Positions 1 through 64,000 of a DNA stretch of 64,000 nucleotides are shown here, one piece after another. The position numbers and the translations under genes are program-made. Every line of letters begins with the position of its first letter. Position 1 is the stretch's first letter. Below the pieces are notes generated by a model that saw nothing but the letters and a program-made list of their open reading frames with translations, was not told the DNA's origin and did no database searches. Origin of the DNA: Streptosporangium amethystogenes (GTDB taxonomy: Bacteria > Actinomycetota > Actinomycetes > Streptosporangiales > Streptosporangiaceae); the NCBI RefSeq assembly GCF_000721075.1, contig NZ_JOEQ01000005.1, positions 718,859 through 782,858 on the forward strand, written 5' to 3'.

Positions 1-414
1 CACTGGCAGGACGGGGTCAGCAGTTACCTGGGCATCGCCACCCCAGGATTCCCGAACCTGTTCATGATCTACGGTCCGAACACCGTCTTCAGCAACCTGC
101 CGCCGGCGATCGAGACCCAGGTTGAGTGGATCACCGACCTGATCGCGGCGGCGCGGAAGTACGACAGGCCCTCGATCGAGGCGACCAAGAGCGCGGAGGA
201 CGCCTGGACCGCCGTCTGTGAGGAACTCGCCGGCCACACCCTCTTCCCGAAGGTCGACTCCTTCATCAACGGCGGCAACATCCCGGGTAAGAGGAGAGGG
301 GTCATGTTCTACTTCGCGGGGCTCGCGGCATACCGCCAGAAGCTGCGCGAGGTGGCCGGTGCCGGCTACGAGGGCTTCAGCCTGCACGACGACTCGTTAC
401 CGGCGCAGTCCTGA
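1..414 (+). CDS. Baeyer-Villiger-type flavin monooxygenase, C-terminal part
   Basis: The reading frame is open from the first base, so the gene begins outside the window; about 137 C-terminal residues are visible. The stretch with FPNLFMIYGPN followed by an amphipathic helix (IETQVEWITDLI) is typical of the C-terminal part of FAD/NADPH Baeyer-Villiger monooxygenases of the cyclohexanone/phenylacetone monooxygenase type, which insert oxygen next to a ketone to give an ester or lactone. The FAD and NADPH Rossmann motifs are not in view, so substrate class is open. The gene ends in a strong hairpin and converges on the next monooxygenase gene. Family assignment is fairly secure; the ketone substrate is unknown. 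Confidence 0.8.
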   Translation, partial: HWQDGVSSYLGIATPGFPNLFMIYGPNTVFSNLPPAIETQVEWITDLIAAARKYDRPSIEATKSAEDAWTAVCEELAGHTLFPKVDSFINGGNIPGKRRGVMFYFAGLAAYRQKLREVAGAGYEGFSLHDDSLPAQS

Positions 415-497
415 GGACGGTGGTGTAGCACCCGGCATCGGGCCCCGGACACCGGGGCCCGACGGCCGTATCGCGGTGACAGAGCTCGCGTGACAGA

Positions 498-540
498 CGC
501 CAACGCCGGCATCCGCCTGGGGCGGATGCCGGCGTTGGCG
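498..540. terminator. bidirectional hairpin terminator
   Basis: A perfect 20-bp inverted repeat (498-517 against 521-540) with a 3-base loop lies between two convergent stop codons. There is no T-tract, as is common in actinobacteria. It probably serves both the upstream monooxygenase and the minus-strand gene that ends at 553. Confidence 0.8.
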
Positions 541-552
541 AACCCGGCGAGG

Positions 553-1941
<1,389 letters not shown>

Positions 1942-1948
1942 TCAGAGA

Positions 1949-2275
1949 TCAGGCATGGTGGATGGAGACCACCGAGTACACGTGCGGTGCCGGCTTCGCC
2001 AGCTCGGCCGTCCTCTTCCCGAGGGACTGGACCTCCGGGTCGGCCATGGTGGCCTTGACGTCGTCCTGGCTGCGCCACTGGGCGAAGTTGACGACCCGGG
2101 TGCCGTCGACGCTGGCGAGTATGTTCACCGAGACGAAGCCCGGCCGGTTCTTTATCACCTTCTCGGTTCCCTCGTTCAGGAGGTCGACGAGCTCCTGCTG
2201 CTTCGACGCGTCGACGTCGAAGACGTTGATGAGGGTCACCGGCGCACCGCCGACACGGATAACGGTTTCACTCAT
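1949..2275 (-). CDS. antibiotic biosynthesis monooxygenase (ABM) domain protein
   Basis: A 108-residue single-domain protein with the ABM/dimeric ferredoxin-like pattern: a first strand (VTLINVFDV), helix with K/E residues, then RPGFVSVNILASVDG and VVNFAQWRSQDD. Family members form homodimers and act as cofactor-free oxygenases or heme-degrading enzymes, although many have no known reaction. The start has a good ribosome site (aaggagatac) seven bases upstream. It lies 47 bases after the azoreductase-like gene on the same strand, suggesting a short redox operon with the FAD monooxygenase downstream. The catalytic residue cannot be identified by eye. Confidence 0.75.
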   Translation of the reverse strand: MSETVIRVGGAPVTLINVFDVDASKQQELVDLLNEGTEKVIKNRPGFVSVNILASVDGTRVVNFAQWRSQDDVKATMADPEVQSLGKRTAELAKPAPHVYSVVSIHHA

Positions 2276-2322
2276 GAGGTGTATCTCCTTGTCAATCTCT
2301 CATGCGGTCCATCTCTTCACTC

Positions 2323-3078
2323 CTATGACGAACCGCGACGGCCAGAGGTGACCGACCGGCCGACCGGAGGCCGGGCGGCCAGCTCGGTCACCGCGGCCCG
2401 TGCCGCCGTCAGCGAGCTCGCCGCCAGCGCCCGGAAACGGGCCAGCCCCGGCACGTCCCCGGCGCGGGTCATCTCGGCGTGGACGAAGTGCAGGTCCTCC
2501 TCGGCCACCCCGAGGTCACCGAAGTACGCCCGCAGGTAGGGCGTCTGGAAGTCGAAGCCGTCCCGGGGCGTGCCCGGCCGGTAGCAGCCGCCTCGCGCGG
2601 TGACCACCACCACCGTCGTGCCACGCAGCAGGCTGTCCCCGCCATCCGGGGCGGTGAACGCTCCCGGGAAGGTCACCCGGTCGATCCATGCCTTCAGCGC
2701 GGCGGGTACCGAGAAGTTGTACATCGGAACACCGATCAGCACCGTGTCCGTGGCCAGCAGTTCTGTGATCAGCGGCAGGGTCAGTGTCCACTCCCGTTCC
2801 TCGGCCGGGCCCTCGACCAGTCCGGACACCTCGTCCGGCGGGACGCCGCCGTGTCGCTGCACCCGCTGGCCGAGGGTGACGAAGGCGGAGGTCACCAGTG
2901 GCACCGGGTCGGCGGCCAGGTCCCGGTACCGGTACCCGGCGCCGCCGTGCGACTCTCGCCAGGTGTCGGCGAACAACGCGGTCAGCTGTCTGCTGACCGA
3001 GTCATGGAAATGGCCGGCGCTGGAATCCAGATGCAGCAAGGATGTCGCCGGTTCGTCGACGACTGGGATGGCGATCAT
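2323..3078 (-). CDS. FMN-dependent NADH-azoreductase-like flavodoxin-fold protein
   Basis: About 250 residues. I use ATG 3078 because AAAGGGGGC lies just upstream; a longer frame to 3198 has no support. The early motif LLHLDSSAGHFHDSVSRQL matches the phosphate-binding start of AcpD/AzoR azoreductases, and LLATDTVLIGVPMYNFSVPAALKAWIDR contains the PMYNFxxPxxLKxWID signature that contacts FMN. The family reduces quinones and azo compounds with NADH as a homodimer. The 270-bp gap to the divergent SDR gene holds a 13-bp palindrome at 3320 but no other obvious site. Family call is secure; in vivo electron acceptor is unknown. Confidence 0.85.
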   Translation of the reverse strand: MIAIPVVDEPATSLLHLDSSAGHFHDSVSRQLTALFADTWRESHGGAGYRYRDLAADPVPLVTSAFVTLGQRVQRHGGVPPDEVSGLVEGPAEEREWTLTLPLITELLATDTVLIGVPMYNFSVPAALKAWIDRVTFPGAFTAPDGGDSLLRGTTVVVVTARGGCYRPGTPRDGFDFQTPYLRAYFGDLGVAEEDLHFVHAEMTRAGDVPGLARFRALAASSLTAARAAVTELAARPPVGRSVTSGRRGSS

Positions 3079-3319
3079 GCAGCCCCCTTTCAACGTCACT
3101 GTAGGTGTCACATCGATGACGAAGAGTGACGGGAAAAGGTGACCGGAAGGCCGTGCCGGAGGCGTGGCGCGATCCCACCACCTCCGGGCCTGAGTCACCC
3201 GGCAGGCGTGCCGGCCGGCCGACCGCGGCCTCGCGGACGTTCGCCGGCGGATGATCCGCGGGGAATCGTGCGGTACGGGGCACGGAACGCTTGGCGGCGG
3301 CCCGCCGATACGGCAGAGT

Positions 3320-3332
3320 GAAACATTGTTTC
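3320..3332. promoter_or_regulatory. 13-bp GAAAC-N3-GTTTC palindrome (short copy of island element)
   Basis: GAAACATTGTTTC is a perfect inverted repeat around one base, 19 bases before the GTG start at 3351. It matches the inner palindrome of the 25-bp element seen nine times elsewhere in the window, but the third half-site seven bases away is missing on both sides. It is likely to be a weaker operator for the SDR gene. Confidence 0.55.
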
Positions 3333-3350
3333 CCTTTTGGAGGTCGCGCT

Positions 3351-4169
3351 GTGCGTTACGTCATCATCGGTTGTGGCAACGTGGGCATGGAACTGGCCCG
3401 CCGCTGGACCTCCGCGGGTCACCACGTGACCGGCACCACCACCTCGGCCGAGCGTGTCGACGAGCTCAAGGCCGTCTGCGCCGACGTGGCGATCCTGAGG
3501 GGCAGCGACAGCACGGCGGTGCGGGACGCGACGCGCGACGCCGACGCCGTCGTGCTGACGGTGAGCCCGCGGGTCGCCCGCTCCTTTGACGCGAACGGCC
3601 GGATCGCCGAGTACGCGGACACGCTCACCGCCACCGCGCGGACCGCCGCCGCCGCGCACCCGCGAGTCGTCTTCACCAGTTCGACGTCCGTCTACGGCTC
3701 AGGTGACGGACGACCGCTGGACGAGTCGAGCCCGACGACCGACGATCCGGACGCGTCGCCGCGCAACTTCGTCGCCGCCGAGGACGCCGTCCTGGCCACG
3801 CCGCGCGGGGCGGTGGTGCGCATCCCCGATGTGTACGGGCATCCGCGCGACATCGACTACGTGACCCGGGTGAGACTCGTCCACGAGGTGCTCGGCGGCA
3901 GCGTGCCGTTCGCGGCGGACGCCCTGCTGTACCGCGTCGACTACCGCGACGCGGCCGCCGCGCTCGACTTCGTGGTGAGCCATGACCTCGCCGGGGTCTT
4001 CAACGCGGTCCCGGACGCGACCGTGCCGCCGACCAACGAGGAGGTGTTCGGCCGGATCTGCGCCGAGCAGGGCTGGCCGAAGCTGAGCTACCGTGCCGAG
4101 ATCAAGACCCCGTCGGTACCGGTGAGCTCCGCCAGACTGCGGGCGGCGGGTTTCCGCTTCGCGCACTGA
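3351..4169 (+). CDS. NAD(P)-dependent epimerase/dehydratase-like SDR
   Basis: A 272-residue protein. GTG 3351 is chosen because GGAGG lies seven bases upstream, and the protein then begins directly with the nucleotide-binding strand (VRYVIIGCGNVGMELARRW). The Rossmann GxGxxG variant, VVFTSSTSVYGSG with the YG of extended SDRs (about residue 110) and the C-terminal VFNAVPD region fit the NAD(P)-binding epimerase family, atypical branch. The canonical YxxxK pair is not evident, so it may be an atypical reductase or binding protein. It is convergent with the FAD oxidoreductase gene, 15 bases apart, and probably under the short palindrome at 3320. Confidence 0.75.
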   Translation: MRYVIIGCGNVGMELARRWTSAGHHVTGTTTSAERVDELKAVCADVAILRGSDSTAVRDATRDADAVVLTVSPRVARSFDANGRIAEYADTLTATARTAAAAHPRVVFTSSTSVYGSGDGRPLDESSPTTDDPDASPRNFVAAEDAVLATPRGAVVRIPDVYGHPRDIDYVTRVRLVHEVLGGSVPFAADALLYRVDYRDAAAALDFVVSHDLAGVFNAVPDATVPPTNEEVFGRICAEQGWPKLSYRAEIKTPSVPVSSARLRAAGFRFAH

Positions 4170-4184
4170 CGGGCCCCGGCCCGG

Positions 4185-5615
4185 TCACTCCTTTGCCGCG
4201 GCGAGGCGGCGGCCGAGCAGCCGGCCGAAGGTGATCGCGGGTGTGATCAGCATGCCGGAGCAGAAGCTCTGCCCGCAGGTGGCCGCCGCGCCGATCACCT
4301 CACCGATGGCGTAGAGGTTGGGTATCGAGGTGCCGTCGGTGCGCCGTACCCGGAAGTCGGAGTCGATGTCGAGTCCGGCGAACGTCACGAGGGAGATGGC
4401 GTGGTTGCGGATGGCGTAGAAAGGCCCCTGCAGCAGTGGCATGGGCAGGTGGGTACGCCCGAAGTCGGAATCGACGCCGGCGGCGACGGCCTCGTTGTAC
4501 CGGGTGACCGTCGAGGCGAGCCCCGCGGGGTCGATTCCGGCCGTCTGTGCCAGTTCCTCCAGCGTGTCGGCCGAGTGGACGCCGAGACGCAGGTTGGCCT
4601 GGGCGCGAAGGTCCTCGGGCGTCCAGCCGACCACGAGCGGCCGGGTCGAGCGCGTCGACTCCAGCATCGCGTCGTCGAAGACGGTCCAGAAGGTCATGTC
4701 CTCGATGCGGGTGAGCGCGCGCTCCTTGAGGTCGATCGAGGGCTCGTCCTCGGCGACCCAGCGCCGGCCCGACCTGTCGACGTAGATCTCGACAGGAGGA
4801 CGTTCGGTGGCGGTGAGGATCTGCCGGTCGGACCAGGTGGCCCTGCCCGGGCTGGTCGGATGGGGCAGCCCGCCGAACGAGGGCAGGAACGACCCCATCC
4901 CGGCGACGGCCGCCCCCAGTTCCTGGGCGAGCAGGATCCCGTCGCCGGTCGAGGTCGGGTGCGCCGCCGAGACGAGCGGCGCACCCTCCAACTCCAGGAA
5001 CAGTTCCGGTTCGGCCGCGAAGCCGCCGGTGGCCAGCACCACCTGCCGGGCCCGCACCTCCACGTCCTGGCCGCCGTGTATCACGGTGACCCGGGTGACC
5101 CGGTTGTCGTCATCGGTCGTGAGGCCGATCACCGGGGAGTTCTTCCACAGTTCCAGCCGGCCGGTGGCGACCGCCTCGTCCAGCAGGCCCCTGAACACCT
5201 CCAGGATCGACATCGCCTCGTCGGTCCCGTAGTAGGTACGCGCGGTCTCGTACGGCTCGTGCCCGTAGACGATCCGCGGTGTCTCGGCCGCGAACCGGAA
5301 ACCCCGGTCGTCCAACCAGTCGACGGTCTCGGCGGCGTGCTCGACGTTGATCCGGACGAGATCGTCGCGGGCGGTCCCGCCGCTGATCCGATGGATGTCG
5401 GCCAGGTGCGCCTCGGGAGAGTCGGCGATGCCGCGCTCGGCCTGCCGCCGCGTCCCTGCCGCGGCCATGTGGCCGCCGGACACGTGCATGGTTCCGCCGA
5501 TCTGGTGGTCCTTCTCCACCAGAAGTACTGTGGCGCCCCCGAGTGCGGCCTCCGCTGCGCAAGGGATGCCCGCGGTGCCGGCGCCGATGACCACGAGGTC
5601 GTAACTGAGTTCCAC
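4185..5615 (-). CDS. FAD-dependent oxidoreductase, fumarate reductase/ketosteroid dehydrogenase type
   Basis: 476 residues from GTG 5615, preceded by AGGAGA; an upstream extension to 5879 overlaps the previous gene and is rejected. The N-terminal dinucleotide site (DLVVIGAGTAGIPCAAEAA), HxxGGxM (IGGTMHVSGGHM), VVLATGGF in the middle and GEVIGAAATCGQSFCSG near the C-terminus are the FAD_binding_2 pattern of fumarate reductases and 3-ketosteroid delta-1-dehydrogenases. It may desaturate a ring ketone or reduce a double bond. A paralogue lies at 9640, on the other side of the divergent promoter pair. It is the last gene of a minus-strand operon starting at 8635. Confidence 0.85.
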   Translation of the reverse strand: MELSYDLVVIGAGTAGIPCAAEAALGGATVLLVEKDHQIGGTMHVSGGHMAAAGTRRQAERGIADSPEAHLADIHRISGGTARDDLVRINVEHAAETVDWLDDRGFRFAAETPRIVYGHEPYETARTYYGTDEAMSILEVFRGLLDEAVATGRLELWKNSPVIGLTTDDDNRVTRVTVIHGGQDVEVRARQVVLATGGFAAEPELFLELEGAPLVSAAHPTSTGDGILLAQELGAAVAGMGSFLPSFGGLPHPTSPGRATWSDRQILTATERPPVEIYVDRSGRRWVAEDEPSIDLKERALTRIEDMTFWTVFDDAMLESTRSTRPLVVGWTPEDLRAQANLRLGVHSADTLEELAQTAGIDPAGLASTVTRYNEAVAAGVDSDFGRTHLPMPLLQGPFYAIRNHAISLVTFAGLDIDSDFRVRRTDGTSIPNLYAIGEVIGAAATCGQSFCSGMLITPAITFGRLLGRRLAAAKE

Positions 5616-5656
5616 CGGTGGATCTCCTGTGATGATTTCGGCTGGTCGGTTGGTGT

Positions 5657-6112
5657 TCAGGCGGTCGGGTTGTACCAGCGCTCGGGCTCGGCCCCGGGGA
5701 CGCGGCGCTCCTCGATCACGGTGAGACGGCTGAGCCGACCGTCCTCGAAATGCTGCCACAGGCGGGTGCGGTAGTCGCCGGTCGGCATCGACATCTCGAC
5801 GATGCGCTCCCCGGGCTTCTGATTCCAGCCGAAGGTGAAGAGGATGGCCTGGTCGCCTGCCCGGCTTGTCGAGCCCCACATCTCCTCGTCGACGAACCGC
5901 ACGGAGTCGCCGTCGACGATGGCGCGGTAGTGCCGTACGGCCGGCTCGGTGCCTTCACGGAGGTAGACGACCTTCTCCGTCCAGTCCGTCCCCTCCATCC
6001 GGCCTTCCTGCCGGCTCTCGAAGCGCTCCACCAGGGTGCCGTCGGCTCCGAGCACCGTGTACGTGCCCTGCCACACACCGCTCATGTCCCGCAGGATGTC
6101 GGCGATCGTCAT
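5657..6112 (-). CDS. DUF3598-like calycin-fold protein
   Basis: 151 residues, no signal peptide. MSGVWQGTYTVLGADGTLVER at the N-terminus (W-x-G-x-Y strand) followed by alternating beta-strands (VRHYRAIVDGDSVRFVDEEMWG, RTRLWQHFEDGRLSRLTVIEERR) suggests a lipocalin-like barrel of the DUF3598 kind. Function is unknown. A paralogue at 44734 has the same W-x-GxY opening (VGEWRGEYIHLDADGK) and similar length and is also inside the proposed regulon. The start overlaps the stop of the aldehyde dehydrogenase gene (ATGA), so they are translationally coupled. I infer a binding or isomerase role in the pathway. Confidence 0.65.
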   Translation of the reverse strand: MTIADILRDMSGVWQGTYTVLGADGTLVERFESRQEGRMEGTDWTEKVVYLREGTEPAVRHYRAIVDGDSVRFVDEEMWGSTSRAGDQAILFTFGWNQKPGERIVEMSMPTGDYRTRLWQHFEDGRLSRLTVIEERRVPGAEPERWYNPTA

Positions 6113-7572
6113 CGGTTCTCCGTCTTGTCGATGGTTTCCACGGTCTCCGCCGATGCCCCGTCGTAGTACCAGGGTCTCGGGCCGGCGCTGTCGCGGATGA
6201 GCAGGGCTCTCCTGCGCAGGAACCGCCGCACGGAGGGCGGCCCCATCCGAGAGGCGCCGAGTCCGGAGAGCTTGAAGGAGTTCTTCTCCCCCTCGGGGAC
6301 CATGCCGGTGAGGCAGACATCGTTGATACTGATCCCGCCGGCGTCGAGGCGGTGCGCGATCGGCATCGCCTCCTCGGCCGTGGCGGCGAAGACGGCGGCG
6401 CTGAGGCCGAACTCACTGTCGTTGGCGAGGGCGACGGCCTCGTCCTCGCCGTCGAAGGTCATCACCGGGATGACCGGCCCGAAGGTCTCCTCGCGCATCA
6501 CCCGCATGGAGTGGTCGACGCCGGTCAGCACCGTCGGCCGCAGGTAGGCTCCGCCGTCGAGGATCTCGATCGAGCCGCCGGCCCGCACCCGGGCGCCCTT
6601 CGCCACCGCGTCGTCGATCTGGTCGCGGATGGTCTGCACCTGCGCGCTCGTGATGATCGGGCCGACCTGCCCGTCGCCGGGATCGGGGTGGGCCAACCGT
6701 ACGCGTTCGGCCTTGGCGACCAGGGCCTCCACGAACTCGCCGGCGACGCGACTGTCGACGTACACGCGCTCGATCGACATGCACGAGTGCCCGGAGTTGA
6801 TGGTCGAGCCCCAGAGGATCGCAGAGGAGGCGGCGTCGAGGTCGGCCGACCCCGTGACGATCGCGGGGTCCTTGCCGCCGAGCTCCAGGAACGCCGGGAT
6901 GAACCGGTCGGCCGCCACCCGCGCGATCACGCGGCCGGTCTGGACGCTGCCGGTGAAGCAGACGGCGTCGGCCACGTCGATCACCGCGGCGCCGGTGGAG
7001 CCGTCGCCCTGCACCACCGCGAAGACGTCGGCGAGGCCGGGGACCTCGGCGAGGCAGTCGAGGAGCACCGGAACGAAGCGGGGGGTCATCTCGCTCGGCT
7101 TCAGCAGGACGGCCGATCCCGCGAGGAGGGCGGGTACCGCGTCGATGAGCGCGAGCTGGAAGGGGAAGTTCCACGGCGAGATGGCGGCGACCACCGGGTA
7201 GGGCACCAGGTCGCCGGAGAGCCGGATCTGGGGGTCGGCGGTGGGGGAGGGGGCGCCGGACGCGAAGGTCTCCTCGGCGTAGCGGCACGCGCGGTCGATC
7301 CCGGCCAGGACGGCGTCCACCTCCACCTCGGACGCCCATCTGCGCCCGGTGTCGGCCTCGATCTCGCGGACGAGCTCCGTGCGCCGTCCGACGAAGACCT
7401 CCCGGAGACTCCGCAGGGTGGCGATCCGCCCCTGGACCGGTTGCCGCGCCCACGCGCCCTGATGGGCGCGGAGCCCGCGCGCCGCGGTCGCGACCTCGTC
7501 GGCGCTCGCCGCCGTGATCGTGTAGTCCGCCAGTCCGGTGCGGGGATTGCGGACGGATATCTGTTTCGTCAC
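6109..7572 (-). CDS. NAD(P)+-dependent aldehyde dehydrogenase
   Basis: 487 residues, full length for the ALDH superfamily. PWNFPFQLALIDAVPALLAG carries the oxyanion Asn; KPSEMTP binds the cofactor; FTGSVQTGR is the Rossmann loop; LELGGKDPAIV supplies the general-base Glu (about residue 240) and SGHSCMSIERVYV the catalytic Cys (about residue 275). It oxidises an aldehyde to a carboxylate in the cytoplasm. GTG start with AAAGGATC upstream. It sits between the nitrilase-fold gene and the DUF3598-like gene with a 4-base overlap downstream, so it probably acts on an aldehyde made by the same operon. It resembles succinate-semialdehyde dehydrogenases generally, but the substrate is not assigned. 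Confidence 0.92.
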   Translation of the reverse strand: MTKQISVRNPRTGLADYTITAASADEVATAARGLRAHQGAWARQPVQGRIATLRSLREVFVGRRTELVREIEADTGRRWASEVEVDAVLAGIDRACRYAEETFASGAPSPTADPQIRLSGDLVPYPVVAAISPWNFPFQLALIDAVPALLAGSAVLLKPSEMTPRFVPVLLDCLAEVPGLADVFAVVQGDGSTGAAVIDVADAVCFTGSVQTGRVIARVAADRFIPAFLELGGKDPAIVTGSADLDAASSAILWGSTINSGHSCMSIERVYVDSRVAGEFVEALVAKAERVRLAHPDPGDGQVGPIITSAQVQTIRDQIDDAVAKGARVRAGGSIEILDGGAYLRPTVLTGVDHSMRVMREETFGPVIPVMTFDGEDEAVALANDSEFGLSAAVFAATAEEAMPIAHRLDAGGISINDVCLTGMVPEGEKNSFKLSGLGASRMGPPSVRRFLRRRALLIRDSAGPRPWYYDGASAETVETIDKTENR

Positions 7573-7585
7573 TTCGATCCTTTCG

Positions 7586-8635
7586 TCAGATCACGCCGTC
7601 GGCGGACAGCCGCTCGATCACCGCGCGCTGCGTCGTGCCGAAGTGCGCGCGTGAGATCTCAGTGGGCCGCACGCTGTTGGGCGGGTAGAACGATGTGCCG
7701 GCATAGCTGGGGGCATAAAGCTCGAAGCGCTGACGGGGAAGGAGGTTCATCATCTCGGGGACCCTGCGCGCGCGGCGCAGGGCGGCCAGGTCGATCTCCC
7801 CGTTGGCGGCCATGGACTCTCCCTGGCCGGCCTTCGCGATCACGAGGCCCCGATGGTCGACGATCTGGCTGGCACCGTCGCCGGACTCCGGGGGCAGGCC
7901 GGTGCCGTACAGACCGGCGGTGTTGGCGGAGACCACGTACGCGCCGTTCTCCACCGCGCGGGCGAGCTTGGCGACGTTCTTCGGCGACAGCAGGCCACTG
8001 CAGATCTCCGAGGAGCTGTGCAGGAACACCTCCGCGCCGCGCATCGCGAGGCAGCGGGCCACCTCGGGGAACAGGATCTCCTCGGAGGCGATCGCCGCCA
8101 GGTTGCCGATCTCGGTCCTGGCCACGGGGAAGAGCGCGTCCTCGCCATAGATGGAGAGGTAGTCGTCGAGGAGGTCGTGCGGGGTCACGGCGTACATCGA
8201 GTTGAGCCGCCGGTAGCGGAGCACCACCTTCCCGCGCGGATCGAGGATGACCGACGCCTGGAAGTAGATGCCGGGGAAGTGCTCGTCGAGCTCGTAGGCG
8301 TTGACGCACAGGAACAGACCGGTGTCACGGCTGAGCTCGGCCAGCCGCGCGTACTCCGTGCCGTCGGGTGCCAGAGCCGCCCGCTCGCACCACTCGGGCA
8401 GCGGTTCACCGACGGGATGGCCGGTGAGGAGGTACTCGGGGAGGACCACGAGCGCGAGCTTCGGGCCGATGGACCGCTGTGTCGCGGTGACCTGTTCGTG
8501 AACCCGGTCGATGGCCGCGCGGATCAGGTCGCGGGCGGCCGCGGTGCTCTCGGCCCGGTTGACGGCATGACAGGCGGTCTGTAGCGCGACCGCATGGTAG
8601 GCGACCAGCGGTTCATCCGCAAGATCTTGACTCAC
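7586..8635 (-). CDS. nitrilase-fold carbon-nitrogen hydrolase homologue lacking the usual catalytic Cys
   Basis: About 349 residues from GTG 8635, just downstream of AGGGGC and of the promoter element. The Glu motif is present (VVLPEYLLTGH, Glu about 67). The Lys region reads VLRYRRLNS, with Arg about 143 where Lys is expected. The Cys region reads AAIASEEILFPEVAR, with Ser about 184 where ICYDxxFPE has Cys. So two of the three catalytic positions appear changed. A relative at 50844 shares the YGxDAxxPVARTxxGN stretch and the Cys-to-Ser change. It is the first gene of the operon reading to the FAD enzyme. It may be a binding protein or use unusual chemistry; hydrolase activity should not be assumed. 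Confidence 0.75.
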   Translation of the reverse strand: MSQDLADEPLVAYHAVALQTACHAVNRAESTAAARDLIRAAIDRVHEQVTATQRSIGPKLALVVLPEYLLTGHPVGEPLPEWCERAALAPDGTEYARLAELSRDTGLFLCVNAYELDEHFPGIYFQASVILDPRGKVVLRYRRLNSMYAVTPHDLLDDYLSIYGEDALFPVARTEIGNLAAIASEEILFPEVARCLAMRGAEVFLHSSSEICSGLLSPKNVAKLARAVENGAYVVSANTAGLYGTGLPPESGDGASQIVDHRGLVIAKAGQGESMAANGEIDLAALRRARRVPEMMNLLPRQRFELYAPSYAGTSFYPPNSVRPTEISRAHFGTTQRAVIERLSADGVI

Positions 8636-8645
8636 ACAAGCCCCT

Positions 8646-8706
8646 GTTCCGCATATAGAAACGCCGTTTCTGGTTGGACTATAGGGAGAGTGTCCCGGTT
8701 TGGGAA
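8646..8706 (-). promoter_or_regulatory. minus-strand promoter with 25-bp three-half-site element (copy B)
   Basis: Read on the minus strand: -35 TTCCCA (8701-8706), 17-base spacer, -10 TATAGT (8678-8683), then after 7 bases GAAAC-N3-GTTTC-N7-GGAAC (8646-8670). The element ends 10 bases before the GTG start of the nitrilase-fold gene. The operator position downstream of the -10 box fits repression by blocking transcription. Confidence 0.75.
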
Positions 8707-8721
8707 GCCTCGGGAACCTCA

Positions 8722-8775
8722 TTGACACGTAAAGACCCTCGCTCTAGCGTGGAACACCGTTCCGACTTGCGGAAC
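8722..8775 (+). promoter_or_regulatory. plus-strand promoter with 25-bp three-half-site element (copy C)
   Basis: TTGACA (8722-8727), 17-base spacer, TAGCGT (8745-8750), with GGAAC-N3-GTTCC-N7-GGAAC (8751-8775) starting at the very next base. It is divergent from copy B and drives the VOC and FAD oxidoreductase genes. All three half-sites match the consensus exactly. Confidence 0.8.
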
Positions 8776-8800
8776 TCGAAGAGAACGTGGAGGCGTCACC

Positions 8801-9643
8801 TTGCCGCTTGGAGCGATCGTCGAGGCTGTCATCACGTGCCGGAACGTCGAGGCATCGGTTGCCTTCCATACCGGGGCGTTCGACCTTGATGTCCTCGAAT
8901 GGAACGGTCCGGACGCGCTTCTCGGCGTCCGAGGTGTCGAGACCGGCAGGATACGGCTCACCCCCGCACCCCCGGACGTGGCCGAGGCGCCCGAGCCGCG
9001 CGTCTGGGACATCGGTCCCCGGCTCCTTGGTATGTACTCCAGGGACCTCGGGCGGACGACACAGATGATCGACGCCGCGGGCGGCCGGTCCCTGCCGCCC
9101 GTCACCTACCCCTACGGTTCCGCCTCCCTGACCGAGTGCGTGGCGCTCGGCAGCGACGGGGTCTGGTGGACGCTGCCGCATGCGGCTGCCGGCCATCGGC
9201 CGAGCCCCGCGTTGGAGGGAGATCCGGAGCGCCTCCACGGTGAGTTGCACACGGCCGTCGTCGTACCCGCCGACCACGATCAGGCGCTGCGCTTCTTCGT
9301 CGAGGGTGGGGGCCTGAACATCCTGTTCGCCGGGGAGATGAGCGGCGAACCGTTCGAGCGGCTGATCGGCATGCCGCCCGGCGCGGGCCTGCGGCTGACC
9401 TTCCTCGTCTCCGCGGACCATGCCCCCGCGCGTCTGGAGATCATGTCGTTCACCGGCGTCGACGCGGTGGACCTGTCGGACCGGCCGCTCGGGCTGCGCA
9501 GGGTGGTGTTCGCCGTCGAGGACCCCGCTTCCACGATCGCCGCGCTGGAGGCGTGCGGTGGTGTCCGCCTCGGTGAGCGTCTCGTACGCGGACCCGGTGG
9601 CCTGGAGGTGGAGTTGCGCGAACCCGCCGGGGCGGCGTCGTGA
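8801..9643 (+). CDS. VOC (glyoxalase/dioxygenase superfamily) protein, two modules
   Basis: 280 residues from TTG 8801, supported by GGAGG seven bases upstream. Two beta-alpha-beta-beta-beta modules are visible: residues about 1-130 (IVEAVITCRNVEASVAFHTGAFDLDVLEWNG) and about 145-275 (GELHTAVVVPADHDQALRFFVEGGGL, then LRRVVFAVEDPASTIAALEACGG). VOC proteins include extradiol dioxygenases, glyoxalases and epimerases that bind a divalent metal through His/Glu. A clear metal triad is not obvious here. The stop overlaps the start of the second FAD oxidoreductase (GTGA), so the two are co-translated, and the gene is directly under element copy C. Other VOC proteins in the island lie at 28008 and 43624. 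Confidence 0.75.
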   Translation: MPLGAIVEAVITCRNVEASVAFHTGAFDLDVLEWNGPDALLGVRGVETGRIRLTPAPPDVAEAPEPRVWDIGPRLLGMYSRDLGRTTQMIDAAGGRSLPPVTYPYGSASLTECVALGSDGVWWTLPHAAAGHRPSPALEGDPERLHGELHTAVVVPADHDQALRFFVEGGGLNILFAGEMSGEPFERLIGMPPGAGLRLTFLVSADHAPARLEIMSFTGVDAVDLSDRPLGLRRVVFAVEDPASTIAALEACGGVRLGERLVRGPGGLEVELREPAGAAS

Positions 9644-11118
9644 CGGCGGAATCTCTCGGCCGGTTCGATGTCGTGGTCGTCGGCGCCGGGGCCGCGGGGA
9701 TGTGCGTCGCCATCGAGGCCGCCTCGGCGGGCGCGAGTGTGCTCGTCGTCGAGAAGCAGTCCGAGGTGGGTGGCATGCTGCACATCGCCAATGGCGAGTT
9801 CAGCGGAGCGGGCACCCGCCGTCAGGCCGCGCACGGCATCGACGATACCCCCGAGCGCCACTTCGAGGACGTGATGAGGCTCTCCCACGGCAGGGCGGAC
9901 GAGGATCTCGTCTGGCGGACGGTGCGCGCGCAGGGGGACACGGTCGACTGGCTGGAGAGCCTCGATTTCGACTTCGACCCCGGCACCCCGGGCCTCGTGC
10001 ACGGGCACGAGGTCTACTCGGTGCCCCGTACGTACTGGGGGGTCGACCTCGGCAGGTCGCTGCTGCGGCTGCTGGGCCGCCGCTTCGAGGACGCCATCGA
10101 GGCGGGGGCGGTGCGCCTGCTGCTCGGCACCCGGATCCAGGGCGCGCTCACCGACGGCGGGCGGGTGACCGGCGTGACCGGAATCCGGCCCGACGGCGGC
10201 GAGATGGTCGCGCACGGCGACGCCGTCGTCCTGGCCACCGGCGGGTACGACGCCGATCCGAGCGTGCGCAACCGCTTCCTGCCCCCCGGGTGTGAGAACG
10301 CGCTGATCGCCTGCCTGGACCACGCGACCGGCGACGGCCTGACACTGGCCCTCACGCTCGGCGCCGATGTCAGCGCCGACGGGTTCTTCATCCCGGTGAT
10401 GGGGCTGATCCCCGACCCCGCCCGCAGTGGGTTCGCCGTCGACTACCGGGAGGCGTTCGTCCAGGTCGCCCCCGCCTACCGGACCCCGTACGAGATCTGG
10501 GTCAACCAGGACGGCAGACGCTTCGTCGCGGAGGACGGTGAGAGCCCCGAGCGCCGGGAAAGGGAGTTGCTGCGCCAGCCGGGGCTCGCGATGCACATCG
10601 TCTGGGACCGGTCGATCGCCGAGACCGCGGAGCCGCTCATCGGCAACGGCACCGGAGACTGGACGCGAGAGCGCATGCTCGCCGAATGCGAGGCCGGACG
10701 CTGGATCGTCGCCGCGGACTCTCTGCGGGACCTCGCGGAGCGACTCGGGGTGGACGCGGACGGTCTCATCGCGACGGTCGAACGGTACAACGTCGCGGTC
10801 CGGAGCGGGAACGACCCGGAGTACGGGCGCGTCGTCCTGCCCATGACCATCGGGACGCCGCCGTACTACGGGCTCACCTCCGTCGCAGCCTCCCTGCTCA
10901 GCCGGGACGGTGTGCGGGTGGACGGCGACCTCTCGGTGCTGAACCGCGCGGGCACCCCCATCACCGGTCTCTTCGCGGTGGGTGAGGTGCTCGGCAACAA
11001 CGTCTTCGCCGGCGACAACTATGTCGGAGGTATGAGCGTGACCCCGGCGATGACGCTCGGCCGCGAACTTGGCCGCGCGCTGGGAGCCGCTGCGGCGTCC
11101 CGCTCTATTTCGGACTGA
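9640..11118 (+). CDS. FAD-dependent oxidoreductase, paralogue of the 4185 gene
   Basis: 492 residues, GTG start within the GTGA overlap with the VOC gene. The FAD site (FDVVVVGAGAAGMCVAIEAA), GGMLHIANGEFSGAGTRRQAAHGID, VVLATGGYDADPSVRN and the C-terminal GEVLGNNVFAGDNYVGGMS mark the FAD_binding_2 family. It aligns along its length with the 4185 protein (shared GTRRQAxxGI, HGHExY and TYxG patterns). Dehydrogenation or ene-reduction of a cyclic ketone or an acid is the likely chemistry. Having one copy on each arm of the divergent pair at 8.6-8.8 kb suggests two sequential or parallel redox steps. Confidence 0.85.
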   Translation: MTAESLGRFDVVVVGAGAAGMCVAIEAASAGASVLVVEKQSEVGGMLHIANGEFSGAGTRRQAAHGIDDTPERHFEDVMRLSHGRADEDLVWRTVRAQGDTVDWLESLDFDFDPGTPGLVHGHEVYSVPRTYWGVDLGRSLLRLLGRRFEDAIEAGAVRLLLGTRIQGALTDGGRVTGVTGIRPDGGEMVAHGDAVVLATGGYDADPSVRNRFLPPGCENALIACLDHATGDGLTLALTLGADVSADGFFIPVMGLIPDPARSGFAVDYREAFVQVAPAYRTPYEIWVNQDGRRFVAEDGESPERRERELLRQPGLAMHIVWDRSIAETAEPLIGNGTGDWTRERMLAECEAGRWIVAADSLRDLAERLGVDADGLIATVERYNVAVRSGNDPEYGRVVLPMTIGTPPYYGLTSVAASLLSRDGVRVDGDLSVLNRAGTPITGLFAVGEVLGNNVFAGDNYVGGMSVTPAMTLGRELGRALGAAAASRSISD

Positions 11119-11134
11119 TTTCACTCATTTAAAC

Positions 11135-11206
11135 GTCAGACCAATACGTTGACAGCGAAGCACCCGCTTTCTAGGCTGCTGGTAACGCTGTTCCGCATAT
11201 CGGAAT
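11135..11206 (+). promoter_or_regulatory. promoter with GTCAGAC box and 25-bp element (copy D)
   Basis: GTCAGAC (11135-11141) lies seven bases before TTGACA (11149-11154); after a 17-base spacer comes TAGGCT (11172-11177), then GTAAC-N3-GTTCC-N7-GGAAT (11182-11206). The order is the same as at 35.9 kb: GTCAGAC box, -35, -10, three-half-site element. It drives the two substrate-binding proteins. Confidence 0.8.
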
Positions 11207-11241
11207 TCCCCGACCCCGGGCCTGAAACCATGAGGCTGCAC

Positions 11242-12474
11242 ATGCGTAAATCAAGTTTTCGATGGGTCGCTGCGGCGGCTGCTGGTGCATTGGTGCTCTC
11301 CGGCTGCGCGAGCAAGGAGGAACGCGCGGGTGTGTCGGAGAAGACCGGCGGCTCCGGCTGGAGCGCGGGGGCCGACACCATCAAGATCGGGCTCATCACC
11401 CCGATGACGGGTGCCTACTCCATCCTCGGCATCCTCCAGGAGAACTCGATCCGGGTGGAGATGGACCGGATCAACCAGGCCGGCGGCCTCGGGGGAGCCA
11501 AGCTGGAGCTCGTCATCCGGGACTCCGCGCTCGACCCGGGCAAGGCCGTTCAGGCGGCCAACGAGATGGTCGGCGACGAGCAGGTGAAAATGGTGGTCGG
11601 CCCCTCGCTCTCGGCGTTCTACAACGCCTCGAAGGCCATCTACGAGCAGAACAAGAAGCTCAACTGCCAACCCGGTGTCGGCACCGGTGACTTCGGCGTC
11701 CTGAAGTACGGATTCCGCTCCCAGGACCCCAACAACATCAGCGTCGAGAAGATGCTGGAATACCTGCAGACCCAGGACGTGAAGTCCATCGGGCTCGTCT
11801 ACGAGGCCGACGACACGGGCAAGGCGATGGACGGCTACATCAAGGAGATGGCGCCGAAGTACGGGCTCACCTACCTGAGCTATCAGGAGACCCGCCCCGA
11901 CGACCAGTCGCACCGGCCCTACCTCGACAAGCTCAAGGACGCCGGGGCGATCATGGTCTCCAGTAACGCCAGCGGAGCCAAGACGATGGCCGCGGCCGCC
12001 GAGGCGAACTACAAGGGCGTGATGGCCAGCACCTCGGGGCTGCAGAACGTCACCTTCCTCGACGCGGCCGGAGAACTCGCGATCGGCTCGGTCTTCGCCG
12101 CCGGGAACGTACAGTTCAACATTCGCGACAAGGCGACCTGGAAGGCCGGTTACCGCGCCCACGTCGAGGCGGTCGAGGCCAAGTACGGGCTGGTCGAGGG
12201 GCCGAAGTCCGGTGCGAAGATGCCCAAGGGCACGGCGATCGCGGCCGACTGTGTCACCGCGTTCGCGGCCGCGGCGGAGAGCGCCAAGTCGGTGGATCCG
12301 GACAAGCTGGCGACGGCGATGGCCGCGCTCGACATTCCCGACACCGAGACCCCGTCGGGCAACGCCATCAAGCCGGCGGACCACGAGTTCTACCACGTCG
12401 GCGACATCCACATCTACAAGTGGGACCGGGACGCCGACGGCTGGTTCATCACCGAGGTCACCCCCAAATCCTGA
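11242..12474 (+). CDS. branched-chain-type ABC substrate-binding lipoprotein 1
   Basis: About 410 residues from ATG 11242 (GAGG six bases upstream; ATG 11230 is also possible). A lipoprotein signal is clear: MRKSSFRW, a hydrophobic run, then LVLSGC. The mature part begins IKIGLITPMTGAYSILG and continues with VMVGPSLS-like and IGLVYEADDTGKAMDGY segments of the Peripla_BP_6/LivJ fold, which binds amino acids, aromatic acids, amides and other small molecules outside the membrane. It is followed 42 bases later by a close paralogue. No permease is encoded here; the only Liv-type permease genes in the window start at 36009 under a promoter of the same design. Confidence 0.88.
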   Translation: MRKSSFRWVAAAAAGALVLSGCASKEERAGVSEKTGGSGWSAGADTIKIGLITPMTGAYSILGILQENSIRVEMDRINQAGGLGGAKLELVIRDSALDPGKAVQAANEMVGDEQVKMVVGPSLSAFYNASKAIYEQNKKLNCQPGVGTGDFGVLKYGFRSQDPNNISVEKMLEYLQTQDVKSIGLVYEADDTGKAMDGYIKEMAPKYGLTYLSYQETRPDDQSHRPYLDKLKDAGAIMVSSNASGAKTMAAAAEANYKGVMASTSGLQNVTFLDAAGELAIGSVFAAGNVQFNIRDKATWKAGYRAHVEAVEAKYGLVEGPKSGAKMPKGTAIAADCVTAFAAAAESAKSVDPDKLATAMAALDIPDTETPSGNAIKPADHEFYHVGDIHIYKWDRDADGWFITEVTPKS

Positions 12475-12516
12475 GGCCGGAACCATCTTCTCAACTCTCA
12501 TCCGATAGGACCCAGC

Positions 12517-13746
12517 ATGACCTTCTCCACCGGTCGTAAAATCACGGCACTCCTGGGCGCGGCCGTACTGTTGACCGCCTGTGCCGGCAAGGAGGAACGA
12601 GCCGGAGGCGCGCAGGTCTCCTCCGACGGAGGCTGGAACGTCGGCCGTCCGGTGGTGAAGGTCGGGCTGATCACCCCGATGACCGGTCCACTCGCCGTCG
12701 TCGGCATCTCACAGGAGAACTCGCTCAAGATCGAGGTCGACCGGCTCAACGCCGAGGGCGGGATCGGCGGGGCCAAGCTCGAACTGGTGACCCGCGACTC
12801 CGGCCTCGACCCGGCGAAGGCCGTACAGGCCGCCAACGAGTTCGCCGGCGACGAGAGCGTCGGGCTCGTCATCGGGCCGGCGCTCTCCGCCTTCTACAAC
12901 GCGGCCAAGGGCGGCTTCGAAAGCGGCAGGAAGGTCAACTGCCAGCCGATGGTCGCCACCGGCGACTTCAGCGGTCTTAAGTACGGCTTCCGCGCCCAGG
13001 ACCCGGTCAGCCTCGACGTCGAGAAGATGCTGGCCCACCTGAAGTCCCAGGGGGTCACCTCGATCGGGGTCGTGTACGAAGGGGACGACGCCGGCAAGGG
13101 GACCGCGGACGAGGTCAAGAGGCAGGCGGAGGCCGGTGGCCTCACCTGGAAGGGATTCGAGGCCACCCGGTCCGACGACCAGTCGCACCGCTCGTACGTC
13201 GACAAGCTCAAGGACGCCGGGGCGATCTGGATCTCCAACACCGCGAGCGGCGCCAAGACCATGGCGGCCGCGAGCGAGGCAGGTTACCAGGGGCTCATCG
13301 TCGGCGGGTCGGGGGCGCGCAACATCGCGTTCATCGAGGCGGCAGGCGACACCGCGGACGGCACGCTCTTCGCCGCCACCTACTACCCCTACCCGAGCCG
13401 CGACGACCGCGCCACCTGGAAGCCCGCCTACCGCAAGCACATCGAGGAGATCGAGAAGCGGTTCGGCAAGAACGTCGGCCCGAAGACCGGTGCCGAGTCG
13501 CCCAAGGCGGCCGAGATCTCCGCGGACTGCGTGCTCGCGTACACGCGGGCGGTCGAGCAGGCCCGCTCGCTTGATCCCGACGCCGTCGTCGCCGCCATCG
13601 ACAAGCTGGAGATCCCCGACACCGAGACCCCGTCCGGCAACTCCATCTCGCCGGAGAAGCACGAGTTCTTCGGCCTGGACGACGTCCACATCTACCAGTG
13701 GAAAAAGGACGACAAGGGCTGGACGACCGTCGAGACCAGTGGCTGA
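12517..13746 (+). CDS. branched-chain-type ABC substrate-binding lipoprotein 2
   Basis: 409 residues, ATG start. Signal peptide MTFSTGRKITALLGAAVLLTAC with lipobox LLTAC, then KEERAGG as in the first copy. VKVGLITPMTGPLAVVGISQENSLKIEVDRLN and SIGVVYEGDDAGKGTADEV align with the upstream protein over the full length, so the pair arose by tandem duplication. The ligand-facing segments differ (ASTSGLQNVTFLDAAG against VGGSGARNIAFIEAAG), which suggests related but distinct ligands feeding one permease. The alpha/beta-hydrolase gene follows after 12 bases. Confidence 0.88.
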   Translation: MTFSTGRKITALLGAAVLLTACAGKEERAGGAQVSSDGGWNVGRPVVKVGLITPMTGPLAVVGISQENSLKIEVDRLNAEGGIGGAKLELVTRDSGLDPAKAVQAANEFAGDESVGLVIGPALSAFYNAAKGGFESGRKVNCQPMVATGDFSGLKYGFRAQDPVSLDVEKMLAHLKSQGVTSIGVVYEGDDAGKGTADEVKRQAEAGGLTWKGFEATRSDDQSHRSYVDKLKDAGAIWISNTASGAKTMAAASEAGYQGLIVGGSGARNIAFIEAAGDTADGTLFAATYYPYPSRDDRATWKPAYRKHIEEIEKRFGKNVGPKTGAESPKAAEISADCVLAYTRAVEQARSLDPDAVVAAIDKLEIPDTETPSGNSISPEKHEFFGLDDVHIYQWKKDDKGWTTVETSG

Positions 13747-13758
13747 ACGGGAGTCCCC

Positions 13759-15414
13759 ATGGAGCGGCACTACGTCACCGTCGGCGACCGTCAGGTCCAC
13801 TACACAAGCGCGGGGCAGGGCCTGCCGATCGTTCTCCTGCACGCCTCGCCGGGCGATTACCGCCCGCTGCGCGGCCTGGTCGAGGAACTGGCCCGCTGGT
13901 TCACGGTGTACGCGCTGGACACCCCGGGGCACGGCGGGTCCGATCCGCTCCCGGTCGCGGAGCCGGCCATGGCCGACTACGGGGCCGCCCTCGGCGAGAC
14001 CCTGACCGCGCTCGGGCTGGAGCGGGTCCATCTGTACGGCACGCACACCGGCGCGAAGGTGGCGCTCGCGTTCGCCGTCGCGCAGCCCGGCCGGGTCGCC
14101 TCGCTCGTCCTCGACGGACTGGGGATCTCGACTCCCGAGGAGCGGGCCGACCAGCTCGCGAACTACCTTCCCCCCATCGCGCGGCGCGGCGACGGCACAC
14201 ACCTCGTCGAGGCATGGCACCGGGTGCGGAACATGTACCTGTTCTGGCCCTGGTACAACGAGAGGCCCGAGGCGAGGCTGGCCTCGGCGATGCCGTCCCC
14301 GGGGTACCTGCACGAGGTGACGACCGGCATGCTCGAAACCGGCGGGACCTACTCGCTCGCCTACCGCGCGGCGTTCGTCTGCGATCCGGCACCGCTGCTG
14401 GCCCGGCTCGCCGTACCGTCCCTCCTCTTCGCCTCGCCGGGTGACCCGCTCCACGCCCACCTGGACCGGCTCCCTGACCTGGGCACCCGGATCCGGGTCG
14501 AGGACCTCGCCGCGGGGAGCGACTCGCCGCAGGGGGTGGCGGCACGGGTACGTTCCCATGCTGCGGCCCACCCGGAGGGGGTGACCGGGGCGCCCGCACG
14601 GCCCGAGGTCCGAGCCGCGGGGACGCTGACCCGCCGCTACGTCAGCACCCGGCTGGGCCAGGTGCTGGTCCGCTGGACGGGGACGGGCACGGCGGGCAGG
14701 CCGCTGGTGGCGCTGCCTCCGGCACCCGCCTCCGGCCACGCGGTCGACGGGCTGCTGAGCCGGGCCGGGGAGCACCGGCCGGCCTTCGCCGTCGACCTGC
14801 CGGGAACCGGCGACTCCGACCTGAGGGGAAAGCTCACCGTCGACGCCGGGCAACTGGCCGAGGCCGTCCGGGACGTCCTCGAAGAGCTCGGCCTCGGAAC
14901 CGTCGACCTGTACGGCTCGGGAGCGGGTGGCACGATCGCGGCCGCCGTCGCCGAGCGGCACCCGGCACGCGTGCACGCGCTGGCGCTGGCCGCGCTGCCG
15001 GACCCCGAACGTCTTCCGGCGGAACTCGCCTCGGCGCGCACCCCGTCCCTGACGCCCGACGACCACGGCACGCACCTGCTGCGAGCCTGGCACCTGGTGA
15101 GGGACGGCGGACTGCGACCGGGGACGAGCCCGCCCTCCACCGGAGGAGACGGCGGCCGGCCGGATCTGGCGGTACTGGAACGCAGGGTCCTCGACATCGT
15201 CAAGGCGTGGCCCACCTACGGTTCGGTCTTCCGGGCCGCGGTGCTCGACGGAGTCGTCCGGCGGCTCGCCGCTCTCCGCACGCCGATCGTGGCCGCGGAC
15301 CCGATCTGGGACCCGTTCGTGGCCGACGCGGAGTTCACGCCGTCGCACTCCCCCCACGATGGGCGAGGCGGGCAGGCCGCTCTGCTGAAAGCCCTGGACG
15401 AGGCGGGAACGTGA
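13759..15414 (+). CDS. double alpha/beta-hydrolase-fold protein with unusual nucleophile elbows
   Basis: 551 residues made of two alpha/beta-hydrolase units: about 1-270 (VHYTSAGQGLPIVLLHASPGD, ALDTPGHGGSDPL) and about 290-545 (FAVDLPGTGDSDL). The nucleophile elbow, normally GxSxG, reads GTHTG at 94-98 in the first unit and GSGAG at 386-390 in the second, so no Ser, Cys or Asp is in the catalytic slot of either. Acidic loops remain (SPGDPLH; AADPIWDPF). It may be a non-hydrolytic member such as a lyase or binding protein. ATG with GGGAG upstream. It ends the transcript with the two binding proteins. Confidence 0.75.
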   Translation: MERHYVTVGDRQVHYTSAGQGLPIVLLHASPGDYRPLRGLVEELARWFTVYALDTPGHGGSDPLPVAEPAMADYGAALGETLTALGLERVHLYGTHTGAKVALAFAVAQPGRVASLVLDGLGISTPEERADQLANYLPPIARRGDGTHLVEAWHRVRNMYLFWPWYNERPEARLASAMPSPGYLHEVTTGMLETGGTYSLAYRAAFVCDPAPLLARLAVPSLLFASPGDPLHAHLDRLPDLGTRIRVEDLAAGSDSPQGVAARVRSHAAAHPEGVTGAPARPEVRAAGTLTRRYVSTRLGQVLVRWTGTGTAGRPLVALPPAPASGHAVDGLLSRAGEHRPAFAVDLPGTGDSDLRGKLTVDAGQLAEAVRDVLEELGLGTVDLYGSGAGGTIAAAVAERHPARVHALALAALPDPERLPAELASARTPSLTPDDHGTHLLRAWHLVRDGGLRPGTSPPSTGGDGGRPDLAVLERRVLDIVKAWPTYGSVFRAAVLDGVVRRLAALRTPIVAADPIWDPFVADAEFTPSHSPHDGRGGQAALLKALDEAGT

Positions 15415-15451
15415 ACCGGGCAGACCGGGCAGACCGGGCAGACCGGGCAGA
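15415..15451. repeat. 9-bp tandem repeat (CAGACCGGG)
   Basis: About four head-to-tail copies of CAGACCGGG, the first partial, follow directly on the stop codon of the double hydrolase. It is a short slippage-type repeat between two convergent genes with no clear hairpin. Confidence 0.75.
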
Positions 15452-15478
15452 AAAAATGATCACGCGCGCCCACCCCGG

Positions 15479-15874
15479 CTACGGCATGGGCGCGCGCATC
15501 AGCATCACCGCGGTGGCTTCCAGCACCTGATCTCCGCTGCCGTCGATCGCGGACCAGCGGTAGTGCCGGATCACCTTTCCGCTCCCGGTCTCACGAGCCT
15601 CGCCGGGGGTCAGCTCGACCCGCAACGTCGTGGGCGCGCGCAGCATCTTCGAGAAGCGGACCTCGCGCAGTTCGAGCAGCGCGATCGCCTCGTCGAGCAT
15701 CCTGGACCGCTCGACGAGGCCGCCCACCAGGAGCAGGACCCCCTGTCCCGGCATCGGGGCAGGGGATCCTGCTGCCGGGACGAACAGGGGGTGGGTGTAA
15801 CCGCCCAGGCCGACGAGAGTGTCGATCAGCTCCTGGGTCACCTCGACCTCCGGCGTCGTCACCGGCACTCCCAC
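15479..15874 (-). CDS. MaoC-like hot-dog fold protein
   Basis: 131 residues from a GTG at 15874 with only a weak ribosome site. PMPGQGVLLLVGGLVERSRML followed by LELREVRFSKMLRAPTTLRVEL matches the central helix and following strands of MaoC-type hydratases or hot-dog thioesterases. These act on acyl-CoA thioesters. The catalytic D-x-N-x-x-H motif of R-hydratases is not seen, so it may be a non-catalytic subunit or thioesterase-like. It lies after a strong hairpin at 15948, which probably separates it in part from the long upstream operon. Confidence 0.65.
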   Translation of the reverse strand: MGVPVTTPEVEVTQELIDTLVGLGGYTHPLFVPAAGSPAPMPGQGVLLLVGGLVERSRMLDEAIALLELREVRFSKMLRAPTTLRVELTPGEARETGSGKVIRHYRWSAIDGSGDQVLEATAVMLMRAPMP

Positions 15875-15947
15875 CGGACAGGCTTCGGTTGACCTGTCAT
15901 CGCTTTCCGCCTGCGCGGGGTGGCGACTTCGGGTGAGGAGGCAGGGG

Positions 15948-15978
15948 AGCCCCGAGGGTGAACGTCACCCTCGGGGCT
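15948..15978 (-). terminator. strong hairpin at the end of the long minus-strand operon
   Basis: 14-bp perfect arms (15948-15961 and 15965-15978) with a 3-base loop. The hairpin overlaps the stop codon of the cupin gene, so it should end or attenuate the transcript there. Confidence 0.75.
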
Positions 15979-16564
15979 CGGTGCGTACGAACGCGGCGCC
16001 CGGGCCGACCACGACCCGCTCGCCGGACTCCACCCGCCGCCACTGCCAGGTGGTCAGGTCGACGAGCTCCGCGGGACCCTCGACCTCGCTTCCCTCGGCA
16101 CGGACCTCACTGCCGCCCAGCTCCTCGCTGTACTCCCGGAGCGTCCGGTTCCCGGCTTCGAGACCGACCGGGGTCAGCCCGCTCGCGCCGTCCCCGGCGT
16201 CCTCCGCCGGGGTGAAGCCGTTCTCCCCGGAGAACCAGGCGTAGAGCAGCGCCCCCTCCTCGGAGCCGAAACCCGGTCGCGGGTGCTGAGGCGGAACCCA
16301 GCACCACTCGCCCGGCCCGAACAGCGTGTCGCCGATCCGCAGTCCTCCGGACAGGACCAGGAACTCCTCCCCGGAGGCGTAGCGGCCCGCCACCGGACGG
16401 GAGAAGCCGGCCGGGAACCGGGCGGCGAGAGACCTGGACCGAGTGGCGGGGTCCCGGTGCAGCATGACACTGACGATCTTCATGTTGGCCTCGGGCATGG
16501 GAACGGCGATGCCGTCCCGCTCGACCAACTCGGCGAGCGAACCGCCCTCTGGGATGACTGTCAT
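15965..16564 (-). CDS. cupin-fold protein
   Basis: 199 residues. The conserved core is ARFPAGFSRPVAGRYASGEEFLVLSGGLRIGDTLFGPGEWCWVPPQHP (in short pieces: GEEFLVLSG and GEWCWVP), the anti-sigma ChrR/cupin pattern with a Gly-x-x-x-x-Pro turn. The first metal motif has GEEF instead of H-x-H, so metal binding may be altered. The start overlaps the stop of the acyl-CoA dehydrogenase gene (ATGA), so it is coupled to the beta-oxidation operon. A role in binding or isomerising a small product is possible; no reaction can be assigned. Confidence 0.65.
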   Translation of the reverse strand: MTVIPEGGSLAELVERDGIAVPMPEANMKIVSVMLHRDPATRSRSLAARFPAGFSRPVAGRYASGEEFLVLSGGLRIGDTLFGPGEWCWVPPQHPRPGFGSEEGALLYAWFSGENGFTPAEDAGDGASGLTPVGLEAGNRTLREYSEELGGSEVRAEGSEVEGPAELVDLTTWQWRRVESGERVVVGPGAAFVRTEPRG

Positions 16565-17721
16565 CGGATCACCGTTTCACCACGCAGTACGGACTTGGCC
16601 ACCATCGTACGGAGCACGTCGTTCGTGCCCTCGCCGATGCTCATCAGGATCGAGTCACGGTAGAGGCGCTCCACCTCGTACTCGGTGGAGTAGCCGTAGC
16701 CACCGTGGATCTTCATCGCGTCGATCGACGCGGCCAGGGCGACCTCGGAGCAGAAGATCTTCGCCATGCCCGTCTCACCGTCGGCGCGACCCTGGCGGAC
16801 CGCGTCCGCGGCCCAGTAGGTCATCAGGCGCGCGGCCTGGACCTGGGTGGACAGGTTCCCCAGCTGCAGCTGGATCGCCTGGAAGCCGCCGATGGCCTGA
16901 CCGAACGCCTTGCGCTGCTTGGCGTAGGCGAACGCCTCGTCATGGGCGCGCTGGGCGATGCCGACCGAGCGCGCGGCGATGTTCACCCGGCCCCACTCCA
17001 GAGCGGAGAGCGCGTGCTGCATGCCCTTGCCCTCGACACCGCCGAGCAGGTTCTCCTTGGGGACGCGCACATTGTCGAGCACGACCTCGCAGGACTCGGT
17101 GCCCTTGTAGCCGAGCTTGGGAATGTCCTTGGTGACCTGGTAGCCCTCCAGTGAGGAGTCCACCAGGAGTACGCTCATGCCCTTGTGGGCCGGGGAGGTG
17201 CTCGGGTCGGTCTTGACCAGAACCGGGAGCGGATCCGCGTACCGCGCGTTGGTGATCCACATCTTGGTGCCGTTGACGACGTAGTGGTCACCGTCGAGCG
17301 TCGCGGTGGTGCGGATGCCCTGCAGGTCGGTGCCGGCGTCGGGCTCGGTGAGGCCGATGCCGGTACGACGGACGCCGGCGGCGAGGTCGGGAAGGTACTT
17401 GCGCTTCTGCTCCTCCGTGCCGCGCATCGCGATCATCCGGCAGGCCAGGGAGTGGCTGCCCAGGATGCCGGCGATGCCCATCCAGCCACGGGCTATCTCC
17501 TCGAAGACCAGCGCGAACGAGACGGGGTCGAGATCGAGGCCGCCGTACTCCTCGGGAATCGTCATCCCGAACAGGCCCATCTCCCGCATCCCGTCGACGA
17601 TCTCCGTCGGATAGCGGCCGGACTGCTCCCACTCGCGGGCGACCGGGATGATCTCCCGGTCGACGAAGTCGCGCAGGACGGCGCGGAACTCGCGCTGGTC
17701 CTCGTCAAGCTGGAAATCCAC
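16561..17721 (-). CDS. acyl-CoA dehydrogenase
   Basis: 386 residues, the normal length. N-terminal helices (MDFQLDEDQREFRAVLRDFVDREI), GIGLTEPDAGTDLQGIRTTA (FAD-binding middle domain), KMWITNARYADPLPVLVKTD and IHGGYGYSTEYEVERLYRDS, where a Glu near residue 365 is the probable catalytic base, are all present. It oxidises an acyl-CoA to the 2-enoyl-CoA and passes electrons to electron-transfer flavoprotein. GTG start with AGAAAGG upstream. It is followed by the cupin gene (4-base overlap) and preceded by the DUF35 gene at 42 bases. A second, unrelated copy is at 61144. Confidence 0.92.
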   Translation of the reverse strand: MDFQLDEDQREFRAVLRDFVDREIIPVAREWEQSGRYPTEIVDGMREMGLFGMTIPEEYGGLDLDPVSFALVFEEIARGWMGIAGILGSHSLACRMIAMRGTEEQKRKYLPDLAAGVRRTGIGLTEPDAGTDLQGIRTTATLDGDHYVVNGTKMWITNARYADPLPVLVKTDPSTSPAHKGMSVLLVDSSLEGYQVTKDIPKLGYKGTESCEVVLDNVRVPKENLLGGVEGKGMQHALSALEWGRVNIAARSVGIAQRAHDEAFAYAKQRKAFGQAIGGFQAIQLQLGNLSTQVQAARLMTYWAADAVRQGRADGETGMAKIFCSEVALAASIDAMKIHGGYGYSTEYEVERLYRDSILMSIGEGTNDVLRTMVAKSVLRGETVIR

Positions 17722-17763
17722 TGCGACTGCCTTTCTTGCCCGGAGTCTCTCGGACTCCGTTGT

Positions 17764-18168
17764 TCAGGAAACGTCGGCGGGAACGAAGACGGGAAGGGCG
17801 CGCCCGTCGTCGAGGTCCACCCAGGTGAGCCGGACCGGGTCGTCGATGGACCACTCCTCCTGCGGCTGGCCTTCCAGCCGGGTGAGCAGGATGACCCCCT
17901 CGGCCAGCCGGACGCGGGCGATGACGTAGGGAACGTCGAGTTCCGGGCGCGGTGCCCGGTGCACGACGGTGAACGAGTCCACCACGCCGGCCCCGGCCGA
18001 CGTGCTCCAGTCCAGATGGTCAGAGCCGCAGTGCACGCACAGCGCGCGCGGCGGGTGCTGCGTCCCCGAGCAGCCGGCGCAGGTCTGCACCAGCAGCCGA
18101 TGCTCTCTGGTCGCCTCCCACCAGGGCAGGGTGATCTCGTCGGGCGGCGGTACCTCAGGGGCGATCAC
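17764..18168 (-). CDS. Zn-ribbon/OB-fold (DUF35) protein, partner of thiolase-fold aldolase
   Basis: 134 residues. CAGCSGTQHPPRALCVHCGSD (residues about 31-51) has the C-x2-C-x~12-C-x2-C rubredoxin-like zinc ribbon, followed by an OB-fold (VVDSFTVVHRAPRPELDVPYVIARVRLAEG). In steroid side-chain degradation, DUF35 proteins or domains dock onto Ltp2-type aldolases and are needed for activity. Its start overlaps the stop of the thiolase-like gene by 4 bases (ATGA), the same arrangement as in those systems, which makes complex formation likely. Confidence 0.85.
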   Translation of the reverse strand: MIAPEVPPPDEITLPWWEATREHRLLVQTCAGCSGTQHPPRALCVHCGSDHLDWSTSAGAGVVDSFTVVHRAPRPELDVPYVIARVRLAEGVILLTRLEGQPQEEWSIDDPVRLTWVDLDDGRALPVFVPADVS

Positions 18169-19313
18169 GACTCCACCCCCAGCACCACGGTGGCGTGCGT
18201 CGACAAGATTCCTCCCGTACCGTGGGCCAGCGCGAGACGCGCGCCGGGAACCTGCCGGTCACCGGCTTCGCCGCGTAGCTGTGCCACCGCCTCGATCAGC
18301 AACATGACCCCGAACTGGCCGGGGTGACAGTAGGACAGGCCGCCGCCCGAGGTGTTGAGCGGGAAGTCGCCGCCCGGGCGGATCCTGCCGTCCGCGATCC
18401 AGTCCAGCGCCTCGCCCCGGCCGCAGAAGCCCAGCGCCTCCAGGGTGAGCGCCACGGTGATCGTGAACGAGTCGTAGACCTGCGCGACGTCGATGTCGGC
18501 CGGGGTGACGCCGGCCCGCGCGAACGCGTCGGCACCGGAGCCGACCGCGCCGGTCACGGTCAGATCGGGAACGGCGGTCATCGAGGTGTTGGTGGTGCGC
18601 TCGCCGTACCCGAGCACCTCGACCGGCTTCTTGCGCAGGTCCCTCGCGCGCTCGGAGGAGGTCAGCACGATGGCGCCACCGCCGTCGGTGACCAGGCAGC
18701 AGTCCAGAGCGGTCAGCGGGCTGGAGATCATCGTGGAGCCGACCACCTCCTCGGCGGTCAGCGACCGGGTGCCGTGGCGGAACGCGGCGGGGTTCAGCAG
18801 CGCCCACTCCCGCGCCGCCACGGCGACCTCGGCGAGCGCCTCCCGCGTCCCGCCGTAGGTGTGCAGGTAGCGCTGCGCGGCCATCGCGTAGTACGAGAGC
18901 GGGAAGAGCGGGCCGTACGGCGTCTCGAACTGGGCCTCCGGCGTGTGGTCCTCCACCACGCCCCCGAGAGAGCGGGAGCGGGCCGACCGCTGGTTGGAGG
19001 CGAAGCTGATCACGACGGTCTCGGCCTGGCCCGCCTGGATGGCCTGGGTCGCCCGCGCCACGAACATCTCGAAGGCGGAGCCGCCCGCGTACGTCGAGTC
19101 GGTCCAGCGCGGCTGGAGCCCGAAGTGGTCGGCGAGCTGGGTCGCGGAGAACCGGGAGACCCCGGTCGTCGCCAGCCCGTCGACGTCACGCAGGGTCAGC
19201 CCCGCGTCGGCGAGCGACCGGCCGATCGCCTGGGCCTGCAGACCGAGAATCGACCGGTTGGTGACCCCGAGATCCGACTCGGCGGCCCCGACGATCGCGA
19301 CACCGGTGCTCAT
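18165..19313 (-). CDS. thiolase-fold aldolase/lipid-transfer-like protein (Ltp2 type)
   Basis: 382 residues, thiolase superfamily. The first catalytic Cys of true thiolases is absent (STYAGGSAFEM at about 73-83). Two Tyr residues are placed as in Ltp2 retro-aldolases: VYDSFTITVAL (about 280) and GGGLSYCHPGQFG (about 325-335). Ltp2 cleaves a beta-hydroxyacyl-CoA tertiary alcohol to a ketone and acetyl- or propionyl-CoA. Together with the adjoining DUF35 protein and two MaoC-like genes upstream, it forms a hydratase-aldolase set. Start overlaps the upstream gene by GTGA/ATGA. Family confident; aldolase activity inferred from residues and context. Confidence 0.85.
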   Translation of the reverse strand: MSTGVAIVGAAESDLGVTNRSILGLQAQAIGRSLADAGLTLRDVDGLATTGVSRFSATQLADHFGLQPRWTDSTYAGGSAFEMFVARATQAIQAGQAETVVISFASNQRSARSRSLGGVVEDHTPEAQFETPYGPLFPLSYYAMAAQRYLHTYGGTREALAEVAVAAREWALLNPAAFRHGTRSLTAEEVVGSTMISSPLTALDCCLVTDGGGAIVLTSSERARDLRKKPVEVLGYGERTTNTSMTAVPDLTVTGAVGSGADAFARAGVTPADIDVAQVYDSFTITVALTLEALGFCGRGEALDWIADGRIRPGGDFPLNTSGGGLSYCHPGQFGVMLLIEAVAQLRGEAGDRQVPGARLALAHGTGGILSTHATVVLGVES

Positions 19314-19771
19314 CTCGCCTCCGGTCCGTCGGCGCCGCCGAGTCCCGCCCCCGGTCCGTCGGCGACGCCGAGCAGGACCCGGGCACGCGCGGGACCTGCG
19401 GCGACCCGGTCGACCCCGCCGTCGGCACCGACCACGACCACCCGCTGGCTGAGCACCAGGAAGTCGTCACCGGCCTCCGAGACCGTGCCCTCGCAGCGGA
19501 CCGTCTCCTCGGCGAAGACCAGCGACTTGAAGGTGAAGTCCAGCTCGCACACGAAGCACCGAGGACCGAGCCAGTCCTGGATCTGCTCGACCAGCAGGGC
19601 CCCGAACACCTGGCCGTCGACGACCGGCGCGGGAACCTTCTGCCTGGCGACGAACTCGGAGTCGTAGTGCAGCCGGTACCAGTCCCAGGTGGCTCCGGCG
19701 TAGGCGACCATGTCCGCGAGCCCTATCCTGCGTTCGAGCGGGGGGATGACCTCCCCGGGTTCGTGGGTCAT
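19310..19771 (-). CDS. MaoC-like hydratase subunit
   Basis: 153 residues from ATG 19771, which overlaps the stop of the previous gene (ATGA). LADMVAYAGATWDWYRLHYD, VVDGQVFGALLVEQIQDWLG and LDFTFKSLVFAEETVRCEGTV are typical of the C-terminal half of double hot-dog MaoC hydratases; WDWYRLHYD occupies the position of the D-x-(N/W)-x-x-H catalytic helix. Together with the next gene it probably forms a two-chain enoyl-CoA hydratase, as seen in actinobacterial steroid side-chain degradation. The acyl-CoA substrate is not known. Confidence 0.75.
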   Translation of the reverse strand: MTHEPGEVIPPLERRIGLADMVAYAGATWDWYRLHYDSEFVARQKVPAPVVDGQVFGALLVEQIQDWLGPRCFVCELDFTFKSLVFAEETVRCEGTVSEAGDDFLVLSQRVVVVGADGGVDRVAAGPARARVLLGVADGPGAGLGGADGPEAR

Positions 19772-20268
19772 GCCCCGGCCTCCAGCGATACGAAAATGAT
19801 GGTCTCCTCGTTCTCCGCGAGCAGCTCGTCGTGCTGGTCGGTGTAGGTCGCCCGCGAGGTGATGATCAGCATCTCCGCACCGGACCTGGTGGTCTTCTCG
19901 GCCGCGTCCGTGATCTCCCAGGCGGCGGTGACGACATCGTCGGGGCGGATCCGGCGGTGGAAGACGTAGGAGTTGCCGCCGCGGACCTTGCGGGTCCCCG
20001 CGATCTCGATCCCCCAGTTGTGCCCGCCGTCGCCGTCGGGGCTTATCGGCAGGCCGGTGTACTGGTTCGTCTCGCAGATCAGGGTGGGCGGCGCGGTCAC
20101 CCCGGCCAGCCCCTGGGCGCGCGCGTACTCGGCATCGGAGTACAGCGGATTGTCGTCCCCGATGGCCAGGCCGAAGTACCGGCACGCGGCGGCGCCGAGC
20201 TCCTCCGGCGCGGTGTAGACCCGCCTGCGGCCGACGAGCGCGCGGATCTCCTCGGTGAGCAGCGTCAC
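19768..20268 (-). CDS. MaoC-like N-terminal (FAS1-like) dehydratase subunit
   Basis: 166 residues. FGLAIGDDNPLYSDAEYARAQGLAGVTAPPTLICE matches the N-terminal dehydratase domain of MaoC family proteins, and VRGGNSYVFHRRIRPDDVVTAAWEITD the following strands. It is smaller than a full double hot-dog protein, consistent with pairing with the adjacent 153-residue subunit. Both ends overlap neighbours by 4 bases. I infer a heteromeric enoyl-CoA hydratase feeding a beta-hydroxyacyl-CoA to the Ltp2-like aldolase downstream. Confidence 0.8.
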   Translation of the reverse strand: MTLLTEEIRALVGRRRVYTAPEELGAAACRYFGLAIGDDNPLYSDAEYARAQGLAGVTAPPTLICETNQYTGLPISPDGDGGHNWGIEIAGTRKVRGGNSYVFHRRIRPDDVVTAAWEITDAAEKTTRSGAEMLIITSRATYTDQHDELLAENEETIIFVSLEAGA

Positions 20269-21479
20269 GACGGGTCCTTCGGGTAGAGAGCGGTCGGGAA
20301 CACCTCAAGCAGGAACTCGGGACGGAGCAACTCCTTGCAGATCGCCCCGGTCGATGCCGGCCACGGGGGCGAGAGCAGGCGTTCGCGGACCGGCGCGACC
20401 ACGCGGTAGTCCCGCAGCGCCGACTCGACGCAGAACTCGATGGTGGAGAGCAGGTTCTCCGGACCGAGACCGGCATGGGAGAGCAGGTGCAGGATCGCCC
20501 CGTAGGTCTCCTCGGCCTGTGCCCGCAGGTCGCCCGGGTGAAGCGCCTCCTGGGTCTCCATGTCCAGCGCCGCGAAACCGGACATGAACAACGTCCGGCC
20601 CGCCCGGACACCCGGCGCGTAGGTCAGGGTGTCGTACCGGGCCCAGCCCGGGTTCACCAGCTCCAGCGGGTGCCTGGAGGCGGTGACGTCGATCGCGACC
20701 AGGGACTCCGGGTGGTGCAGGCGGCTCATCAGGATGCCCCCGGCGCCCGGGTACACCCCCGCGCCGCCGAGTCGCTCCTTACGCACCCGGTGGCTCTTGC
20801 GGTAGACGCCGCGAGAGGCCGGAGTCGAGTAGTCGTAGGTGGTCACGGCGTTGTCCAGGGACAGTCCCGCCTGGCGCAGCAGCGCGTCCGCCCGGTCGAG
20901 GCAGTACGCGTACTGGCCCACGAAGTCGCCGGGGGAGACGATGTCGCCCGACTCGTCGACGGGCACGACGGTCGGCAGGTACACGGTGCCGTCATGCCCC
21001 TCGCGCACCGGGGAGGCGGCCCACACACCGGCCTGGCGCCGCTCGCTGGCGGCCAGCAGTTCGGTGCCGCCGCCCTTGACGGCGCGCATCTCGATCTCCA
21101 GGAACGCGGTCGAGCGGACCAGCCGCTCCACCACCACCGTGGAGAGCGCGGGTTCGTGTGCCCCGAAGACCTCCTTGCGCACGGCGGCCGCGGCCTCGTA
21201 GTGCGGCAGACCGGAGAGCGTGACGTTCTCCGTCACGTGCACGACGTCGTCCGGGCCGAGACCGGCGGCCTCGATGATCGTCAGCACCTTCCGGTAGGCG
21301 ATCCGCGCCTGCTCCTCCATGGTGCCGGAGACGACCATCTTGCCGAGCGCCTCGTCCTGCGCGGCGGCGGTGTGTCCGGACGACCAGACGCTGTCGCCTT
21401 CGGACAGCCCCAGACAGAAGGTGAACCCCTCGTACGGGAACCAGGGGAACTCGGCGGGTTTAATGGCTTGCAACGTCAT
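20265..21479 (-). CDS. Rid/YjgF-family protein with three fused repeats
   Basis: 404 residues from ATG 21479 (AGGAG six bases upstream). Three Rid-like units can be seen: about 1-125 (EGDSVWSSGHTA, YRKVLTIIEAAGLGPDDVVHVT), about 130-260 (FVGQYAYCLDRADALLRQAGLSLDNAV) and about 270-400 (GRTLFMSGFAAL, ETYGAILHLLSHAGLGPENLLST). Rid proteins are homotrimers that hydrolyse enamine/imine intermediates or act in aromatic and purine catabolism, so this chain may be a single-polypeptide trimer. The Arg of classical RidA (P-x-R-x-x-V) is not evident in any unit. It overlaps the MmgE/PrpD gene by 20 bases. Confidence 0.75.
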   Translation of the reverse strand: MTLQAIKPAEFPWFPYEGFTFCLGLSEGDSVWSSGHTAAAQDEALGKMVVSGTMEEQARIAYRKVLTIIEAAGLGPDDVVHVTENVTLSGLPHYEAAAAVRKEVFGAHEPALSTVVVERLVRSTAFLEIEMRAVKGGGTELLAASERRQAGVWAASPVREGHDGTVYLPTVVPVDESGDIVSPGDFVGQYAYCLDRADALLRQAGLSLDNAVTTYDYSTPASRGVYRKSHRVRKERLGGAGVYPGAGGILMSRLHHPESLVAIDVTASRHPLELVNPGWARYDTLTYAPGVRAGRTLFMSGFAALDMETQEALHPGDLRAQAEETYGAILHLLSHAGLGPENLLSTIEFCVESALRDYRVVAPVRERLLSPPWPASTGAICKELLRPEFLLEVFPTALYPKDPS

Positions 21480-22857
21480 CTGTACTCCTAGGCTGGGTGA
21501 ACTCGGCGGCGGCACCGGCCGCGGCGTTCAGTACGGTGCGAAGGTCCGGCTGCTCGTCGAGCGCCTCGATGGCGTCGACGAGCCCGGCCGCCCGGCCTCC
21601 CACATTGCCCTCGAACTTGGCGATCAGCGCGTCCCGGCTGAGCGGGTTGTCCCCGCCCCCCTCGCTGCGCCGCACGAAACCCTCGACGACCCGGCCGTCG
21701 CGGAGCCTGACGGAGACATGTCCCGGCGCGTCGGCGGCGACGAGCCCCGAGGGCTCGGTGACCTCCCAGCGGACCCGGGCGGCGAGCTCGCTCACCTCGG
21801 CCCGGGCGATCGAGCTCGGTTCGAAGGTGTCGAGGCTCACCCTCCGGTCGACGAGCAGTGCCGCGACGGTCCAGGGGAGTGAGAACTTCGCGGCGTACGC
21901 GCTCGCCGGCCGCAGCAGGTCGTGAGAGGTGTCACAGACCACCGAGGCGGAGTCGGGGTGGACCCGGGCGTGTATCTCGGAGATGTCCTCGGGGCCGAAC
22001 GGCTCGCGTGCCATCGCGTCGAGCGTCGCCCCCATGGTGGCATGCGAGAGCTGGCAGGCCGCGTAGGGCTTTATGCCGATTTGGGTGGTCTCCCACCGGT
22101 CGCCGAGGTCGGTGACGATCGAGTGCGGGTCCACCCTGCCCTGTGCGAGCGCGTCGAAGACGCCGTGCGGCCCTTCGAACACCGTCTCCGGTCCGGTGGC
22201 ACCCGCCGCCGCCAGGCGGGCGGCGATGATGCCCGACTGCGAGGCGAACCCGGGATGGAGCTGTTTGGTGGAGGCCCCGGTGCCGAGGAAGGCCAGCAGG
22301 CCCCCCGCCTGGCTGCCCGCGATCCCCAGCGCGTTGGTGGTCTGGGCGACGTCCAGGCCGAGCAGCCGCGCGGCGACCAGGGCCGAGGAGAAGACGCCCG
22401 CGACCATCGTCGCGTGCAGGCCGCGCGCGTGGAATCCGTGCGGGGCGGCGGCGGCCACCCGGCAGGCGGCCTCGTACCCCGCCACGGCGGCGGTGAGCAC
22501 CTGTCGGCCTGACGCGCCGACCTGCTCGCCGACGGCGAACGCCGCGGGCAGGACGACGGCGGTGGCGTGCACGAGGCCGCCGGCATGGGTGTCGTCGAAG
22601 TCGAGGGCGTGCACCAGCGTGCCGTTGGCGAGGGCCGCGGCGGGTGCCGAGAGCCGGTGGCCGGTGGCGAGGACCGTCGCCTCGGCGGGGCCGCCGAGGT
22701 CGCGCGCCACGGTCAGCGCGGGGGTCGCGGCTCCGGTCCGGTACGCGCCGAGCGCGGTGCCGACCCCGTCGAGCAGGTGCCGGGTGGCGGCCCGGCGGAC
22801 CGGTGCGGGAACGTCGGTCAGACCGAGCGCCCAGGTGGCCAGCTCCCGAGCGATCAT
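21460..22857 (-). CDS. MmgE/PrpD family protein (copy 1)
   Basis: 465 residues. ANGTLVHALDFDDTHAGGLVHATAVVLPAAFA (residues about 78-109) is the MmgE/PrpD signature region; GFHARGLHATMVAGVFSSALVAARLLGLD, GASTKQLHPGFASQSGIIAARLA and PYAACQLSHATMGATLDAM follow in the family order. Members include 2-methylcitrate dehydratase, aconitate decarboxylase and other dehydratases/decarboxylases of polycarboxylic acids. A paralogue is at 30880. It overlaps the CoA-transferase gene by 4 bases. The reaction here is not known. Confidence 0.85.
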   Translation of the reverse strand: MIARELATWALGLTDVPAPVRRAATRHLLDGVGTALGAYRTGAATPALTVARDLGGPAEATVLATGHRLSAPAAALANGTLVHALDFDDTHAGGLVHATAVVLPAAFAVGEQVGASGRQVLTAAVAGYEAACRVAAAAPHGFHARGLHATMVAGVFSSALVAARLLGLDVAQTTNALGIAGSQAGGLLAFLGTGASTKQLHPGFASQSGIIAARLAAAGATGPETVFEGPHGVFDALAQGRVDPHSIVTDLGDRWETTQIGIKPYAACQLSHATMGATLDAMAREPFGPEDISEIHARVHPDSASVVCDTSHDLLRPASAYAAKFSLPWTVAALLVDRRVSLDTFEPSSIARAEVSELAARVRWEVTEPSGLVAADAPGHVSVRLRDGRVVEGFVRRSEGGGDNPLSRDALIAKFEGNVGGRAAGLVDAIEALDEQPDLRTVLNAAAGAAAEFTQPRSTDDVASH

Positions 22858-24074
22858 CGGGTGGCCGCCCCGGTCACCTCGCCGAACGCGCCCTGGGCCT
22901 TCAGGTCGTCGATCGTCGCGTCGTCGTATCCCACGATGTCACGGACCACCAGATCGAAGTCCTCGTTGCGGAGCGGGGCCCGACGGTAGGTCGGCGGCTC
23001 GCTGCCGACCCGCACCGGCGAGGCGACCTGCTCGACGGTGCCGAACCGGGGGTGCTCGGTGGTCACGCGCAACCCGCGCGCCCTGGTGTGCTCCTCCTCC
23101 AGCGCGGCCGCGACGTCGTTGATGGGGGCGCAAGGGATCGAGGCCGGGTAGAGGACCGCCAGCCACTCGGCCACCGTTCGCCTCTGGAAGATCTCCTCCA
23201 GGAGTCCGAGCAGTTCCACGCTGTTTCGCTGCCGGTCCGCGAACGAGCCGTAGGGGGAGTCCGGCCCGGCCCACTCGGGGTGGCCGACCACCTCGGCGAG
23301 CCGGGCCCAGAACTTCTCCTTGGCGCAGCCGACCACGAGCCAGCCGTCACTGGCCTGGAACGCCTGGAACGGCACCAGCGAGGGATGGGCCGAGTGACGG
23401 GTGCGGACCGGGGTGAAGCCCGCGTTCAGATGCCAGGCCGCGGGATAGGTCAGCATCCCGATCGCGGTGTCGTAGAGGCTGACGTCGCAGTCCATGCCCG
23501 TCCCGTCGCGGCGCGCCGCGTGCACGCCGGCCAGCAGCGAGAGGGCGGCGACCAGCCCGCCCGAGTAGTCGACCAGCGACAGCCCGGACTTGGTGGGCGG
23601 CCCGTCGGGCTCGCCGGTGAGGTCCATCCAACCGGCCAGGCCCTGGAGCACGTAGTCGTAGCCGGGTTCCTTCTGCCGAGGGCCCGTCATCCCGAAACCG
23701 GTGAGCGAGCAGCAGACGATGGCCGGGTTCAGGTGCTTGAGGTCGTCGTAGGTGATACCGATCTTCGCCGGGACGTCGCCGCGCAGGTTGGAGTAGACCA
23801 CGTCGGAGACCTTCACCAGGTCCTCGAAGACCCTGCGGCCGGCCGGCGAGGACAGGTCCAACGAGAGGCTGCGCTTGTTGCGGTTGAAGGTCTCGAAGAA
23901 GAGGGAGTCCTCCTCCTCGCCGTACGGCGGCACGTAGCGGCCGACGTCACCGCCCACCCTCGGATCCTCGATCTTGATCACCTGGGCACCGAGATCGGCG
24001 AGGTGCACGCTGCCGAACGGGCCGGCCCCGTACTGCTCGACGGCGATGATCCGGATGTCTTCCAGAGGCTTCAA
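22854..24074 (-). CDS. family III acyl-CoA transferase (CaiB/BaiF)
   Basis: 406 residues, full length. IIAVEQYGAGPFGSVHLADLGAQVIKIEDP (N-terminal Rossmann), FFETFNRNKRSLSLDLSSPAGR, VVYSNLRGDVPAKIGITYDDL and PGYDYVLQGLAGWMDLTGEP, whose Asp corresponds to the catalytic Asp of formyl-CoA transferase. Such enzymes move CoA between carboxylates, giving ATP-free activation. GTG/ATG region overlaps the LLM gene by 4 bases. Three other CaiB-like genes in the window (33095, 59733, 60118) are truncated, so this is the only intact copy. Confidence 0.9.
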   Translation of the reverse strand: MKPLEDIRIIAVEQYGAGPFGSVHLADLGAQVIKIEDPRVGGDVGRYVPPYGEEEDSLFFETFNRNKRSLSLDLSSPAGRRVFEDLVKVSDVVYSNLRGDVPAKIGITYDDLKHLNPAIVCCSLTGFGMTGPRQKEPGYDYVLQGLAGWMDLTGEPDGPPTKSGLSLVDYSGGLVAALSLLAGVHAARRDGTGMDCDVSLYDTAIGMLTYPAAWHLNAGFTPVRTRHSAHPSLVPFQAFQASDGWLVVGCAKEKFWARLAEVVGHPEWAGPDSPYGSFADRQRNSVELLGLLEEIFQRRTVAEWLAVLYPASIPCAPINDVAAALEEEHTRARGLRVTTEHPRFGTVEQVASPVRVGSEPPTYRRAPLRNEDFDLVVRDIVGYDDATIDDLKAQGAFGEVTGAATR

Positions 24075-25105
24075 GAGGTGCTCCCTGCGATGTCTGCGAT
24101 GAGCGACAGGATCTCGTTCTGAGCCGCGCGGATCTCGGCGGGGGCGATGCCGTGGGTCGGCGGGCTGAGCTTCACCGAGTCGGCCTTCCCCGCGTAACCG
24201 GCGATGCGCTCGGCCACCGCCTCGCGGGTGCCGGTCATGGTGAGTGCGTCGACCATCTCCGGGGAGACGGAGTCGGCGAGATAGTCCGCGCCCCGGCCCT
24301 GCCGGAACGCGTCGATGACGGCCTGCTGCTGGTCGGCCAGGCCGTGGAAGTCGAAGAAGTCGGCGTAGGTGCGGACGCTGGCGTAGAAGCCGACGAGCCC
24401 GGACACCCGGCTGACGGCCGTCCGCCGGTCGTCGGCGACGGAGCAGCAGGCGGACACGACGACGTCGAAGTCCTCGCGCCTCTTGCCCTCGACCTGGACG
24501 ATCCCCGCCTCCAACTCGGGCAGGATCAGCTCCTGCAGATAGCGTGGGGAGCAGAGCTCGTGGCTGATCCAGCCGTCGCCGATCGCCCCGGCCAGCCGGG
24601 TCATCACCGGTCCCATCGCCGCCAGGTAGATCGGGATGTCCGTCCGCCGCACCCCGAAGGGCCGCTCGTAACCCCGCATCCGCATCGGCTCGTACTCACC
24701 GGTGAGAGCGATCTCGGCGCCGGTGGTGCAGCTCTCCCAGAAGTGGCGGATGTTCCGGACGGTCTCCCTCATGTGCCCGGCCGGCTTGCCGAAGCTGGCG
24801 TTGTGCCAGTCCTCGTTGAGCCGCCGCACACCGGTTCCCAGACCCAGGACGAAACGCCCGTCCGACAGCTCGTCGATGTCGAGCGCCTCCAGGGCGGTGA
24901 TCATCGGGCTGCGGGTGAAGGCGAGCGCGATGGCGGTGCCGATCCTGGCCCGCCTGGTGGCCGTCGCGAGAGCCGCCGCGGTGACGGTGGCGCTGCGGTG
25001 CAGCTCGGGAACCCAGATGACCTCGGCGCCCGCGGCCTCCGCCCTACGGGCCACCTCCATCAGCTCTCCGAGGGACTCACCCCAGGGAGCGAACGTGATC
25101 CTCAC
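24071..25105 (-). CDS. LLM-class (F420-dependent) oxidoreductase
   Basis: 344 residues from GTG 25105, overlapping the MaoC gene by GTGA. ITFAPWGESLGELMEVARRAEAAGAEVIWVPELHRSATV at the start and RARIGTAIALAFTRSPMITALEALDIDELSDGRFVLGLGTGVRRL are the luciferase-like TIM-barrel pattern; actinobacterial members mostly use F420. LPELEAGIVQVEGKRREDFDVVVSACCSV and MTGTREAVAERIAGYAGKADSV complete the fold. It may oxidise an alcohol or reduce an enoyl group on a pathway intermediate. Second in the long operon led by the 25638 MaoC gene. Confidence 0.85.
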   Translation of the reverse strand: MRITFAPWGESLGELMEVARRAEAAGAEVIWVPELHRSATVTAAALATATRRARIGTAIALAFTRSPMITALEALDIDELSDGRFVLGLGTGVRRLNEDWHNASFGKPAGHMRETVRNIRHFWESCTTGAEIALTGEYEPMRMRGYERPFGVRRTDIPIYLAAMGPVMTRLAGAIGDGWISHELCSPRYLQELILPELEAGIVQVEGKRREDFDVVVSACCSVADDRRTAVSRVSGLVGFYASVRTYADFFDFHGLADQQQAVIDAFRQGRGADYLADSVSPEMVDALTMTGTREAVAERIAGYAGKADSVKLSPPTHGIAPAEIRAAQNEILSLIADIAGSTS

Positions 25106-25638
25106 GGTTGAGACCGCCCCTGGTCGTCGGTGAGCGGACGCTTCCCGGTGGGAAAGAGGTTCTCCAACTGGGCGGCGCCCGTCTTGTAGACATAGAAGGT
25201 GCGTTTGAACGAGCAGACCTCGTCCCCGTCCTGGTTGAGCGTCCGGGTGCGCACGGTGACGATACCCGCGTGGGGGCGGCTGCCGGACTCGCGCTTCTCC
25301 AGCACGAGCGACTCGCTGTACAACGTGTCACCCGCGAAGACCGGGTGGGTCATCCGGATCTCGTCCCAGCCCAGGTTGGCGAACGCGTTCTGGGTGATGT
25401 CGGTGACGCTCTGCCCGACCGCGATCGCCACGGTCAGGGTGGAGACGACGAGCGGTTTCGTGAACTCGGACCGCGCGGCGTATTCGGCGTTGAAGTGCAT
25501 CTGGTTGGTGTTCATCGTCAGCAACGTGAACCACGTGTTGTCGGACTCGGTGACCGTTCGGCCCAGGGGGTGCTGATAGACGTCACCCACCTCGAAGTCC
25601 TCGAAGAAGCGGCCCGTCCATCCCTCTTTAATAGCCAT
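25102..25638 (-). CDS. MaoC family dehydratase (operon leader)
   Basis: 178 residues from ATG 25638, with GGGAAGG upstream; a longer start at 25680 would sit on the GTCAGAC operator and is rejected. GWTGRFFEDFEVGDVYQHPLGRTVTESDNTWFTLLTMNTNQMHFNAEYA carries the D-N-x-H-like dehydratase helix (NTNQMHFNAEYA), and FANLGWDEIRMTHPVFAGDTLYSES the following strands, as in beta-methylmalyl/mesaconyl-CoA hydratases. It is the first gene of a roughly 10-gene operon reading to 15.9 kb. Confidence 0.87.
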   Translation of the reverse strand: MAIKEGWTGRFFEDFEVGDVYQHPLGRTVTESDNTWFTLLTMNTNQMHFNAEYAARSEFTKPLVVSTLTVAIAVGQSVTDITQNAFANLGWDEIRMTHPVFAGDTLYSESLVLEKRESGSRPHAGIVTVRTRTLNQDGDEVCSFKRTFYVYKTGAAQLENLFPTGKRPLTDDQGRSQP

Positions 25639-25669
25639 TGCCTTCCCCGGATGCTCGCGTCGGTAGATA

Positions 25670-25680
25670 ATGTCAGACAT
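25670..25680. promoter_or_regulatory. GntR-type operator ATGTC-A-GACAT
   Basis: A perfect 11-bp palindrome around one base, centred at 25675. It overlaps a minus-strand promoter candidate (TTGCCA, 18-base spacer, CATTAT) whose transcript would begin the long acyl-CoA operon. This is the most symmetrical copy of the GTCAGAC motif in the window. Confidence 0.65.
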
Positions 25681-25871
25681 ATTAAGTGTATGGCAATGAG
25701 ACGACCTTGTCTAAGGCGTCCGACGCCCCTGTTCCTGCTGCGGTGAAGCACCGAGCACGGCCCCCAGCTGCTGCGAGAAGGGGTCTACCGTGCTTTGGGG
25801 GTGCTTCCGGATCGCACCTCCGCCCGAACCCGTCCCGGTGGCCGACGGCTGTAGCGGGATGTTCGTGGCGT

Positions 25872-25883
25872 ATACGTCAGATA
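25872..25883. promoter_or_regulatory. possible second GTCAGA site
   Basis: ATACGTCAGATA, partly symmetrical, lies in an AT-rich patch (25870-25890) inside a gap of about 330 bases (25639-25966) with no convincing gene. It shares GTCAGA with the other sites. The gap also holds loose AGCACGG/CCGTGCT arms (about 25753-25795). What it would control is unclear. Confidence 0.35.
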
Positions 25884-25966
25884 TTTTATGCAGGCTTTCG
25901 TCGCCGGCCCCCGGAAGCGGGGGACGTGGCTGACGAGGGTGTCTCCCGCGCCCCCTCGGTTCGTTG

Positions 25967-26134
25967 TCACGAGGTCTCGCGTGAGAAGGATGTGGAGTGT
26001 CGCCGGGCCGTCGCGCGGCTCACGCCGAACAGCTTCGAGAGATGTCCCTAGGTGGGCGGGCATTCGCCGGCGATGATGTCCCGCGGCCGGTCGGCGACCC
26101 GCTGGTACGCGGGACGGACGCGGTTGACCGGCGG
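25967..26134 (-). pseudogene. GntR-family regulator remnant
   Basis: In one minus-strand frame, broken by one internal stop, the translation reads RVRPAYQRVADRPRDIIAGE, then stop, then LSKLFGVSRATARR. The first part parallels RLRPAYQQVADQLRELILNG of the intact GntR protein 30 bases upstream, and the second is a typical GntR winged-helix recognition helix. The effector domain is missing. It looks like the residue of a tandem GntR copy lost by deletion. Confidence 0.6.
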
Positions 26135-26165
26135 TGCGTTCCCCGCTGAGCCGTTCGCGGGGGCC

Positions 26166-26942
26166 TCAGACATTGTGGTAGGCGTCACGGATGCGGCTCA
26201 GGTGGGCCTGCATGGCCTCACTGGCGCCTTCACTGTCGCCGGCGTCGATACGATCCACGATCGTTTCGTGCTCATGGTCGACCTGCACCCAGAACTCGGG
26301 CGGAACCCCCGGGCTCAGGAACTGTGACTGCAGGACCCGGAAGACCGGCTCGGTCATCACGGTCAGCAGGCCGTTGCCGGTCGCCTCGATGATGATTCCA
26401 TGGAAGTGCCGGTGCTCACGGAATTTCACGCTCCGGCCACGACTGTGCTTCTCGCGCTCGATGGCGGCTCGCAACGCCTCGACGTGTCGTGGCTCGCGGC
26501 GTTTCGCCGCGAGCCCGGCGGCGCGAACCTCGAGCATCTCGCGCGCCTCCAGTATGTCCCCGAGGGTCAGGGCGTCCGAGCCCGACATCAGGCCGATGCT
26601 GGTCTCCAGGTAGTCACTGACCTGGTCCGGCTCGACGTCGGCCACGAAGGTCCCGCCGGTGGTTCCTCGAACCGTCTTGACAAGACCTTGCGAGGCGAGA
26701 ACGCGCAGCGCCTCACGGACGGTGCTCCGGCTCACCCCGAAGTTACCGCCGAGATCGGCTTCGGGAGGCAGTCGGTCCCCTGAAGTGAGGGAGCCGTTGA
26801 GGATCAGCTCGCGCAACTGGTCGGCGACCTGCTGGTAGGCCGGGCGCAGTCGGCTGACCGCCAGCGGGGTCGATGCCGTCGAAGAACCCGTGCGCGTGGC
26901 GCTGCTCCGCCTCGCCGCAGACGACGTGCTGGCCTGCCCCAT
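26166..26942 (-). CDS. GntR/FadR (FCD) family transcriptional regulator
   Basis: 258 residues. A Ser/Thr/Arg-rich N-terminal tail (about 25 residues) precedes the winged helix: YQQVADQLRELILNGSLTSGDRLPPEADLGGNFGVSRSTVREALRVLASQGLV (about 38-90) and RGTTGGTFVA wing. The FCD effector domain follows (about 110-240) with the metal-site residues in EHRHFHGIIIEATGN. FCD regulators usually repress catabolic operons and are released by the substrate or an intermediate. A GTCAGAC box lies 160 bases upstream (27101), suggesting self-control, and others mark several operons of the island. Confidence 0.9.
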   Translation of the reverse strand: MGQASTSSAARRSSATRTGSSTASTPLAVSRLRPAYQQVADQLRELILNGSLTSGDRLPPEADLGGNFGVSRSTVREALRVLASQGLVKTVRGTTGGTFVADVEPDQVSDYLETSIGLMSGSDALTLGDILEAREMLEVRAAGLAAKRREPRHVEALRAAIEREKHSRGRSVKFREHRHFHGIIIEATGNGLLTVMTEPVFRVLQSQFLSPGVPPEFWVQVDHEHETIVDRIDAGDSEGASEAMQAHLSRIRDAYHNV

Positions 26943-27100
26943 GGTCTCGCCTTCTTAACTGGTCGTCTACCGGTTCGTACCATCTTGTGGAGGAGGTCGT
27001 CGACGAATGAGCCCGGTCACACCGTCGGGATGGTCGGTCCGGGCCGCGGTCGGCCGGGAGGCGGGATCCCAACTCCGTGATCACGCCTCTGACCAGAATA

Positions 27101-27109
27101 TGTCAGACG
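27101..27109. promoter_or_regulatory. GTCAGAC box upstream of the GntR gene
   Basis: TGTCAGACG lies in the 360-base gap between the GntR gene and the SDR gene. On the minus strand it abuts a TATTCT -10-like hexamer. A weaker copy (TTATCAGACC) is at about 27256. The position fits autoregulation of the GntR gene; the gap shows no gene. Confidence 0.5.
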
Positions 27110-27303
27110 TCGACTGTACCGGTAGCCCGATCCGAACGGCTGTGTATCAGGTTGGATTCGCTCAGAAGACGCCGGGGTCCGATCGAACGTGGATTCGTAG
27201 GTGAGAACAGGTGGCCAAGCGGCTGGAACGACCCCGTAAACCAGCGTGATGTATTTATCAGACCTATGTGCCGAATGCCGGTTGAGAAGCACCGGCCGGC
27301 GTC

Positions 27304-28017
27304 TCAGGTGGAAGGAAGCTGTCCGAGGTCGAGGCGGGTGATCACGGCGGGGCCTTCGAGGGCGACGAGGTTCTGTACGAGATGGCCGACCACGGTGGCG
27401 GGCAGCCGGTCGGCGATGAGCCGGTTCGACAGTTCGCTCTCCACCATGGCCGCGACCACCAGATCCGTCACCTTCACCAGGCGGTCGGACATCTCCTGGC
27501 GCAGCGTGTCGGACAGGCCGAGCATCCCGAACTTCGACGCGGAGTACGCGGCCCCGGTGGGATAGCCGCGCAGTCCCGCCCCGGAGTTCACGTTGACGAT
27601 GTGACCTCGCTTACCCGCGACGGGCTCCTGCCCGGCCATCTGGCGGGCCGCCGCGCGGGCGCAGACGAACGCGCCGGTGAGGTTCGCGTCCAGGGTCTCC
27701 TGCCAGGCCTCGTCGGACATGTCCAGGATCTCGCTCTTCCTGAACACGCCGGCGTTGTTGACCAGCACGTCAAGCCGGCCGTGTTCCTCGGCGATGCCCG
27801 CGACGACGGCGTCGACCTGCCGTGTCACTCTGACGTCGAGGGGCACACCGGTCGCGGCGCCCCCGGTGCCGCGAATCGCGTCGGCCACCTCCGACACCCG
27901 GTCCGCGCGCCGGCCGGCGCACACGACCGCGTACCCGGCCGCCGCCAGTGACTCGGCGACGGCCCGCCCGAGCCCGCTGCCGGCACCGGTCACCAGGGCG
28001 ACGCCGCTCACCGGCAC
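27304..28017 (-). CDS. SDR-family NAD(P)-dependent oxidoreductase
   Basis: About 237 residues. GTG 28017 is preferred (GGAG eight bases upstream); GTG 28011 is the alternative, overlapping the VOC stop codon. VSGVALVTGAGSGLGRAVAESLAAAGYAVVCAGRR is the TGxxxGxG site, VLVNNAGVF the NNAG motif, and VNVNSGAGLRGYPTGAAYSASKFGMLGLSD has catalytic Ser and YxxxK. It is a classical short-chain dehydrogenase/reductase oxidising or reducing a hydroxyl or keto group. Last gene of the operon beginning at 29447. Confidence 0.9.
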   Translation of the reverse strand: MPVSGVALVTGAGSGLGRAVAESLAAAGYAVVCAGRRADRVSEVADAIRGTGGAATGVPLDVRVTRQVDAVVAGIAEEHGRLDVLVNNAGVFRKSEILDMSDEAWQETLDANLTGAFVCARAAARQMAGQEPVAGKRGHIVNVNSGAGLRGYPTGAAYSASKFGMLGLSDTLRQEMSDRLVKVTDLVVAAMVESELSNRLIADRLPATVVGHLVQNLVALEGPAVITRLDLGQLPST

Positions 28018-28940
28018 TGGTAGAACTCCAGGACTTCGCCGTCCAGGCCGAAGAAGGTCTGGACGAGCGCGGGCCCGTACGGGGGCAGGTCCACCTCGAC
28101 CGGATCGCACACCGGCTCGCCTCCGATCCCGGTGACCAGCGCCGCGGTGGCCGCCAGGTCATCGGTCCCCAGCGAGACGGAGAGAATTCCGATGTTGGGC
28201 GGGACGGCCCGATCGCGCTGCTGCTCCCCAGGGAATCCGACATACTGCGCGATCTCCACCCGGCCGTTGAGGGTGTCTCCGGGTACGTACATGTTGATGT
28301 TGTGCAGCCCGGTTCCCGGCGGGAGGCGGAAGAAGGACTCCATATTCTCGATCAGCTTGTCGTACAGCGCCACATAGCCGAGTGCGCCGTAGAAATCCGC
28401 GGACGCGCGGGCGTCGCTGACGTGGATCGCGACGGTCTGCAACTCGCTCGGCCGCCCGTCGTAGCCCGCGAGGGCGGAGCCCTCACCCGGTTCGAGCTGG
28501 AACACGTCCAGGACGACGCCGTCGGGGTCGTAGGAGAGCGAGTCCCAGGCGGACAGGTCCGGCATCACCGTCCAGTGCGTGGGCTCGGACTTGGTGCGGC
28601 CGCCCGCCGCGCGCAGCCGGTCAAGGGCCGGCCGGATGTCGTCGACCCGGATGTTGAGCGCGTAGTGCCCGTAGTCCTGGGCCCGGGAGTAGTCGCCCCA
28701 GTACGGCTCGCCCGGGGTGTCGAAGCACACCAGGCGCAGCAGCCCGGTGGAGGATCCCGCGGGTCCCATCACGACCGCGTGACCGGTGAGGCCGCCCGGC
28801 ATCTGCCAGAGGAGTTCCGTCTCCCGTCCGCCGATCGCGCCTTCGGCCAGGCGAACGTACCCGAACGTGTCCGCGTAGAAGGCGCACGACCGTTCCAGAC
28901 CCGAGACGGCCACGGTGGTCACGGACAGTTCGCTGATCAC
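28008..28940 (-). CDS. VOC family protein, two modules
   Basis: 310 residues. Two VOC modules: ELSVTTVAVSGLERSCAFYADTFGYVRLAEG with HYALNIRVDDIRPALDRL (about 1-130), and LQTVAIHVSDARASADFYGALGYVALYDKL with IGILSVSLGTDDLAATAAL (about 155-305). GxGLHNINMYVPGDT and VLEFYQCR at the end include possible metal ligands (His, Glu). Proteins of this size include extradiol-type dioxygenases, but the active-site His/Tyr set cannot be confirmed. It lies between the SnoaL-like and SDR genes in an operon under element copy E. Confidence 0.75.
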   Translation of the reverse strand: MISELSVTTVAVSGLERSCAFYADTFGYVRLAEGAIGGRETELLWQMPGGLTGHAVVMGPAGSSTGLLRLVCFDTPGEPYWGDYSRAQDYGHYALNIRVDDIRPALDRLRAAGGRTKSEPTHWTVMPDLSAWDSLSYDPDGVVLDVFQLEPGEGSALAGYDGRPSELQTVAIHVSDARASADFYGALGYVALYDKLIENMESFFRLPPGTGLHNINMYVPGDTLNGRVEIAQYVGFPGEQQRDRAVPPNIGILSVSLGTDDLAATAALVTGIGGEPVCDPVEVDLPPYGPALVQTFFGLDGEVLEFYQCR

Positions 28941-29009
28941 GGGATGTTCTCCTCCGTACGGACTTTCACTCTTTGGCCCTGGACCGGCCTGTGGGGGACG
29001 TGTCGCCGA

Positions 29010-29447
29010 TCACGGCAGCGGGGCCGCGCCCTCGGGCCACCAGTCACCGGCGCCGTACGGGTCCTCCAGCGGCTGGGAACCGTGCTCGTGGACGATGCGC
29101 CACCGTCCTTCCTCGCGGCGTACCAGCCAGGTCATCCGCATTCGCAGCCGGCCGGCCTTGCCGTCGCCCACGATGTCGTAGTCGATGACGCCGACGACCT
29201 GGGCCAGGGTGTCGCTCTCCCAGGTGAACGGGCCCTCGACCCAGCGGAACGCGGTGATGCTGATCGGTGCCTGGAAGTACGCCTCCCAGCCCGCCTTGAT
29301 CCGGTCACCGCCGTGGGTGGTCCAGCGCGGTCCCTCGACGAAGACGTAGGCGTCGTCTTCGGGGGAGAACGTCTCCAGCACCCCTTCCAGTCGCCGGTCG
29401 ATGACGGCGGTGAGCATCGCCTCGGCGGTGCCGAGCGGTGTCGTCAT
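29010..29447 (-). CDS. SnoaL/NTF2-like fold protein
   Basis: 145 residues. AMLTAVIDRRLEGVLETFSPEDDAYVFVEGPRWTTHGGDRIKAGWEAYF and MRMTWLVRREEGRWRIVHEHGS follow the helix-helix-sheet plan of SnoaL/DUF4440 NTF2-like proteins. W-R-I-V-H-E-H near the C-terminus is the usual last strand. Members are small ketosteroid-isomerase-like enzymes or binding proteins. It is the first gene after the promoter with element copy E, followed by the VOC and SDR genes. ATG start with GGGAAGG upstream. Confidence 0.75.
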   Translation of the reverse strand: MTTPLGTAEAMLTAVIDRRLEGVLETFSPEDDAYVFVEGPRWTTHGGDRIKAGWEAYFQAPISITAFRWVEGPFTWESDTLAQVVGVIDYDIVGDGKAGRLRMRMTWLVRREEGRWRIVHEHGSQPLEDPYGAGDWWPEGAAPLP

Positions 29448-29475
29448 GAGTGTGCCTTCCCAGCCGAGCTCGTAT

Positions 29476-29542
29476 GTTCCGTTATTTGAAACAGTGTTTC
29501 TAAATAACCGAGAGGATAATTGTCTGAGGTATAAGGGGTCAA
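29476..29542 (-). promoter_or_regulatory. promoter with GTCTGAG box and 25-bp element (copy E)
   Basis: On the minus strand: TTGACC (29537-29542), 17-base spacer containing CTCAGAC, TTATCC (29514-29519), then GAAAC-N3-GTTTC-N7-GGAAC (29476-29500). The inner palindrome extends to near-perfect TTATTTGAAAC…GTTTCTAAATAA arms. The promoter is nearly the same as that at 41.9 kb. Confidence 0.8.
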
Positions 29543-29589
29543 GTTCCGGCGGCGGCTGGAACGATGTGACGAGGGGATCGCCGGTGTCG

Positions 29590-30591
29590 TCACGGGGCGG
29601 CCTCGGGTGCGACGCGCACGATGGACTTGCCGACGTTGTGGCCGCCCATCAGCCGGACGAAGGCCCCGGGTGCGGATTCCAGGCCCTCGTGTACCTCCTC
29701 CAGCAAGCGCAGTCGCCCGTCGGCGACGAGCCCGCCCACCCTGCGGTCGAACCGCGGGCGCAGGTCCTCGTGGTCGTAGACGACGAATCCGTGCACGACG
29801 GCCCGCGTCCGCATCAGCGCGCCCGCCGGCAGGACGGTCTGCCCCACCTCGTTGGCGTGCTCGGGCAGCCCGGCCAGCACCACCCGGCCGCCGACGGTGA
29901 GCCGGTTCAGAACGCCTTCGAGTACCGTGCCGCCGGCCATGTGAAGGTAGCCGTCGACGCCGTCCGGGCAGGCGGCCGCGAGGGCGTCGGCCCAGCCGGG
30001 ATCGTGGCGGTCGACGGCGGCGGTGTAGCCGAAGTGCTCGACCGCGATCTCGCATTTCTCCGGTCCGCCGACGATCGCCACCGTGCGGGCTCCCGCGAGC
30101 CTGGCGAGTTGCCCGGCGGCGCCGCCGACGGCGCCCGTCGCGGAGGACACCACGACGGTGTCTCCCACGCCGGGGCAGAGCAGCCTGCTCACGCAGGCGT
30201 AGGCGGTGAGACCCGGTGTGCCGAGCACGCCGAGTCTCGCGGTACGCGGCACGCCGGGCGGCACGGCCACCGGGCGAACGGACGCGGCGGGGACGGTGGC
30301 GTACTCCTGCCAGCCGGTCTCGGTCACGACCCATTCCCCCGTGCCGGCCACCTGGCCCACCGACCTTCCGGGGATGAGCTCGCCGGGATGTACCGGGGGG
30401 TGGCCGAGGTCGCGGCCGGTCAGGGTGCCCCGGACGTAGGGGTCGAGGGAGAGGTGGACGGTGCGCACCGTCACCTCGCCGGGCCCGGGCGGCGCGAGGG
30501 CGACGGTCTCCATGCGGAAGTCGGCCTCGACGGGTACGCCCTCGGGACGCCGGGCGAGGACGAATCTGCGCTGGGTGGTTGGGAGGTTCAT
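29590..30591 (-). CDS. MDR-family NADP-dependent oxidoreductase (PTGR/LTB4DH type)
   Basis: 333 residues from ATG 30591 (AGGAG upstream); the longer frame to 30852 is rejected. MNLPTTQRRFVLARRPEG and TVHLSLDPYVRGTLTG are typical of prostaglandin reductase/leukotriene B4 dehydrogenase-type enzymes without zinc; VVVSSATGAVGGAAGQLARLAG is the NADPH-binding loop and MGGHNVGKSIVRV the C-terminus. It would reduce an alpha,beta-unsaturated ketone or aldehyde. It ends 48 bases before the -35 of copy E's promoter. Upstream lies a hairpin at 30783, so it probably has its own promoter in 30592-30780, which I cannot identify. Confidence 0.87.
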   Translation of the reverse strand: MNLPTTQRRFVLARRPEGVPVEADFRMETVALAPPGPGEVTVRTVHLSLDPYVRGTLTGRDLGHPPVHPGELIPGRSVGQVAGTGEWVVTETGWQEYATVPAASVRPVAVPPGVPRTARLGVLGTPGLTAYACVSRLLCPGVGDTVVVSSATGAVGGAAGQLARLAGARTVAIVGGPEKCEIAVEHFGYTAAVDRHDPGWADALAAACPDGVDGYLHMAGGTVLEGVLNRLTVGGRVVLAGLPEHANEVGQTVLPAGALMRTRAVVHGFVVYDHEDLRPRFDRRVGGLVADGRLRLLEEVHEGLESAPGAFVRLMGGHNVGKSIVRVAPEAAP

Positions 30592-30782
30592 CAAAACTCC
30601 TTGAGCGTGGAGACCCCGAGGCCTGGCCCGGGGCGGAAACGGGGAAGTCAAGTGGTCAGGGTCCTCTTCGTGCGGGTGCCGTTCTCCGGCGTCCACGTGC
30701 GGGTACGTGCCCCGTCTCACGCCAGGCGCCGCCGACGAGCGAGCCTCACGCCGTCGCCGACTGCCCGGCCCCGAACTCCGGT

Positions 30783-30811
30783 GAACCCCCTGACCGGTGG
30801 CCAGGGGGTTC
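30783..30811 (-). terminator. hairpin between MmgE/PrpD and MDR genes
   Basis: 10-bp perfect arms GAACCCCCTG (30783-30792) and CAGGGGGTTC (30802-30811) with a 9-base loop, 70 bases after the minus-strand stop at 30880. It likely ends the transcript coming from 33.8 kb. The rest of the 288-base gap shows nothing clear. Confidence 0.7.
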
Positions 30812-30879
30812 GTCTGCGGGCGGGGGAGACGACATGGAGCAGCCGCCACCACCGGCTGCGGCGCCTGCCGTGTTCGTGC

Positions 30880-32295
30880 CTACACGTGCGCGATCAGTGC
30901 CGCGTCGAGCAGGCCCGCGACGCTGCGGCGCGTCGCGAGACCGCGGACCTCCAGGGCGAGCGCCTCGGCGGCCTCGGCCGGCAGCACGCGAGAGGCGTTG
31001 AGGGTGTACTTCGTCTGCAGCTCGTCCATCGTCAGCGGATGTTCGGGCCCGCCACGCGAGGAGTGAACCCGATGCTCCAGGCGGCGGCCATCCTTGGTGC
31101 GGACCCGCAGCACGGCGGAGAAGGCCCGGGGGAACTCCTCGGTGCACTCCGCGTCGGCCACCACGCGCACCTTGGCGGCCAGTGACAGCCGCCGCTCGTC
31201 ACGGAAGGCGGACTCGGCGAAGTCGTCGAGGTGCAGCCCGAGGCCGCCCCCTCCGATCAGGGCGCTTGCCACGGTGTACGGGCCGGAGAACTTGGCGTGG
31301 TACGGCGTCCGTGGCCGCACCTTTTCCCCGTGCGGTTCCCCGATCGTCCGCAGCGGGGCGGCCGCCACGCCGAGCTCGATCTCCGCCACGTCCTCGGGTC
31401 GCAGGCCTTCGGCGCGCAGGGCGAGGGCGGCGTCGATGCCCGGATGGGTGAAGTGGTTCGAGGGATAGGGCTTGTACACCGTACGCAGCAGTTCCCAGCG
31501 CTCGCCCAGCCCGTCGGTGATCGCGGCCTCGTCGTAGCGTCCGTCGAGGAACGCCTGGAAGAAGCCGAAGCGCCCCTCGAAGACCGTCGGCGGCCCGGTC
31601 ACCCCCTCGGCGGCCATGGTGGCGGCGACGACGCCCGCGTGGGCGGCCCAGCCGCAGTGCACCCGCTTCACGGTGCCGCCGGTGCGGTTGGCCTCGATGA
31701 CGCCCGCTCCCATGCTGGCGGCGATGCCCATGGCATGGGCGATGCCGTCGGCGGAGAGGCCCATCAGCAGGGCCGACCCGGCGGCGGCGCCGACGGTCCC
31801 GCAGATCGACGTGGCGTGCCAGCCCTTCTCGAAGAAGAGGGAGTTGCGCAGCTCGGGGAGGTAGGAGGCCATGCCCAGCCGGTTGGTGATCTCGTCGCCG
31901 ACCGCCACCGCCTGGCACAGCTCGACGCCCGAGGCCCCGACGGACTCCGCGACGGCCAGCGTCGCGGGCACGACGGAGGCGGACGGGTGCAGCACCGAGG
32001 GCAGATGGGTGTCGTCGAAGTCGAGCGCGTGCGCGAGAGTGCCGTTGACCAGCGCCGCCGAGGGCGCGGGCAGCGACAGCCGGTGGCCGAGGACGGAGGA
32101 CTCTCCGGTACCGCCCCACCGGCTCGCCATCCGCAGGGTCGCCTCATGCGGCTCGGACGGATCGGTGAGTTCCTGGGCGGCGAGGCAGTTGCCGAAGGTG
32201 TCGATCACCCGTCCCGTCACGTCCGCGACGACCGCCGGAGGCAGGCCCGCACGGGCGGCGGCGGCGAATTCGGCCAGAGCCGAGACGATGGTCAT
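30880..32295 (-). CDS. MmgE/PrpD family protein (copy 2)
   Basis: 471 residues from ATG 32295, overlapping the cyclase stop (ATGA); a longer frame to 32619 only runs through that gene. VNGTLAHALDFDDTHLPSVLHPSASVVPATLA repeats the signature of copy 1, followed by GWHATSICGTVGAAAGSALLMGLS, KRVHCGWAAHAGVVAATMAAEG and PSNHFTHPGIDAALAL. About one residue in three matches copy 1 by eye, so these are old paralogues. Likely a dehydratase or decarboxylase of a carboxylic acid. Coupled to the cyclase-family hydrolase, which could produce its substrate by ring opening. Confidence 0.85.
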   Translation of the reverse strand: MTIVSALAEFAAAARAGLPPAVVADVTGRVIDTFGNCLAAQELTDPSEPHEATLRMASRWGGTGESSVLGHRLSLPAPSAALVNGTLAHALDFDDTHLPSVLHPSASVVPATLAVAESVGASGVELCQAVAVGDEITNRLGMASYLPELRNSLFFEKGWHATSICGTVGAAAGSALLMGLSADGIAHAMGIAASMGAGVIEANRTGGTVKRVHCGWAAHAGVVAATMAAEGVTGPPTVFEGRFGFFQAFLDGRYDEAAITDGLGERWELLRTVYKPYPSNHFTHPGIDAALALRAEGLRPEDVAEIELGVAAAPLRTIGEPHGEKVRPRTPYHAKFSGPYTVASALIGGGGLGLHLDDFAESAFRDERRLSLAAKVRVVADAECTEEFPRAFSAVLRVRTKDGRRLEHRVHSSRGGPEHPLTMDELQTKYTLNASRVLPAEAAEALALEVRGLATRRSVAGLLDAALIAHV

Positions 32296-33095
32296 GCGGC
32301 GAGCACCGCGAGCGGCCGCACGGGCGCACCCGTGGCGCCCACGATGGAGAGCGGGTTGAGGATCAGCAGGAACTCGGGTGTGCCCAGGCTGAGCAGCTCG
32401 GTCAGGCGCATCGTCTCGACGATGTGCACGCCCGCCTCCACGAGCAGGATCCGGTGTACGGGGAGCGTGGAGTGACCGCGGCCCGCCGCGATGTGCTCGA
32501 AGGCGATCGTCTCGCCTCCGGCCACCGCGACCCCCTGCTCGACCAGCCAGCGAGCGGCGTCCGGCCCCGGGCCGGGCACACCGCCCTCCTCGCCCATGAA
32601 ACGGGCCGGCCGGTCCCACTCGCGTGACCAGCCGGTACCGATCAGCACGGCGTCACCGGCGCGCGGCCGCACGCCCGCCTTCTGTGTCGCCGCTTCCAGA
32701 TCCTCGGGGGTCACCTCGTACCCGGGCGGCAGAACGTCGACCCCGTGCACGGCGGTCACGTCGAGCAGCACGCCACGTCCGACGTACGGGGTGAAGGTTT
32801 CGATCCCGAGTCGGGACAGGCCCTGGTGTGACTGGATGCCCGCCGCCTCGACCTCGCCGTGGACGTACCCGTCCTGTGAGACGTGTCCGAGGGCGTCGAC
32901 ATGGGTGCCCACGTGTCCGCCGGTGAAAATGACCTCGTTCGCGGCCGACCCGCCGTCCTCACGGACCATGTCACCGTGCCTTCGCTCGATGACCATCCTG
33001 AAACGCGGATGGTTCGGCGACTGGGGCATTCCCGTGCGCATGGGATGAGCGAGATCGACGATCTTGGAGCCGTCGAGATGCCGCCACAACGACAT
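32292..33095 (-). CDS. cyclase-family (kynurenine formamidase-like) metal hydrolase
   Basis: 267 residues from ATG 33095 (AAGG upstream). IVDLAHPMRTGMPQSPNHPRF at the N-terminus and FTGGHVGTHVDALGHV with the HxGTHxDxxxH zinc or manganese site are the Cyclase/KynB signature; GDAVLIGTGWSREW and GGETIAFEHI complete the fold. Members hydrolyse formamides, isatin or cyclic amides and lactones. It lies between the MmgE/PrpD gene and the deleted CoA transferase, with overlaps on both sides. Substrate unknown; a cyclic imide or amide would fit the dead hydantoinase at 35053. Confidence 0.87.
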   Translation of the reverse strand: MSLWRHLDGSKIVDLAHPMRTGMPQSPNHPRFRMVIERRHGDMVREDGGSAANEVIFTGGHVGTHVDALGHVSQDGYVHGEVEAAGIQSHQGLSRLGIETFTPYVGRGVLLDVTAVHGVDVLPPGYEVTPEDLEAATQKAGVRPRAGDAVLIGTGWSREWDRPARFMGEEGGVPGPGPDAARWLVEQGVAVAGGETIAFEHIAAGRGHSTLPVHRILLVEAGVHIVETMRLTELLSLGTPEFLLILNPLSIVGATGAPVRPLAVLAA

Positions 33096-33721
33096 CACAC
33101 CACCTTCTTCTCTAGCAGGGCGTCGAGTTCTTCGGCACTCACTTCGAGGCCACCCCGGACGTCTGCGTTGTCGGCGCCGCGTGAGCGGCCTGTCCACCGG
33201 ATCGAGCGCGGTGTGTCCGAGAGCCTGAAGAGCACGTTCTGCATGCGCAGCGGCCCGAGGTCCTCGTCGTCCACCGTGGTGATCGTGTCGAGCGCCTGGT
33301 ACTGCGGATCCTCGAACAGGTCTCGGATGTCGTAGACGGGTGTCACGGCGGCCTGGGCCCGTTCGAACTCCCTGACCACCGTGTCGAGGTCGTGCCGGGA
33401 GTTCGATCCACCGACGTGGCCGTCGAGCAGGTCGGCGTGTTCGGCGCGGCCGGCACCGGAGCGGAACCACGGCTCGTCGATCACCTCGGGGTGCTCCACC
33501 TTGATGACGTCGGCGCCGTGGTCACCGAGGATGGTCGCCGCCAGTGGTCCGGCGAACAGGGTGGCCGTGTCGACGAGCACAACGCCGCTCAGCGGCCCTG
33601 TGGGGTCAGGCACCTGTTCGGCCGCCTGCGCCGGTGGACGTTCGACCCTTGCCGATCGCTCCCCCGGAACGATCTGCTCTGCCTCCACGAAATCGGCCTC
33701 CTCGAAGTGTGCTGTGTCCAT
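33095..33721 (-). pseudogene. family III CoA transferase with large in-frame internal deletion
   Basis: The frame is open for about 208 residues. The N-terminal part (LVDTATLFAGPLAATILGDHGADVIKVEHP) is the normal start of a CaiB protein after a 45-residue Pro/Glu-rich lead. At about 33487 it jumps directly to the C-terminal part (EPWFRSGAGRAEHADLLDG, then VTPVYDIRDLFEDPQYQA). About 200 or more central residues, with the catalytic Asp, are missing. The reading frame is kept, so it may still be translated, but it cannot be an active transferase. ATG 33721 has no good ribosome site; ATG 33781, right beside element copy F, is an alternative. Confidence 0.75.
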
Positions 33722-33782
33722 GTACGGCCCGAAGCGCGACCCCGGGCAGGCGTCGCGCTCGCCGGGGGCTTCACAATCCATT

Positions 33783-33807
33783 GAAACAGCGTTACTGTCT
33801 GCGGAAC
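33783..33807. promoter_or_regulatory. 25-bp three-half-site element (copy F)
   Basis: GAAAC-N3-GTTAC-N7-GGAAC on the plus strand. Relative to the minus-strand operon it is in the opposite orientation from most copies, as is copy G. A minus-strand promoter is only weakly visible (TTCGGA, 17 bases, GACTTG). The next 380 bases (33808-34194) to the IclR gene contain no convincing gene. Confidence 0.65.
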
Positions 33808-34158
33808 AAGTCCAGTGAAGATATCGAATTCCGAAGTGGGGAGGGCGGCCTGTGATGATCTCCCACGTCCACCGGATGAGAGTCGGTGGCGACACGCGGG
33901 GCTTCCGGAACCGGTTGGAGGGGCGGGAGGTCCGGCTCTGCCGGGGCCTGGTCCATGGTGCGGGAAGTGCGCTGCCGGCACAGCGTTGTCGGCGAGGTGC
34001 ACGTGATCGAGAACCGCGCCGACTTCGATGACGAAGCGGACCGGTGCGGTCATCGCAGGGCGCTTGCGCTCCAAGGCGGATGACGGCTGGTGGTCGGGCT
34101 TCACTTACACGCGAATAGTCCCCGATCTGCCAGTGAAGATCGGTTTTCAACGCCAGGA

Positions 34159-34172
34159 TAGGTGATCACCTA
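34159..34172. promoter_or_regulatory. 14-bp palindrome TAGGTGATCACCTA before the IclR gene
   Basis: A perfect even-length palindrome 22 bases before the ATG of the IclR gene and just upstream of its GGAGGA ribosome site. Its sequence differs from the 25-bp element. It could be an operator for autoregulation or for another regulator. Confidence 0.5.
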
Positions 34173-34194
34173 ACCGCTCTTCCTGGAGGAACAC

Positions 34195-35022
34195 ATGTCG
34201 ACGAAGGACCGAAATGCCGTGACCACCGACAAACCCATCCGGGAGAGCACCGGACAGGCCATCGCCACAGTAGAGCGAGCCGCCGAAGTGCTGATGCACT
34301 TCACCGAGACGCCGTCGGTGACGCTCGGCGTCACCGAGATCGCCGATGCGCTCAGAATGTCGAAGGCCGCGGTGCACCGGATCCTGGCCTCGCTGCGGGT
34401 TCGCGGTCTCATCCAACTGGACCCGGCGACCAGACGCTACTCCCTTGGAGTCGGTGCCATGCGACTGGGCCTCGCCTACCTGGACCGCCTCGATATCAGA
34501 CGCATCGCCGCGCCCGAGTTGATGACGCTGTCCCAGCGGACCAACGAGACGGCGACGCTGTCGACCCGCACGGGCTGGACCCGGATCTACGTGGACCAGG
34601 TCACCCCGCCCCGCGAGGTCATCATGAGCGTCACTCTTGGCGCGCCGTACCCGCTGCACGCGGGTGGCTCGTCCAAGGCGTTCCTCGCCTTCCTGACCGA
34701 GGAGGAGATCGAGAGTTACCTGTCGAGCGGACCGTTGGAGTCGCCGACCAGCAGGACCGTGTCCAATGTCGCGAAGCTGCGCAAGGAACTCGCGCACATC
34801 CGTGAGTGCGGCTGGTCCCAGTCGTTCGCCGAGCGGATGTCGGGCGCGGCGTCGGTCGCCGCGCCCGTTCTCGACCACCATGGGCGGCCGGTGGCCGTCA
34901 TCAGCGTCTGCGGGCCGCTGGAGCGGTTTCGCACCGAGGTCGACGCGTGCGTCGAGGCGCTTCTGGAATCAACAGCACGACTGTCCATCCAGATGGGGTG
35001 GACCCCGCCAGAAAGGAGGTGA
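34195..35022 (+). CDS. IclR family transcriptional regulator
   Basis: 275 residues, ATG with GGAGGA five bases upstream. Winged helix at about 22-80: AIATVERAAEVLMHFTE, VTEIADALRMSKAAVHRILASLRVRGLI, TRRYSLGVGAMRLG. The effector domain (about 100-265) contains TRTGWTRIYVDQVTPPREVIMSVTLGAPYPLHAGGSSKAFLAFL and the C-terminal AAPVLDHHGRPVAVISVCGP. IclR proteins control aromatic, acetate and purine catabolism and often bind palindromes such as GGAAC/GAAAC-N3-GTTCC/GTTTC. Such sites mark nine promoters of this island, so this gene is the best candidate for the regulon's repressor. Its own upstream region carries a different palindrome. Confidence 0.92.
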   Translation: MSTKDRNAVTTDKPIRESTGQAIATVERAAEVLMHFTETPSVTLGVTEIADALRMSKAAVHRILASLRVRGLIQLDPATRRYSLGVGAMRLGLAYLDRLDIRRIAAPELMTLSQRTNETATLSTRTGWTRIYVDQVTPPREVIMSVTLGAPYPLHAGGSSKAFLAFLTEEEIESYLSSGPLESPTSRTVSNVAKLRKELAHIRECGWSQSFAERMSGAASVAAPVLDHHGRPVAVISVCGPLERFRTEVDACVEALLESTARLSIQMGWTPPERR

Positions 35023-35052
35023 CGGCCGTCCCACGGGCCGGCCGTCGCGCGC

Positions 35053-35884
35053 ATGTCCCGATACGACCTGCTCGTCAAGGGTGGCACCGCTGTTCTTCCC
35101 TGCCGCGGAGAGATCCGCGCCGATCCGGCGGTCTCCGCGGGGAAGGTGGCGGCCTTCGCCCACGACGTCGCCGTCGTGGCAGCCGATGAGGTGATCGACG
35201 CTCGGGGGAAAACGGTCCTCCCCGGAGCCGTCGACGCCCACTTCCACCTGGGCATCTAACGTGATCCGGGCACCGATGCCTTCGAGGAGACCGGATCGTC
35301 TCTCGTCGGCGGAGCCACGACCGTACTGTCGTACCTCCGTACCGGTTCCCGGTATCTCGACCGTACGGGCTCCGGCAAGGAGATCTTCCCCGAGGTCCTC
35401 GCCGCGGTCACCGGCCGGTCCTGGACCGGCTACGGGGAAGGTCAACCCCCCGATCCGCACGAAGGCCGGCAACGAGGCCCCGTGGCAGCGCGCCGCCGAC
35501 GGCACGATCGACCAGGTGGCCTCCGACCACGCCTGCTGCACGGAGGCGGAGAAGGGTGAGCAGCTCCGGCCTGCGCGTCCGGGCTTCGGAGGCACCGCTC
35601 TGCTCCATCCTGTCCTGTTCTCAGCAGGGCATCTCAAGCGCGGGCCCTTCCTCGCCCGTGTCGCCGGGCCGGTCTCGGCCAACTCCGCCAAGGCCTATAA
35701 CCTCAAGGGCGGTCTCGCCGTCGGACTCGACCCCGAGCTGTGCCCGTCGGGCCAGGACCGCTCCCCGTTCGAGGGCGTCGATCTGACCGGCCGGCCGGTC
35801 ACCACGGTCGTCGGAGGCCAGGTGCGCTTCCGTGACGGTGCGGTCGTGGGCGAGCCCAGCGGGCAGTACGCGCGCCGCGCGTGA
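35053..35884 (+). pseudogene. dihydropyrimidinase/hydantoinase-like amidohydrolase, broken
   Basis: The first frame gives YDLLVKGGTAVLP, ARGKTVLPGAVDAHFHLGI, the start of a cyclic amidohydrolase with the HxH metal motif, then TAA at 35257. Homology continues in the same frame (FEETGSSLVGGATTVLSYL) to about 35430, then in another frame: KVNPPIRTKAGNEAPWQ, GTIDQVASDHACCTEAEKG and NSAKAYNLKGGLAVGLDPEL. So there is one stop, a frame change and a missing centre (the whole is about 275 codons against about 460). It lies 30 bases after the IclR gene. Confidence 0.8.
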
Positions 35885-35900
35885 CCGCACGAGCTCAAAA

Positions 35901-35976
35901 GTCAGACCTATTGACAGTCGAACGACTCTGAGCCTATGTTTCCAAAACCCTGTTCCGTATACCGGAACGGTGTTAA
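35901..35976 (+). promoter_or_regulatory. promoter with GTCAGAC box and 25-bp element (copy G)
   Basis: GTCAGAC (35901-35907), TTGACA (35911-35916), 18-base spacer, TATGTT (35935-35940), then GTTCC-N7-GGAAC-N3-GTTAA (35952-35976). The element is inverted compared with most copies. It drives the Liv-type transporter genes, 33 bases before the ATG at 36009. Confidence 0.8.
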
Positions 35977-36008
35977 TCGACCTCTGAACACCTAGAGGAG
36001 CAGTGTAG

Positions 36009-36878
36009 ATGAGCCCTGAGGCGATCATCGACGGCCTGTTCGCGGGTTCCGTCTACGCCCTTGTCGCCCTCGCCCTGGCCATCGTCTTCCAGCCGACCCG
36101 GATCATGAACTTCGCGCAAGGCGAGGCGGTGATCCTCGGTGCGGCCATCGCGTACCAGGTCGTCGCGCTGGAAAAGCTTGGCTGGGCCGTCGCCCTCGGC
36201 GTGACCATCGTGCTGGCCGCTGTCATGGGCCTGCTCATGGAACGCATGATCATGTTACCAGTCCGGATGTCGGGTTCGCGCTACGCGTGGATCATCGCGA
36301 CGCTGGCGGCGGCGTTGATCTTTCAAGCGTTGTTCAACCTCGGCTACTTCGACGTGGACGCCCTGCGGCCGGAGCCGGTGATAGCGGGTGACTTCCAGGT
36401 CGCCGGCATCACTGTGGGCTGGCAGGAGGCGTTGACGATCGTCGTGGCCCTCGCCGTGATGGCCTTCTACGACCTGTTTCTGCGGCGGTCGGTCTACGGC
36501 CGCGCGATCCGGGCGACCGCGCACAGCACCGAGACATCGGTCCTCATGGGGATCCCGGTGCAGCGCATCGTCGTGCTCTCGTTCGTGATCGGCACCGTCA
36601 TCACCGCGATCGCGGGCATGCTCGCGGCGCCGGTGCTCTTCGTGGCACCGGCGACCGGTCTGCTCTTCACCATCAAGGGCTTCACCGCCGCGGTGATCGG
36701 CGGAGTCGGGTCACCCAGAGGAGCACTTGCCGGCGGGATGATCGTCGGAATTCTCGACACCGTGGTTCGGAGCCTTGTCGGCGGCACCGTCGGTAACTTC
36801 GCCGTGTTCGCGGCTCTCGCGGTGATCCTCGTCGTATTCCCGTCTGGATTGTTCGGTAAGCCGATGGAGGCGCACTGA
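36009..36878 (+). CDS. branched-chain-type ABC permease (LivH family)
   Basis: 289 residues with about eight hydrophobic segments. IIDGLFAGSVYALVALALAIVFQPTRIMNFAQGEAVILGAA is the classic LivH opening (GxxYALxALGLxLxxG-x-xNFAxGE), and FTIKGFTAAVIGGVGSPRGALAGGMIVGIL the cytoplasmic loop that contacts the ATPases. It imports ligands delivered by LivJ-type binding proteins. AGAGGAG precedes the ATG. It overlaps the next gene by TGATG. The likely binding proteins are those at 11242 and 12517. Confidence 0.92.
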   Translation: MSPEAIIDGLFAGSVYALVALALAIVFQPTRIMNFAQGEAVILGAAIAYQVVALEKLGWAVALGVTIVLAAVMGLLMERMIMLPVRMSGSRYAWIIATLAAALIFQALFNLGYFDVDALRPEPVIAGDFQVAGITVGWQEALTIVVALAVMAFYDLFLRRSVYGRAIRATAHSTETSVLMGIPVQRIVVLSFVIGTVITAIAGMLAAPVLFVAPATGLLFTIKGFTAAVIGGVGSPRGALAGGMIVGILDTVVRSLVGGTVGNFAVFAALAVILVVFPSGLFGKPMEAH

Positions 36879-38767
36879 TGGCAACGGTGGACCCTACCCC
36901 CGCCAGGGCTGGTGACGTGGCGGCGAAGAGCGGCTCCCTATTCGATTCGGCGGCCTACCACCGCGTGCGGACCCTGGTCCTGGGCGCGCTCTCGGTCCTC
37001 GCCATCGCGGTACTGCTCATGTGGCCGGTCATCACTGACTACTACAGCTACAACGCTTCGTACTACAACGGCCTCGTCGCCTCGGCCGCGATCAGCGCGA
37101 TCCTGACGATCTCCCTGAACCTGTCGATGGGGTACGGCGGGATGCTGTCGATGATGCACTCCGGGATGCAGCTGGCAGGGGGCTACGCCGCCGGGTACCT
37201 CGTGGTCAAGGTGAGCGGTTCATGGCTGCTCGGCATCGTCGCGTCGGTGGCCGTCGGGACGCTCGTCGCGGTCCTGGTCCTGCTGGTCAGCCTGCGGGCG
37301 ACCTATCTCTACTTCGGCATGATCACGTTGGCGGCCAACCTGATCGTCATCGAGGTCGGACGTGAGTGGGAGTCCGTCACCGGCGGCATCGTCGGGGTCA
37401 GCGGTATCGCCCCCAAGCTGGGTGACGATGTCATGCCGAAGCAGTTCTTCTACTACGTGGTGCTCGCCTTCCTCGTCCTGGTGTACGTCCTGCAGCGCAA
37501 CCTGGTGCGCAGCGGCGTCGGCAGGGCCTCGATGGCCGTGCGCGAGTCCTCCGACACCGCCTCGGCGATGGGTATCTCGCCCGCCCGCGCCAAGCTCCTA
37601 CTCTTCGGGATCTCCGGTGGGGTGGCGGGGCTGTCCGGTGCCCTCTACGCGCTGCAGCTCGGGTTCATCAACCCCGACGTCGGCCTGCTCGACAACGGGA
37701 TCATCTTTTTCGTCGGCCTGTTCCTCGGCGGTATCTCCACCCTGATCGGGCCGGTGATCGGCGTCGCCCTCATCGCCATCCTCGTGGAGCTGATCAAAGA
37801 TCAGGCGCGCTATACGACGCTGGTCCTCGGCTGCCTGCTGCTGCTCGCCATGATGGTGATCCCGAGGGGTGTCGTGGGCACCTGGAAGGCATCTCGGGTG
37901 GGCCGCGACAAGCTGTCCGACCCGGACGACGAGGCACTGCCCGACCAGGTCCCCGACGTGGTCCCCGAGGTCCGCGACGTCCCCGCGGGGGTGGCCGCGC
38001 TCGAGGGCGTCGGCATCGTCAAACACTTCGGAGGCGTACACGCCCTCGACGGCGTCGATGTGCGGGTCATGCCGGGTACGGTTCACGGGATCATCGGGCC
38101 CAACGGGTCGGGGAAGTCCACCCTGGTCTCCTGCCTGACCCGCTACCACCAGATCGACAAGGGACAGGTGCTGGTGTTCGGTGAGGAGGCCCCGGCCGCC
38201 CCCCACCGCGTGGCGCACGCGGGGGTGACGCGGGTCTTTCAGGTCCCGCACCTCTTCGAACGGGTCAGCGTGCTCGACAACGTGCTCACGGGCATGCGGA
38301 TGAGGGAGACCTATTCCTGGTCCGGCGCCCTGTTGCGCTCGCCCTCCTACCGTCGTCAGGACCTTCAGGAGCGGGAGGAGGCCCGGCAACTGCTGGGTTT
38401 CGCGGGGCTCGCGTCGCGCGCCGACTGGCTCGCCTCGTCACTCTCACACGGCCAGAAGAGGCTGTTGGAAGTGGTCCGCGCGGTGGCCAGCCGGCCGAAG
38501 GTGCTCATCCTGGACGAGCCCGCCACCGGGCTGACGTCGAGTGAACTCGACGCGCTGGCACGGCTGTGCCGGGTGCTGCGCGAGCGAGGGCTCGCGGTCG
38601 TGCTCATCGAGCACAATGTCGACTTCGTGATGGGGCTCTGCGACGAGATCACGGTCCTGGAGAGCGGGAAGGTGATCGAACGCGGCAGCCCGGAGCGGGT
38701 GCGTGCCTCGGCGGCGGTGCTTGAGGCGTACCTCGGCCGTCCAGACCTGGTAGAGGAGACATCGTGA
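36878..38767 (+). CDS. fused LivM permease-LivG ATPase
   Basis: 629 residues. About 1-345 is a LivM-type permease (ISLNLSMGYGGMLSMMHSGMQLAGGYAAGYL; ATAMGISPARAKLLLFGISG-like segment). After an acidic, Pro/Val-rich linker (about 345-375) comes a full ATPase: GIIGPNGSGKSTLVSCL (Walker A, about 405), LSHGQKRLLEVVRAVA (signature) and VLILDEPATGLTSSE (Walker B), then VVLIEHNVDFVMGL (switch His). The two parts are usually separate genes; here there is one open frame with no internal start needed. Translationally coupled with the LivF gene by GTGA. Confidence 0.92.
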   Translation: MATVDPTPARAGDVAAKSGSLFDSAAYHRVRTLVLGALSVLAIAVLLMWPVITDYYSYNASYYNGLVASAAISAILTISLNLSMGYGGMLSMMHSGMQLAGGYAAGYLVVKVSGSWLLGIVASVAVGTLVAVLVLLVSLRATYLYFGMITLAANLIVIEVGREWESVTGGIVGVSGIAPKLGDDVMPKQFFYYVVLAFLVLVYVLQRNLVRSGVGRASMAVRESSDTASAMGISPARAKLLLFGISGGVAGLSGALYALQLGFINPDVGLLDNGIIFFVGLFLGGISTLIGPVIGVALIAILVELIKDQARYTTLVLGCLLLLAMMVIPRGVVGTWKASRVGRDKLSDPDDEALPDQVPDVVPEVRDVPAGVAALEGVGIVKHFGGVHALDGVDVRVMPGTVHGIIGPNGSGKSTLVSCLTRYHQIDKGQVLVFGEEAPAAPHRVAHAGVTRVFQVPHLFERVSVLDNVLTGMRMRETYSWSGALLRSPSYRRQDLQEREEARQLLGFAGLASRADWLASSLSHGQKRLLEVVRAVASRPKVLILDEPATGLTSSELDALARLCRVLRERGLAVVLIEHNVDFVMGLCDEITVLESGKVIERGSPERVRASAAVLEAYLGRPDLVEETS

Positions 38768-39501
38768 GCGGATTGCTGGAAGTGTCGGGTCTGGCCGCGG
38801 CGTACGGAGGCGTGCGCGCCCTCGACGGGCTCGACCTGCATGTTGACGAAGGAGAGTTCGTGGTGTTGCTCGGCCCCAACGGGGCCGGCAAGACGACCAC
38901 GATGAAGACGGTGTCCGGGCTGCTCAAGCCGGTGTCCGGGCAGATCCGGTTCGCGGGTGAGGATCTGACGAAGGTGCCCGCCTGGCGCCGTCCAGGCCTG
39001 GGGCTCGGACACGTGCCCGAGGGCCGGCAGATCTTCCCAGACCACACGGTCCTGGAGAATCTCGCCCTGGGTGGCTTTCCGACGCGACGGCGCCGGGCGG
39101 AGACGGAGCGCAGGCGCGACGAGATGCTGGAGATCTTCCCCCGGCTGGCCGAGCGGAGTTCGCAGCTCGCCGGCACGTTGTCCGGCGGGGAGGCCCAGAT
39201 GCTGGCGATCGCCCGCACGCTCATGGCGGCTCCCCGGCTTCTCATGCTCGACGAGCCGTCGCTCGGCCTGGCTCCGCTCAAGGTCGCCGAGTTGTTCGGT
39301 TACCTCAAGCGGCTGCACGACGAACGTGGCCTGACCATTCTGCTCGTGGAGCAGCAGGCCAGTACCGCCCTGCGGCTCGCCGACCGGGGCTACGTGCTGG
39401 AGCGCGGGCGGGTGGTGGTGGAGGGCGGCGCAGCCGAGCTGCGCGACGACCCTCGGGTCCAGGCCGCCTATCTCGGTCAGCTCCGTCAGGAAGCCGGCTG
39501 A
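38764..39501 (+). CDS. branched-chain-type ABC ATPase (LivF family)
   Basis: 245 residues, GTG start in the GTGA overlap. LLGPNGAGKTTTMKTVSGLL (Walker A, residues about 36-55), LGLGHVPEGRQIFPDHTVLENL (LivF hallmark), TLSGGEAQMLAIARTLM (signature), LLMLDEPSLGLAPL (Walker B). It pairs with the ATPase half of the fused protein to energise import. A hairpin follows the stop directly, so the transporter operon has three genes. Confidence 0.93.
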   Translation: MSGLLEVSGLAAAYGGVRALDGLDLHVDEGEFVVLLGPNGAGKTTTMKTVSGLLKPVSGQIRFAGEDLTKVPAWRRPGLGLGHVPEGRQIFPDHTVLENLALGGFPTRRRRAETERRRDEMLEIFPRLAERSSQLAGTLSGGEAQMLAIARTLMAAPRLLMLDEPSLGLAPLKVAELFGYLKRLHDERGLTILLVEQQASTALRLADRGYVLERGRVVVEGGAAELRDDPRVQAAYLGQLRQEAG

Positions 39502-39511
39502 CCACGTCTCA

Positions 39512-39551
39512 CCCACACCGCCGGGACCCGTTCGGGCCCCGGCGGTGTGGG
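39512..39551 (+). terminator. terminator of the Liv transporter operon
   Basis: 14-bp perfect arms (39512-39525, 39538-39551) with a 12-base loop, beginning 10 bases after the LivF stop codon. The stretch 39552-39700 after it shows no gene or site that I can support. Confidence 0.8.
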
Positions 39552-39702
39552 CTTTCAGGACGGTCGACGACAGGAACCCTTCGTCGGCCGCGCGTCCGGC
39601 CAGGAAGCATCGCACGGCCTGACACGGTCCGTGTCTTCCGGCTACCGCTCGACCGGCGGCCCTGACGCCATCCGTGCCGTCCGGCGCCGGCCCTCTTCGC
39701 GG

Positions 39703-39748
39703 CGGAACGCCGGAACCCCCCTCGCCTGAGGGGGGTTCCGGCGTTCCG
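39703..39748 (-). terminator. long hairpin at the end of the minus-strand membrane-protein gene
   Basis: 21-bp perfect arms (39703-39723, 39728-39748) around a 4-base loop, 15 bases beyond the stop codon of the 39763 gene. It is one of the longest stems in the window. Confidence 0.85.
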
Positions 39749-39762
39749 TGGGTGTGCGGGGA

Positions 39763-40497
39763 TCAGCCGAAAGCGGTGGTGCCGGGCTTGACCACGCCCA
39801 GGAACGCCGCCACCAGCACCATGATCCAGATCCCGTAGACGAACGGCAGGCAGCTCCGGATCGAGTGACGGATCTGCGCCTCGACCTCCGGCGTGGAGCC
39901 GGAGGTCACCAGCTTGCCGAACGCCGGGCCGAACGAGCGCAGCCGCCAGCGGATGAGCACCCCTCCGAGGATGCACAAGCCATAGGCGAACAGCTTGCCA
40001 CCCAGCCATTTCGGGTTGGTCTGGACGCCGAAGGGCTCGGTCACGACGATCATGTATCCACCGATGGCGAGCATGGCCGTGACCATGCCGTACCTGACCA
40101 GCAGGTCGAGCCGCTGCACCACCCGCCCGAGCGGGGTCGCGCCGCGGGTGTAGTCGTAGACGACCATCACCAGCCAGCACAGTGCGGCGGCCCAGACGAG
40201 GGCGACGAACCAGCCGGCGAAATAGGACTCGCCGAACGGGCCCAGCGCCATCAACGTCACGCCGCTCGGCAGGAACAGCACCAGGCAGATGCGCGGGGCC
40301 ACGTCGACCCCATGCATGATCTTCGCTGCCACCGAGCGCGCCGGTGTCGGCAGGTCGGGGCGGAGTATGAAGCGACTGGAGTAGTACACACCGAGGTCGC
40401 CGCCGAGCCAGTAGACGAAGAGCACGATGTGGAGCAAGATCGACAGGCTGTACGCGTTGAGCCCGTGTATCGGCTCCGCGGCCATTGTGAGGTGCAT
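39763..40497 (-). CDS. multi-pass membrane protein of unknown function
   Basis: About 244 residues from ATG 40497 (ATG 40485 also possible; neither has a strong ribosome site). Roughly six to seven hydrophobic helices, among them ILLHIVLFVYWLGGDLGVYY, ICLVLFLPSGVTLMALG, WFVALVWAAALCWLVMVVYDY, YGMVTAMLAIGGYMIVV and PFVYGIWIMVLVAAFLGVV. A His at the start of the first helix (LLH) and another in KIMHGVD could bind heme or copper, but no family is recognised with confidence. It follows the bicupin gene after a hairpin (40522-40553), so expression is probably lower than that of the upstream gene. Confidence 0.7.
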   Translation of the reverse strand: MHLTMAAEPIHGLNAYSLSILLHIVLFVYWLGGDLGVYYSSRFILRPDLPTPARSVAAKIMHGVDVAPRICLVLFLPSGVTLMALGPFGESYFAGWFVALVWAAALCWLVMVVYDYTRGATPLGRVVQRLDLLVRYGMVTAMLAIGGYMIVVTEPFGVQTNPKWLGGKLFAYGLCILGGVLIRWRLRSFGPAFGKLVTSGSTPEVEAQIRHSIRSCLPFVYGIWIMVLVAAFLGVVKPGTTAFG

Positions 40498-40521
40498 GAA
40501 TAACACTTTCGGGATATATGG

Positions 40522-40553
40522 CCGTGGCCGGGCCCCAGGGGGCCCGGCCACGG
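40522..40553 (-). terminator. hairpin between bicupin and membrane-protein genes
   Basis: 15-bp arms CCGTGGCCGGGCCCC (40522-40536) and its complement (40539-40553) with almost no loop. It lies between two genes on the same strand, so it may be a partial terminator or an RNA stabiliser. Confidence 0.65.
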
Positions 40554-40596
40554 TCTTGGTGTGCGGGAACTGCTGGATGTCACGGAGAGGGGATGG

Positions 40597-41841
40597 CTAC
40601 ATGCCGTCGCCGTCCCAGCGGCCACGGGAACGGCTGCGGACCGGGATGCTGGAGATGATGGGAGCCGGAACGGGGTCGCCGGCCTTCCACATGCGTCCCT
40701 GACCCCAGTTGTGGGCGTTGCCGTCGGTGCGCTCGTCCGCGTGTTCGAGGGTGGCGGGGTCGGCGCCCCAGTCGGCCGAGGGCACGTCGTGGCTGTGGTC
40801 GTGACCGTGGTCGTGGTCGTGACTGTGGCCGTGGTCGCTGTGACCGCCCTGCAGCTGGGCGATGTCGATGGCCTTGGCGATGGCCACCAGGCTCGGGTCG
40901 ACGCCCTGGCCGTGCTGCACGTAGTCCGCGTCGTCGATGCCCTGGTCCTGCTGGAACCGGGTCGAGGCGGCGAGGTCGGCGAGGTCCTTCTCGCTGCGCC
41001 AGGTGGGGCCGGAGCCGAGGTCGTGCGAGGACTGCGACCAGCGCATCCGGCTGCCGCCCGGCCCGTAATTGACCGCTTCGCCACCCCAGCGGAGCCATTC
41101 CCGCTGGGTGTACCAGTTGACCAGCTCGCCGTCGGAGCGCAGCAGCCAGGTGGCGCCGCCCTCCATCGTGGTGAAGTGGCCGTGCTTGACGCGGGCCGGG
41201 CGGAAGAAGTAGGTGCCCAGGTCCAGGGTGCCGAAGTTGTACTCCATGTGGCCCTGGGTGGTGTAGGCCTCCTCGTAGCAGGGGTGGTGGGCCAGACGGT
41301 GGTCGGCCCAGCCCTCCTGCGCGTGCACCAGCCGGGTGTAGAAGCCGGTCACCGGGTCGACGTGCAGGTACTTGATGAACAGGCCGGGCATGGGGCCGGG
41401 GTTGGGCACCGCGTCGAAGGTCATGGCGTCACTGTCGATGACGATGACATCCTCGCGGGCGTTCTCCCAGCGGGGGTGGGCGAGGGAGTCGACGGAGTCG
41501 AAGCCGGCGTCACCGTACTCCCTGTAGTGCAGGATGCGGCTGCCCTCGGCGAAGGTGATCGCGTCGGTGGGCACGCCCTTGGGGGCGTAGACGTAGGCAC
41601 CCTTGCCGATCTCGCGGCCGCCGTACGTCATCGATCCGTCGAGCACGTAGTACTCGGTGTTGGCGTGGTGGATGCCCGGCCCTCGGCCCCAGTCCGTATG
41701 GAAATCGATCCGGAGGGAGGACGAACCGTCCTCCTCGTCCACCGACAGCCGTCGCTCGCTGGCCCGCCCCTCACCCTTCACGAGCTCGGCGCCGTGCCAT
41801 ACGTAGTCGTCTTCCTGGATCAGCTCGACATGGGGGCGCAC
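40597..41841 (-). CDS. bicupin protein with His/Asp-rich metal-binding segment
   Basis: 414 residues. Two cupin units: about 40-120 (IHHANTEYYVLDGSMTYGG, GAYVYAPKGVP) and about 185-265 (HHPCYEEAYTTQGHMEYN, LGTYFFRPARVKHGHFTTMEGG). H-x-x-x-E and H-G-H residues suggest metal sites in both. At about residues 333-351 there are nine His and five Asp in 19 residues (HSDHGHSHDHDHGHDHSHD), like UreE/HypB/ZnuA metal-loading tails. It may be a dioxygenase or isomerase that stores its own metal. It is directly under the promoter with element copy H. Confidence 0.75.
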   Translation of the reverse strand: MRPHVELIQEDDYVWHGAELVKGEGRASERRLSVDEEDGSSSLRIDFHTDWGRGPGIHHANTEYYVLDGSMTYGGREIGKGAYVYAPKGVPTDAITFAEGSRILHYREYGDAGFDSVDSLAHPRWENAREDVIVIDSDAMTFDAVPNPGPMPGLFIKYLHVDPVTGFYTRLVHAQEGWADHRLAHHPCYEEAYTTQGHMEYNFGTLDLGTYFFRPARVKHGHFTTMEGGATWLLRSDGELVNWYTQREWLRWGGEAVNYGPGGSRMRWSQSSHDLGSGPTWRSEKDLADLAASTRFQQDQGIDDADYVQHGQGVDPSLVAIAKAIDIAQLQGGHSDHGHSHDHDHGHDHSHDVPSADWGADPATLEHADERTDGNAHNWGQGRMWKAGDPVPAPIISSIPVRSRSRGRWDGDGM

Positions 41842-41870
41842 TCTAATGTCCTTCCGCGTGCCTTGGCAAC

Positions 41871-41935
41871 GTTCCGTCTCGCGGAACGGCGTTCCTGTAG
41901 TTGTGAGGGTAATTGTCTGAGGTATTGGCGGTCAA
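41871..41935 (-). promoter_or_regulatory. promoter with GTCTGAG box and 25-bp element (copy H)
   Basis: On the minus strand: TTGACC (41930-41935), 17-base spacer holding CTCAGAC, TTACCC (41907-41912), then GGAAC-N3-GTTCC-N7-GGAAC (41871-41895), with all three half-sites matching the consensus exactly. The -35 lies four bases from the stop codon of the acyl-CoA synthetase gene. Confidence 0.82.
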
Positions 41936-41938
41936 GGG

Positions 41939-43507
41939 TCAGGCGTCGCCGGTGATGGGAGCCGACAGGTCGCGCTTGACGATCTTGCCTGCCGCGTTGC
42001 GCGGCAGCGTCGAGACGACCTTCCAGCGCTTGGGCACCTTGTAGCCCGCCAGGTTGGTACGGCAGTGGGCCTCGATCCCGGCGGGCACCCCGTCGGGGCC
42101 GATGGCCTGCTCGCCGGGAACGCCGCCACGGAGGACGAGGTAAGCCATGACCTCTTCGCCCCAGGTGTCGGAGGGGACCCCGACCACGGCCGCCTCGGCG
42201 ATCGTCTCGTGCGTGACCAGCACATCCTCGATCTCACGGGGATAGACGTTGACGCCGCCCGAGATGATCATGTCTTTCTTCCGGTCGACGATGTGGACGT
42301 AGCCCTCGTCGTCGAGGGTCACGATGTCGCCGCAGGTGAGAAAGCCGTCATCCGTCGTACACTCGGCCGTCGCCCCGGGGTCGTCGTGGTAACCGTTCAT
42401 CAGGAAGGGGGAGCGGCTGAACAGCTCGCCGGGCTGGTTCGGGCCGACCGGATTGCCCTCCGTGTCCAGGACCCGCAGCTCGGTCATGTACCAGGCGTGA
42501 CCGACCGAGCCGGGTTTGCGATGCTGGTCGGCCGGGCGCAGGTCGGTCACGATGCCCGCCTCGGTGGATCCATACAGCTCATGCACGCCACAGGCGGGAA
42601 ACGCGTCCATGACCCACTGCTTGAGCGGCCACGGCAGCGCGGCGGCGTTGAAATAGAGCGTGTCGAGGCTGGTCAGGTCCGCGGCCGCCAGAATTCTGTC
42701 GTCCAGTGCGCGGAGCATCTGCGCGTGTGTCGGCACGAGGAACGCGGACTGTGCGCGGTCCCGCCCGACGAGGTGCAGCAACGCCTCCGGATCCCACTTG
42801 CGGAGCATCGTGACCGTGCCTCCGGTATAAACCGGGGCATATCCAAAGGCGAACCCGGCGCCGTGATACATGGGCGCCACGGCCACCGACACCCGGCCGA
42901 CGCCGAGCCCCCATTCCATTGCCGAGCAGTAGAACGTCAAGGACCGGCTCCGGTGACTGATCAGCACCCCCTTGGGCCGTCCTGTCGTGCCCGAGGTGTA
43001 GGTGATGCAGAACGGATCGTGCTCGTCGACGCGTACGGCCGGGTCCACCGCCCGCGCCGCGGCGAGCGTGTCCTCGTACGGCAGGCCGGTCTGACCTCCG
43101 TCGATGGAGAGCGTGACCAGTCTCAGGTCCTCGACCGCGTCCCCCACCACCGAGGCGAGGGCGTCATCGAGGATGATCGCCCGCGCGCCCGAGTGTTCCA
43201 GGATGAACCGCGCCTCGCTCGCGGTGAGCCGCGGGTTGAGCGGCACCATCATCAGGCCCGCCTTCGCGATCCCGGCCGCGATCTCCGGGTATTCCAGCCG
43301 GTTTCCCAGCAGCACCGCGACGCACTGGCCGGTGGTGAGGCCCCGTCCGAGGAGCGAGTTGGCCAGACGGTTCGAGCGTTCGTCGAGGGCGGCGTAGCTG
43401 AGGGCGCGGTCGCCGTCGATGACCGCGGTCGCCCGTGGGGTGGCACGGGCGAACTCACGTACGCCACCCGCGATGGAGAGAGGCGCACCTCCACGATGGA
43501 CGGGCAT
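41939..43507 (-). CDS. AMP-forming acyl-CoA synthetase (ANL superfamily)
   Basis: 522 residues, full length. ITYTSGTTGRPKGVLISHR (P-loop, about residues 170-188), HELYGSTEAGIVTDL (adenine site), GFLTCGDIVTLDDEGYVHIVDRKKDMIISGGVNVYPREIE (hinge and A8 region) and the C-terminal PRNAAGKIVKRDL Lys motif are all present. It makes an acyl-AMP and then the CoA thioester of a carboxylic acid. It follows the VOC gene by 116 bases on the same strand. Likely the ATP-driven activation step of the island's pathway. Confidence 0.93.
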   Translation of the reverse strand: MPVHRGGAPLSIAGGVREFARATPRATAVIDGDRALSYAALDERSNRLANSLLGRGLTTGQCVAVLLGNRLEYPEIAAGIAKAGLMMVPLNPRLTASEARFILEHSGARAIILDDALASVVGDAVEDLRLVTLSIDGGQTGLPYEDTLAAARAVDPAVRVDEHDPFCITYTSGTTGRPKGVLISHRSRSLTFYCSAMEWGLGVGRVSVAVAPMYHGAGFAFGYAPVYTGGTVTMLRKWDPEALLHLVGRDRAQSAFLVPTHAQMLRALDDRILAAADLTSLDTLYFNAAALPWPLKQWVMDAFPACGVHELYGSTEAGIVTDLRPADQHRKPGSVGHAWYMTELRVLDTEGNPVGPNQPGELFSRSPFLMNGYHDDPGATAECTTDDGFLTCGDIVTLDDEGYVHIVDRKKDMIISGGVNVYPREIEDVLVTHETIAEAAVVGVPSDTWGEEVMAYLVLRGGVPGEQAIGPDGVPAGIEAHCRTNLAGYKVPKRWKVVSTLPRNAAGKIVKRDLSAPITGDA

Positions 43508-43623
43508 GGTACTTCCTTACCTAGGGGACGAAGAGGGGGCGTCAGGGGGGAACGATGTCTTCCTGCGGAGGGCGGAGGTGGCCCGTTCGGTGAGGTCGCC
43601 TCCTCTCCCATCGGAATCGCAGG

Positions 43624-44595
43624 TCAGGCGCGTGGCTGCCAGAGGGTCACCGAGATGCCGTTCGGAGTGTCGGCGGTGGCCACGACGGCACGGCCGTGCA
43701 GCGGGTCGTCGGTCTCGATCGGGGTGCCGAGCACCCGGCCGCCGGTCCGGCGGACGCTCTCCAGCGCGGCCTCCAGGTCGTGGGTGCGGACCGACCAGCC
43801 GCTGTGGCCGAGCGAGCGGGCCGGCCGCTGGACGGCCCGGCGGTCCACCCGGTGCTCGCAGAGGGCCGACGTGACCTCGATCCGGGCGGTTTTCTCCCCG
43901 GCCAGGAACGCCAGACGCATCTTGGTACCCGCGGGCAGCCCGGCCACGGCGTCGAAACCGGGCGCGGAGAAGACGATGTCGTACCAGACCGCCATGCCCA
44001 GGCCATCGGGCCCCCAGAATCCGACCTCGGCGTCGGGGTCGGGGACGTGGCAGACGACCGAGGTCAACTCGGTGAACGACCGGGTGGGATCGGCGGCCCA
44101 CGCTTCGGTGCCGCGCACCGCGGCGGGCTGAACGAAGACCACGACCGTCCCGTCGGGGGCCGGGCACACGCCCTGGGTGACCTGCACCTCCCGCTCGCCG
44201 ACCGGGACGCCGTAGGTGGTGGGCGAGGTGGTCCACTCGCGGCCCATCCGGCCGAGTTCGGCGTGCGCGGCCTCGATGTCGCGGGCGTACATGTCGATCC
44301 CGACCAGCCCGACGTCGAGGTTGTGCGGCGGTTCGGCGGGCGCCGCCGGCTCCGGTACGCGCACCAGGTGGATCCGCCCGGTCCCGGCGTCCGCGGCGGC
44401 CAGCGCGACCACCTCGACGTCGGCGGAACCCGATCCCCACAGCGCGTCGGCGACGGCTGCCGGGACGACCCCCTCGGCGGCCACCTGATACCCCAGCTCG
44501 TCGCGGAAGAGATCCAGGTGCGGGCCGAACTCTGTGACGCCGACGATCGCGGCGGTGATGCCCTCGACCAGGGGCCGCCGTGTGTTGTCGATCAA
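43624..44595 (-). CDS. VOC family protein
   Basis: 323 residues from TTG 44595, supported by GAGAGG six bases upstream. ITAAIVGVTEFGPHLDLFRDELGYQV opens the first VOC unit and LDVGLVGIDMYARDIEAAHAELGRMG the second strand set; FTELTSVVCHVPDPDAEVGFW, WSVRTHDLEAALESVRRTGGRV and SVTLWQP form the second half. Metal ligands cannot be named. It is divergent from the DUF3598-like gene at 44734 and under element copy I, upstream of the acyl-CoA synthetase gene. Confidence 0.72.
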   Translation of the reverse strand: MIDNTRRPLVEGITAAIVGVTEFGPHLDLFRDELGYQVAAEGVVPAAVADALWGSGSADVEVVALAAADAGTGRIHLVRVPEPAAPAEPPHNLDVGLVGIDMYARDIEAAHAELGRMGREWTTSPTTYGVPVGEREVQVTQGVCPAPDGTVVVFVQPAAVRGTEAWAADPTRSFTELTSVVCHVPDPDAEVGFWGPDGLGMAVWYDIVFSAPGFDAVAGLPAGTKMRLAFLAGEKTARIEVTSALCEHRVDRRAVQRPARSLGHSGWSVRTHDLEAALESVRRTGGRVLGTPIETDDPLHGRAVVATADTPNGISVTLWQPRA

Positions 44596-44617
44596 GATGA
44601 TCCTCTCGTGGAGTGCT

Positions 44618-44687
44618 GTTCCTAATATCGGAACACTGTTCCAATATGACAGCGATCACGCTAAGCTCGCCGCCTGCGGCCTGTCAA
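44618..44687 (-). promoter_or_regulatory. promoter with 25-bp element (copy I) between divergent genes
   Basis: Minus strand: TTGACA (44682-44687), 17-base spacer, TTAGCG (44659-44664), then GGAAC-N3-GTTCC-N7-GGAAC (44618-44642), an exact three-half-site match. The element may also affect the plus-strand gene at 44734, for which no clear promoter is seen. Confidence 0.8.
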
Positions 44688-44733
44688 CGGGCTCAGCCAT
44701 TACTCCATCATCACCTGTGACCAGGGAGAAACC

Positions 44734-45180
44734 ATGCGCGCAGCAGTTTCGGGGATGCCGATCATCAGTCGGCACGTCGGCGAGTGGCGGGGGGAGTACA
44801 TCCACCTCGACGCGGACGGAAAGATCGTCGACCGGCACGCGTCGCACCTGTACTGCCGGATTCCCGAGGACGGCTCGTACGACATCCTGCAGACCAACAC
44901 CTACACCTGGGCTGACGGGCGGCAGGAGGCGTTCGACTTCGGTGGGCGGCTCGTCGACGGCGTCTGCCACTTCGACACCGACCGGATCATCGGCGAGATG
45001 AGCCAGGTGGACGATCAGACGATGGTGCTCACCTGGTCGTACAAGAACGATCCGGACAACTACCTGTACGAGCTGATCCAGCTGTCCCGTGACGGCCTGC
45101 ACAAGTGCCGGACCTGGCAGTGGATGGATGGCGACCGCCTGGTCAAGCGCACCGTCATCAACGAGTCCAAGGTCGCCTGA
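44734..45180 (+). CDS. DUF3598-like calycin-fold protein, paralogue of the 5657 gene
   Basis: 148 residues; ATG with GGAGA six bases upstream. ISRHVGEWRGEYIHLDADGKIVDRHASHLYCR and the alternating strands YDILQTNTYTWADGRQE, TMVLTWSYKND, LHKCRTWQWMDGDRLVKRTVINES give the lipocalin-like pattern of its paralogue. Many Trp, Tyr and charged residues point inward-outward as in a ligand barrel. Function unknown. A short hairpin CTCCGG-TG-CCGGAG at 45223-45236 follows and could end the transcript. Confidence 0.65.
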   Translation: MRAAVSGMPIISRHVGEWRGEYIHLDADGKIVDRHASHLYCRIPEDGSYDILQTNTYTWADGRQEAFDFGGRLVDGVCHFDTDRIIGEMSQVDDQTMVLTWSYKNDPDNYLYELIQLSRDGLHKCRTWQWMDGDRLVKRTVINESKVA

Positions 45181-45285
45181 CCCTGTACCCCGGAGCCGGC
45201 CTCCTCTCTGGCCCGTGTCCCGCTCCGGTGCCGGAGTTCGCCGGGGTGCCACGCCGGCGGCGCTTTCGGGGATCGCGGACCATCT

Positions 45286-45298
45286 GAAACGGCGTTCC
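45286..45298. promoter_or_regulatory. 13-bp GAAAC-N3-GTTCC palindrome (short copy J)
   Basis: The inner palindrome without the third half-site, about 60 bases upstream of copy K. It could help a regulator form a loop or a longer array before the dipeptide-type transporter operon. Confidence 0.5.
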
Positions 45299-45340
45299 AA
45301 AAAATCCGCTTCACCTCTTCCGTGCCCCTTTCTCGATGGC

Positions 45341-45381
45341 TACTATTCCGTTCCAGGGAACATTGTTCCGTATAAAGGAAC
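45341..45381 (+). promoter_or_regulatory. promoter -10 and 25-bp element (copy K)
   Basis: TACTAT (45341-45346) is a -10 candidate with only a weak -35 (TTCCGT at 45318). GGAAC-N3-GTTCC-N7-GGAAC (45357-45381) is an exact match; an extra GTTCC half-site sits at 45350-45354. The element ends 28 bases before the ATG of the first permease gene. Confidence 0.72.
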
Positions 45382-45409
45382 ATGTCCCATAAAGTAAAAG
45401 AGGGCCGGG

Positions 45410-46378
45410 ATGCTGCGGTATGTCGGACGTCGGGTCGCCGGCCTCGCGCTGGTCCTGATCATCGTCTTGACGCTTGTCTTCTTCATGCTCAGGGCGGCTC
45501 CCGGCGGCCCGGTCGACGCCTATCTCGGGATGAACCCCACCCCTGAGAAGCGGGCCGAAGTGGAACACCGCTTCGGCCTCGACCAGCCGCTCTGGGTGCA
45601 GTACGCCAAGTTCCTCGGTAATCTCGCCTCCGGCGATCTCGGCCGGTCGCTCTTCAGCGACCGGCCGGTGAGCGGCATCATCGCCGAGCGGTTACCGGTC
45701 ACCCTTGAGGTCAGCCTGGTCGCCTTCCTGTTCTGGGTGGTGATCGGACTCGCGGCCGGTGCGTTCGCGGCCCACCGGCGTGACTCGTTCGTCGACGGAT
45801 TCATCCGGGTGATCAGCGTCATCGCGCTCTCCATCCCGAGTTTCTGGCTGGCACTGGTGCTGGTCGTGGTCTTCGGGCTGTACGTCAAGGGGGTGCTCCC
45901 CTCCAGTGGATGGGTGCCCTTCGGTGAGGATCCGTGGAACAACATGCGTAGCGTGGTGTTGCCCGCCTTCGCCCTGGGCCTGGGCGCCGGGGCGATCATC
46001 GCCAGGACACTGCGCGCCTCCATGATCGAGACGGCCCGGACCGACTACGTGTCCTTCGCCAGGGCCATGGGGATGTCCGAGCGCGTCATCCTGAGCCGGA
46101 TCACCCTGCGTAACGCGATCATCCCGACCGCCACGGTGATCGGGCTCATGCTCGGCACGTTCATCAGCGGCACCGTGCTCATCGAGAACGTGTTCAACGT
46201 CCCCGGGATCGGCCAGACCATCGTCAGCGCGTTCCGCCAGCACGACTACCCGCTGGCGATCGCCTGCACGCTGATCACCGCCTCGGTGTTCCTGGTCGCC
46301 AACCTGGTCGTCGACCTCCTTTACTTCGTGCTCAATCCCCGGATACGTGCCGGGTTCCTGAACGGGACGGCCCGCTAG
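45410..46378 (+). CDS. dipeptide/nickel-type ABC permease (DppB family)
   Basis: 322 residues; ATG with AAAGAGGGCC upstream. MLRYVGRRVAGLALVLIIVLTLVFFMLRAAPGGPVDAYLG is the usual DppB opening, and RTDYVSFARAMGMSERVILSRITLRNAIIPTATVIG the EAA loop; about six membrane helices. First gene of an apparent seven- or eight-gene operon. Substrates of the family include peptides, nickel, opines and oligosaccharides. Confidence 0.92.
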   Translation: MLRYVGRRVAGLALVLIIVLTLVFFMLRAAPGGPVDAYLGMNPTPEKRAEVEHRFGLDQPLWVQYAKFLGNLASGDLGRSLFSDRPVSGIIAERLPVTLEVSLVAFLFWVVIGLAAGAFAAHRRDSFVDGFIRVISVIALSIPSFWLALVLVVVFGLYVKGVLPSSGWVPFGEDPWNNMRSVVLPAFALGLGAGAIIARTLRASMIETARTDYVSFARAMGMSERVILSRITLRNAIIPTATVIGLMLGTFISGTVLIENVFNVPGIGQTIVSAFRQHDYPLAIACTLITASVFLVANLVVDLLYFVLNPRIRAGFLNGTAR

Positions 46379-46380
46379 AC

Positions 46381-47268
46381 ATGGTGATGACCCGAGTGTC
46401 CCCGCGCCGGCGGGTGCCGCGGATGCCGCGGATGTCCGTGCTGACCTGGACCGGTGTGGCACTGCTGGTGCTGTTCCTGCTGCTCGCGCTGGTCGGCCCG
46501 CTGTTCGCCTCCGCCCCTGATGCCCGGACCGGTCAGACCCTCGCCGAACCCGGCGCGGCACATCTGTTCGGCACCGACCACCTTCAGCGGGACCTGTTCG
46601 CCCGTACCGCGGAGGGCGCCCGGGTGTCCCTGCTGGTGGCGGTCGCCGGGGTCGGCTTCGGGTTGGTGGTCGCGGTGCCCGCCGGGCTGGTGGCCGGCTA
46701 CTTCGGTGGCCGCTGGCCGGACGAGCTGATCATGCGGACCCTGGAGGCCGTCCAGGCACTGCCGCTGTTCGTCTTCGCCATGTTCGTCATCGGCATCACC
46801 GGAACCGGTGACTCCCAGCTGGGCCCGGTGACCCTGACCGCCACCACCAAGGTGGTGCTGTTGCTCGGCGTCGGCTTCATCCCGTACTTCGCCCGGGTGA
46901 CCCGGTCGGCCACGCTCGTCGAGGTCCAGGAGGACTACATCGACGCGCTGAAGGTGATCGGTGTCCCGAGGCGGCGCATCATCGCCGGCGAGCTGCTGGT
47001 CAACGTGCTCCCACCGGTCCTGGTCCAGGCGTTCCTGTGGATCGGAGTGGCGATCTTCGCGGAGAGCGCCCTCAGCTTCCTCGGCCTCGGAATCCAGCCA
47101 CCCCGGCCCAGCCTGGGCAACATCCTCGGCGACGCGACCAGCTACATGTTGCTCGGCGCGTGGTGGTACTCGATCATCCCGGGCCTGGTCATCCTCGTTG
47201 CCACCGTCGGTTTCAACCTCGTCGGTGACGGCCTCGGTGACGCCCTCGACGCCGACGGCCGTCACTGA
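46381..47268 (+). CDS. dipeptide/nickel-type ABC permease (DppC family)
   Basis: 295 residues, start 2 bases after the DppB-type gene. LFASAPDARTGQTLAEPGAAHLFGTDHLQRDLFARTAEGARVSLLVA contains the GTDxxGRD-like loop of DppC permeases, and EDYIDALKVIGVPRRRIIAGELLVNVLPPVLVQ the EAA loop. It pairs with the previous protein to form the membrane channel. Confidence 0.92.
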   Translation: MVMTRVSPRRRVPRMPRMSVLTWTGVALLVLFLLLALVGPLFASAPDARTGQTLAEPGAAHLFGTDHLQRDLFARTAEGARVSLLVAVAGVGFGLVVAVPAGLVAGYFGGRWPDELIMRTLEAVQALPLFVFAMFVIGITGTGDSQLGPVTLTATTKVVLLLGVGFIPYFARVTRSATLVEVQEDYIDALKVIGVPRRRIIAGELLVNVLPPVLVQAFLWIGVAIFAESALSFLGLGIQPPRPSLGNILGDATSYMLLGAWWYSIIPGLVILVATVGFNLVGDGLGDALDADGRH

Positions 47269-47303
47269 GCCATACCGCCCCCACACCCTTTGAGGAACGA
47301 ACA

Positions 47304-48875
47304 ATGACTGCTCCGCACGGTGTTCCCACATTCGATCGCCGACGCTTCCTGACGATGAGCGGTGTGCTCACCGCCGGGGCGCTCGCGCTGGCCGCCTGCG
47401 GCGGGACGGACGCCCCCAAGACGGGCGGCGGGGGTGAGGCCAAGAAGATCGAGACGCTCACGTTCGGCATCACGTCCATCTCCGACTACCTCAACCCGCT
47501 CAGCACCACGTCCAGCCGGGTGCACTGGATCACCGACCCCGTCGTGGAGTCCCTCTACACCTACGACGCGTCGCTGAAATCGGTCCCGCTGCTGGCCGAC
47601 GGCGAACCGGAGATCTCGGCCGACGGGCTGACCTGGACGATCAAGATCAAGGAAGGCGTCACCTTCCACAACGGTGACCCGCTCACCGCCGATGACGTGG
47701 TGGCGACGCTCACGTTCGTCACCGACCCCAAGAGCACGAGCGACTGGACGGCCTACTTCGTCGGTTACGTCAAGGGTGCCACCGCCGTCGACAAGCGAAC
47801 TGTGAAGATCACGTTGACCGCGCCGTTCGGCGTGCTCCGCTCCCACCTCACCAACCTGCCCATCGTGCACAAGGCGTTCGTGAGCCGCACCGACACCACC
47901 ATGGGGACCGGCCCGTTCAAGGTGGACAAGGTGACCCAGGGGCAGCAGGTCACGCTGAGCCGCTACGACACCTACCACGGAGCCAAGCCGGCCCTGCTCG
48001 GCGTGGTCTTCCAGGCGGTCCCCGATCCGGCCACCCGGATGGTCAACCTGCGCGAAGGCAAGATCCAGATCATGACCGACGTCTCGCCGGAGAGCGTCGG
48101 CCTGCTCAAGCAGGACGATCGGATCAAGGTGCACGAGGTGGCCGCGCCCAGCGACATCATGACCTACTTCGTGGTGAAGAAGGCGCCCTTCGACAACGTC
48201 AAGGTCCGCCAGGCGCTCGGCCACGCGATGGACCGCAAGGGCGTGAGCGACATCGTCTACGGTGGGACCGCGTCCATCGCGCAAGGCCCGATCGGCCCTG
48301 CCGTGGAGGGGTACGATCCCGCGCTGAAGATCTACGCCGAGACACCCGACTACGCGAAGGCCAAGGCCCTGCTGGCCGAGGCCGGGATGTCCTCCCTCAC
48401 GTTCACCCTGATGATCACCAGTGACGCTCGGATGAAGAACATCGGGCAGGTGCTCGTCGAGGGCTGGAAGCAGGCCGGCATCACCTGCACCCTTGAGGTC
48501 CTCGACATCGGCCCCTGGGTGAAGAACTGGGCGGTCGGTGAGTACCAGATGGCGATGACCGGCTTCGAGAGCGGCTTCGGCGCCGGCCGTACCGCCTACA
48601 CCGTGCTCGGCTCGCTGTCCTCCCTCAACCCGTTGAACTTCGGCTACAAGAACGACGAGGTGGACAAGCTGCTCGGCGAAGCCTGGGCGGCCACCGACGA
48701 GGCAGTCCGGGCCGAGACCTGCAAGAAGATCAACGGCATCCTGGCGGCCGACGCGATCCTGATGCCGCCGGTCCATCCCCGGCTCATCGTGGCGCAGCGC
48801 ACCGACATCTCCAGCCTCGACGAGAAGCTCATGGGCGTCAGCCGGATCTCGCTGCCCGCGGTGCGCTCCGTCTGA
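47304..48875 (+). CDS. dipeptide-type ABC substrate-binding lipoprotein (SBP family 5)
   Basis: 523 residues. The N-terminus has a twin-arginine motif and a lipobox in one signal: TFDRRRFLTMSGVLTAGALALAAC, so export is probably by Tat with lipid anchoring at the Cys. SADGLTWTIKIKEGVTFHNGDPLTADDVVATLTF is the SBP_bac_5 signature. VRQALGHAMDRKGVSDIVYGG and YDPALKIYAETPDYAKAKALLAEAGM are the usual lobe-2 segments. It binds the ligand for the DppBC-type permease. Ligand unknown, though the linked nitrilase-fold and kinase genes suggest an amide or glycoside-like compound. Confidence 0.92.
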   Translation: MTAPHGVPTFDRRRFLTMSGVLTAGALALAACGGTDAPKTGGGGEAKKIETLTFGITSISDYLNPLSTTSSRVHWITDPVVESLYTYDASLKSVPLLADGEPEISADGLTWTIKIKEGVTFHNGDPLTADDVVATLTFVTDPKSTSDWTAYFVGYVKGATAVDKRTVKITLTAPFGVLRSHLTNLPIVHKAFVSRTDTTMGTGPFKVDKVTQGQQVTLSRYDTYHGAKPALLGVVFQAVPDPATRMVNLREGKIQIMTDVSPESVGLLKQDDRIKVHEVAAPSDIMTYFVVKKAPFDNVKVRQALGHAMDRKGVSDIVYGGTASIAQGPIGPAVEGYDPALKIYAETPDYAKAKALLAEAGMSSLTFTLMITSDARMKNIGQVLVEGWKQAGITCTLEVLDIGPWVKNWAVGEYQMAMTGFESGFGAGRTAYTVLGSLSSLNPLNFGYKNDEVDKLLGEAWAATDEAVRAETCKKINGILAADAILMPPVHPRLIVAQRTDISSLDEKLMGVSRISLPAVRSV

Positions 48876-49876
48876 TGGCGCCCGCGACGAGGGCCGGGGG
48901 GACGGCGGCGACATCCCCCTCGGGCGACCCTCCGCTGCTGTCCGTCCGGGACCTCGCCGTCACCTTCCGCACCCGGAACGGTGAGGTACCCGCCGTGCGC
49001 GAGGTCTCCTTCGACCTGGCCCGCGGCGAGATCCTTGGGCTGGTCGGGGAGTCCGGATCGGGAAAGAGCACGGTGCTGACCGCGCTGACCCGCATGCTCC
49101 CGCGCAACGCCCAGGTCACCGCGGGGCACATCGGCTTCGATGGCACCGACCTGCTGGGGTTGCGGGAGGCGGGAATGCGCCGGTTGCGCGGCGACCGGAT
49201 CGGCCTCATCCCGCAGCGGCCGATGACCTCCCTGTCGCCGGCGACCCCGGTCGGCAGGCAACTGCGCTGGCACCTCGACGGGCTCGACGACGCCGGGCGA
49301 CTCAGGGAGCTGCTCGGCGGAGTCGGACTGGGCGCCGTGCTGGATCGGCTGGACGGCTACCCGTTCGAGTTCTCCGGCGGTCAGCTCCAGCGCCTGCTCA
49401 TCGCGGTCGCCGCGCTCGGCAAGCAGCCCGACCTGTTGCTGGCCGACGAGCCGACCACGACGCTCGACGCCACAGTGCAGGCACAGGTGCTGCGGCTGCT
49501 GCTGGAACTGCGGGACAGGGTCGGGCTGGCGATGGTGTTCGTCACCCACGACCTCGGCGTGATCTCGCAGATCAGCGACCGGATCGGGGTGATGTACGCC
49601 GGACGGCTCGTCGAGATCGCCCCGACCCGGGAACTGTTCGACGCGCCCAGGCACCCGTACACCCAGGCGCTGCTGGAGGCGATCCCCGGCCGGTACCGCC
49701 GGGGTGAGCCGCTGCGCACGATCCCCGGTACGGTGACCGGGGCGAACCGGCTCGCAGGCTGCCCGTTCGCCCCGCGATGCGCCGCCGCCATCGATCTGTG
49801 CCACGAGGAGAACCCGGTGACGCGCGAGGTCGGGACGTCACTGGTGGGTTGCCACCGGGCAGGGGAGGATCTGTGA
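48875..49876 (+). CDS. dipeptide-type ABC ATPase (DppD family)
   Basis: 333 residues; start within the TGATG overlap. ILGLVGESGSGKSTVLTALTRML (Walker A), FEFSGGQLQRLLIAVAALGKQP (signature), LLLADEPTTTLDATVQAQVL (Walker B), VFVTHDLGVISQISDRIGVMYAG (switch His), and the C-terminal oligopeptide-type Cys segment (CPFAPRCAAAIDLCHEENP), which in this family can hold an iron-sulfur cluster. Overlaps the next gene by GTGA. Confidence 0.93.
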   Translation: MAPATRAGGTAATSPSGDPPLLSVRDLAVTFRTRNGEVPAVREVSFDLARGEILGLVGESGSGKSTVLTALTRMLPRNAQVTAGHIGFDGTDLLGLREAGMRRLRGDRIGLIPQRPMTSLSPATPVGRQLRWHLDGLDDAGRLRELLGGVGLGAVLDRLDGYPFEFSGGQLQRLLIAVAALGKQPDLLLADEPTTTLDATVQAQVLRLLLELRDRVGLAMVFVTHDLGVISQISDRIGVMYAGRLVEIAPTRELFDAPRHPYTQALLEAIPGRYRRGEPLRTIPGTVTGANRLAGCPFAPRCAAAIDLCHEENPVTREVGTSLVGCHRAGEDL

Positions 49877-50847
49877 GCGCGATCAGCGTCGAGCATCTCA
49901 GTAAGCACTATCTGATCCGGTCCGGCCGCCGTGGCCAGGACCGGCTGGTGCACGCGGTCGACGGTGTCTCGTTCGAGGTACCCGAGGGCAGGACACTCGC
50001 GATCATCGGTGAGTCCGGCTGCGGTAAGTCGACGGTCGCCCGGATGCTGGTCCGGCTGGCCGAGCCGACGGCGGGCCGGATCCTCGTGCACGGGCGGGAG
50101 GAGACGGACCGGCGTACGATCCAGCTCGTCTCACAGAACCCCTGGTCGGCGCTGAACCGGCGCAAGACCATCCGGCACGCGCTGGAACAGCCTCTCGTCG
50201 TGCACGGGCTGCATCCGGGTGCGGCGGCGCGGGCCGCTCGGGTCCGCGAGCTGCTGGAGCTGGTCGGCCTCACCGAGGACTACCTCGACCGTCGGCCCGG
50301 GGGGGTGAGCGGCGGTGAGCTCCAGCGAGTGACCGTCGCCCGGGCACTGGCCGTCGAGCCGCGGGTACTGGTGCTGGACGAGCCGACCGCCAGCCTCGAC
50401 GTCAGCGTCAAGGCGCTCCTGGTGAACCTGCTGATGGACCTGCAACGGCGGCTCGGCCTCAGCTACGTGCTCATCACCCACGAGCTCGAGATCGCCCGGC
50501 ACCTGGCCGACGAGGTCGCGGTCATGTACCTCGGCCGGTTCGCCGAGACGGGCGACGCCGAACAGGTCTTCAGTGCCCCCGGTCACCCGTACACGCGAGC
50601 TCTGCTGGCGGCGGTACCCGGTCCCGGCCGGGAGCCTGCCGCGCCGCTCCAGGGTGAGGTGCCCTCCGCGGTCGCCCCGCCGCCCGGCTGCCGGTTCCAC
50701 ACCCGCTGCCCGCTGGCCATCGATATCTGCGCGCAGACCGAGCCCGAGCTGAGGCCCGGCCCGGACGGCCGCCGGGTGGCCTGCCTCCGGCAGGACGAGC
50801 TCGTATTGTCACCCGACCCCGTCGACAAGGAGACCGAAACCCGATGA
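49873..50847 (+). CDS. dipeptide-type ABC ATPase (DppF family)
   Basis: 324 residues from GTG 49873; a longer frame from 49777 lies inside the previous gene. LAIIGESGCGKSTVARMLVRL (Walker A), GGVSGGELQRVTVARALAVEP (signature), VLVLDEPTASLDVSVKALLV (Walker B), YVLITHELEIARHLADEVAVMYLG, and C-terminal GCRFHTRCPLAIDICAQTEP. Completes a DppBCADF-like importer. Overlaps the nitrilase-fold gene by ATGA. Confidence 0.93.
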   Translation: MSAISVEHLSKHYLIRSGRRGQDRLVHAVDGVSFEVPEGRTLAIIGESGCGKSTVARMLVRLAEPTAGRILVHGREETDRRTIQLVSQNPWSALNRRKTIRHALEQPLVVHGLHPGAAARAARVRELLELVGLTEDYLDRRPGGVSGGELQRVTVARALAVEPRVLVLDEPTASLDVSVKALLVNLLMDLQRRLGLSYVLITHELEIARHLADEVAVMYLGRFAETGDAEQVFSAPGHPYTRALLAAVPGPGREPAAPLQGEVPSAVAPPPGCRFHTRCPLAIDICAQTEPELRPGPDGRRVACLRQDELVLSPDPVDKETETR

Positions 50848-51869
50848 CATCCCTCACGCAGGACCCCGACGGCGGCTACGCCACCGTCCCGCTGGCCAAG
50901 GATCTCTGGACCCTCGGCGTCGTCCAGTCCCGGGTGCACCCGACCCCGGACCCGGCCGGCATGAAGGCCAACCTCGACCACATGCTGCACCTGATCGACA
51001 ACTCGTTCCACGTCGGATTCGGTCCCAGCCCGGACCTGCTGTTCTTCCACGAGTTCCCGATCAGTGGCTGGGACCGGTGGACCAAGGCCGAGACCGAACG
51101 GCGCTGCATCGAGATCCCCGGTGAGGAGACCGAGCAGATCGCGGCCAAGGCCAGGCAGTACGGGTGCCACATCGCCTTCGGCGCCTATGTCCGCGACCCC
51201 GACTGGCCAGGTCACGTGCTCAGCATCACCACGCTGATCGGCCCGGACGGTGAGATCGTGGCCAAGCACTGGAAGGCGCGCAACGTCAAGGGGGTGTTCA
51301 GCGGCTTCGAGCTGTTCACCACCACCGTGTACGACGTCCTGGACGAGTACGTCGAGAAGTACGGCCAAGACGCGGTGGTCCCGGTGGCCCGCACCCCGTT
51401 GGGCAACATCACCATGTCCTCCACCCAGCTGGAGCCGGAGCTGTTCCGCGCGGCGGCGATCAAAGGCGCCGAGGTCTTCCTCCGCACCGCGAGCGGCAGT
51501 TTCACCGAGATCGACGTCCGGGCATCGGCGTTGCACAACCGGGTGTACTGCGCGGTCGCCAACAACTCGATTCTCTCGGCGGAGACGAACTACTTCGAGG
51601 ACACCGGCGCCGGAGGCTCGGCGATCTACGGCCCGGACGGCACGGCCATCGCGACAGCCGACAGCAAGTTCGAGAAGCTGATCCTCGGGCAGATCCCGAT
51701 GGCCGCGTTCCGGGCCCGGCATCGTCAGCCGGACATCCACTGGGACCTGTATCGGCCGGTCTTCGAGCGCTACCGGAGTCGCTTCGAGCCGAACCTCTAC
51801 ACCCCCTACCAGCCGACCGGCCTGGAGGACGCGGGCAACTACCTGGCGGACAGGTCGCGCTGGCGTTGA
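50844..51869 (+). CDS. nitrilase-fold protein lacking the usual catalytic Cys
   Basis: 341 residues, coupled to the DppF-type gene by ATGA. Glu (LLFFHEFPISGW, Glu70) and Lys (VAKHWKARNVKG, Lys144) of the nitrilase triad are present. The third site reads GNITMSSTQLEPELFRAAAIKGAE, where Ser192 stands in place of the Cys of I-C-Y-D-x-x-F-P-E. The neighbouring HNRVYCAVANNSI and GGSAIYGPDGT segments are normal for the family. Since its gene is locked to an importer, it probably meets the imported compound first. It may hydrolyse amides through another residue, or only bind them. Confidence 0.77.
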   Translation: MTSLTQDPDGGYATVPLAKDLWTLGVVQSRVHPTPDPAGMKANLDHMLHLIDNSFHVGFGPSPDLLFFHEFPISGWDRWTKAETERRCIEIPGEETEQIAAKARQYGCHIAFGAYVRDPDWPGHVLSITTLIGPDGEIVAKHWKARNVKGVFSGFELFTTTVYDVLDEYVEKYGQDAVVPVARTPLGNITMSSTQLEPELFRAAAIKGAEVFLRTASGSFTEIDVRASALHNRVYCAVANNSILSAETNYFEDTGAGGSAIYGPDGTAIATADSKFEKLILGQIPMAAFRARHRQPDIHWDLYRPVFERYRSRFEPNLYTPYQPTGLEDAGNYLADRSRWR

Positions 51870-52103
51870 GTGGAGGCCGACCGGCCCGAACGCCGACTCG
51901 GCAGCCTCGACCTTCCGGGCATCGTCGACCTCGCCACCGACTCCACCAGTGAGCCCTACAGTGGCAATGGGGCGCGGGCCGTGCGGCGGCGTGATGTCCG
52001 TCCGCGGGTCCGGCTCCAGGCCGAGGGCAGCATGTTCAAGGACTCCTGGAGAGACATGGCCGACCGACTCGCAACCCCTCCCGCGCCGGAGGGCACGTCG
52101 TGA
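51870..52103 (+). CDS. small hypothetical ORF in the transporter operon
   Basis: 77 codons from a GTG that follows the previous stop directly, ending in a GTGA overlap with the kinase gene. The composition is Arg/Asp/Glu-rich and polar (SLDLPGIVDLATDSTSEPYSGNG; SMFKDSWRDMADRL). No domain is recognised. The exact fit between two genes favours a real coding region, but it could be a decayed remnant. No convincing ribosome site apart from GAGTGGAGG inside its own start. Confidence 0.4.
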   Translation: MEADRPERRLGSLDLPGIVDLATDSTSEPYSGNGARAVRRRDVRPRVRLQAEGSMFKDSWRDMADRLATPPAPEGTS

Positions 52104-53077
52104 TCAGCGTCATCGGTGAGTCGGTCGTCGACATGGTCGCGGAGGGCGGCGACCGGGCCTACACCGGGCATCCGGGCGGCAGCCCGCTCAACGTCGCGGT
52201 CGGTCTGGCCCGCCTGGGCGATCCCACCGCGTTGGTCGCCCGCCTCTCCACCGGGGTACTGGGCCAGACGCTGCGCGCGCATGCCGCGGCGAACGGGGTG
52301 GACCTGCGCTGGGCGGTCCCGGCGAGCGAACCGGCCACCCTCGCCATCGTCTCCGTCGACGAGGCGGGCCAGGCCGCCTACGACTTCTACGTCGAGGGCA
52401 CCGCCGACTGGCAGTGGGGGGAGGGCGAGCCGCACCTGCCGGCGGAGACCCAGGTGGTCCACGCCGGCTCCGTGGCCGCCTGGCGGACGCCAGGCGGTGA
52501 CCGGATCGCCGCCGCCGTCGCGCGGGCGAGGGCCGAAGGCCACGTCCTGATCAGCTACGACCCGAACATCCGGCCCGCCCTGCTCGGTGACCCGGCGTCC
52601 GCACGCCCGCTCATCGAGCGGTACGTGGCCCTCGCCCACCTGGTCAAGGTGAGCGAGGAGGACCTGAGCTGGCTCTACCCGAACCGGCCGGCCGACGAGG
52701 TGGCCCGGCAATGGCTGGGGTCGGGCCCCGACCTGGTGGTGGTCACCTACGGAGGCGAGGGCTGCCTGGGGCTGACCCGGGGCGGCCACGCGCTCCGGCG
52801 ACCGGCGATCCCGGTCCAGGTGGTGGACACCGTCGGCGCCGGAGACGCCTTCACCGCCGGCCTGCTCGACGGGCTGCTGCGGGGCGGTCGCGCCACCCCG
52901 GCCCTGATCGGCGAGGTGAGTGAGGCGGAACTGACCGGCATCCTCGACCAGGCGGCCACGGTGGCCGGCCTCACCTGCGGACGCGCGGGAGCCGACCCGC
53001 CCACTCGCGCCGAACTACGGGCCGTCCAGGACATGGACCATCGGTACCGTCGGGACACCGGCGCCGGAGGTAGGTGA
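52100..53077 (+). CDS. PfkB-family carbohydrate kinase
   Basis: 325 residues from GTG 52100. ISVIGESVVDMVAEGGDRAYTGHPGGSPLNVAVGLARLG is the N-terminal PfkB motif (GGxxxNxA) and VDTVGAGDAFTAGLLDGLLRGG the C-terminal DTxGAGD ATP/anion hole with catalytic Asp. It phosphorylates a sugar such as fructose, ribose or a keto-deoxy sugar. Its place at the end of the importer operon suggests that the imported compound releases a sugar or polyol. Confidence 0.9.
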   Translation: MISVIGESVVDMVAEGGDRAYTGHPGGSPLNVAVGLARLGDPTALVARLSTGVLGQTLRAHAAANGVDLRWAVPASEPATLAIVSVDEAGQAAYDFYVEGTADWQWGEGEPHLPAETQVVHAGSVAAWRTPGGDRIAAAVARARAEGHVLISYDPNIRPALLGDPASARPLIERYVALAHLVKVSEEDLSWLYPNRPADEVARQWLGSGPDLVVVTYGGEGCLGLTRGGHALRRPAIPVQVVDTVGAGDAFTAGLLDGLLRGGRATPALIGEVSEAELTGILDQAATVAGLTCGRAGADPPTRAELRAVQDMDHRYRRDTGAGGR

Positions 53078-53169
53078 CGCGGGCGGTAAGGGCACAGACC
53101 CGGCCGGACGCGGCCTCGTCGCCGCCGGTCGCCCCGAGGCTCCGAGCGCGGGGCGCGCCCGCCGGATCC

Positions 53170-53490
53170 TCAACGGAGAGCCTTCTCCAACTGTGCCTTG
53201 CTCATGGTCGAGCGGCCCTTGATGTTGCGGCGCCTGGCCTCCGCGTAGAGCTGCTCCTTGGTGCGGCCACCGGCTCCGGAGTGCGAGCGCAGTCCGCCGC
53301 GCCGGGACGAGGAGACGTCCTGAGTCGAGGTACGGCTCGCGGTGCGGGACTCCCCGGCGCGGGCACGCTCCTTGTTGACGGTACGGGCCGCGATCTCCTC
53401 GGCCCGGCTCTCCTTCTCGCCGCGCCGTCGCGCGCTCTCCTTGATGTGCCTGTACTGCCGCTCACGCTTGGAATTGGAACCACGCGGCAT
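53170..53490 (-). CDS. small basic plasmid-stabilisation-like protein
   Basis: 106 residues from ATG 53490 (AGAGGTG upstream; a GTG at 53499 is less likely). MPRGSNSKRERQYRHIKESARRRGEKESRAEEIAARTVNKERARAGE is a widespread actinobacterial opening, usually annotated as plasmid stabilisation protein. The C-terminus (TKEQLYAEARRRNIKGRSTMSKAQLEKALR) is a SAP/Rho-N-like nucleic-acid-binding helix pair. Function is unproven. Upstream, 53491-53727 holds the divergent promoter space to the PIG-L gene and shows no gene. Confidence 0.8.
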   Translation of the reverse strand: MPRGSNSKRERQYRHIKESARRRGEKESRAEEIAARTVNKERARAGESRTASRTSTQDVSSSRRGGLRSHSGAGGRTKEQLYAEARRRNIKGRSTMSKAQLEKALR

Positions 53491-53727
53491 GGCTATCACC
53501 TCTTCGCATCGTTCACTTCTGCCTTACCACTGCGCTACCCGCGCCGTCCCGCCTGACACCGGTACCACCGCCGTCCCGGACCGACTCTTGACGATGCCCA
53601 TGCCGGGACCATCCCCGCGGGAGCGATGTGGTGTCTCCGGCTCACGGTGGGGCGACCGTCGGTTCGGAGTGTCGGTGGGGCGTCGTAAGGTGAGGCGGTT
53701 CGCTGGGTTTTTCCTATGGAGGGGGCT

Positions 53728-54573
53728 GTGTCGGTGAATGACGGGCTGACGTTGATGGCGGTTCATGCTCATCCCGATGACGAGGTGATCGGGACCGGCG
53801 GGATCCTGGCCAGGTACGCGGACGAGGGCATCCGCACCGTCCTGGTCACCTGCACGAACGGCGAGCAGGGTGACGCGCCCGGTGGGGCGAAGCCGGGGGA
53901 TCCCGGCCATGACGAGGCGGCGGTGAGCGCGCTGCGGCTGGAGGAGCTCCGCGCCTCGGCGGCCCACCTTGGGATCTCCCACCTGGAGTTGCTCGGCTAC
54001 CGGGACTCGGGCATGGTCGGCTGGGCCGGAAACGAGGCTGAGGACGCCTTCGCCAACGCGCCGTTCGAGCAGGCCGTGAGTCGGCTCGTCGCGCTGATGG
54101 AGCGCTACCGCCCGCAGGTCGTCGTCACCTACGACGAGAACGGCGGCTACGGCCACCCCGACCACATCCAGGCGCACCGGATCGCGGTCGCCGCGACCGA
54201 GGCCAGTGGAATTCCCGGCAAGCTCTACTACACGGCGGTGCCCCGCGAGCGGATCGCCGAGATGTTCGCCTATCTGCGCTCGACCGGTGCCGCCCCCGAG
54301 GACCTGGAGCTTCCCGAGGACTTCGGCGTCCCCGAGGAGCAGATCACCGCCATGGTCGACGTGGCCGACCAGGTGGAGCGCAAGCGCAAGGCCTTGGAGG
54401 CGCACGCGAGCCAGGGCGAGAACATCTTCCTGCTGCGGATGCCCGCCGAGGCCCAGCACCGGGCGTTCGCGCAGGAGTCCTTCATCCGCCATCTCAACCG
54501 GGTCCCGGCCGCCGCCGATCGCGAGGACGACCTCTTCGACGGTCTCCGCCAGGGGGCTTCCGGTCGATCATGA
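53728..54573 (+). CDS. PIG-L/LmbE-family N-acetylglucosaminyl deacetylase
   Basis: About 281 residues. GTG 53728 or GTG 53734 is favoured because GGAGGGGG sits at 53718; ATG 53716 would bury it. LMAVHAHPDDEVIGTGGILARYADEGI holds the AHPDDE zinc motif with catalytic Asp, and GGYGHPDHIQAHRI the third ligand. The family includes MshB and Mca of mycothiol metabolism and antibiotic deacetylases. The central part resembles mycothiol-conjugate amidase-type proteins in size, but the assignment is not firm. No operon partners. Confidence 0.85.
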   Translation: MSVNDGLTLMAVHAHPDDEVIGTGGILARYADEGIRTVLVTCTNGEQGDAPGGAKPGDPGHDEAAVSALRLEELRASAAHLGISHLELLGYRDSGMVGWAGNEAEDAFANAPFEQAVSRLVALMERYRPQVVVTYDENGGYGHPDHIQAHRIAVAATEASGIPGKLYYTAVPRERIAEMFAYLRSTGAAPEDLELPEDFGVPEEQITAMVDVADQVERKRKALEAHASQGENIFLLRMPAEAQHRAFAQESFIRHLNRVPAAADREDDLFDGLRQGASGRS

Positions 54574-54578
54574 GTGGG

Positions 54579-54609
54579 GTGACCCGGTTCAGCCCGTGGA
54601 CCGGGTCAC
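54579..54609 (+). terminator. hairpin after the PIG-L gene
   Basis: 10-bp arms GTGACCCGGT (54579-54588) and ACCGGGTCAC (54600-54609) with an 11-base loop, beginning six bases after the stop codon. Confidence 0.7.
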
Positions 54610-54755
54610 GGTAGGGCGGGATGTTCGCCCGGCCCCCCCGGGGCACCGCGGTCCCATCGTAGGCGCGTCTTGACGGCGGGACCGATATGGGAGTCGATGG
54701 TGGTGACGCGGGCGGATCGCGCCGTGGAGCCCGGCGGAACGCAGCGGAGGCAGGC

Positions 54756-55083
54756 GTGTCGGGTGTTCCGGAGTTTCCCGCTCCGCTCGTGGCCCGGGTG
54801 GTTCGCTGGCCGAGGCCGGGAGTGGCGACCGTCGACGACGGCGTCGTCGTGGCCGAGCCCGGGGCCGGGGAGGTCCTCGTCGAGGTGGCCGTCAGCGTGA
54901 TGAGCCCGGGGACCGAGCGTGCCCGCTTTCTCGGGCTGCCGAACGCGCTCGTCTCCTTCCCGCACGGCCCGGGGTATCTGGCGGCGGGATCGGTCAGCAG
55001 GCCCGCACCGGGTTTTCCCGCCGGAACCGCGGTCGCGCTCCGGGGGTCGCGCATCGGAGCCTGGCGGTGGTGCCGGGGCGATC
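54756..55083 (+). pseudogene. MDR-type dehydrogenase, N-terminal fragment
   Basis: From GTG 54756 (GGAGG five bases upstream) the frame reads LVARVVRWPRPGVATVDDGVVVAEPGAGEVLVEVAVSVMSPGTERARFLGLPNALVSFPHGPGYLAAG (in pieces: VMSPGTERARFLGLPN), a typical N-terminal GroES-like domain of zinc-type medium-chain dehydrogenases such as BchC-like proteins. After about 105 codons homology stops at about 55080, where aminotransferase sequence begins in another frame. The NAD domain is absent. Confidence 0.7.
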
Positions 55084-56061
55084 TTGTCATACCGGGTGCA
55101 GTTCACCGGCCCCGCGGGCACGACCGCCGTCGAGGCCGCCGTTCGTCTCGCCCGCATAGCCGCCGGCAGGGAAAGGATCGTTCACCTGTCGGGCTCGTAC
55201 CACGGGATGACCAGGGACTCCATCGGCGTCTCCGGCCTCGGCGCCCCGCGCGGGGTCCCGCCGGCCACCCGCGGTGTGACCACGGTCCCGCACGAGTTGG
55301 AACAGCCGTCGGCAGGACGTGCCTCCGAGGAACTGGAGCGCGCGTTCACCGCTCCCGGCTCGACGCCGCCCGCGGCCTTCATCGTCGAGACCGTCCAGGG
55401 CGAGGGCGGCGTACGGCCCACGACGACGACGCGCCTGCGGGAGATCGAACGTCTCTGCCGGGCCCACGGAACGCTGCTCGTCGTCGACGACATCCAGGCG
55501 GGGTGCGGCCGGACCGGACCGTTCCTCTCCTTCGAGGCCGACGGGGTCGAGCCCGACGTCGTCTGCCTGTCGAAGTCGTTGAGCGGGGTCGGTCTTCCCA
55601 TGGGCCTCGTCCTCATCCGGCCATCCCTGGACGTCTGGGATCCCGGTGAATACTCGGGCACGTTCCGGGGCAACAACCTGGCGTTCGTCACCGCGCGACT
55701 CGCGCTCTCCGAGTGGTGGAGTGACGGCGCTCTGCGGCAGTCGGTGTCGCAACGGTCCGAGCCCCTGGTCCAGGGGCTCACAGCCATCGCCGCCCGCCAC
55801 GACTGGCTCGCCCCGCCGACCGGCCGTGGCCTGATGCTGGGACTGCCGTGCGCCGACCGCCATGTCGCCGATCTCGTCTCGACGCTCGCCTTCACCCAGG
55901 GGCTGCTCGTCGAGACCTGCGGCAGGCGTGGCGAGGTGGTCAAACTCCTTCCGCCCCTCACCGTGACCAAGGCCGAGGTCGCCCTGCAGATCCTGGAGCA
56001 TGTCACGGACCAGGTGGCGGGCTCACGCCCCGTCGGGTCCACTCTCCCGGCCGCGACATGA
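55084..56061 (+). pseudogene. class III aminotransferase (EctB-like), lacking its N-terminus
   Basis: The frame begins abruptly at YRVQFTGPAGTTAVEAAVRLAR, which in diaminobutyrate aminotransferases lies about 100 residues from the start. Then follow LSGSYHGMT, ETVQGEGGVRP, VVDDIQAGCGRTGPFLSFE and LSKSLSGVGLPMGLVLIRP, whose Lys would hold PLP, and a normal C-terminus. No ribosome site or start lies near the junction. It is the second half of a deletion that joined two unrelated genes at about 55083. Confidence 0.75.
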
Positions 56062-56164
56062 CACTGCGGTACCGAAGTCTGGAAAGCCTGGTTCGCGAGT
56101 GCTCATCACCTTTACGATCTTTTCGCTGGTTGGCAACCGTGGAAACCCAGGGGAGTAAACGGTT

Positions 56165-57763
56165 ATGCGGGATCGACGGCTCCTCGTGCTGGCCGCCTTG
56201 GCGGTCGCGATCGTCGCCTTCGGCGTGTACGGGGTGCTGGCGGCACCGGGGGCCGTGGTGGCCTCGCCGTCGCCGCGGTCCACCTCCACCGAGGAGCCGC
56301 GGCCCGACCAGAAGCTGACCCTGTCCGATCCGGCACCGATCACACCGACCACGGTCACACCGACCCCGCAGGACGGTCCCGCGCAGGCCGGGGAGAGATA
56401 CCTCACCGCCTGGCAGGCCGGTGATCTCGCCGCCATGGCGGACCTGGTCGCCGACCCCCCGGCCGACTTCGCCGACCGGCACCGCAGGTTCGACGCCGAT
56501 CTGCGGGCCTCGTTGTCCTCCCTCACTCCCGGCGAGTTGCACCGCGAAAGCGAGGCGGCCGAGCTGTCCTTCACCGGGGTGAGGGAGGTCGCGGGTCTGG
56601 GCCGCTGGCCGTTCACCTCGGTCCTGCGCCTGGTGATGCGGGCGGACACCTGGAAGGTGCTCTGGAGTCCGGAGACGATGCACCCGGCGCTCAAGGACGG
56701 CGGGCGCCTGGTGCTGAAGGAGACGGAGGTCCGGCGCCCGGCCACGCTGACCCGTGAGGGGTTGCCGTTCCCCCGCGACAGCAGGGCGGGCGACTACTTC
56801 ACCGGGCTGGGCGACACGGTCCTCGATGTGAAGCTGGAGGAGGGCTCCGGCCGGGTGCTGCTGGCCTCCCCGCCCCGGCCGCCCTCGGGAAGGAAGACCA
56901 CGATCTCCCAGCCGGTCCAGGCCGCCGCCGCCCGTGCCCTGGACGGTGTCGGGCAGCCCGCCGCGATCGTGGCGGTGGACGTCAAGACGGGCCAGGTGCG
57001 CGCGGTGGCGGACGGGCTGGGCGGCAGGGGGGCGTTCAACGGCCTCTACCCGCCCGGCTCGACGTTCAAGGTGGTGACCGCGGCCGCACTGCTGCGCAAC
57101 GGCATGACCCCGGAGTCGCAGGTGGCCTGCCCGGCGGGCTACACGATTCCGAACGGCCGGAGTTTCACCGACTCCGACGGCGTCGACCACGGCACCGTGA
57201 GCCTCACCACGGCCTTCGCGCTCTCCTGCAACACCACCTTCGCCCAGCAGGCGTACGAGCGGCTGCGCGATGACCGGCTGAGTGCCGAGGCGGCGGACCG
57301 GTTCGGGTTCCGGAAGAAGAACGGGCTGAGCTACTGCCGGATCCAGTCCTACGAGGGCCCGGACCAGCTGGGTTCCGACGCCATCGGCCAGAACTCGGTG
57401 CAGGCCAGCCCGCTCTGCATGGCCGAGGTCGCCGCCGCGGTCGCGAGCGGCGTGTGGAGACCCGCGATCACCACCGCCGAGCCGCCCGGGGACTCGCCGC
57501 CGCCGGTGCCGTTGGACGAGGGGGTGGTCTCGGGCCTGCGGACGATGATGGGCGCCGTGGTCAGCCGGGGTACGGCCGCCGGGGCGGGCCTCCCGCCGGA
57601 CACCGCGGGCAAGACCGGTACCGCCGAGGTCGAGGACGGAGAGGACCACGCCTGGTTCATCGGCTACCGGGGCTCCCTGGCCTTCGCGGTGTTCGTCAGG
57701 CACGGCGGTGCCGGGGGCACGATCGCGGCGCCGATCGCCGCGAGGTTTCTGAACGCCCTTTGA
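56165..57763 (+). CDS. penicillin-binding protein with MecA_N/NTF2-like N-terminal domain
   Basis: 532 residues. N-terminal membrane anchor (LLVLAALAVAIVAFGVYGVL), a Thr/Pro-rich linker, an NTF2-like domain (about 75-165; AGERYLTAWQAGDLAAMADLV), a dimerisation-like region and the transpeptidase domain. The catalytic motifs are PGSTFKVVTAAAL (SxxK, about residue 298), SCNTTF (SxN) and GKTGTAEVED (KTG). It cross-links peptidoglycan outside the membrane; the type resembles actinobacterial class B PBPs with low-affinity PBP2a-like architecture. Single gene; GGGGAG precedes the ATG. Confidence 0.9.
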   Translation: MRDRRLLVLAALAVAIVAFGVYGVLAAPGAVVASPSPRSTSTEEPRPDQKLTLSDPAPITPTTVTPTPQDGPAQAGERYLTAWQAGDLAAMADLVADPPADFADRHRRFDADLRASLSSLTPGELHRESEAAELSFTGVREVAGLGRWPFTSVLRLVMRADTWKVLWSPETMHPALKDGGRLVLKETEVRRPATLTREGLPFPRDSRAGDYFTGLGDTVLDVKLEEGSGRVLLASPPRPPSGRKTTISQPVQAAAARALDGVGQPAAIVAVDVKTGQVRAVADGLGGRGAFNGLYPPGSTFKVVTAAALLRNGMTPESQVACPAGYTIPNGRSFTDSDGVDHGTVSLTTAFALSCNTTFAQQAYERLRDDRLSAEAADRFGFRKKNGLSYCRIQSYEGPDQLGSDAIGQNSVQASPLCMAEVAAAVASGVWRPAITTAEPPGDSPPPVPLDEGVVSGLRTMMGAVVSRGTAAGAGLPPDTAGKTGTAEVEDGEDHAWFIGYRGSLAFAVFVRHGGAGGTIAAPIAARFLNAL

Positions 57764-57820
57764 CGACAGAGGCGGCAACCGGCCACGGCTGGAGAACGGG
57801 CTAACGTACGGAGGGTGTAT

Positions 57821-58405
57821 GTGAAGATCTGCGGGCTGCGTGAGCCCGGACATGTGGCGGCCGCCGTCGAGGCGGGCGCCGACGCCATCGGATTCGTCCT
57901 CACCAGGAGCTCGCGGCGGGTCACCCCGGCGCGGGCGCGCGAACTGGCCTCGGCGGTCCCCCCGCACGTGCTGACCGTGGCGGTGTTCGCCGGCGAGCCC
58001 ACCGAGGAGGTCAGGGCGGCCACCCTGGAGTCAGGGGTACGCGCCGTCCAACTGCACGGCGAGCACCCGCACGCGGACTTCACCGCGCTGAAGGACCTCG
58101 GCGTCACGCTGGTCCGCGCCGGGGTCGCGAGCACCGACCTGCGCTGCGGCGCCTTCGACGAGGATTTGCTCATCGTGGACGCGCCCAGGCCCGGTTCGGG
58201 GGAGCCGTGGGACTGGGCGGCCGTGCGCGGGCGCCCGGAGGGCCACTGGATGCTGGCCGGGGGACTGGCCCCGTCGAACGTGGCCGAGGCGATCATCGCG
58301 GCCAGGCCCTGGGGGGTCGACGTGTCGAGCGGCGTGGAGGTCGCGCCCGGGGTGAAGGACTCCGGGCTCATCAGGGATTTCATCACCGCCGCCCGCGCGG
58401 GGTGA
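57821..58405 (+). CDS. trpF: phosphoribosylanthranilate isomerase
   Basis: 194 residues from GTG 57821 (GGAGG six bases upstream; GTG 57815 would touch it). VKICGLREPGHVAAAVEAGADAIGFV contains the catalytic Cys; AVQLHGEHP and FDEDLLIVDAPRPGSGEPWDWAAV the catalytic Asp region, and WMLAGGLAPSNVAEAI plus GVDVSSGVEVAPGVKD the phosphate-binding loops of the TIM barrel. It converts phosphoribosylanthranilate to CdRP in tryptophan synthesis. It is not next to other trp genes. The spacing of 57 bases to the PBP gene permits co-transcription. Confidence 0.92.
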   Translation: MKICGLREPGHVAAAVEAGADAIGFVLTRSSRRVTPARARELASAVPPHVLTVAVFAGEPTEEVRAATLESGVRAVQLHGEHPHADFTALKDLGVTLVRAGVASTDLRCGAFDEDLLIVDAPRPGSGEPWDWAAVRGRPEGHWMLAGGLAPSNVAEAIIAARPWGVDVSSGVEVAPGVKDSGLIRDFITAARAG

Positions 58406-58464
58406 GAGCGGCGGGGGCTTGATCGTTGTGACGGCCCCGCGGACCTGAGCAACGCGGCACTTGA

Positions 58465-58507
58465 GAAGATCCGTCCGATGGAGGTTCGCTTCATCCTGCG
58501 GATCTTC
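58465..58507. repeat. 9-bp inverted repeat after trpF
   Basis: GAAGATCCG (58465-58473) and CGGATCTTC (58499-58507), 25 bases apart, lie in the 170-base stretch between trpF and the gene fragments. The plus strand is open here (NAALEKIRPMEVRFILRIF) without a recognised domain. It may be a terminator or a trace of the event that broke the neighbouring genes. Confidence 0.35.
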
Positions 58508-58575
58508 GCAGGGCGGTGATGTCCTTGACGCGGTGCCGGTGGGTGGTGGCGAGTGGGGTGGCGTTGAGGGTGGTT

Positions 58576-59028
58576 GATGAGTTTCAGCGGCTTTCCGAGC
58601 CCTGAGCCGCCCTTTTCGGGGGAGAGGGGGATGTCGTGGTGCTTGCCATGGAATTCGACTGGCTCGTGTCGCCATACCTGGTGGCAGATCTCCACGACCT
58701 CTCGGGTTCGTGCCGGCGGGGCGTCGTGTCGTAGCCCATGGAAACCCTCGATCACTTGGGGGCCGGCCGCGCCGATGCACATCGTGAAGCGCCCGCCCGA
58801 GACGTAGTCGATTCCGGCGGCGGTCATGGCCAGCAATGTGGGGGTGCGGGAGTAGACGTTGAGGATCGAGGAGCAGAGTTGCAAGGTTGAGGTTTTCGCA
58901 GCGATGTAACCCGGTTGGCTCACCGCGTCGAAGGTGTACGCCTCGGGCAGGAAGACGACGTCCAGGCCGGCTGCTTCGTACTCCCGTAAGGCCTCGACCG
59001 TCTCGTGGAAGTCGCGGGCGTAGTTTTT
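58576..59028 (-). pseudogene. LLM-class oxidoreductase fragment
   Basis: About 150 codons of luciferase-like sequence: FHETVEALREYEAAGLDVVFLPEAYTFDAVSQPGYIAAKT, LLAMTAAGIDYVSGGRFTMCIGAAGPQVIEGFHG, ending at LGKPLKLI where homology stops. Start and C-terminal third are absent. It joins the acyl-CoA synthetase fragment at about 59028 in a different frame. Confidence 0.8.
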
Positions 59029-59416
59029 CGGCCGCGCCGCCGGACACCAGGACGTGGCGGACACCGGTGCCCGCCACGCACGCCAGCACAGTGGCCAGGT
59101 GCTGGGCGTCGCAACAGACGACCTCCGCTCCCGAATCGCGCAGCAGGTAGGTGAGAAGCTCGCCGCGGTAGTTGGTGTTGAGCGGTACCTCCAGGCACCC
59201 GAGCAACGCCGAGGCGAACCAGACGGCGATCGCCTCCTCGCTGTTGTCCATGAGGGTTGCGACCCGGGACGAGCTGCCGATCCCGAGCGAACGCAACTGC
59301 TCGCCGACCGCGCACACCCTGCTCATCAGCGACGCCTCCGGCACGTCGGCGCCGTCCACCCGGAGCGCGGCACCACCGCCCAGCCAGGTGTCCAGAAGCC
59401 GCGGAAGGGGATTCAC
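59027..59416 (-). pseudogene. acyl-CoA synthetase, N-terminal fragment
   Basis: 130 codons from GTG 59416 of an ANL enzyme N-terminus: LPRLLDTWLGGGAALRVDGADVP, RSLGIGSSSRVATLMDNSEEAIAVWFASALLG, EVPLNTNYRGELLTYLLRDSGAEVVCCD. It stops before the ATP loop, where the LLM fragment starts. The GTG overlaps the stop of the ABC fragment (GTGA), so the original order was ABC ATPase then synthetase. Confidence 0.82.
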
Positions 59417-59598
59417 TCGCTACCCACCTGTTCCTCCGAGCGGCTGTCGCCACGTCCGATATAGGCCGCGACGACCTCCGGCGAGTTCAGGACGGTCTCC
59501 GGCGGCCCGGCCGCGAGTACGGCTCCCGCGGTCAGCACCACCACGTCCGAGCAGAGCTGGTTGGTCACCCGCATGTCGTGCTCCACACCGACGAACTG
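59413..59598 (-). pseudogene. LivG/LivF-type ABC ATPase, C-terminal tail
   Basis: About 60 codons: VGVEHDMRVTNQLCSDVVVLTAGAVLAAGPPETVLNSPEVVAAYIG is the switch-His and C-terminal region of a branched-chain ABC ATPase. Walker A, signature and Walker B are gone; at about 59600 the sequence changes to a plus-strand enoyl-CoA hydratase fragment. Confidence 0.78.
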
Positions 59599-59613
59599 CA
59601 CTGCACCTCCCGC

Positions 59614-59724
59614 CAGAACCGCGTGTGGAAGCCCGTCATCTGCGCGGTCAACGGGCTGGTGGCCGGCGCCGGCCTCCACTTCGTCGTGGACAGCGACATC
59701 GTGGTCGCCGTCGAGCACGCGTAG
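59614..59724 (+). pseudogene. enoyl-CoA hydratase fragment
   Basis: 36 codons: KPVICAVNGLVAGAGLHFVVDSDIVVAVEHA, the oxyanion-hole region of the crotonase family (AxNGxxxGxGxxxxxxxDxxxA), in the opposite direction to the ABC tail next to it. Both ends are missing. Confidence 0.72.
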
Positions 59725-59732
59725 TTCCCCTC

Positions 59733-60122
59733 TTCCGCGCGTTGAACCGCAACAAGCGGTCCGTCGCGCTCGATCTCAAGACGGCGCCGGGGCAGGCGGC
59801 CCTCCGGTCCATGCCGGCCGACGCCGACGTCCTGATCGAGGGCTTCCGGCCCGGCGTTCTGGAACGGCTGGGCCTCTCCCCGGAGCGGCTTCGGCTGGAT
59901 TTCCCTGACCTGGTGGTCGTGTCGGTGTCGAGCTACGGCCAGAGCGGGCCGGATCGTGAACTTGGCAGCCACGACCTCACCGTGCAGGGGCGGGCCGGGT
60001 TGCTGGACGGGGCTCAGGACGGTGTCGGCGTGGTTCCGGCCGCCGATCTCGTGGCGGGGGCCTTCGCCGTCATCGGGGTGCTGAGTGGCCTGCTCGCACG
60101 TCAGGCTCGCGGTGGGTCGTGA
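59733..60122 (+). pseudogene. family III CoA transferase, internal fragment
   Basis: About 125 codons: FRALNRNKRSVALDLKTAPGQAALRSMPADADVLIEGFRPGVLERLGLSPERL, VVSVSSYGQSGPDRELGSHDLTVQGRAGLLDG. This covers the first third after the N-terminal strand up to the catalytic Asp region. Neither end is present; at about 60115 it runs into a minus-strand CoA-transferase fragment. Confidence 0.8.
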
Positions 60123-60480
60123 TCCGCCCGAAGACCAGCCGTGGGTTACGCGCCGGGCACTCCTGTGGCCCGACGCCGAGCCGCTCCACCACGCCGGGCC
60201 GCAGGCCCTCGATCATGACGTCGGCGCGCTCGGCGAGATCCAGGACGAGAGCCCGCCCTTCCGGCTCCTTCAGGTCCACGGGGACCGGGCGCCGACCGCG
60301 CAGGACGGCATCGGCGTCGCCGGGGTTCCCGAGCTCCAGCGCCCGTCCCCTCGGCCGATCCACCCGGACCACGTCGGCCCCCAGATCCGCAAGCACCATG
60401 GCCGCGTGTGGAGCGGGCCCCAGCCCGGCGAGCTCCAGGACGCGCAGGCCCGCCAGCGGCCCGCCCTTTTCGGTGGTCAC
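60118..60480 (-). pseudogene. CoA transferase/alpha-methylacyl-CoA racemase, N-terminal fragment
   Basis: About 121 codons from GTG 60480, which overlaps the TetR stop (GTGA): [33 protein letters not shown] is racemase-like, then [22 protein letters not shown] and [10 protein letters not shown], where homology ends. The rest of the about 380-residue enzyme is missing, and the frame runs on into unrelated sequence. Confidence 0.8.
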
Positions 60481-61073
60481 GGTGTGGTCCTCTCTTTCGG
60501 ATCGGTCAGGCTGGTCATGACCAGGTCGGCGAGCTGCCGGTATGCCTCGGCGGCGTCGAGCCCGGTGCTCGCCTGGATGGTCCCGCGCTGGATCGCGCCC
60601 ATGACCTCGGCCGCCGCGGCTCCCACGAACGACGCGTGCACCGGACGCAGCGCTCCGGCCCGCACTCCCTCGGTCACCAGAGCCTGGACCCGCCGGGCCG
60701 CGTACCGGGTGTTCTCCTGGTACACGTCGTTGGCCGGGCCGAAGCCGGCCAGGTCAGCGAAGAACACGGCCGAGGCGGGCTGGAGTTCCGAGGCGACGCT
60801 CTCCAGGTAGATCGCCAGTCGTCTGGCAGGGTCGTCGGAGGCCGCGACCCGGGTCTCGACGTGTTCGGCCGCGGTCTTGAAGAACGAGCGCACGGTCGCG
60901 ACCACGATCTGCTCCTTGCTCGGCGCCACGGCGTACAGGGTGGTTCTCGAACACCGCAACCGTTCTGCCAGGTCTCCGATGTTGAACGAAGAGAATCCCT
61001 CGGTCAGGAACAGCTCCCGGAGCTGAACCAGCATCTCCTCGCGGCGCGCGCGAGCCTTCCCTGGAAGTGGCAT
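60477..61073 (-). CDS. TetR family transcriptional regulator
   Basis: 198 residues from ATG 61073; the longer frame to 61217 overlaps the operator. [52 protein letters not shown] (residues about 14-65) is the TetR helix-turn-helix. The ligand domain is alpha-helical (about 70-195). It is divergent from the acyl-CoA dehydrogenase gene and separated from it by a 28-bp inverted repeat. Likely a repressor released by an acyl-CoA or related compound. Confidence 0.9.
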
Positions 61074-61091
61074 GTCGCCGACTCTATGGCA

Positions 61092-61119
61092 GAGTACTAG
61101 ACCTGATACTGTAGTACTC
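61092..61119. promoter_or_regulatory. TetR-type operator, 8-bp arms
   Basis: GAGTACTA (61092-61099) and TAGTACTC (61112-61119) form a 28-bp inverted repeat with a 12-base centre, between the divergent starts at 61073 and 61144. It is 12 bases before the GGAGGA ribosome site of the dehydrogenase gene. Position and form fit a TetR operator for both genes. Confidence 0.75.
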
Positions 61120-61143
61120 AAATTAGTCCTTGGAGGATTGCCC

Positions 61144-62325
61144 ATGCCCGCGTCGCGTGCCATGCCCACCAGCGAGAGCGCCGACCTGATCAACCTCGTC
61201 CGGGACCTCGCCGGCAAGGAACTCGCACCCCGGGCCGCCCGGGCGGAGGCCGACGAGGAGTTTCCGCGTGAGGTCTTCAGGACCCTCGGCGCGGTCGGCG
61301 TCCTCGGGCTGCCCTATCCCGAGGAGTACGGTGGCGGGGGCCAGCCGTACGAGGTGTACCTGCAGGTGCTTGAGGAGATCGCGGCGGTCTGGTCGAGCAT
61401 CGGCGTCGGTGTGAGCGTGCATGCCCTGTCCTGCTTCGGGCTCGTCGATTTCGGTACGGCGGAGCAGCGGGAGGAGTGGCTGCCCGGCATGCTCGGCGGC
61501 GACCTGCTCGGCGCGTACTGCCTGAGCGAGGCGCACGCGGGCTCCGATCCCGCCGCCATGCGGACCCGCGCCGTACGGGACGGGGACGACTACGTTCTCG
61601 ACGGTGCGAAGGCATGGACGACCCACGGCGGGCATGCCGACTTCTACCAGGTGATGGCGCGGACCTCCGACGATCGCAAGGGCATCTCCTGCTTCCTGGT
61701 TCCCGCCGACGCGGAGGGCCTGAGCGCCGACCCGCCCGAGCGGAAGATGGGCCTGACCGGATCCGCGACCGCCACCGTGCGCCTGGACCACGTCCGTGTC
61801 CCCGCCCGGCGCAGAATAGGCGCGGAGGGCGACGGCCTCAAGATCGCGCTGGCCGGCCTCGACTCCGGCCGGCTGGGCATCGCGGCGGTCGCCACCGGCC
61901 TGGCCCAGGGGGCGCTCGACCAGGCCGTGGCGTACGCGAAGGAGCGGGAGAGCTTCGGGAAGCCGATCATCGAGCACCAGGGCCTCGCCTTCCTGCTCGC
62001 CGACATGGAGGCGGCCGTCCAGAGCGCCCGCGCGACGACCCTGCACGCCGCACGGCTGAAGGACCGGGGTCGCCCGTTCAGCCGGGAGGCCTCCATCGCC
62101 AAGATGGTCGCCACCGACAACGCCATGAAGGTCACCACCGACGCGGTGCAGGTCCTCGGCGGATACGGCTACACCCGCGACTTCCCGGTCGAGCGCTACA
62201 TGCGCGAAGCGAAGGTCATGCAGATCTTCGAGGGCACCAACCAGATCCAGCGCCTGGTCATCAGCCGCGCACTCGCCGGGGACGCCGGTGGGACGATCAC
62301 CACCTCCAGCGGGGGGCAGGACTGA
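61144..62325 (+). CDS. acyl-CoA dehydrogenase
   Basis: 393 residues from ATG 61144 (TGGAGGA upstream). LGAVGVLGLPYPEEYGGGGQPYEVYLQVLEEIAAVWSSIGVG, GAYCLSEAHAGSDPAAMRTRA (FAD site), KMGLTGSATATVRLDHVRVPARRR and VLGGYGYTRDFPVERYMREAKVMQIFEGTNQIQR, where the Glu of FEGTNQ is the short/medium-chain type catalytic base. It makes a 2-enoyl-CoA. Its divergence from the TetR gene suggests local induction. About 120 bases after the stop (62326-62446) show no feature. Confidence 0.93.
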   Translation: MPASRAMPTSESADLINLVRDLAGKELAPRAARAEADEEFPREVFRTLGAVGVLGLPYPEEYGGGGQPYEVYLQVLEEIAAVWSSIGVGVSVHALSCFGLVDFGTAEQREEWLPGMLGGDLLGAYCLSEAHAGSDPAAMRTRAVRDGDDYVLDGAKAWTTHGGHADFYQVMARTSDDRKGISCFLVPADAEGLSADPPERKMGLTGSATATVRLDHVRVPARRRIGAEGDGLKIALAGLDSGRLGIAAVATGLAQGALDQAVAYAKERESFGKPIIEHQGLAFLLADMEAAVQSARATTLHAARLKDRGRPFSREASIAKMVATDNAMKVTTDAVQVLGGYGYTRDFPVERYMREAKVMQIFEGTNQIQRLVISRALAGDAGGTITTSSGGQD

Positions 62326-62446
62326 CGGAAGTCGTCGACTGCGCGGGCGCCGCCCCCACCATGCGCACCCGGCTGCGAACGAGAACCGGGACGAACCTGG
62401 CGCGTTTCGAGGGTCTCAAGGAACTCGCGGAGGTGGTCATTTCTGG

Positions 62447-63325
62447 TCACGATCGCCATGCAGAGCCATATCGCGTCCGGTCGTCGGCAACCCGGATGGC
62501 GGGCCGGGTGGCGGGGGGCGGGCGCCGGCTGGTGACGAGGGCGACGGCCAGGAGGAGTTCGGCGATGTCGCCGCCGTAGTACATGAGTTCGGCGCCGCCG
62601 CGGATCTGGGTGATGGGGGCGTGGACGCCGATGAGGAACCCGGCGTACAGGAGCTGGGAGGTGATGGCGTGGGCGGCGATCGCGACGCCCAGGACGATGA
62701 GGCGAGCCGGGACGCTCGGGCGGTCGGGTGTGGGATCGGGGCCGGCGATGACCCAGGCGAACAGGCATCCGGCGGCCAGGAAGTGCAGATGCAGGAGCGT
62801 GTGCAGGGCGGAGTGGGTGGTGGTCGCCCGGTACAGGGGAGTGAAGTACAGAGCGCCCAGGCTTCCGGTGCTCAGTAGCAGCGCGACCCAGGGACGGGTC
62901 AGGGCATGGGCGGGGTGGCTGCGCAGGAGGCGGGTGAGGCGGCGGGCGCGGGCGGCGGGCAGGGCGAGCAGCAGCACCGTGATCGGCGCCCCCAGTACCA
63001 GGGCGAGCGGCGCGTACATGCCGATGAGGAGGTGCTGGAGCATGTGGCCGCGGAAGTCGCGTTCGGCGAAGGCGTGCAACGGTCCGGACAGCGCCGCCGC
63101 GAGCAGGGCGCAGCCGGTGACGAACAGCGCCGCCCTCGCCCCTCCGGGGGCGCGCGCGAGGTTGCGGTGGCGGGCGCGCCGCCACAGCAGCAGGTAGCAG
63201 GCGGCCAGGAGCACCACGGCCGCCACCGGCAGCAGCGCGAGCAGCTCGCTCGATCCGCCGTCATGCCCATGACCGTGGCTGTGCGCTCCGTGGCCGTATG
63301 CTCCGTGGGCGGGCAGAAGAGTCAT
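62447..63325 (-). CDS. CtaG-type cytochrome c oxidase assembly membrane protein
   Basis: About 292 residues from ATG 63325 (ATGA overlap with the next gene); a longer frame to 63571 is rejected. A His-rich start (HGAYGHGAHSHGHGHDGG) probably binds copper. About seven membrane helices follow, with RDFRGHMLQHLLIGMYAPLALVLGAP (caa3_CtaG signature), HTLLHLHFLAAGCLFAWVIAG and ITQIRGGAELMYYGGDIAELLLA. It helps copper insertion into terminal oxidase. Confidence 0.88.
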   Translation of the reverse strand: MTLLPAHGAYGHGAHSHGHGHDGGSSELLALLPVAAVVLLAACYLLLWRRARHRNLARAPGGARAALFVTGCALLAAALSGPLHAFAERDFRGHMLQHLLIGMYAPLALVLGAPITVLLLALPAARARRLTRLLRSHPAHALTRPWVALLLSTGSLGALYFTPLYRATTTHSALHTLLHLHFLAAGCLFAWVIAGPDPTPDRPSVPARLIVLGVAIAAHAITSQLLYAGFLIGVHAPITQIRGGAELMYYGGDIAELLLAVALVTSRRPPPATRPAIRVADDRTRYGSAWRS

Positions 63326-63882
63326 CGGAGACCGCCCTCGGCGTCGGCATCGGGGTCGCGCGGTCGCAGGGGCTCGCCGCTGCGCTGCAGCAGGTGGCCG
63401 CCGGCGACCAGTAGCGCGCCCAGGAGGAGGAAGCCCAGGTCCCACCACAGCTGGTAAGGCCCGCCGTGCACGTGGTGGATGGCCAGGAGGTGGTGGTCGA
63501 TCACGCCCTCGACGAGGTTGAACAGCCCCCACCCCACCAGGATCCAGCCCCACAGCACCCGCGAGGTCCAAGCCCGCCGCCGGTCATGGGTCAGCCGTCC
63601 GTACAGCAGCGCCAGCCCGTACAGCACCGCCAGCCAGCACACCGTGTGGAAGATTCCATCCCACAGCGTGTTCATCTCCAAGCCCGGCACCGTGTACGGC
63701 GAGTAGTACTTCACCCCGATGTTGTCGCTGTCGGTGCCGGTGAGCATGTGATGCCACTGCAGCAGCTGGTGCAGCAGGATCCCGTCGACGAACCCGCCCA
63801 ACCCCACACCCAGCACGATCCCGGGCAGCTTCAGGCTCACCGGCAGGCCGCCGGCCCGGCCCCCACCCACGGAACTGACCAT
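63322..63882 (-). CDS. DUF2243 membrane protein
   Basis: 186 residues if ATG 63882 is used (GGGGGG six bases upstream); GTG 63900 and ATG 63888 are possible. LPGIVLGVGLGGFVDGILLHQLLQWHHML is the DUF2243 opening with conserved His and Asp; VLWGWILVGWGLFNLVEGVIDHHLLAIHHVHGG carries the second His cluster. Four membrane helices. Members are often next to CtaG, as here, which suggests a role in copper or heme supply. Confidence 0.87.
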   Translation of the reverse strand: MVSSVGGGRAGGLPVSLKLPGIVLGVGLGGFVDGILLHQLLQWHHMLTGTDSDNIGVKYYSPYTVPGLEMNTLWDGIFHTVCWLAVLYGLALLYGRLTHDRRRAWTSRVLWGWILVGWGLFNLVEGVIDHHLLAIHHVHGGPYQLWWDLGFLLLGALLVAGGHLLQRSGEPLRPRDPDADAEGGLR

Positions 63883-63937
63883 CCTCATCCCCCCGAACAC
63901 GATCTAGTGCCGTGACCGCATTGGTTCGCCGGGTTTG

Positions 63938-64000
63938 TCAGGCTGCGGCCTTGAGAGGGCGTCCGCCCCAGCGGATGCCCTTCTCGCCGCGGATGCGTAC
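63938..64000 (-). CDS. partial C-terminal coding fragment, possibly a transposase
   Basis: Twenty codons and a TGA, open to the window edge (IRGEKGIRWGGRPLKAAA). The basic, Arg/Gly-rich end with RWGGRPL resembles the C-termini of some actinobacterial IS transposases, but 20 residues cannot settle it. The following CTAGTGCCGTGACCGC (63903-63918) could be near an element end. Confidence 0.35.
   Translation of the reverse strand, partial: VRIRGEKGIRWGGRPLKAAA

Follow-up and report, generated by a model that had tools for sequence, protein, structure and literature searches.

Introduction

A 64,000-nucleotide stretch of Streptosporangium amethystogenes DNA (hereafter the window) carries an uptake-and-breakdown cluster in which a 25-base pattern of three half-sites recurs before nine genes, and this locus raises the question of whether these sites belong to one regulon and which protein would act on them. 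A sequence-only reading had assigned them to the IclR-family protein encoded at 34195-35022, or a homologue. Judged on the comparisons described below, the nine gene starts are very likely controlled by one IclR-type repressor through this operator. The full reading, to which we give a probability of about 0.85, is that a single IclR-family repressor, most likely the 34195-35022 protein, has its operators at all nine sites and would block the starts until released by a ligand.

Operator pattern and genome-wide distribution

Sites of the form GRAAC-N3-GTTYC-N7-GRAAC were found at all nine positions of the window where the sequence-only reading had placed them (Table 1), and four of these (8751, 41871, 44618 and 45357) carry GGAAC/GTTCC/GGAAC at all 15 defined bases, as it had claimed. 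The half-site variants it had named were recovered, together with one that it had not listed (GTTAC in box 2 of the 33783 site). The 35952 site is better read as four boxes, with a perfect centre GTTCC-N7-GGAAC and weak outer boxes (35944-35976), and the sites at 8646 and 8751 form a divergent pair.

With up to three mismatches, 20 matches were counted in the 64-kb window, compared with 6.03 on average after shuffling, and none of 100 shuffles reached 20. In a scan of 13 x 16 spacer pairs, six window matches fell at spacers (3,7) and one at all other spacings; the corresponding counts were 30 and 2 in the regions of close relatives, 17 and 6 in those of further relatives, and 4 and 2 in those of distant relatives. 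In the upstream region C5:640-719 kb, the scan gave 0 strict matches at (3,7) and 3 elsewhere, every (3,7) site there having at least one mismatch to the strict pattern.

The strict pattern matched eight times in the whole 9.44-Mb genome (six in the window, two on contig C34), and its backward control not once. Allowing one mismatch gave 19 rows in three clusters only: nine in the window, six at C5:654-680 kb (on the window's own contig, 75 kb upstream) and four on C34. Two mismatches gave 78 rows (17 for the backward control), those at two mismatches being spread over the whole genome; in these genome counts some rows are a single place counted in two registers. The sequence-only reading had proposed such a scan, naming equally frequent hits in coding regions across the genome as evidence against a regulon; the concentration it expected was supported and the adverse outcome was not seen. 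A matrix trained solely on 34 distinct site sequences of relatives scored the nine window sites at 10.8-41.9 bits, against a background maximum of 6.9. An accidental cluster of a degenerate pattern, for which the scattered two-mismatch matches could be invoked, has negligible probability and was rejected on the shuffles, the genome-wide concentration, the spacing, the relatives-only matrix and the conservation in orthologous promoters. On C34, which carries sites of the same form, scoring of 150 of the 594 candidates gave no IclR match on the contig; six proteins scanned there and the listed ORFs likewise included no recognised regulator.

Proposed target genes and predicted promoters

Genes were called with a simple GC3-based script, so start codons are uncertain, and transcription starts are those predicted from promoter hexamers (Table 1).

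Table 1. The nine operators of the window, with predicted promoters, downstream genes and counterparts in relatives (operator coordinates in the fifth column are relative to the predicted transcription start).
Operator	Position (strand)	Form	Predicted promoter, position (strand)	Operator relative to start	Target genes	Counterparts
1	8646..8670 (-)	GAAAC-N3-GTTTC-N7-GGAAC	TTCCCA-N17-TATAGT, 8678..8706 (-)	+2..+26	CN-hydrolase 7586..8728 (-, start uncertain), then aldehyde dehydrogenase 6109..7572 (-)	6/6 relatives' loci holding the gene
2	8751..8775 (+)	15/15 consensus	TTGACA-N17-TAGCGT, 8722..8750 (+), abutting	-6..+19	VOC-fold gene 8801..9643 (+), FAD oxidoreductase 9640..11118 (+)	6/6 relatives' loci holding the gene
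3	11182..11206 (+)	GTAAC...GGAAT variant, 2 mismatches	TTGACA-N17-TAGGCT, 11149..11177 (+)	-2..+23	Peripla_BP_6 binding proteins 11149..12474 (start uncertain) and 12517..13746; alpha/beta hydrolase 13759..15414	
4	29476..29500 (-)		TTGACC-N18-TATCCT, 29513..29542 (-)	+7..+31	SnoaL-like 29010..29447 (-), then VOC 28008..28940 (-), SDR 27304..28110 (-)	4/6 relatives
5	33783..33807 (+)	GTTAC in box 2	TTCACA-N17-TACTGT, 33770..33798 (+), overlapping	-22..+3	iclR 34195..35022 (+), HTH_IclR + IclR_C, 275 aa, proposed regulator of the nine sites	
6	35944..35976 (.)	four boxes, outer ones weak	TTGACA-N18-TATGTT, 35911..35940 (+)	-3..+30	LivH 36009..36878, LivMG 36878..38767, LivF 38764..39501	
7	41871..41895 (-)		TTGACC-N18-TACCCT, 41906..41935 (-)	+5..+29	DUF4437/cupin 40597..41841 (-)	
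8	44618..44642 (-)		TTGACA-N18-TAGCGT, 44658..44687 (-)	+10..+34	VOC gene 43624..44595 (-), CoA ligase 41939..43507 (-)	6/6 relatives' loci holding the gene
9	45357..45381 (+)		possible -10 TACTAT, 45341-45346; -35 weak (DppB)		oligopeptide-type ABC operon 45410..50847, CN-hydrolase 50844..51869	3/5 relatives

The pattern TTGACM-N17/18-TANNNT, which was chosen after the promoters had been seen, matched six times in the 64 kb (0.09 expected), each time directly before an operator. Predicted promoter elements are kept in aligned promoters of relatives: TATAGT of operator 1 in 7/7, the operator-8 promoter in 7/7, and the operator-2 promoter in 6/7 (as TAGCTT in one of the six; the exception is L122). 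At operator 5 the variant box GTTAC itself supplies the -10 hexamer of the predicted iclR promoter, which reads TACTGT in nine of ten aligned loci and TACGGT in the tenth. A good hexamer pair was not found at the relatives' four GntR/PrpD1-operon sites, at L126:12551 and L118:19854, or at the VOC1 promoter of L122.

The classical IclR proteins with three-box sites, PcaU and PobR, act as activators, and the nine sites could by analogy be activator sites. The operators, however, fall between -22 and +34 relative to the predicted starts, and all but one of the nine lie downstream of the -10 hexamer, a location that argues for a repressor; an activator role is thus very improbable.

Conservation in related genomes

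Within the fetched stretches of relatives' loci, which these counts cover, each of the nine sites has a counterpart ahead of the same gene in three or more Streptosporangiaceae relatives. Unusual variants are likewise kept: both deviations of operator 3 recur identically in 5/6 relatives, and operator 5, with its GTTAC box, is present in eight close relatives and in L152 (absent in L127). A site precedes the operator-7 gene in 6/6 relatives, the L124 copy being reversed and its third box poor. For operator 6, the best upstream matches in five relatives scored 25.2, 18.7, 10.3, 8.9 and 2.5; such per-relative scores are not independent of the window sites, because the scoring matrix includes them.

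The earlier proposal that the sites join transport, oxidation and CoA steps over 37 kb into one unit holds in part. Sites stand at genes for transport, amide hydrolysis, oxidation and CoA ligation, but the operon at 16561-25680 (CoA transferase, PrpD, thiolase, acyl-CoA dehydrogenase) is siteless in this genome and has a site in 4/4 relatives examined.

Candidate regulator

The 34195 protein has the N-terminal helix-turn-helix (PF09339, E 2.8e-11, 43.5 bits over a cut-off of 22) and the C-terminal effector domain (PF01614, E 4.2e-39) of IclR regulators, at 275 aa for a family of about 250, and one of the operators precedes its own transcription unit. Upstream regions of its homologues were scored with a matrix built without iclR-proximal sites (30 sequences, the four with GTTAC being taken out), using 49 of 50 homologues; the homologue at the edge of L147, whose start is truncated, was omitted. 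A site scoring above 11 lies within 600 bp upstream of 18 of the 21 homologues of 56-100% identity (the window's included). It is absent in two, L127 (72%, score 0.2) and L149 (62%, score 1.6), and the score of 10.8 at L150 is not above the random maximum.

Co-occurrence was examined in 200 genomes drawn from the larger family, with 12-14 candidates scored per genome in the IclR and GntR searches. Strict sites were found in 24 genomes and IclR in 39, with both in 18 (hypergeometric 2e-10, kinship ignored); the six site-bearing genomes without IclR at E<=1e-40 have one match each. Of the 73 strict matches, 47 share a contig with an IclR homologue no more than 40 kb away (22 of them no more than 10 kb away). 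Nine of the other 26 fall on separate contigs of G061 and G084, whose assemblies are fragmented. The backward control pattern gave three matches in the 200 genomes. Pfam domains, own-promoter site, homologues and co-occurrence together support in silico the sequence-only reading's view of one conserved regulon with the 34195 protein as the best candidate.

The cluster also holds a gene for a GntR/FCD protein (26166-26942) that might bind the nine sites instead. With the same number of candidates scored, 17 of the 200 genomes have a homologue, as do 10 of the 24 site-bearing ones, and the GntR gene of three relatives is preceded by a site. All ten of those site-bearing genomes nevertheless have IclR as well, while eight (G044, G058, G078, G088, G096, G123, G188 and G199) combine site and IclR with no GntR at E<=1e-40, two of them (G096 and G188) having a close window-type IclR. 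GntR is disfavoured because of these eight, there being no site-bearing genome with GntR but without IclR, and the sites thus track IclR homologues better. The motif moreover fits the published IclR consensus, and GntR/FCD proteins bind sites of another type, which leaves GntR an extremely unlikely binder. In G016 and G067 GntR is present but further out from the sites; an association with the cluster thus exists for GntR as well.

A paralogous IclR protein

A less ordinary feature is a paralogous IclR with three-box sites of its own, the third box one base different. This protein (C5:678504, 56% identical) could bind the nine sites alone or with the 34195 protein: its region holds equally spaced three-box sites, six of which deviate from the strict pattern at a single position, and the recognition helices are nearly identical (SKAAVHRILASLR and TKAAVHRILTALR). 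Base preferences differ, however. The second base of the third box is G in 44/45 window-type sites against 6/25 paralogue-group sites (12 A, 7 T), and box 2 is followed by G in 28/45 against 2/25; these counts are not independent, because the genomes are related, and L131 was counted as window-type on the better match of its protein to the window IclR. In addition, strict sites occur together with a window-type protein in G061, G084, G096, G188 and G197, with no paralogue-type protein among their matches at E<=1e-40. Binding of the nine sites by the paralogue is therefore unlikely.

A tentative and rather doubtful extension is that two paralogous IclR repressors, encoded about 75 kb apart on one contig, govern separate three-box regulons distinguished chiefly by the third half-site (GGAAC versus GAAAC/GTAAC). 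If so, the third box, which usually lies on the side that is transcribed, would be a specificity element, and a palindrome-seated dimer might re-pair with the downstream box, or recruit a subunit to it, and so lock initiating polymerase.

Proposed mechanism

For the regulon of the 34195 protein, we infer that each operator presents three alternating GRAACR half-sites, with spacers 3 and 7, over the transcription start of a sigma-70-type promoter, where the bound protein would block RNA polymerase. A carboxylate, amide or CoA-pathway ligand would release it, leading to joint induction of two ABC importers, amide hydrolases, oxidoreductases and the CoA ligase; iclR would regulate itself through operator 5. 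Most likely, one dimer would occupy the palindrome, with box 3 used by an additional subunit or in a different pairing. The second dimer that the sequence-only reading had seated on the third box is unsupported, as no conserved fourth half-site was seen in a 36-site logo; at operator 6 the centre is flanked on either side by a weak box. The published alternative to two dimers is a single dimer that makes use of different box pairs (PMC8222616).

Such a regulon would tie the VOC, DUF4437, CN-hydrolase and PrpD-like genes to one catabolic pathway. For its substrate, Pfam, NCBIfam and PDB searches returned enzyme families and no substrate. As to the beta-ketoadipate pathway, which PcaR/PcaU/PobR proteins activate, an intradiol dioxygenase domain is absent from the domain tables of 49 window proteins.

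Comparison with known systems

Three-box IclR-family sites with these spacings have been predicted in a survey of 32 orthologous groups and 199 proteins (Suvorova and Gelfand 2021, PMC8222616). Its group 1 consensus, GTTYC-N7-GRAAC ('GTT-11-AAC'), equals one box pair of the window in sequence and spacing, and its group 2 consensus, TGRAACA-N-TGTTYCA with spacer 3, equals the other; its three boxes alternate in direction, as here. The window sites join GRAAC-N3-GTTYC (group 2) and GTTYC-N7-GRAAC (group 1) through a common middle box and are conserved in orthologous promoters, which marks them as candidate three-box IclR operators. The main text of the survey names no streptosporangi or nonomuraea, while the site lists are in its supplements and may include this regulon. 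No paper on the regulon was found in the literature collection searched.

The operators of PcaU, PobR and HmgR, as described in the same survey, likewise consist of a palindrome and an external direct half-site repeat, and PcaU binding requires the third box. The PcaU half-sites (TTTGTTCGAT...) differ from those of the window, and the window operators, unlike those of PcaU, PobR and HmgR, lie over the predicted transcription start; the 34195 protein scores 120.6 bits for the PcaR/PcaU/PobR subfamily (TIGR02431) against a cut-off of 284.75. The KdgR operator RWWGAAACGNCGTTTCAKKA shares the GAAAC-N3-GTTTC palindrome, but the KdgR consensus in the survey has no third box, and the 34195 protein falls below the NCBIfam cut-offs for KdgR (120.3 against 275) and BhcR (168.4 against 350). 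PheR of Sphingobium (PMC13273656) is an IclR repressor of uptake and catabolism whose footprint, -21 to +23, covers the same promoter region; it differs in its unrelated substrate, its core GCAACG and a footprint described there at one promoter.

The operator type is thus already described, and the regulon in a soil actinomycete appears to be new. Its conserved nine-promoter set suits the question raised by the 2021 survey, whether two dimer pairings are used on three boxes, with the paralogue in the same genome as a natural contrast set.

Operator sites in the window and in the genome

The sequence-only reading had proposed a regulon of nine operators built of three half-sites (boxes 1 to 3, GRAAC-N3-GTTYC-N7-GRAAC), and a sequence scan of the window found all nine exactly where it had placed them. 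Allowing up to three mismatches, the window contains 20 matches to the pattern, where shuffled sequence averages 6.03. Across the 9.44-Mb genome the strict (full) pattern gave 8 matches, six in the window and two on another contig (C34), and the backward control pattern none. With at most one mismatch, 19 rows were obtained in three clusters only: 9 in the window, 6 at 654-680 kb of the contig that holds it (C5) and 4 on C34. The predicted concentration in the window was thus borne out, and equal frequency genome-wide was not seen. Rows with two mismatches were dispersed over the genome, with 78 rows in total versus 17 for the control.

Features of the window and of related clusters in the same genome
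Feature	Position	Strand	Remark
Operator, CN-hydrolase	8646
Operator, VOC1	8751
Operator, binding protein	11182
Operator, SnoaL	29476
Operator, iclR	33783
Operator, LivH	35952		Ninth in orientation count; four-box site
Operator, DUF4437	41871
Operator, VOC3	44618
Operator, DppB	45357
Palindrome GAAACATTGTTTC	3320-3332		No third box; at called 5' end of ORF 3291..4169
Palindrome GAAACGGCGTTCC	45286-45298		No third box; 58 bp before operator 9
Operon: MaoC, luciferase-like, CoA transferase, PrpD, L-PSP, thiolase, acyl-CoA dehydrogenase	16561-25680	-
Second CoA-transferase gene, beside iclR	33098-33604	-	Lacks about residues 45-268 of the Microtetraspora homologue (L109)
Short reading frames	33852-34165	+	Relatives' small frame, split
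Neighbouring catabolic cluster (L039-L041)	C5:654699-681437		Own IclR; three-box sites with third box GAAAC/GTAAC; oligopeptide ABC, CN-hydrolase, aldehyde dehydrogenases, flavin reductase, acyl-CoA-dehydrogenase-like oxidase
Three-box sites, some doubled (L043)	C34:10931-13187		By two ABC exporter genes, an MFS gene and an ORF without Pfam match

Spacing was scanned with the strict pattern over 13 x 16 spacer combinations. Spacers of 3 and 7 were found 6 times in the window (once at other spacers), 30 times in the 376 kb surrounding close IclR relatives (twice), 17 times in the 400 kb surrounding further relatives (six times) and 4 times in the 390 kb surrounding distant relatives (twice). 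At C5:640-719 kb, where sites carry at least one mismatch, there were no strict matches at these spacers and three at others. A logo of 36 sites (6 from the window, 30 from relatives) gave the half-site consensus GRAACR; GGAAC is box 3 at 35 of the 36 sites, and neither flank shows a fourth box.

Conservation in relatives and distribution

The named relatives belong to Microtetraspora, Microbispora and Sphaerimonospora, all members of the Streptosporangiaceae. Within the stretches fetched, and scoring a site before the same gene, operators preceded each gene of the divergent CN-hydrolase/VOC pair, VOC3 and DUF4437 (once reversed) in 6/6 relatives, the binding protein in 5/6, SnoaL in 4/6 and DppB in 3/5; for LivH, the top upstream scores in five relatives were 25.2, 18.7, 10.3, 8.9 and 2.5. 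The iclR site is almost invariant in eight close relatives, is also found in stretch L152 and is absent from L127. The deviant site at 11182 (GTAAC...GGAAT) recurs as an identical 25-mer in L112, and both deviations are kept in L108, L121, L122 and L125; in L118 there is no such site. Under a matrix derived from 34 sites of relatives, the nine operators score 10.8-41.9, the best match elsewhere in the window 8.3 (at 3308), and the maximum over 211,680 own-genome positions scored is 6.9.

The cluster's distribution is patchy, since no IclR match in 10 other genomes of the genus exceeds 67% identity, and matches of up to 82% occur in other genera of the family.

Promoter placement and proposed mechanism

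In aligned relatives, the -35/-10 hexamers of CN-hydrolase, VOC1, iclR, DUF4437 and VOC3 are kept at a near-constant distance from the operator, except for VOC1 of L122; DppB has a weak -35, and no good hexamer pair was found at four sites before the relatives' GntR/PrpD1 operon or at two further sites. The pattern TTGACM-N17/18-TANNNT, picked after the promoters had been inspected, has six matches in the 64 kb, against an expectation of 0.09, and each immediately precedes an operator. Taking transcription to start seven bases past the -10, operators span -22 to +34 of +1, gene and transcription starts both being predictions. At iclR, box 2 is GTTAC because the -10, TACTGT, falls within the operator. 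Eight of the nine sites have the palindrome toward the promoter and box 3 on the transcribed side. In the simplest mechanism, a repressor on the operator would block polymerase and a pathway ligand would release it.

The promoters at 29513-29542 and 41906-41935, 12 kb apart, share the run ATACCTCAGACAATTA in addition to TTGACC, as though one had arisen as a copy of its counterpart or a further factor bound there.

The candidate binding protein

Among 200 genomes of the family, strict sites occur in 24, an IclR homologue (E<=1e-40) in 39 and both in 18, so that 6 of the 24 site-bearing genomes have no IclR at this cut-off; the backward control gave 3 matches. Of 73 strict matches, 47 share a contig with an IclR homologue no more than 40 kb away, and nine of the remaining 26 fall on additional contigs of the G061 and G084 clusters, both of which are fragmented. 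Using a matrix built without iclR-proximal sites, the 600 bp upstream of iclR scored above 11 in 18 of 21 homologues of at least 56% identity, in 10 of the 11 paralogue-group members and in 4 of the 17 homologues that are more distant (2000 random stretches of 610 bp: 99th percentile 10.4, maximum 10.8). Of the 24 site-bearing genomes, 10 contain the cluster's GntR/FCD protein, the other candidate, and each of these has IclR too; the homologue search did not find GntR/FCD in 8 genomes having both sites and IclR. Co-occurrence, the iclR-upstream sites and these 8 genomes together favour the IclR protein over GntR/FCD as the putative binder.

A second IclR (C5:678504, 56% identical) lies about 75 kb upstream among three-box sites of its own. 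The two groups of sites diverge at the second base of box 3: the window group has G there in 44 of 45 sites, whereas the 25 sites of the paralogue group have G in 6, A in 12 and T in 7. Related genomes contribute to these counts, which are therefore not independent observations. Differences between the recognition helices are slight. The pair would serve as a natural system for learning the role of box 3. No IclR gene was found on C34, and so none near its three-box sites, among the 150 of 594 candidates scored.

Cluster genes and predicted pathway

Because the cluster encodes importers (a branched-chain-type ABC system with two binding proteins and an oligopeptide-type one), CN-hydrolases, a CoA ligase, CoA transferases and beta-oxidation-type enzymes, its likely role is to take up some carboxylate or amide and degrade it through CoA-dependent steps. 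The MaoC-to-acyl-CoA dehydrogenase operon has no operator before it in the window; sites are present in 4/4 relatives examined. The internally shortened CoA-transferase gene beside iclR is probably dead, and the adjoining cyclase and PrpD-like genes still align with most of their family profiles. Given the operon without a site and the shortened gene, this genome may hold a partly rewired or decaying version of the pathway. Between operator and iclR, relatives carry a small, conserved frame, which in L109 encodes 116 aa (L109:9620-9970).

Comparison with known IclR systems

Suvorova and Gelfand (2021) described two IclR motif groups with oppositely arranged half-sites, and predicted three-box sites uniting both in 32 orthologous groups, naming PcaU, PobR and HmgR as earlier cases (PMC8222616). 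Those sites match the window's operators in sequence and spacings, so the operator type is already known. The regulon itself appears to be a new member of that type, as far as the literature search and the main text of PMC8222616 show. The IclR repressor PheR is described as protecting -21 to +23 of its own promoter (PMC13273656), the same geometry as the predicted operator placement in the window.
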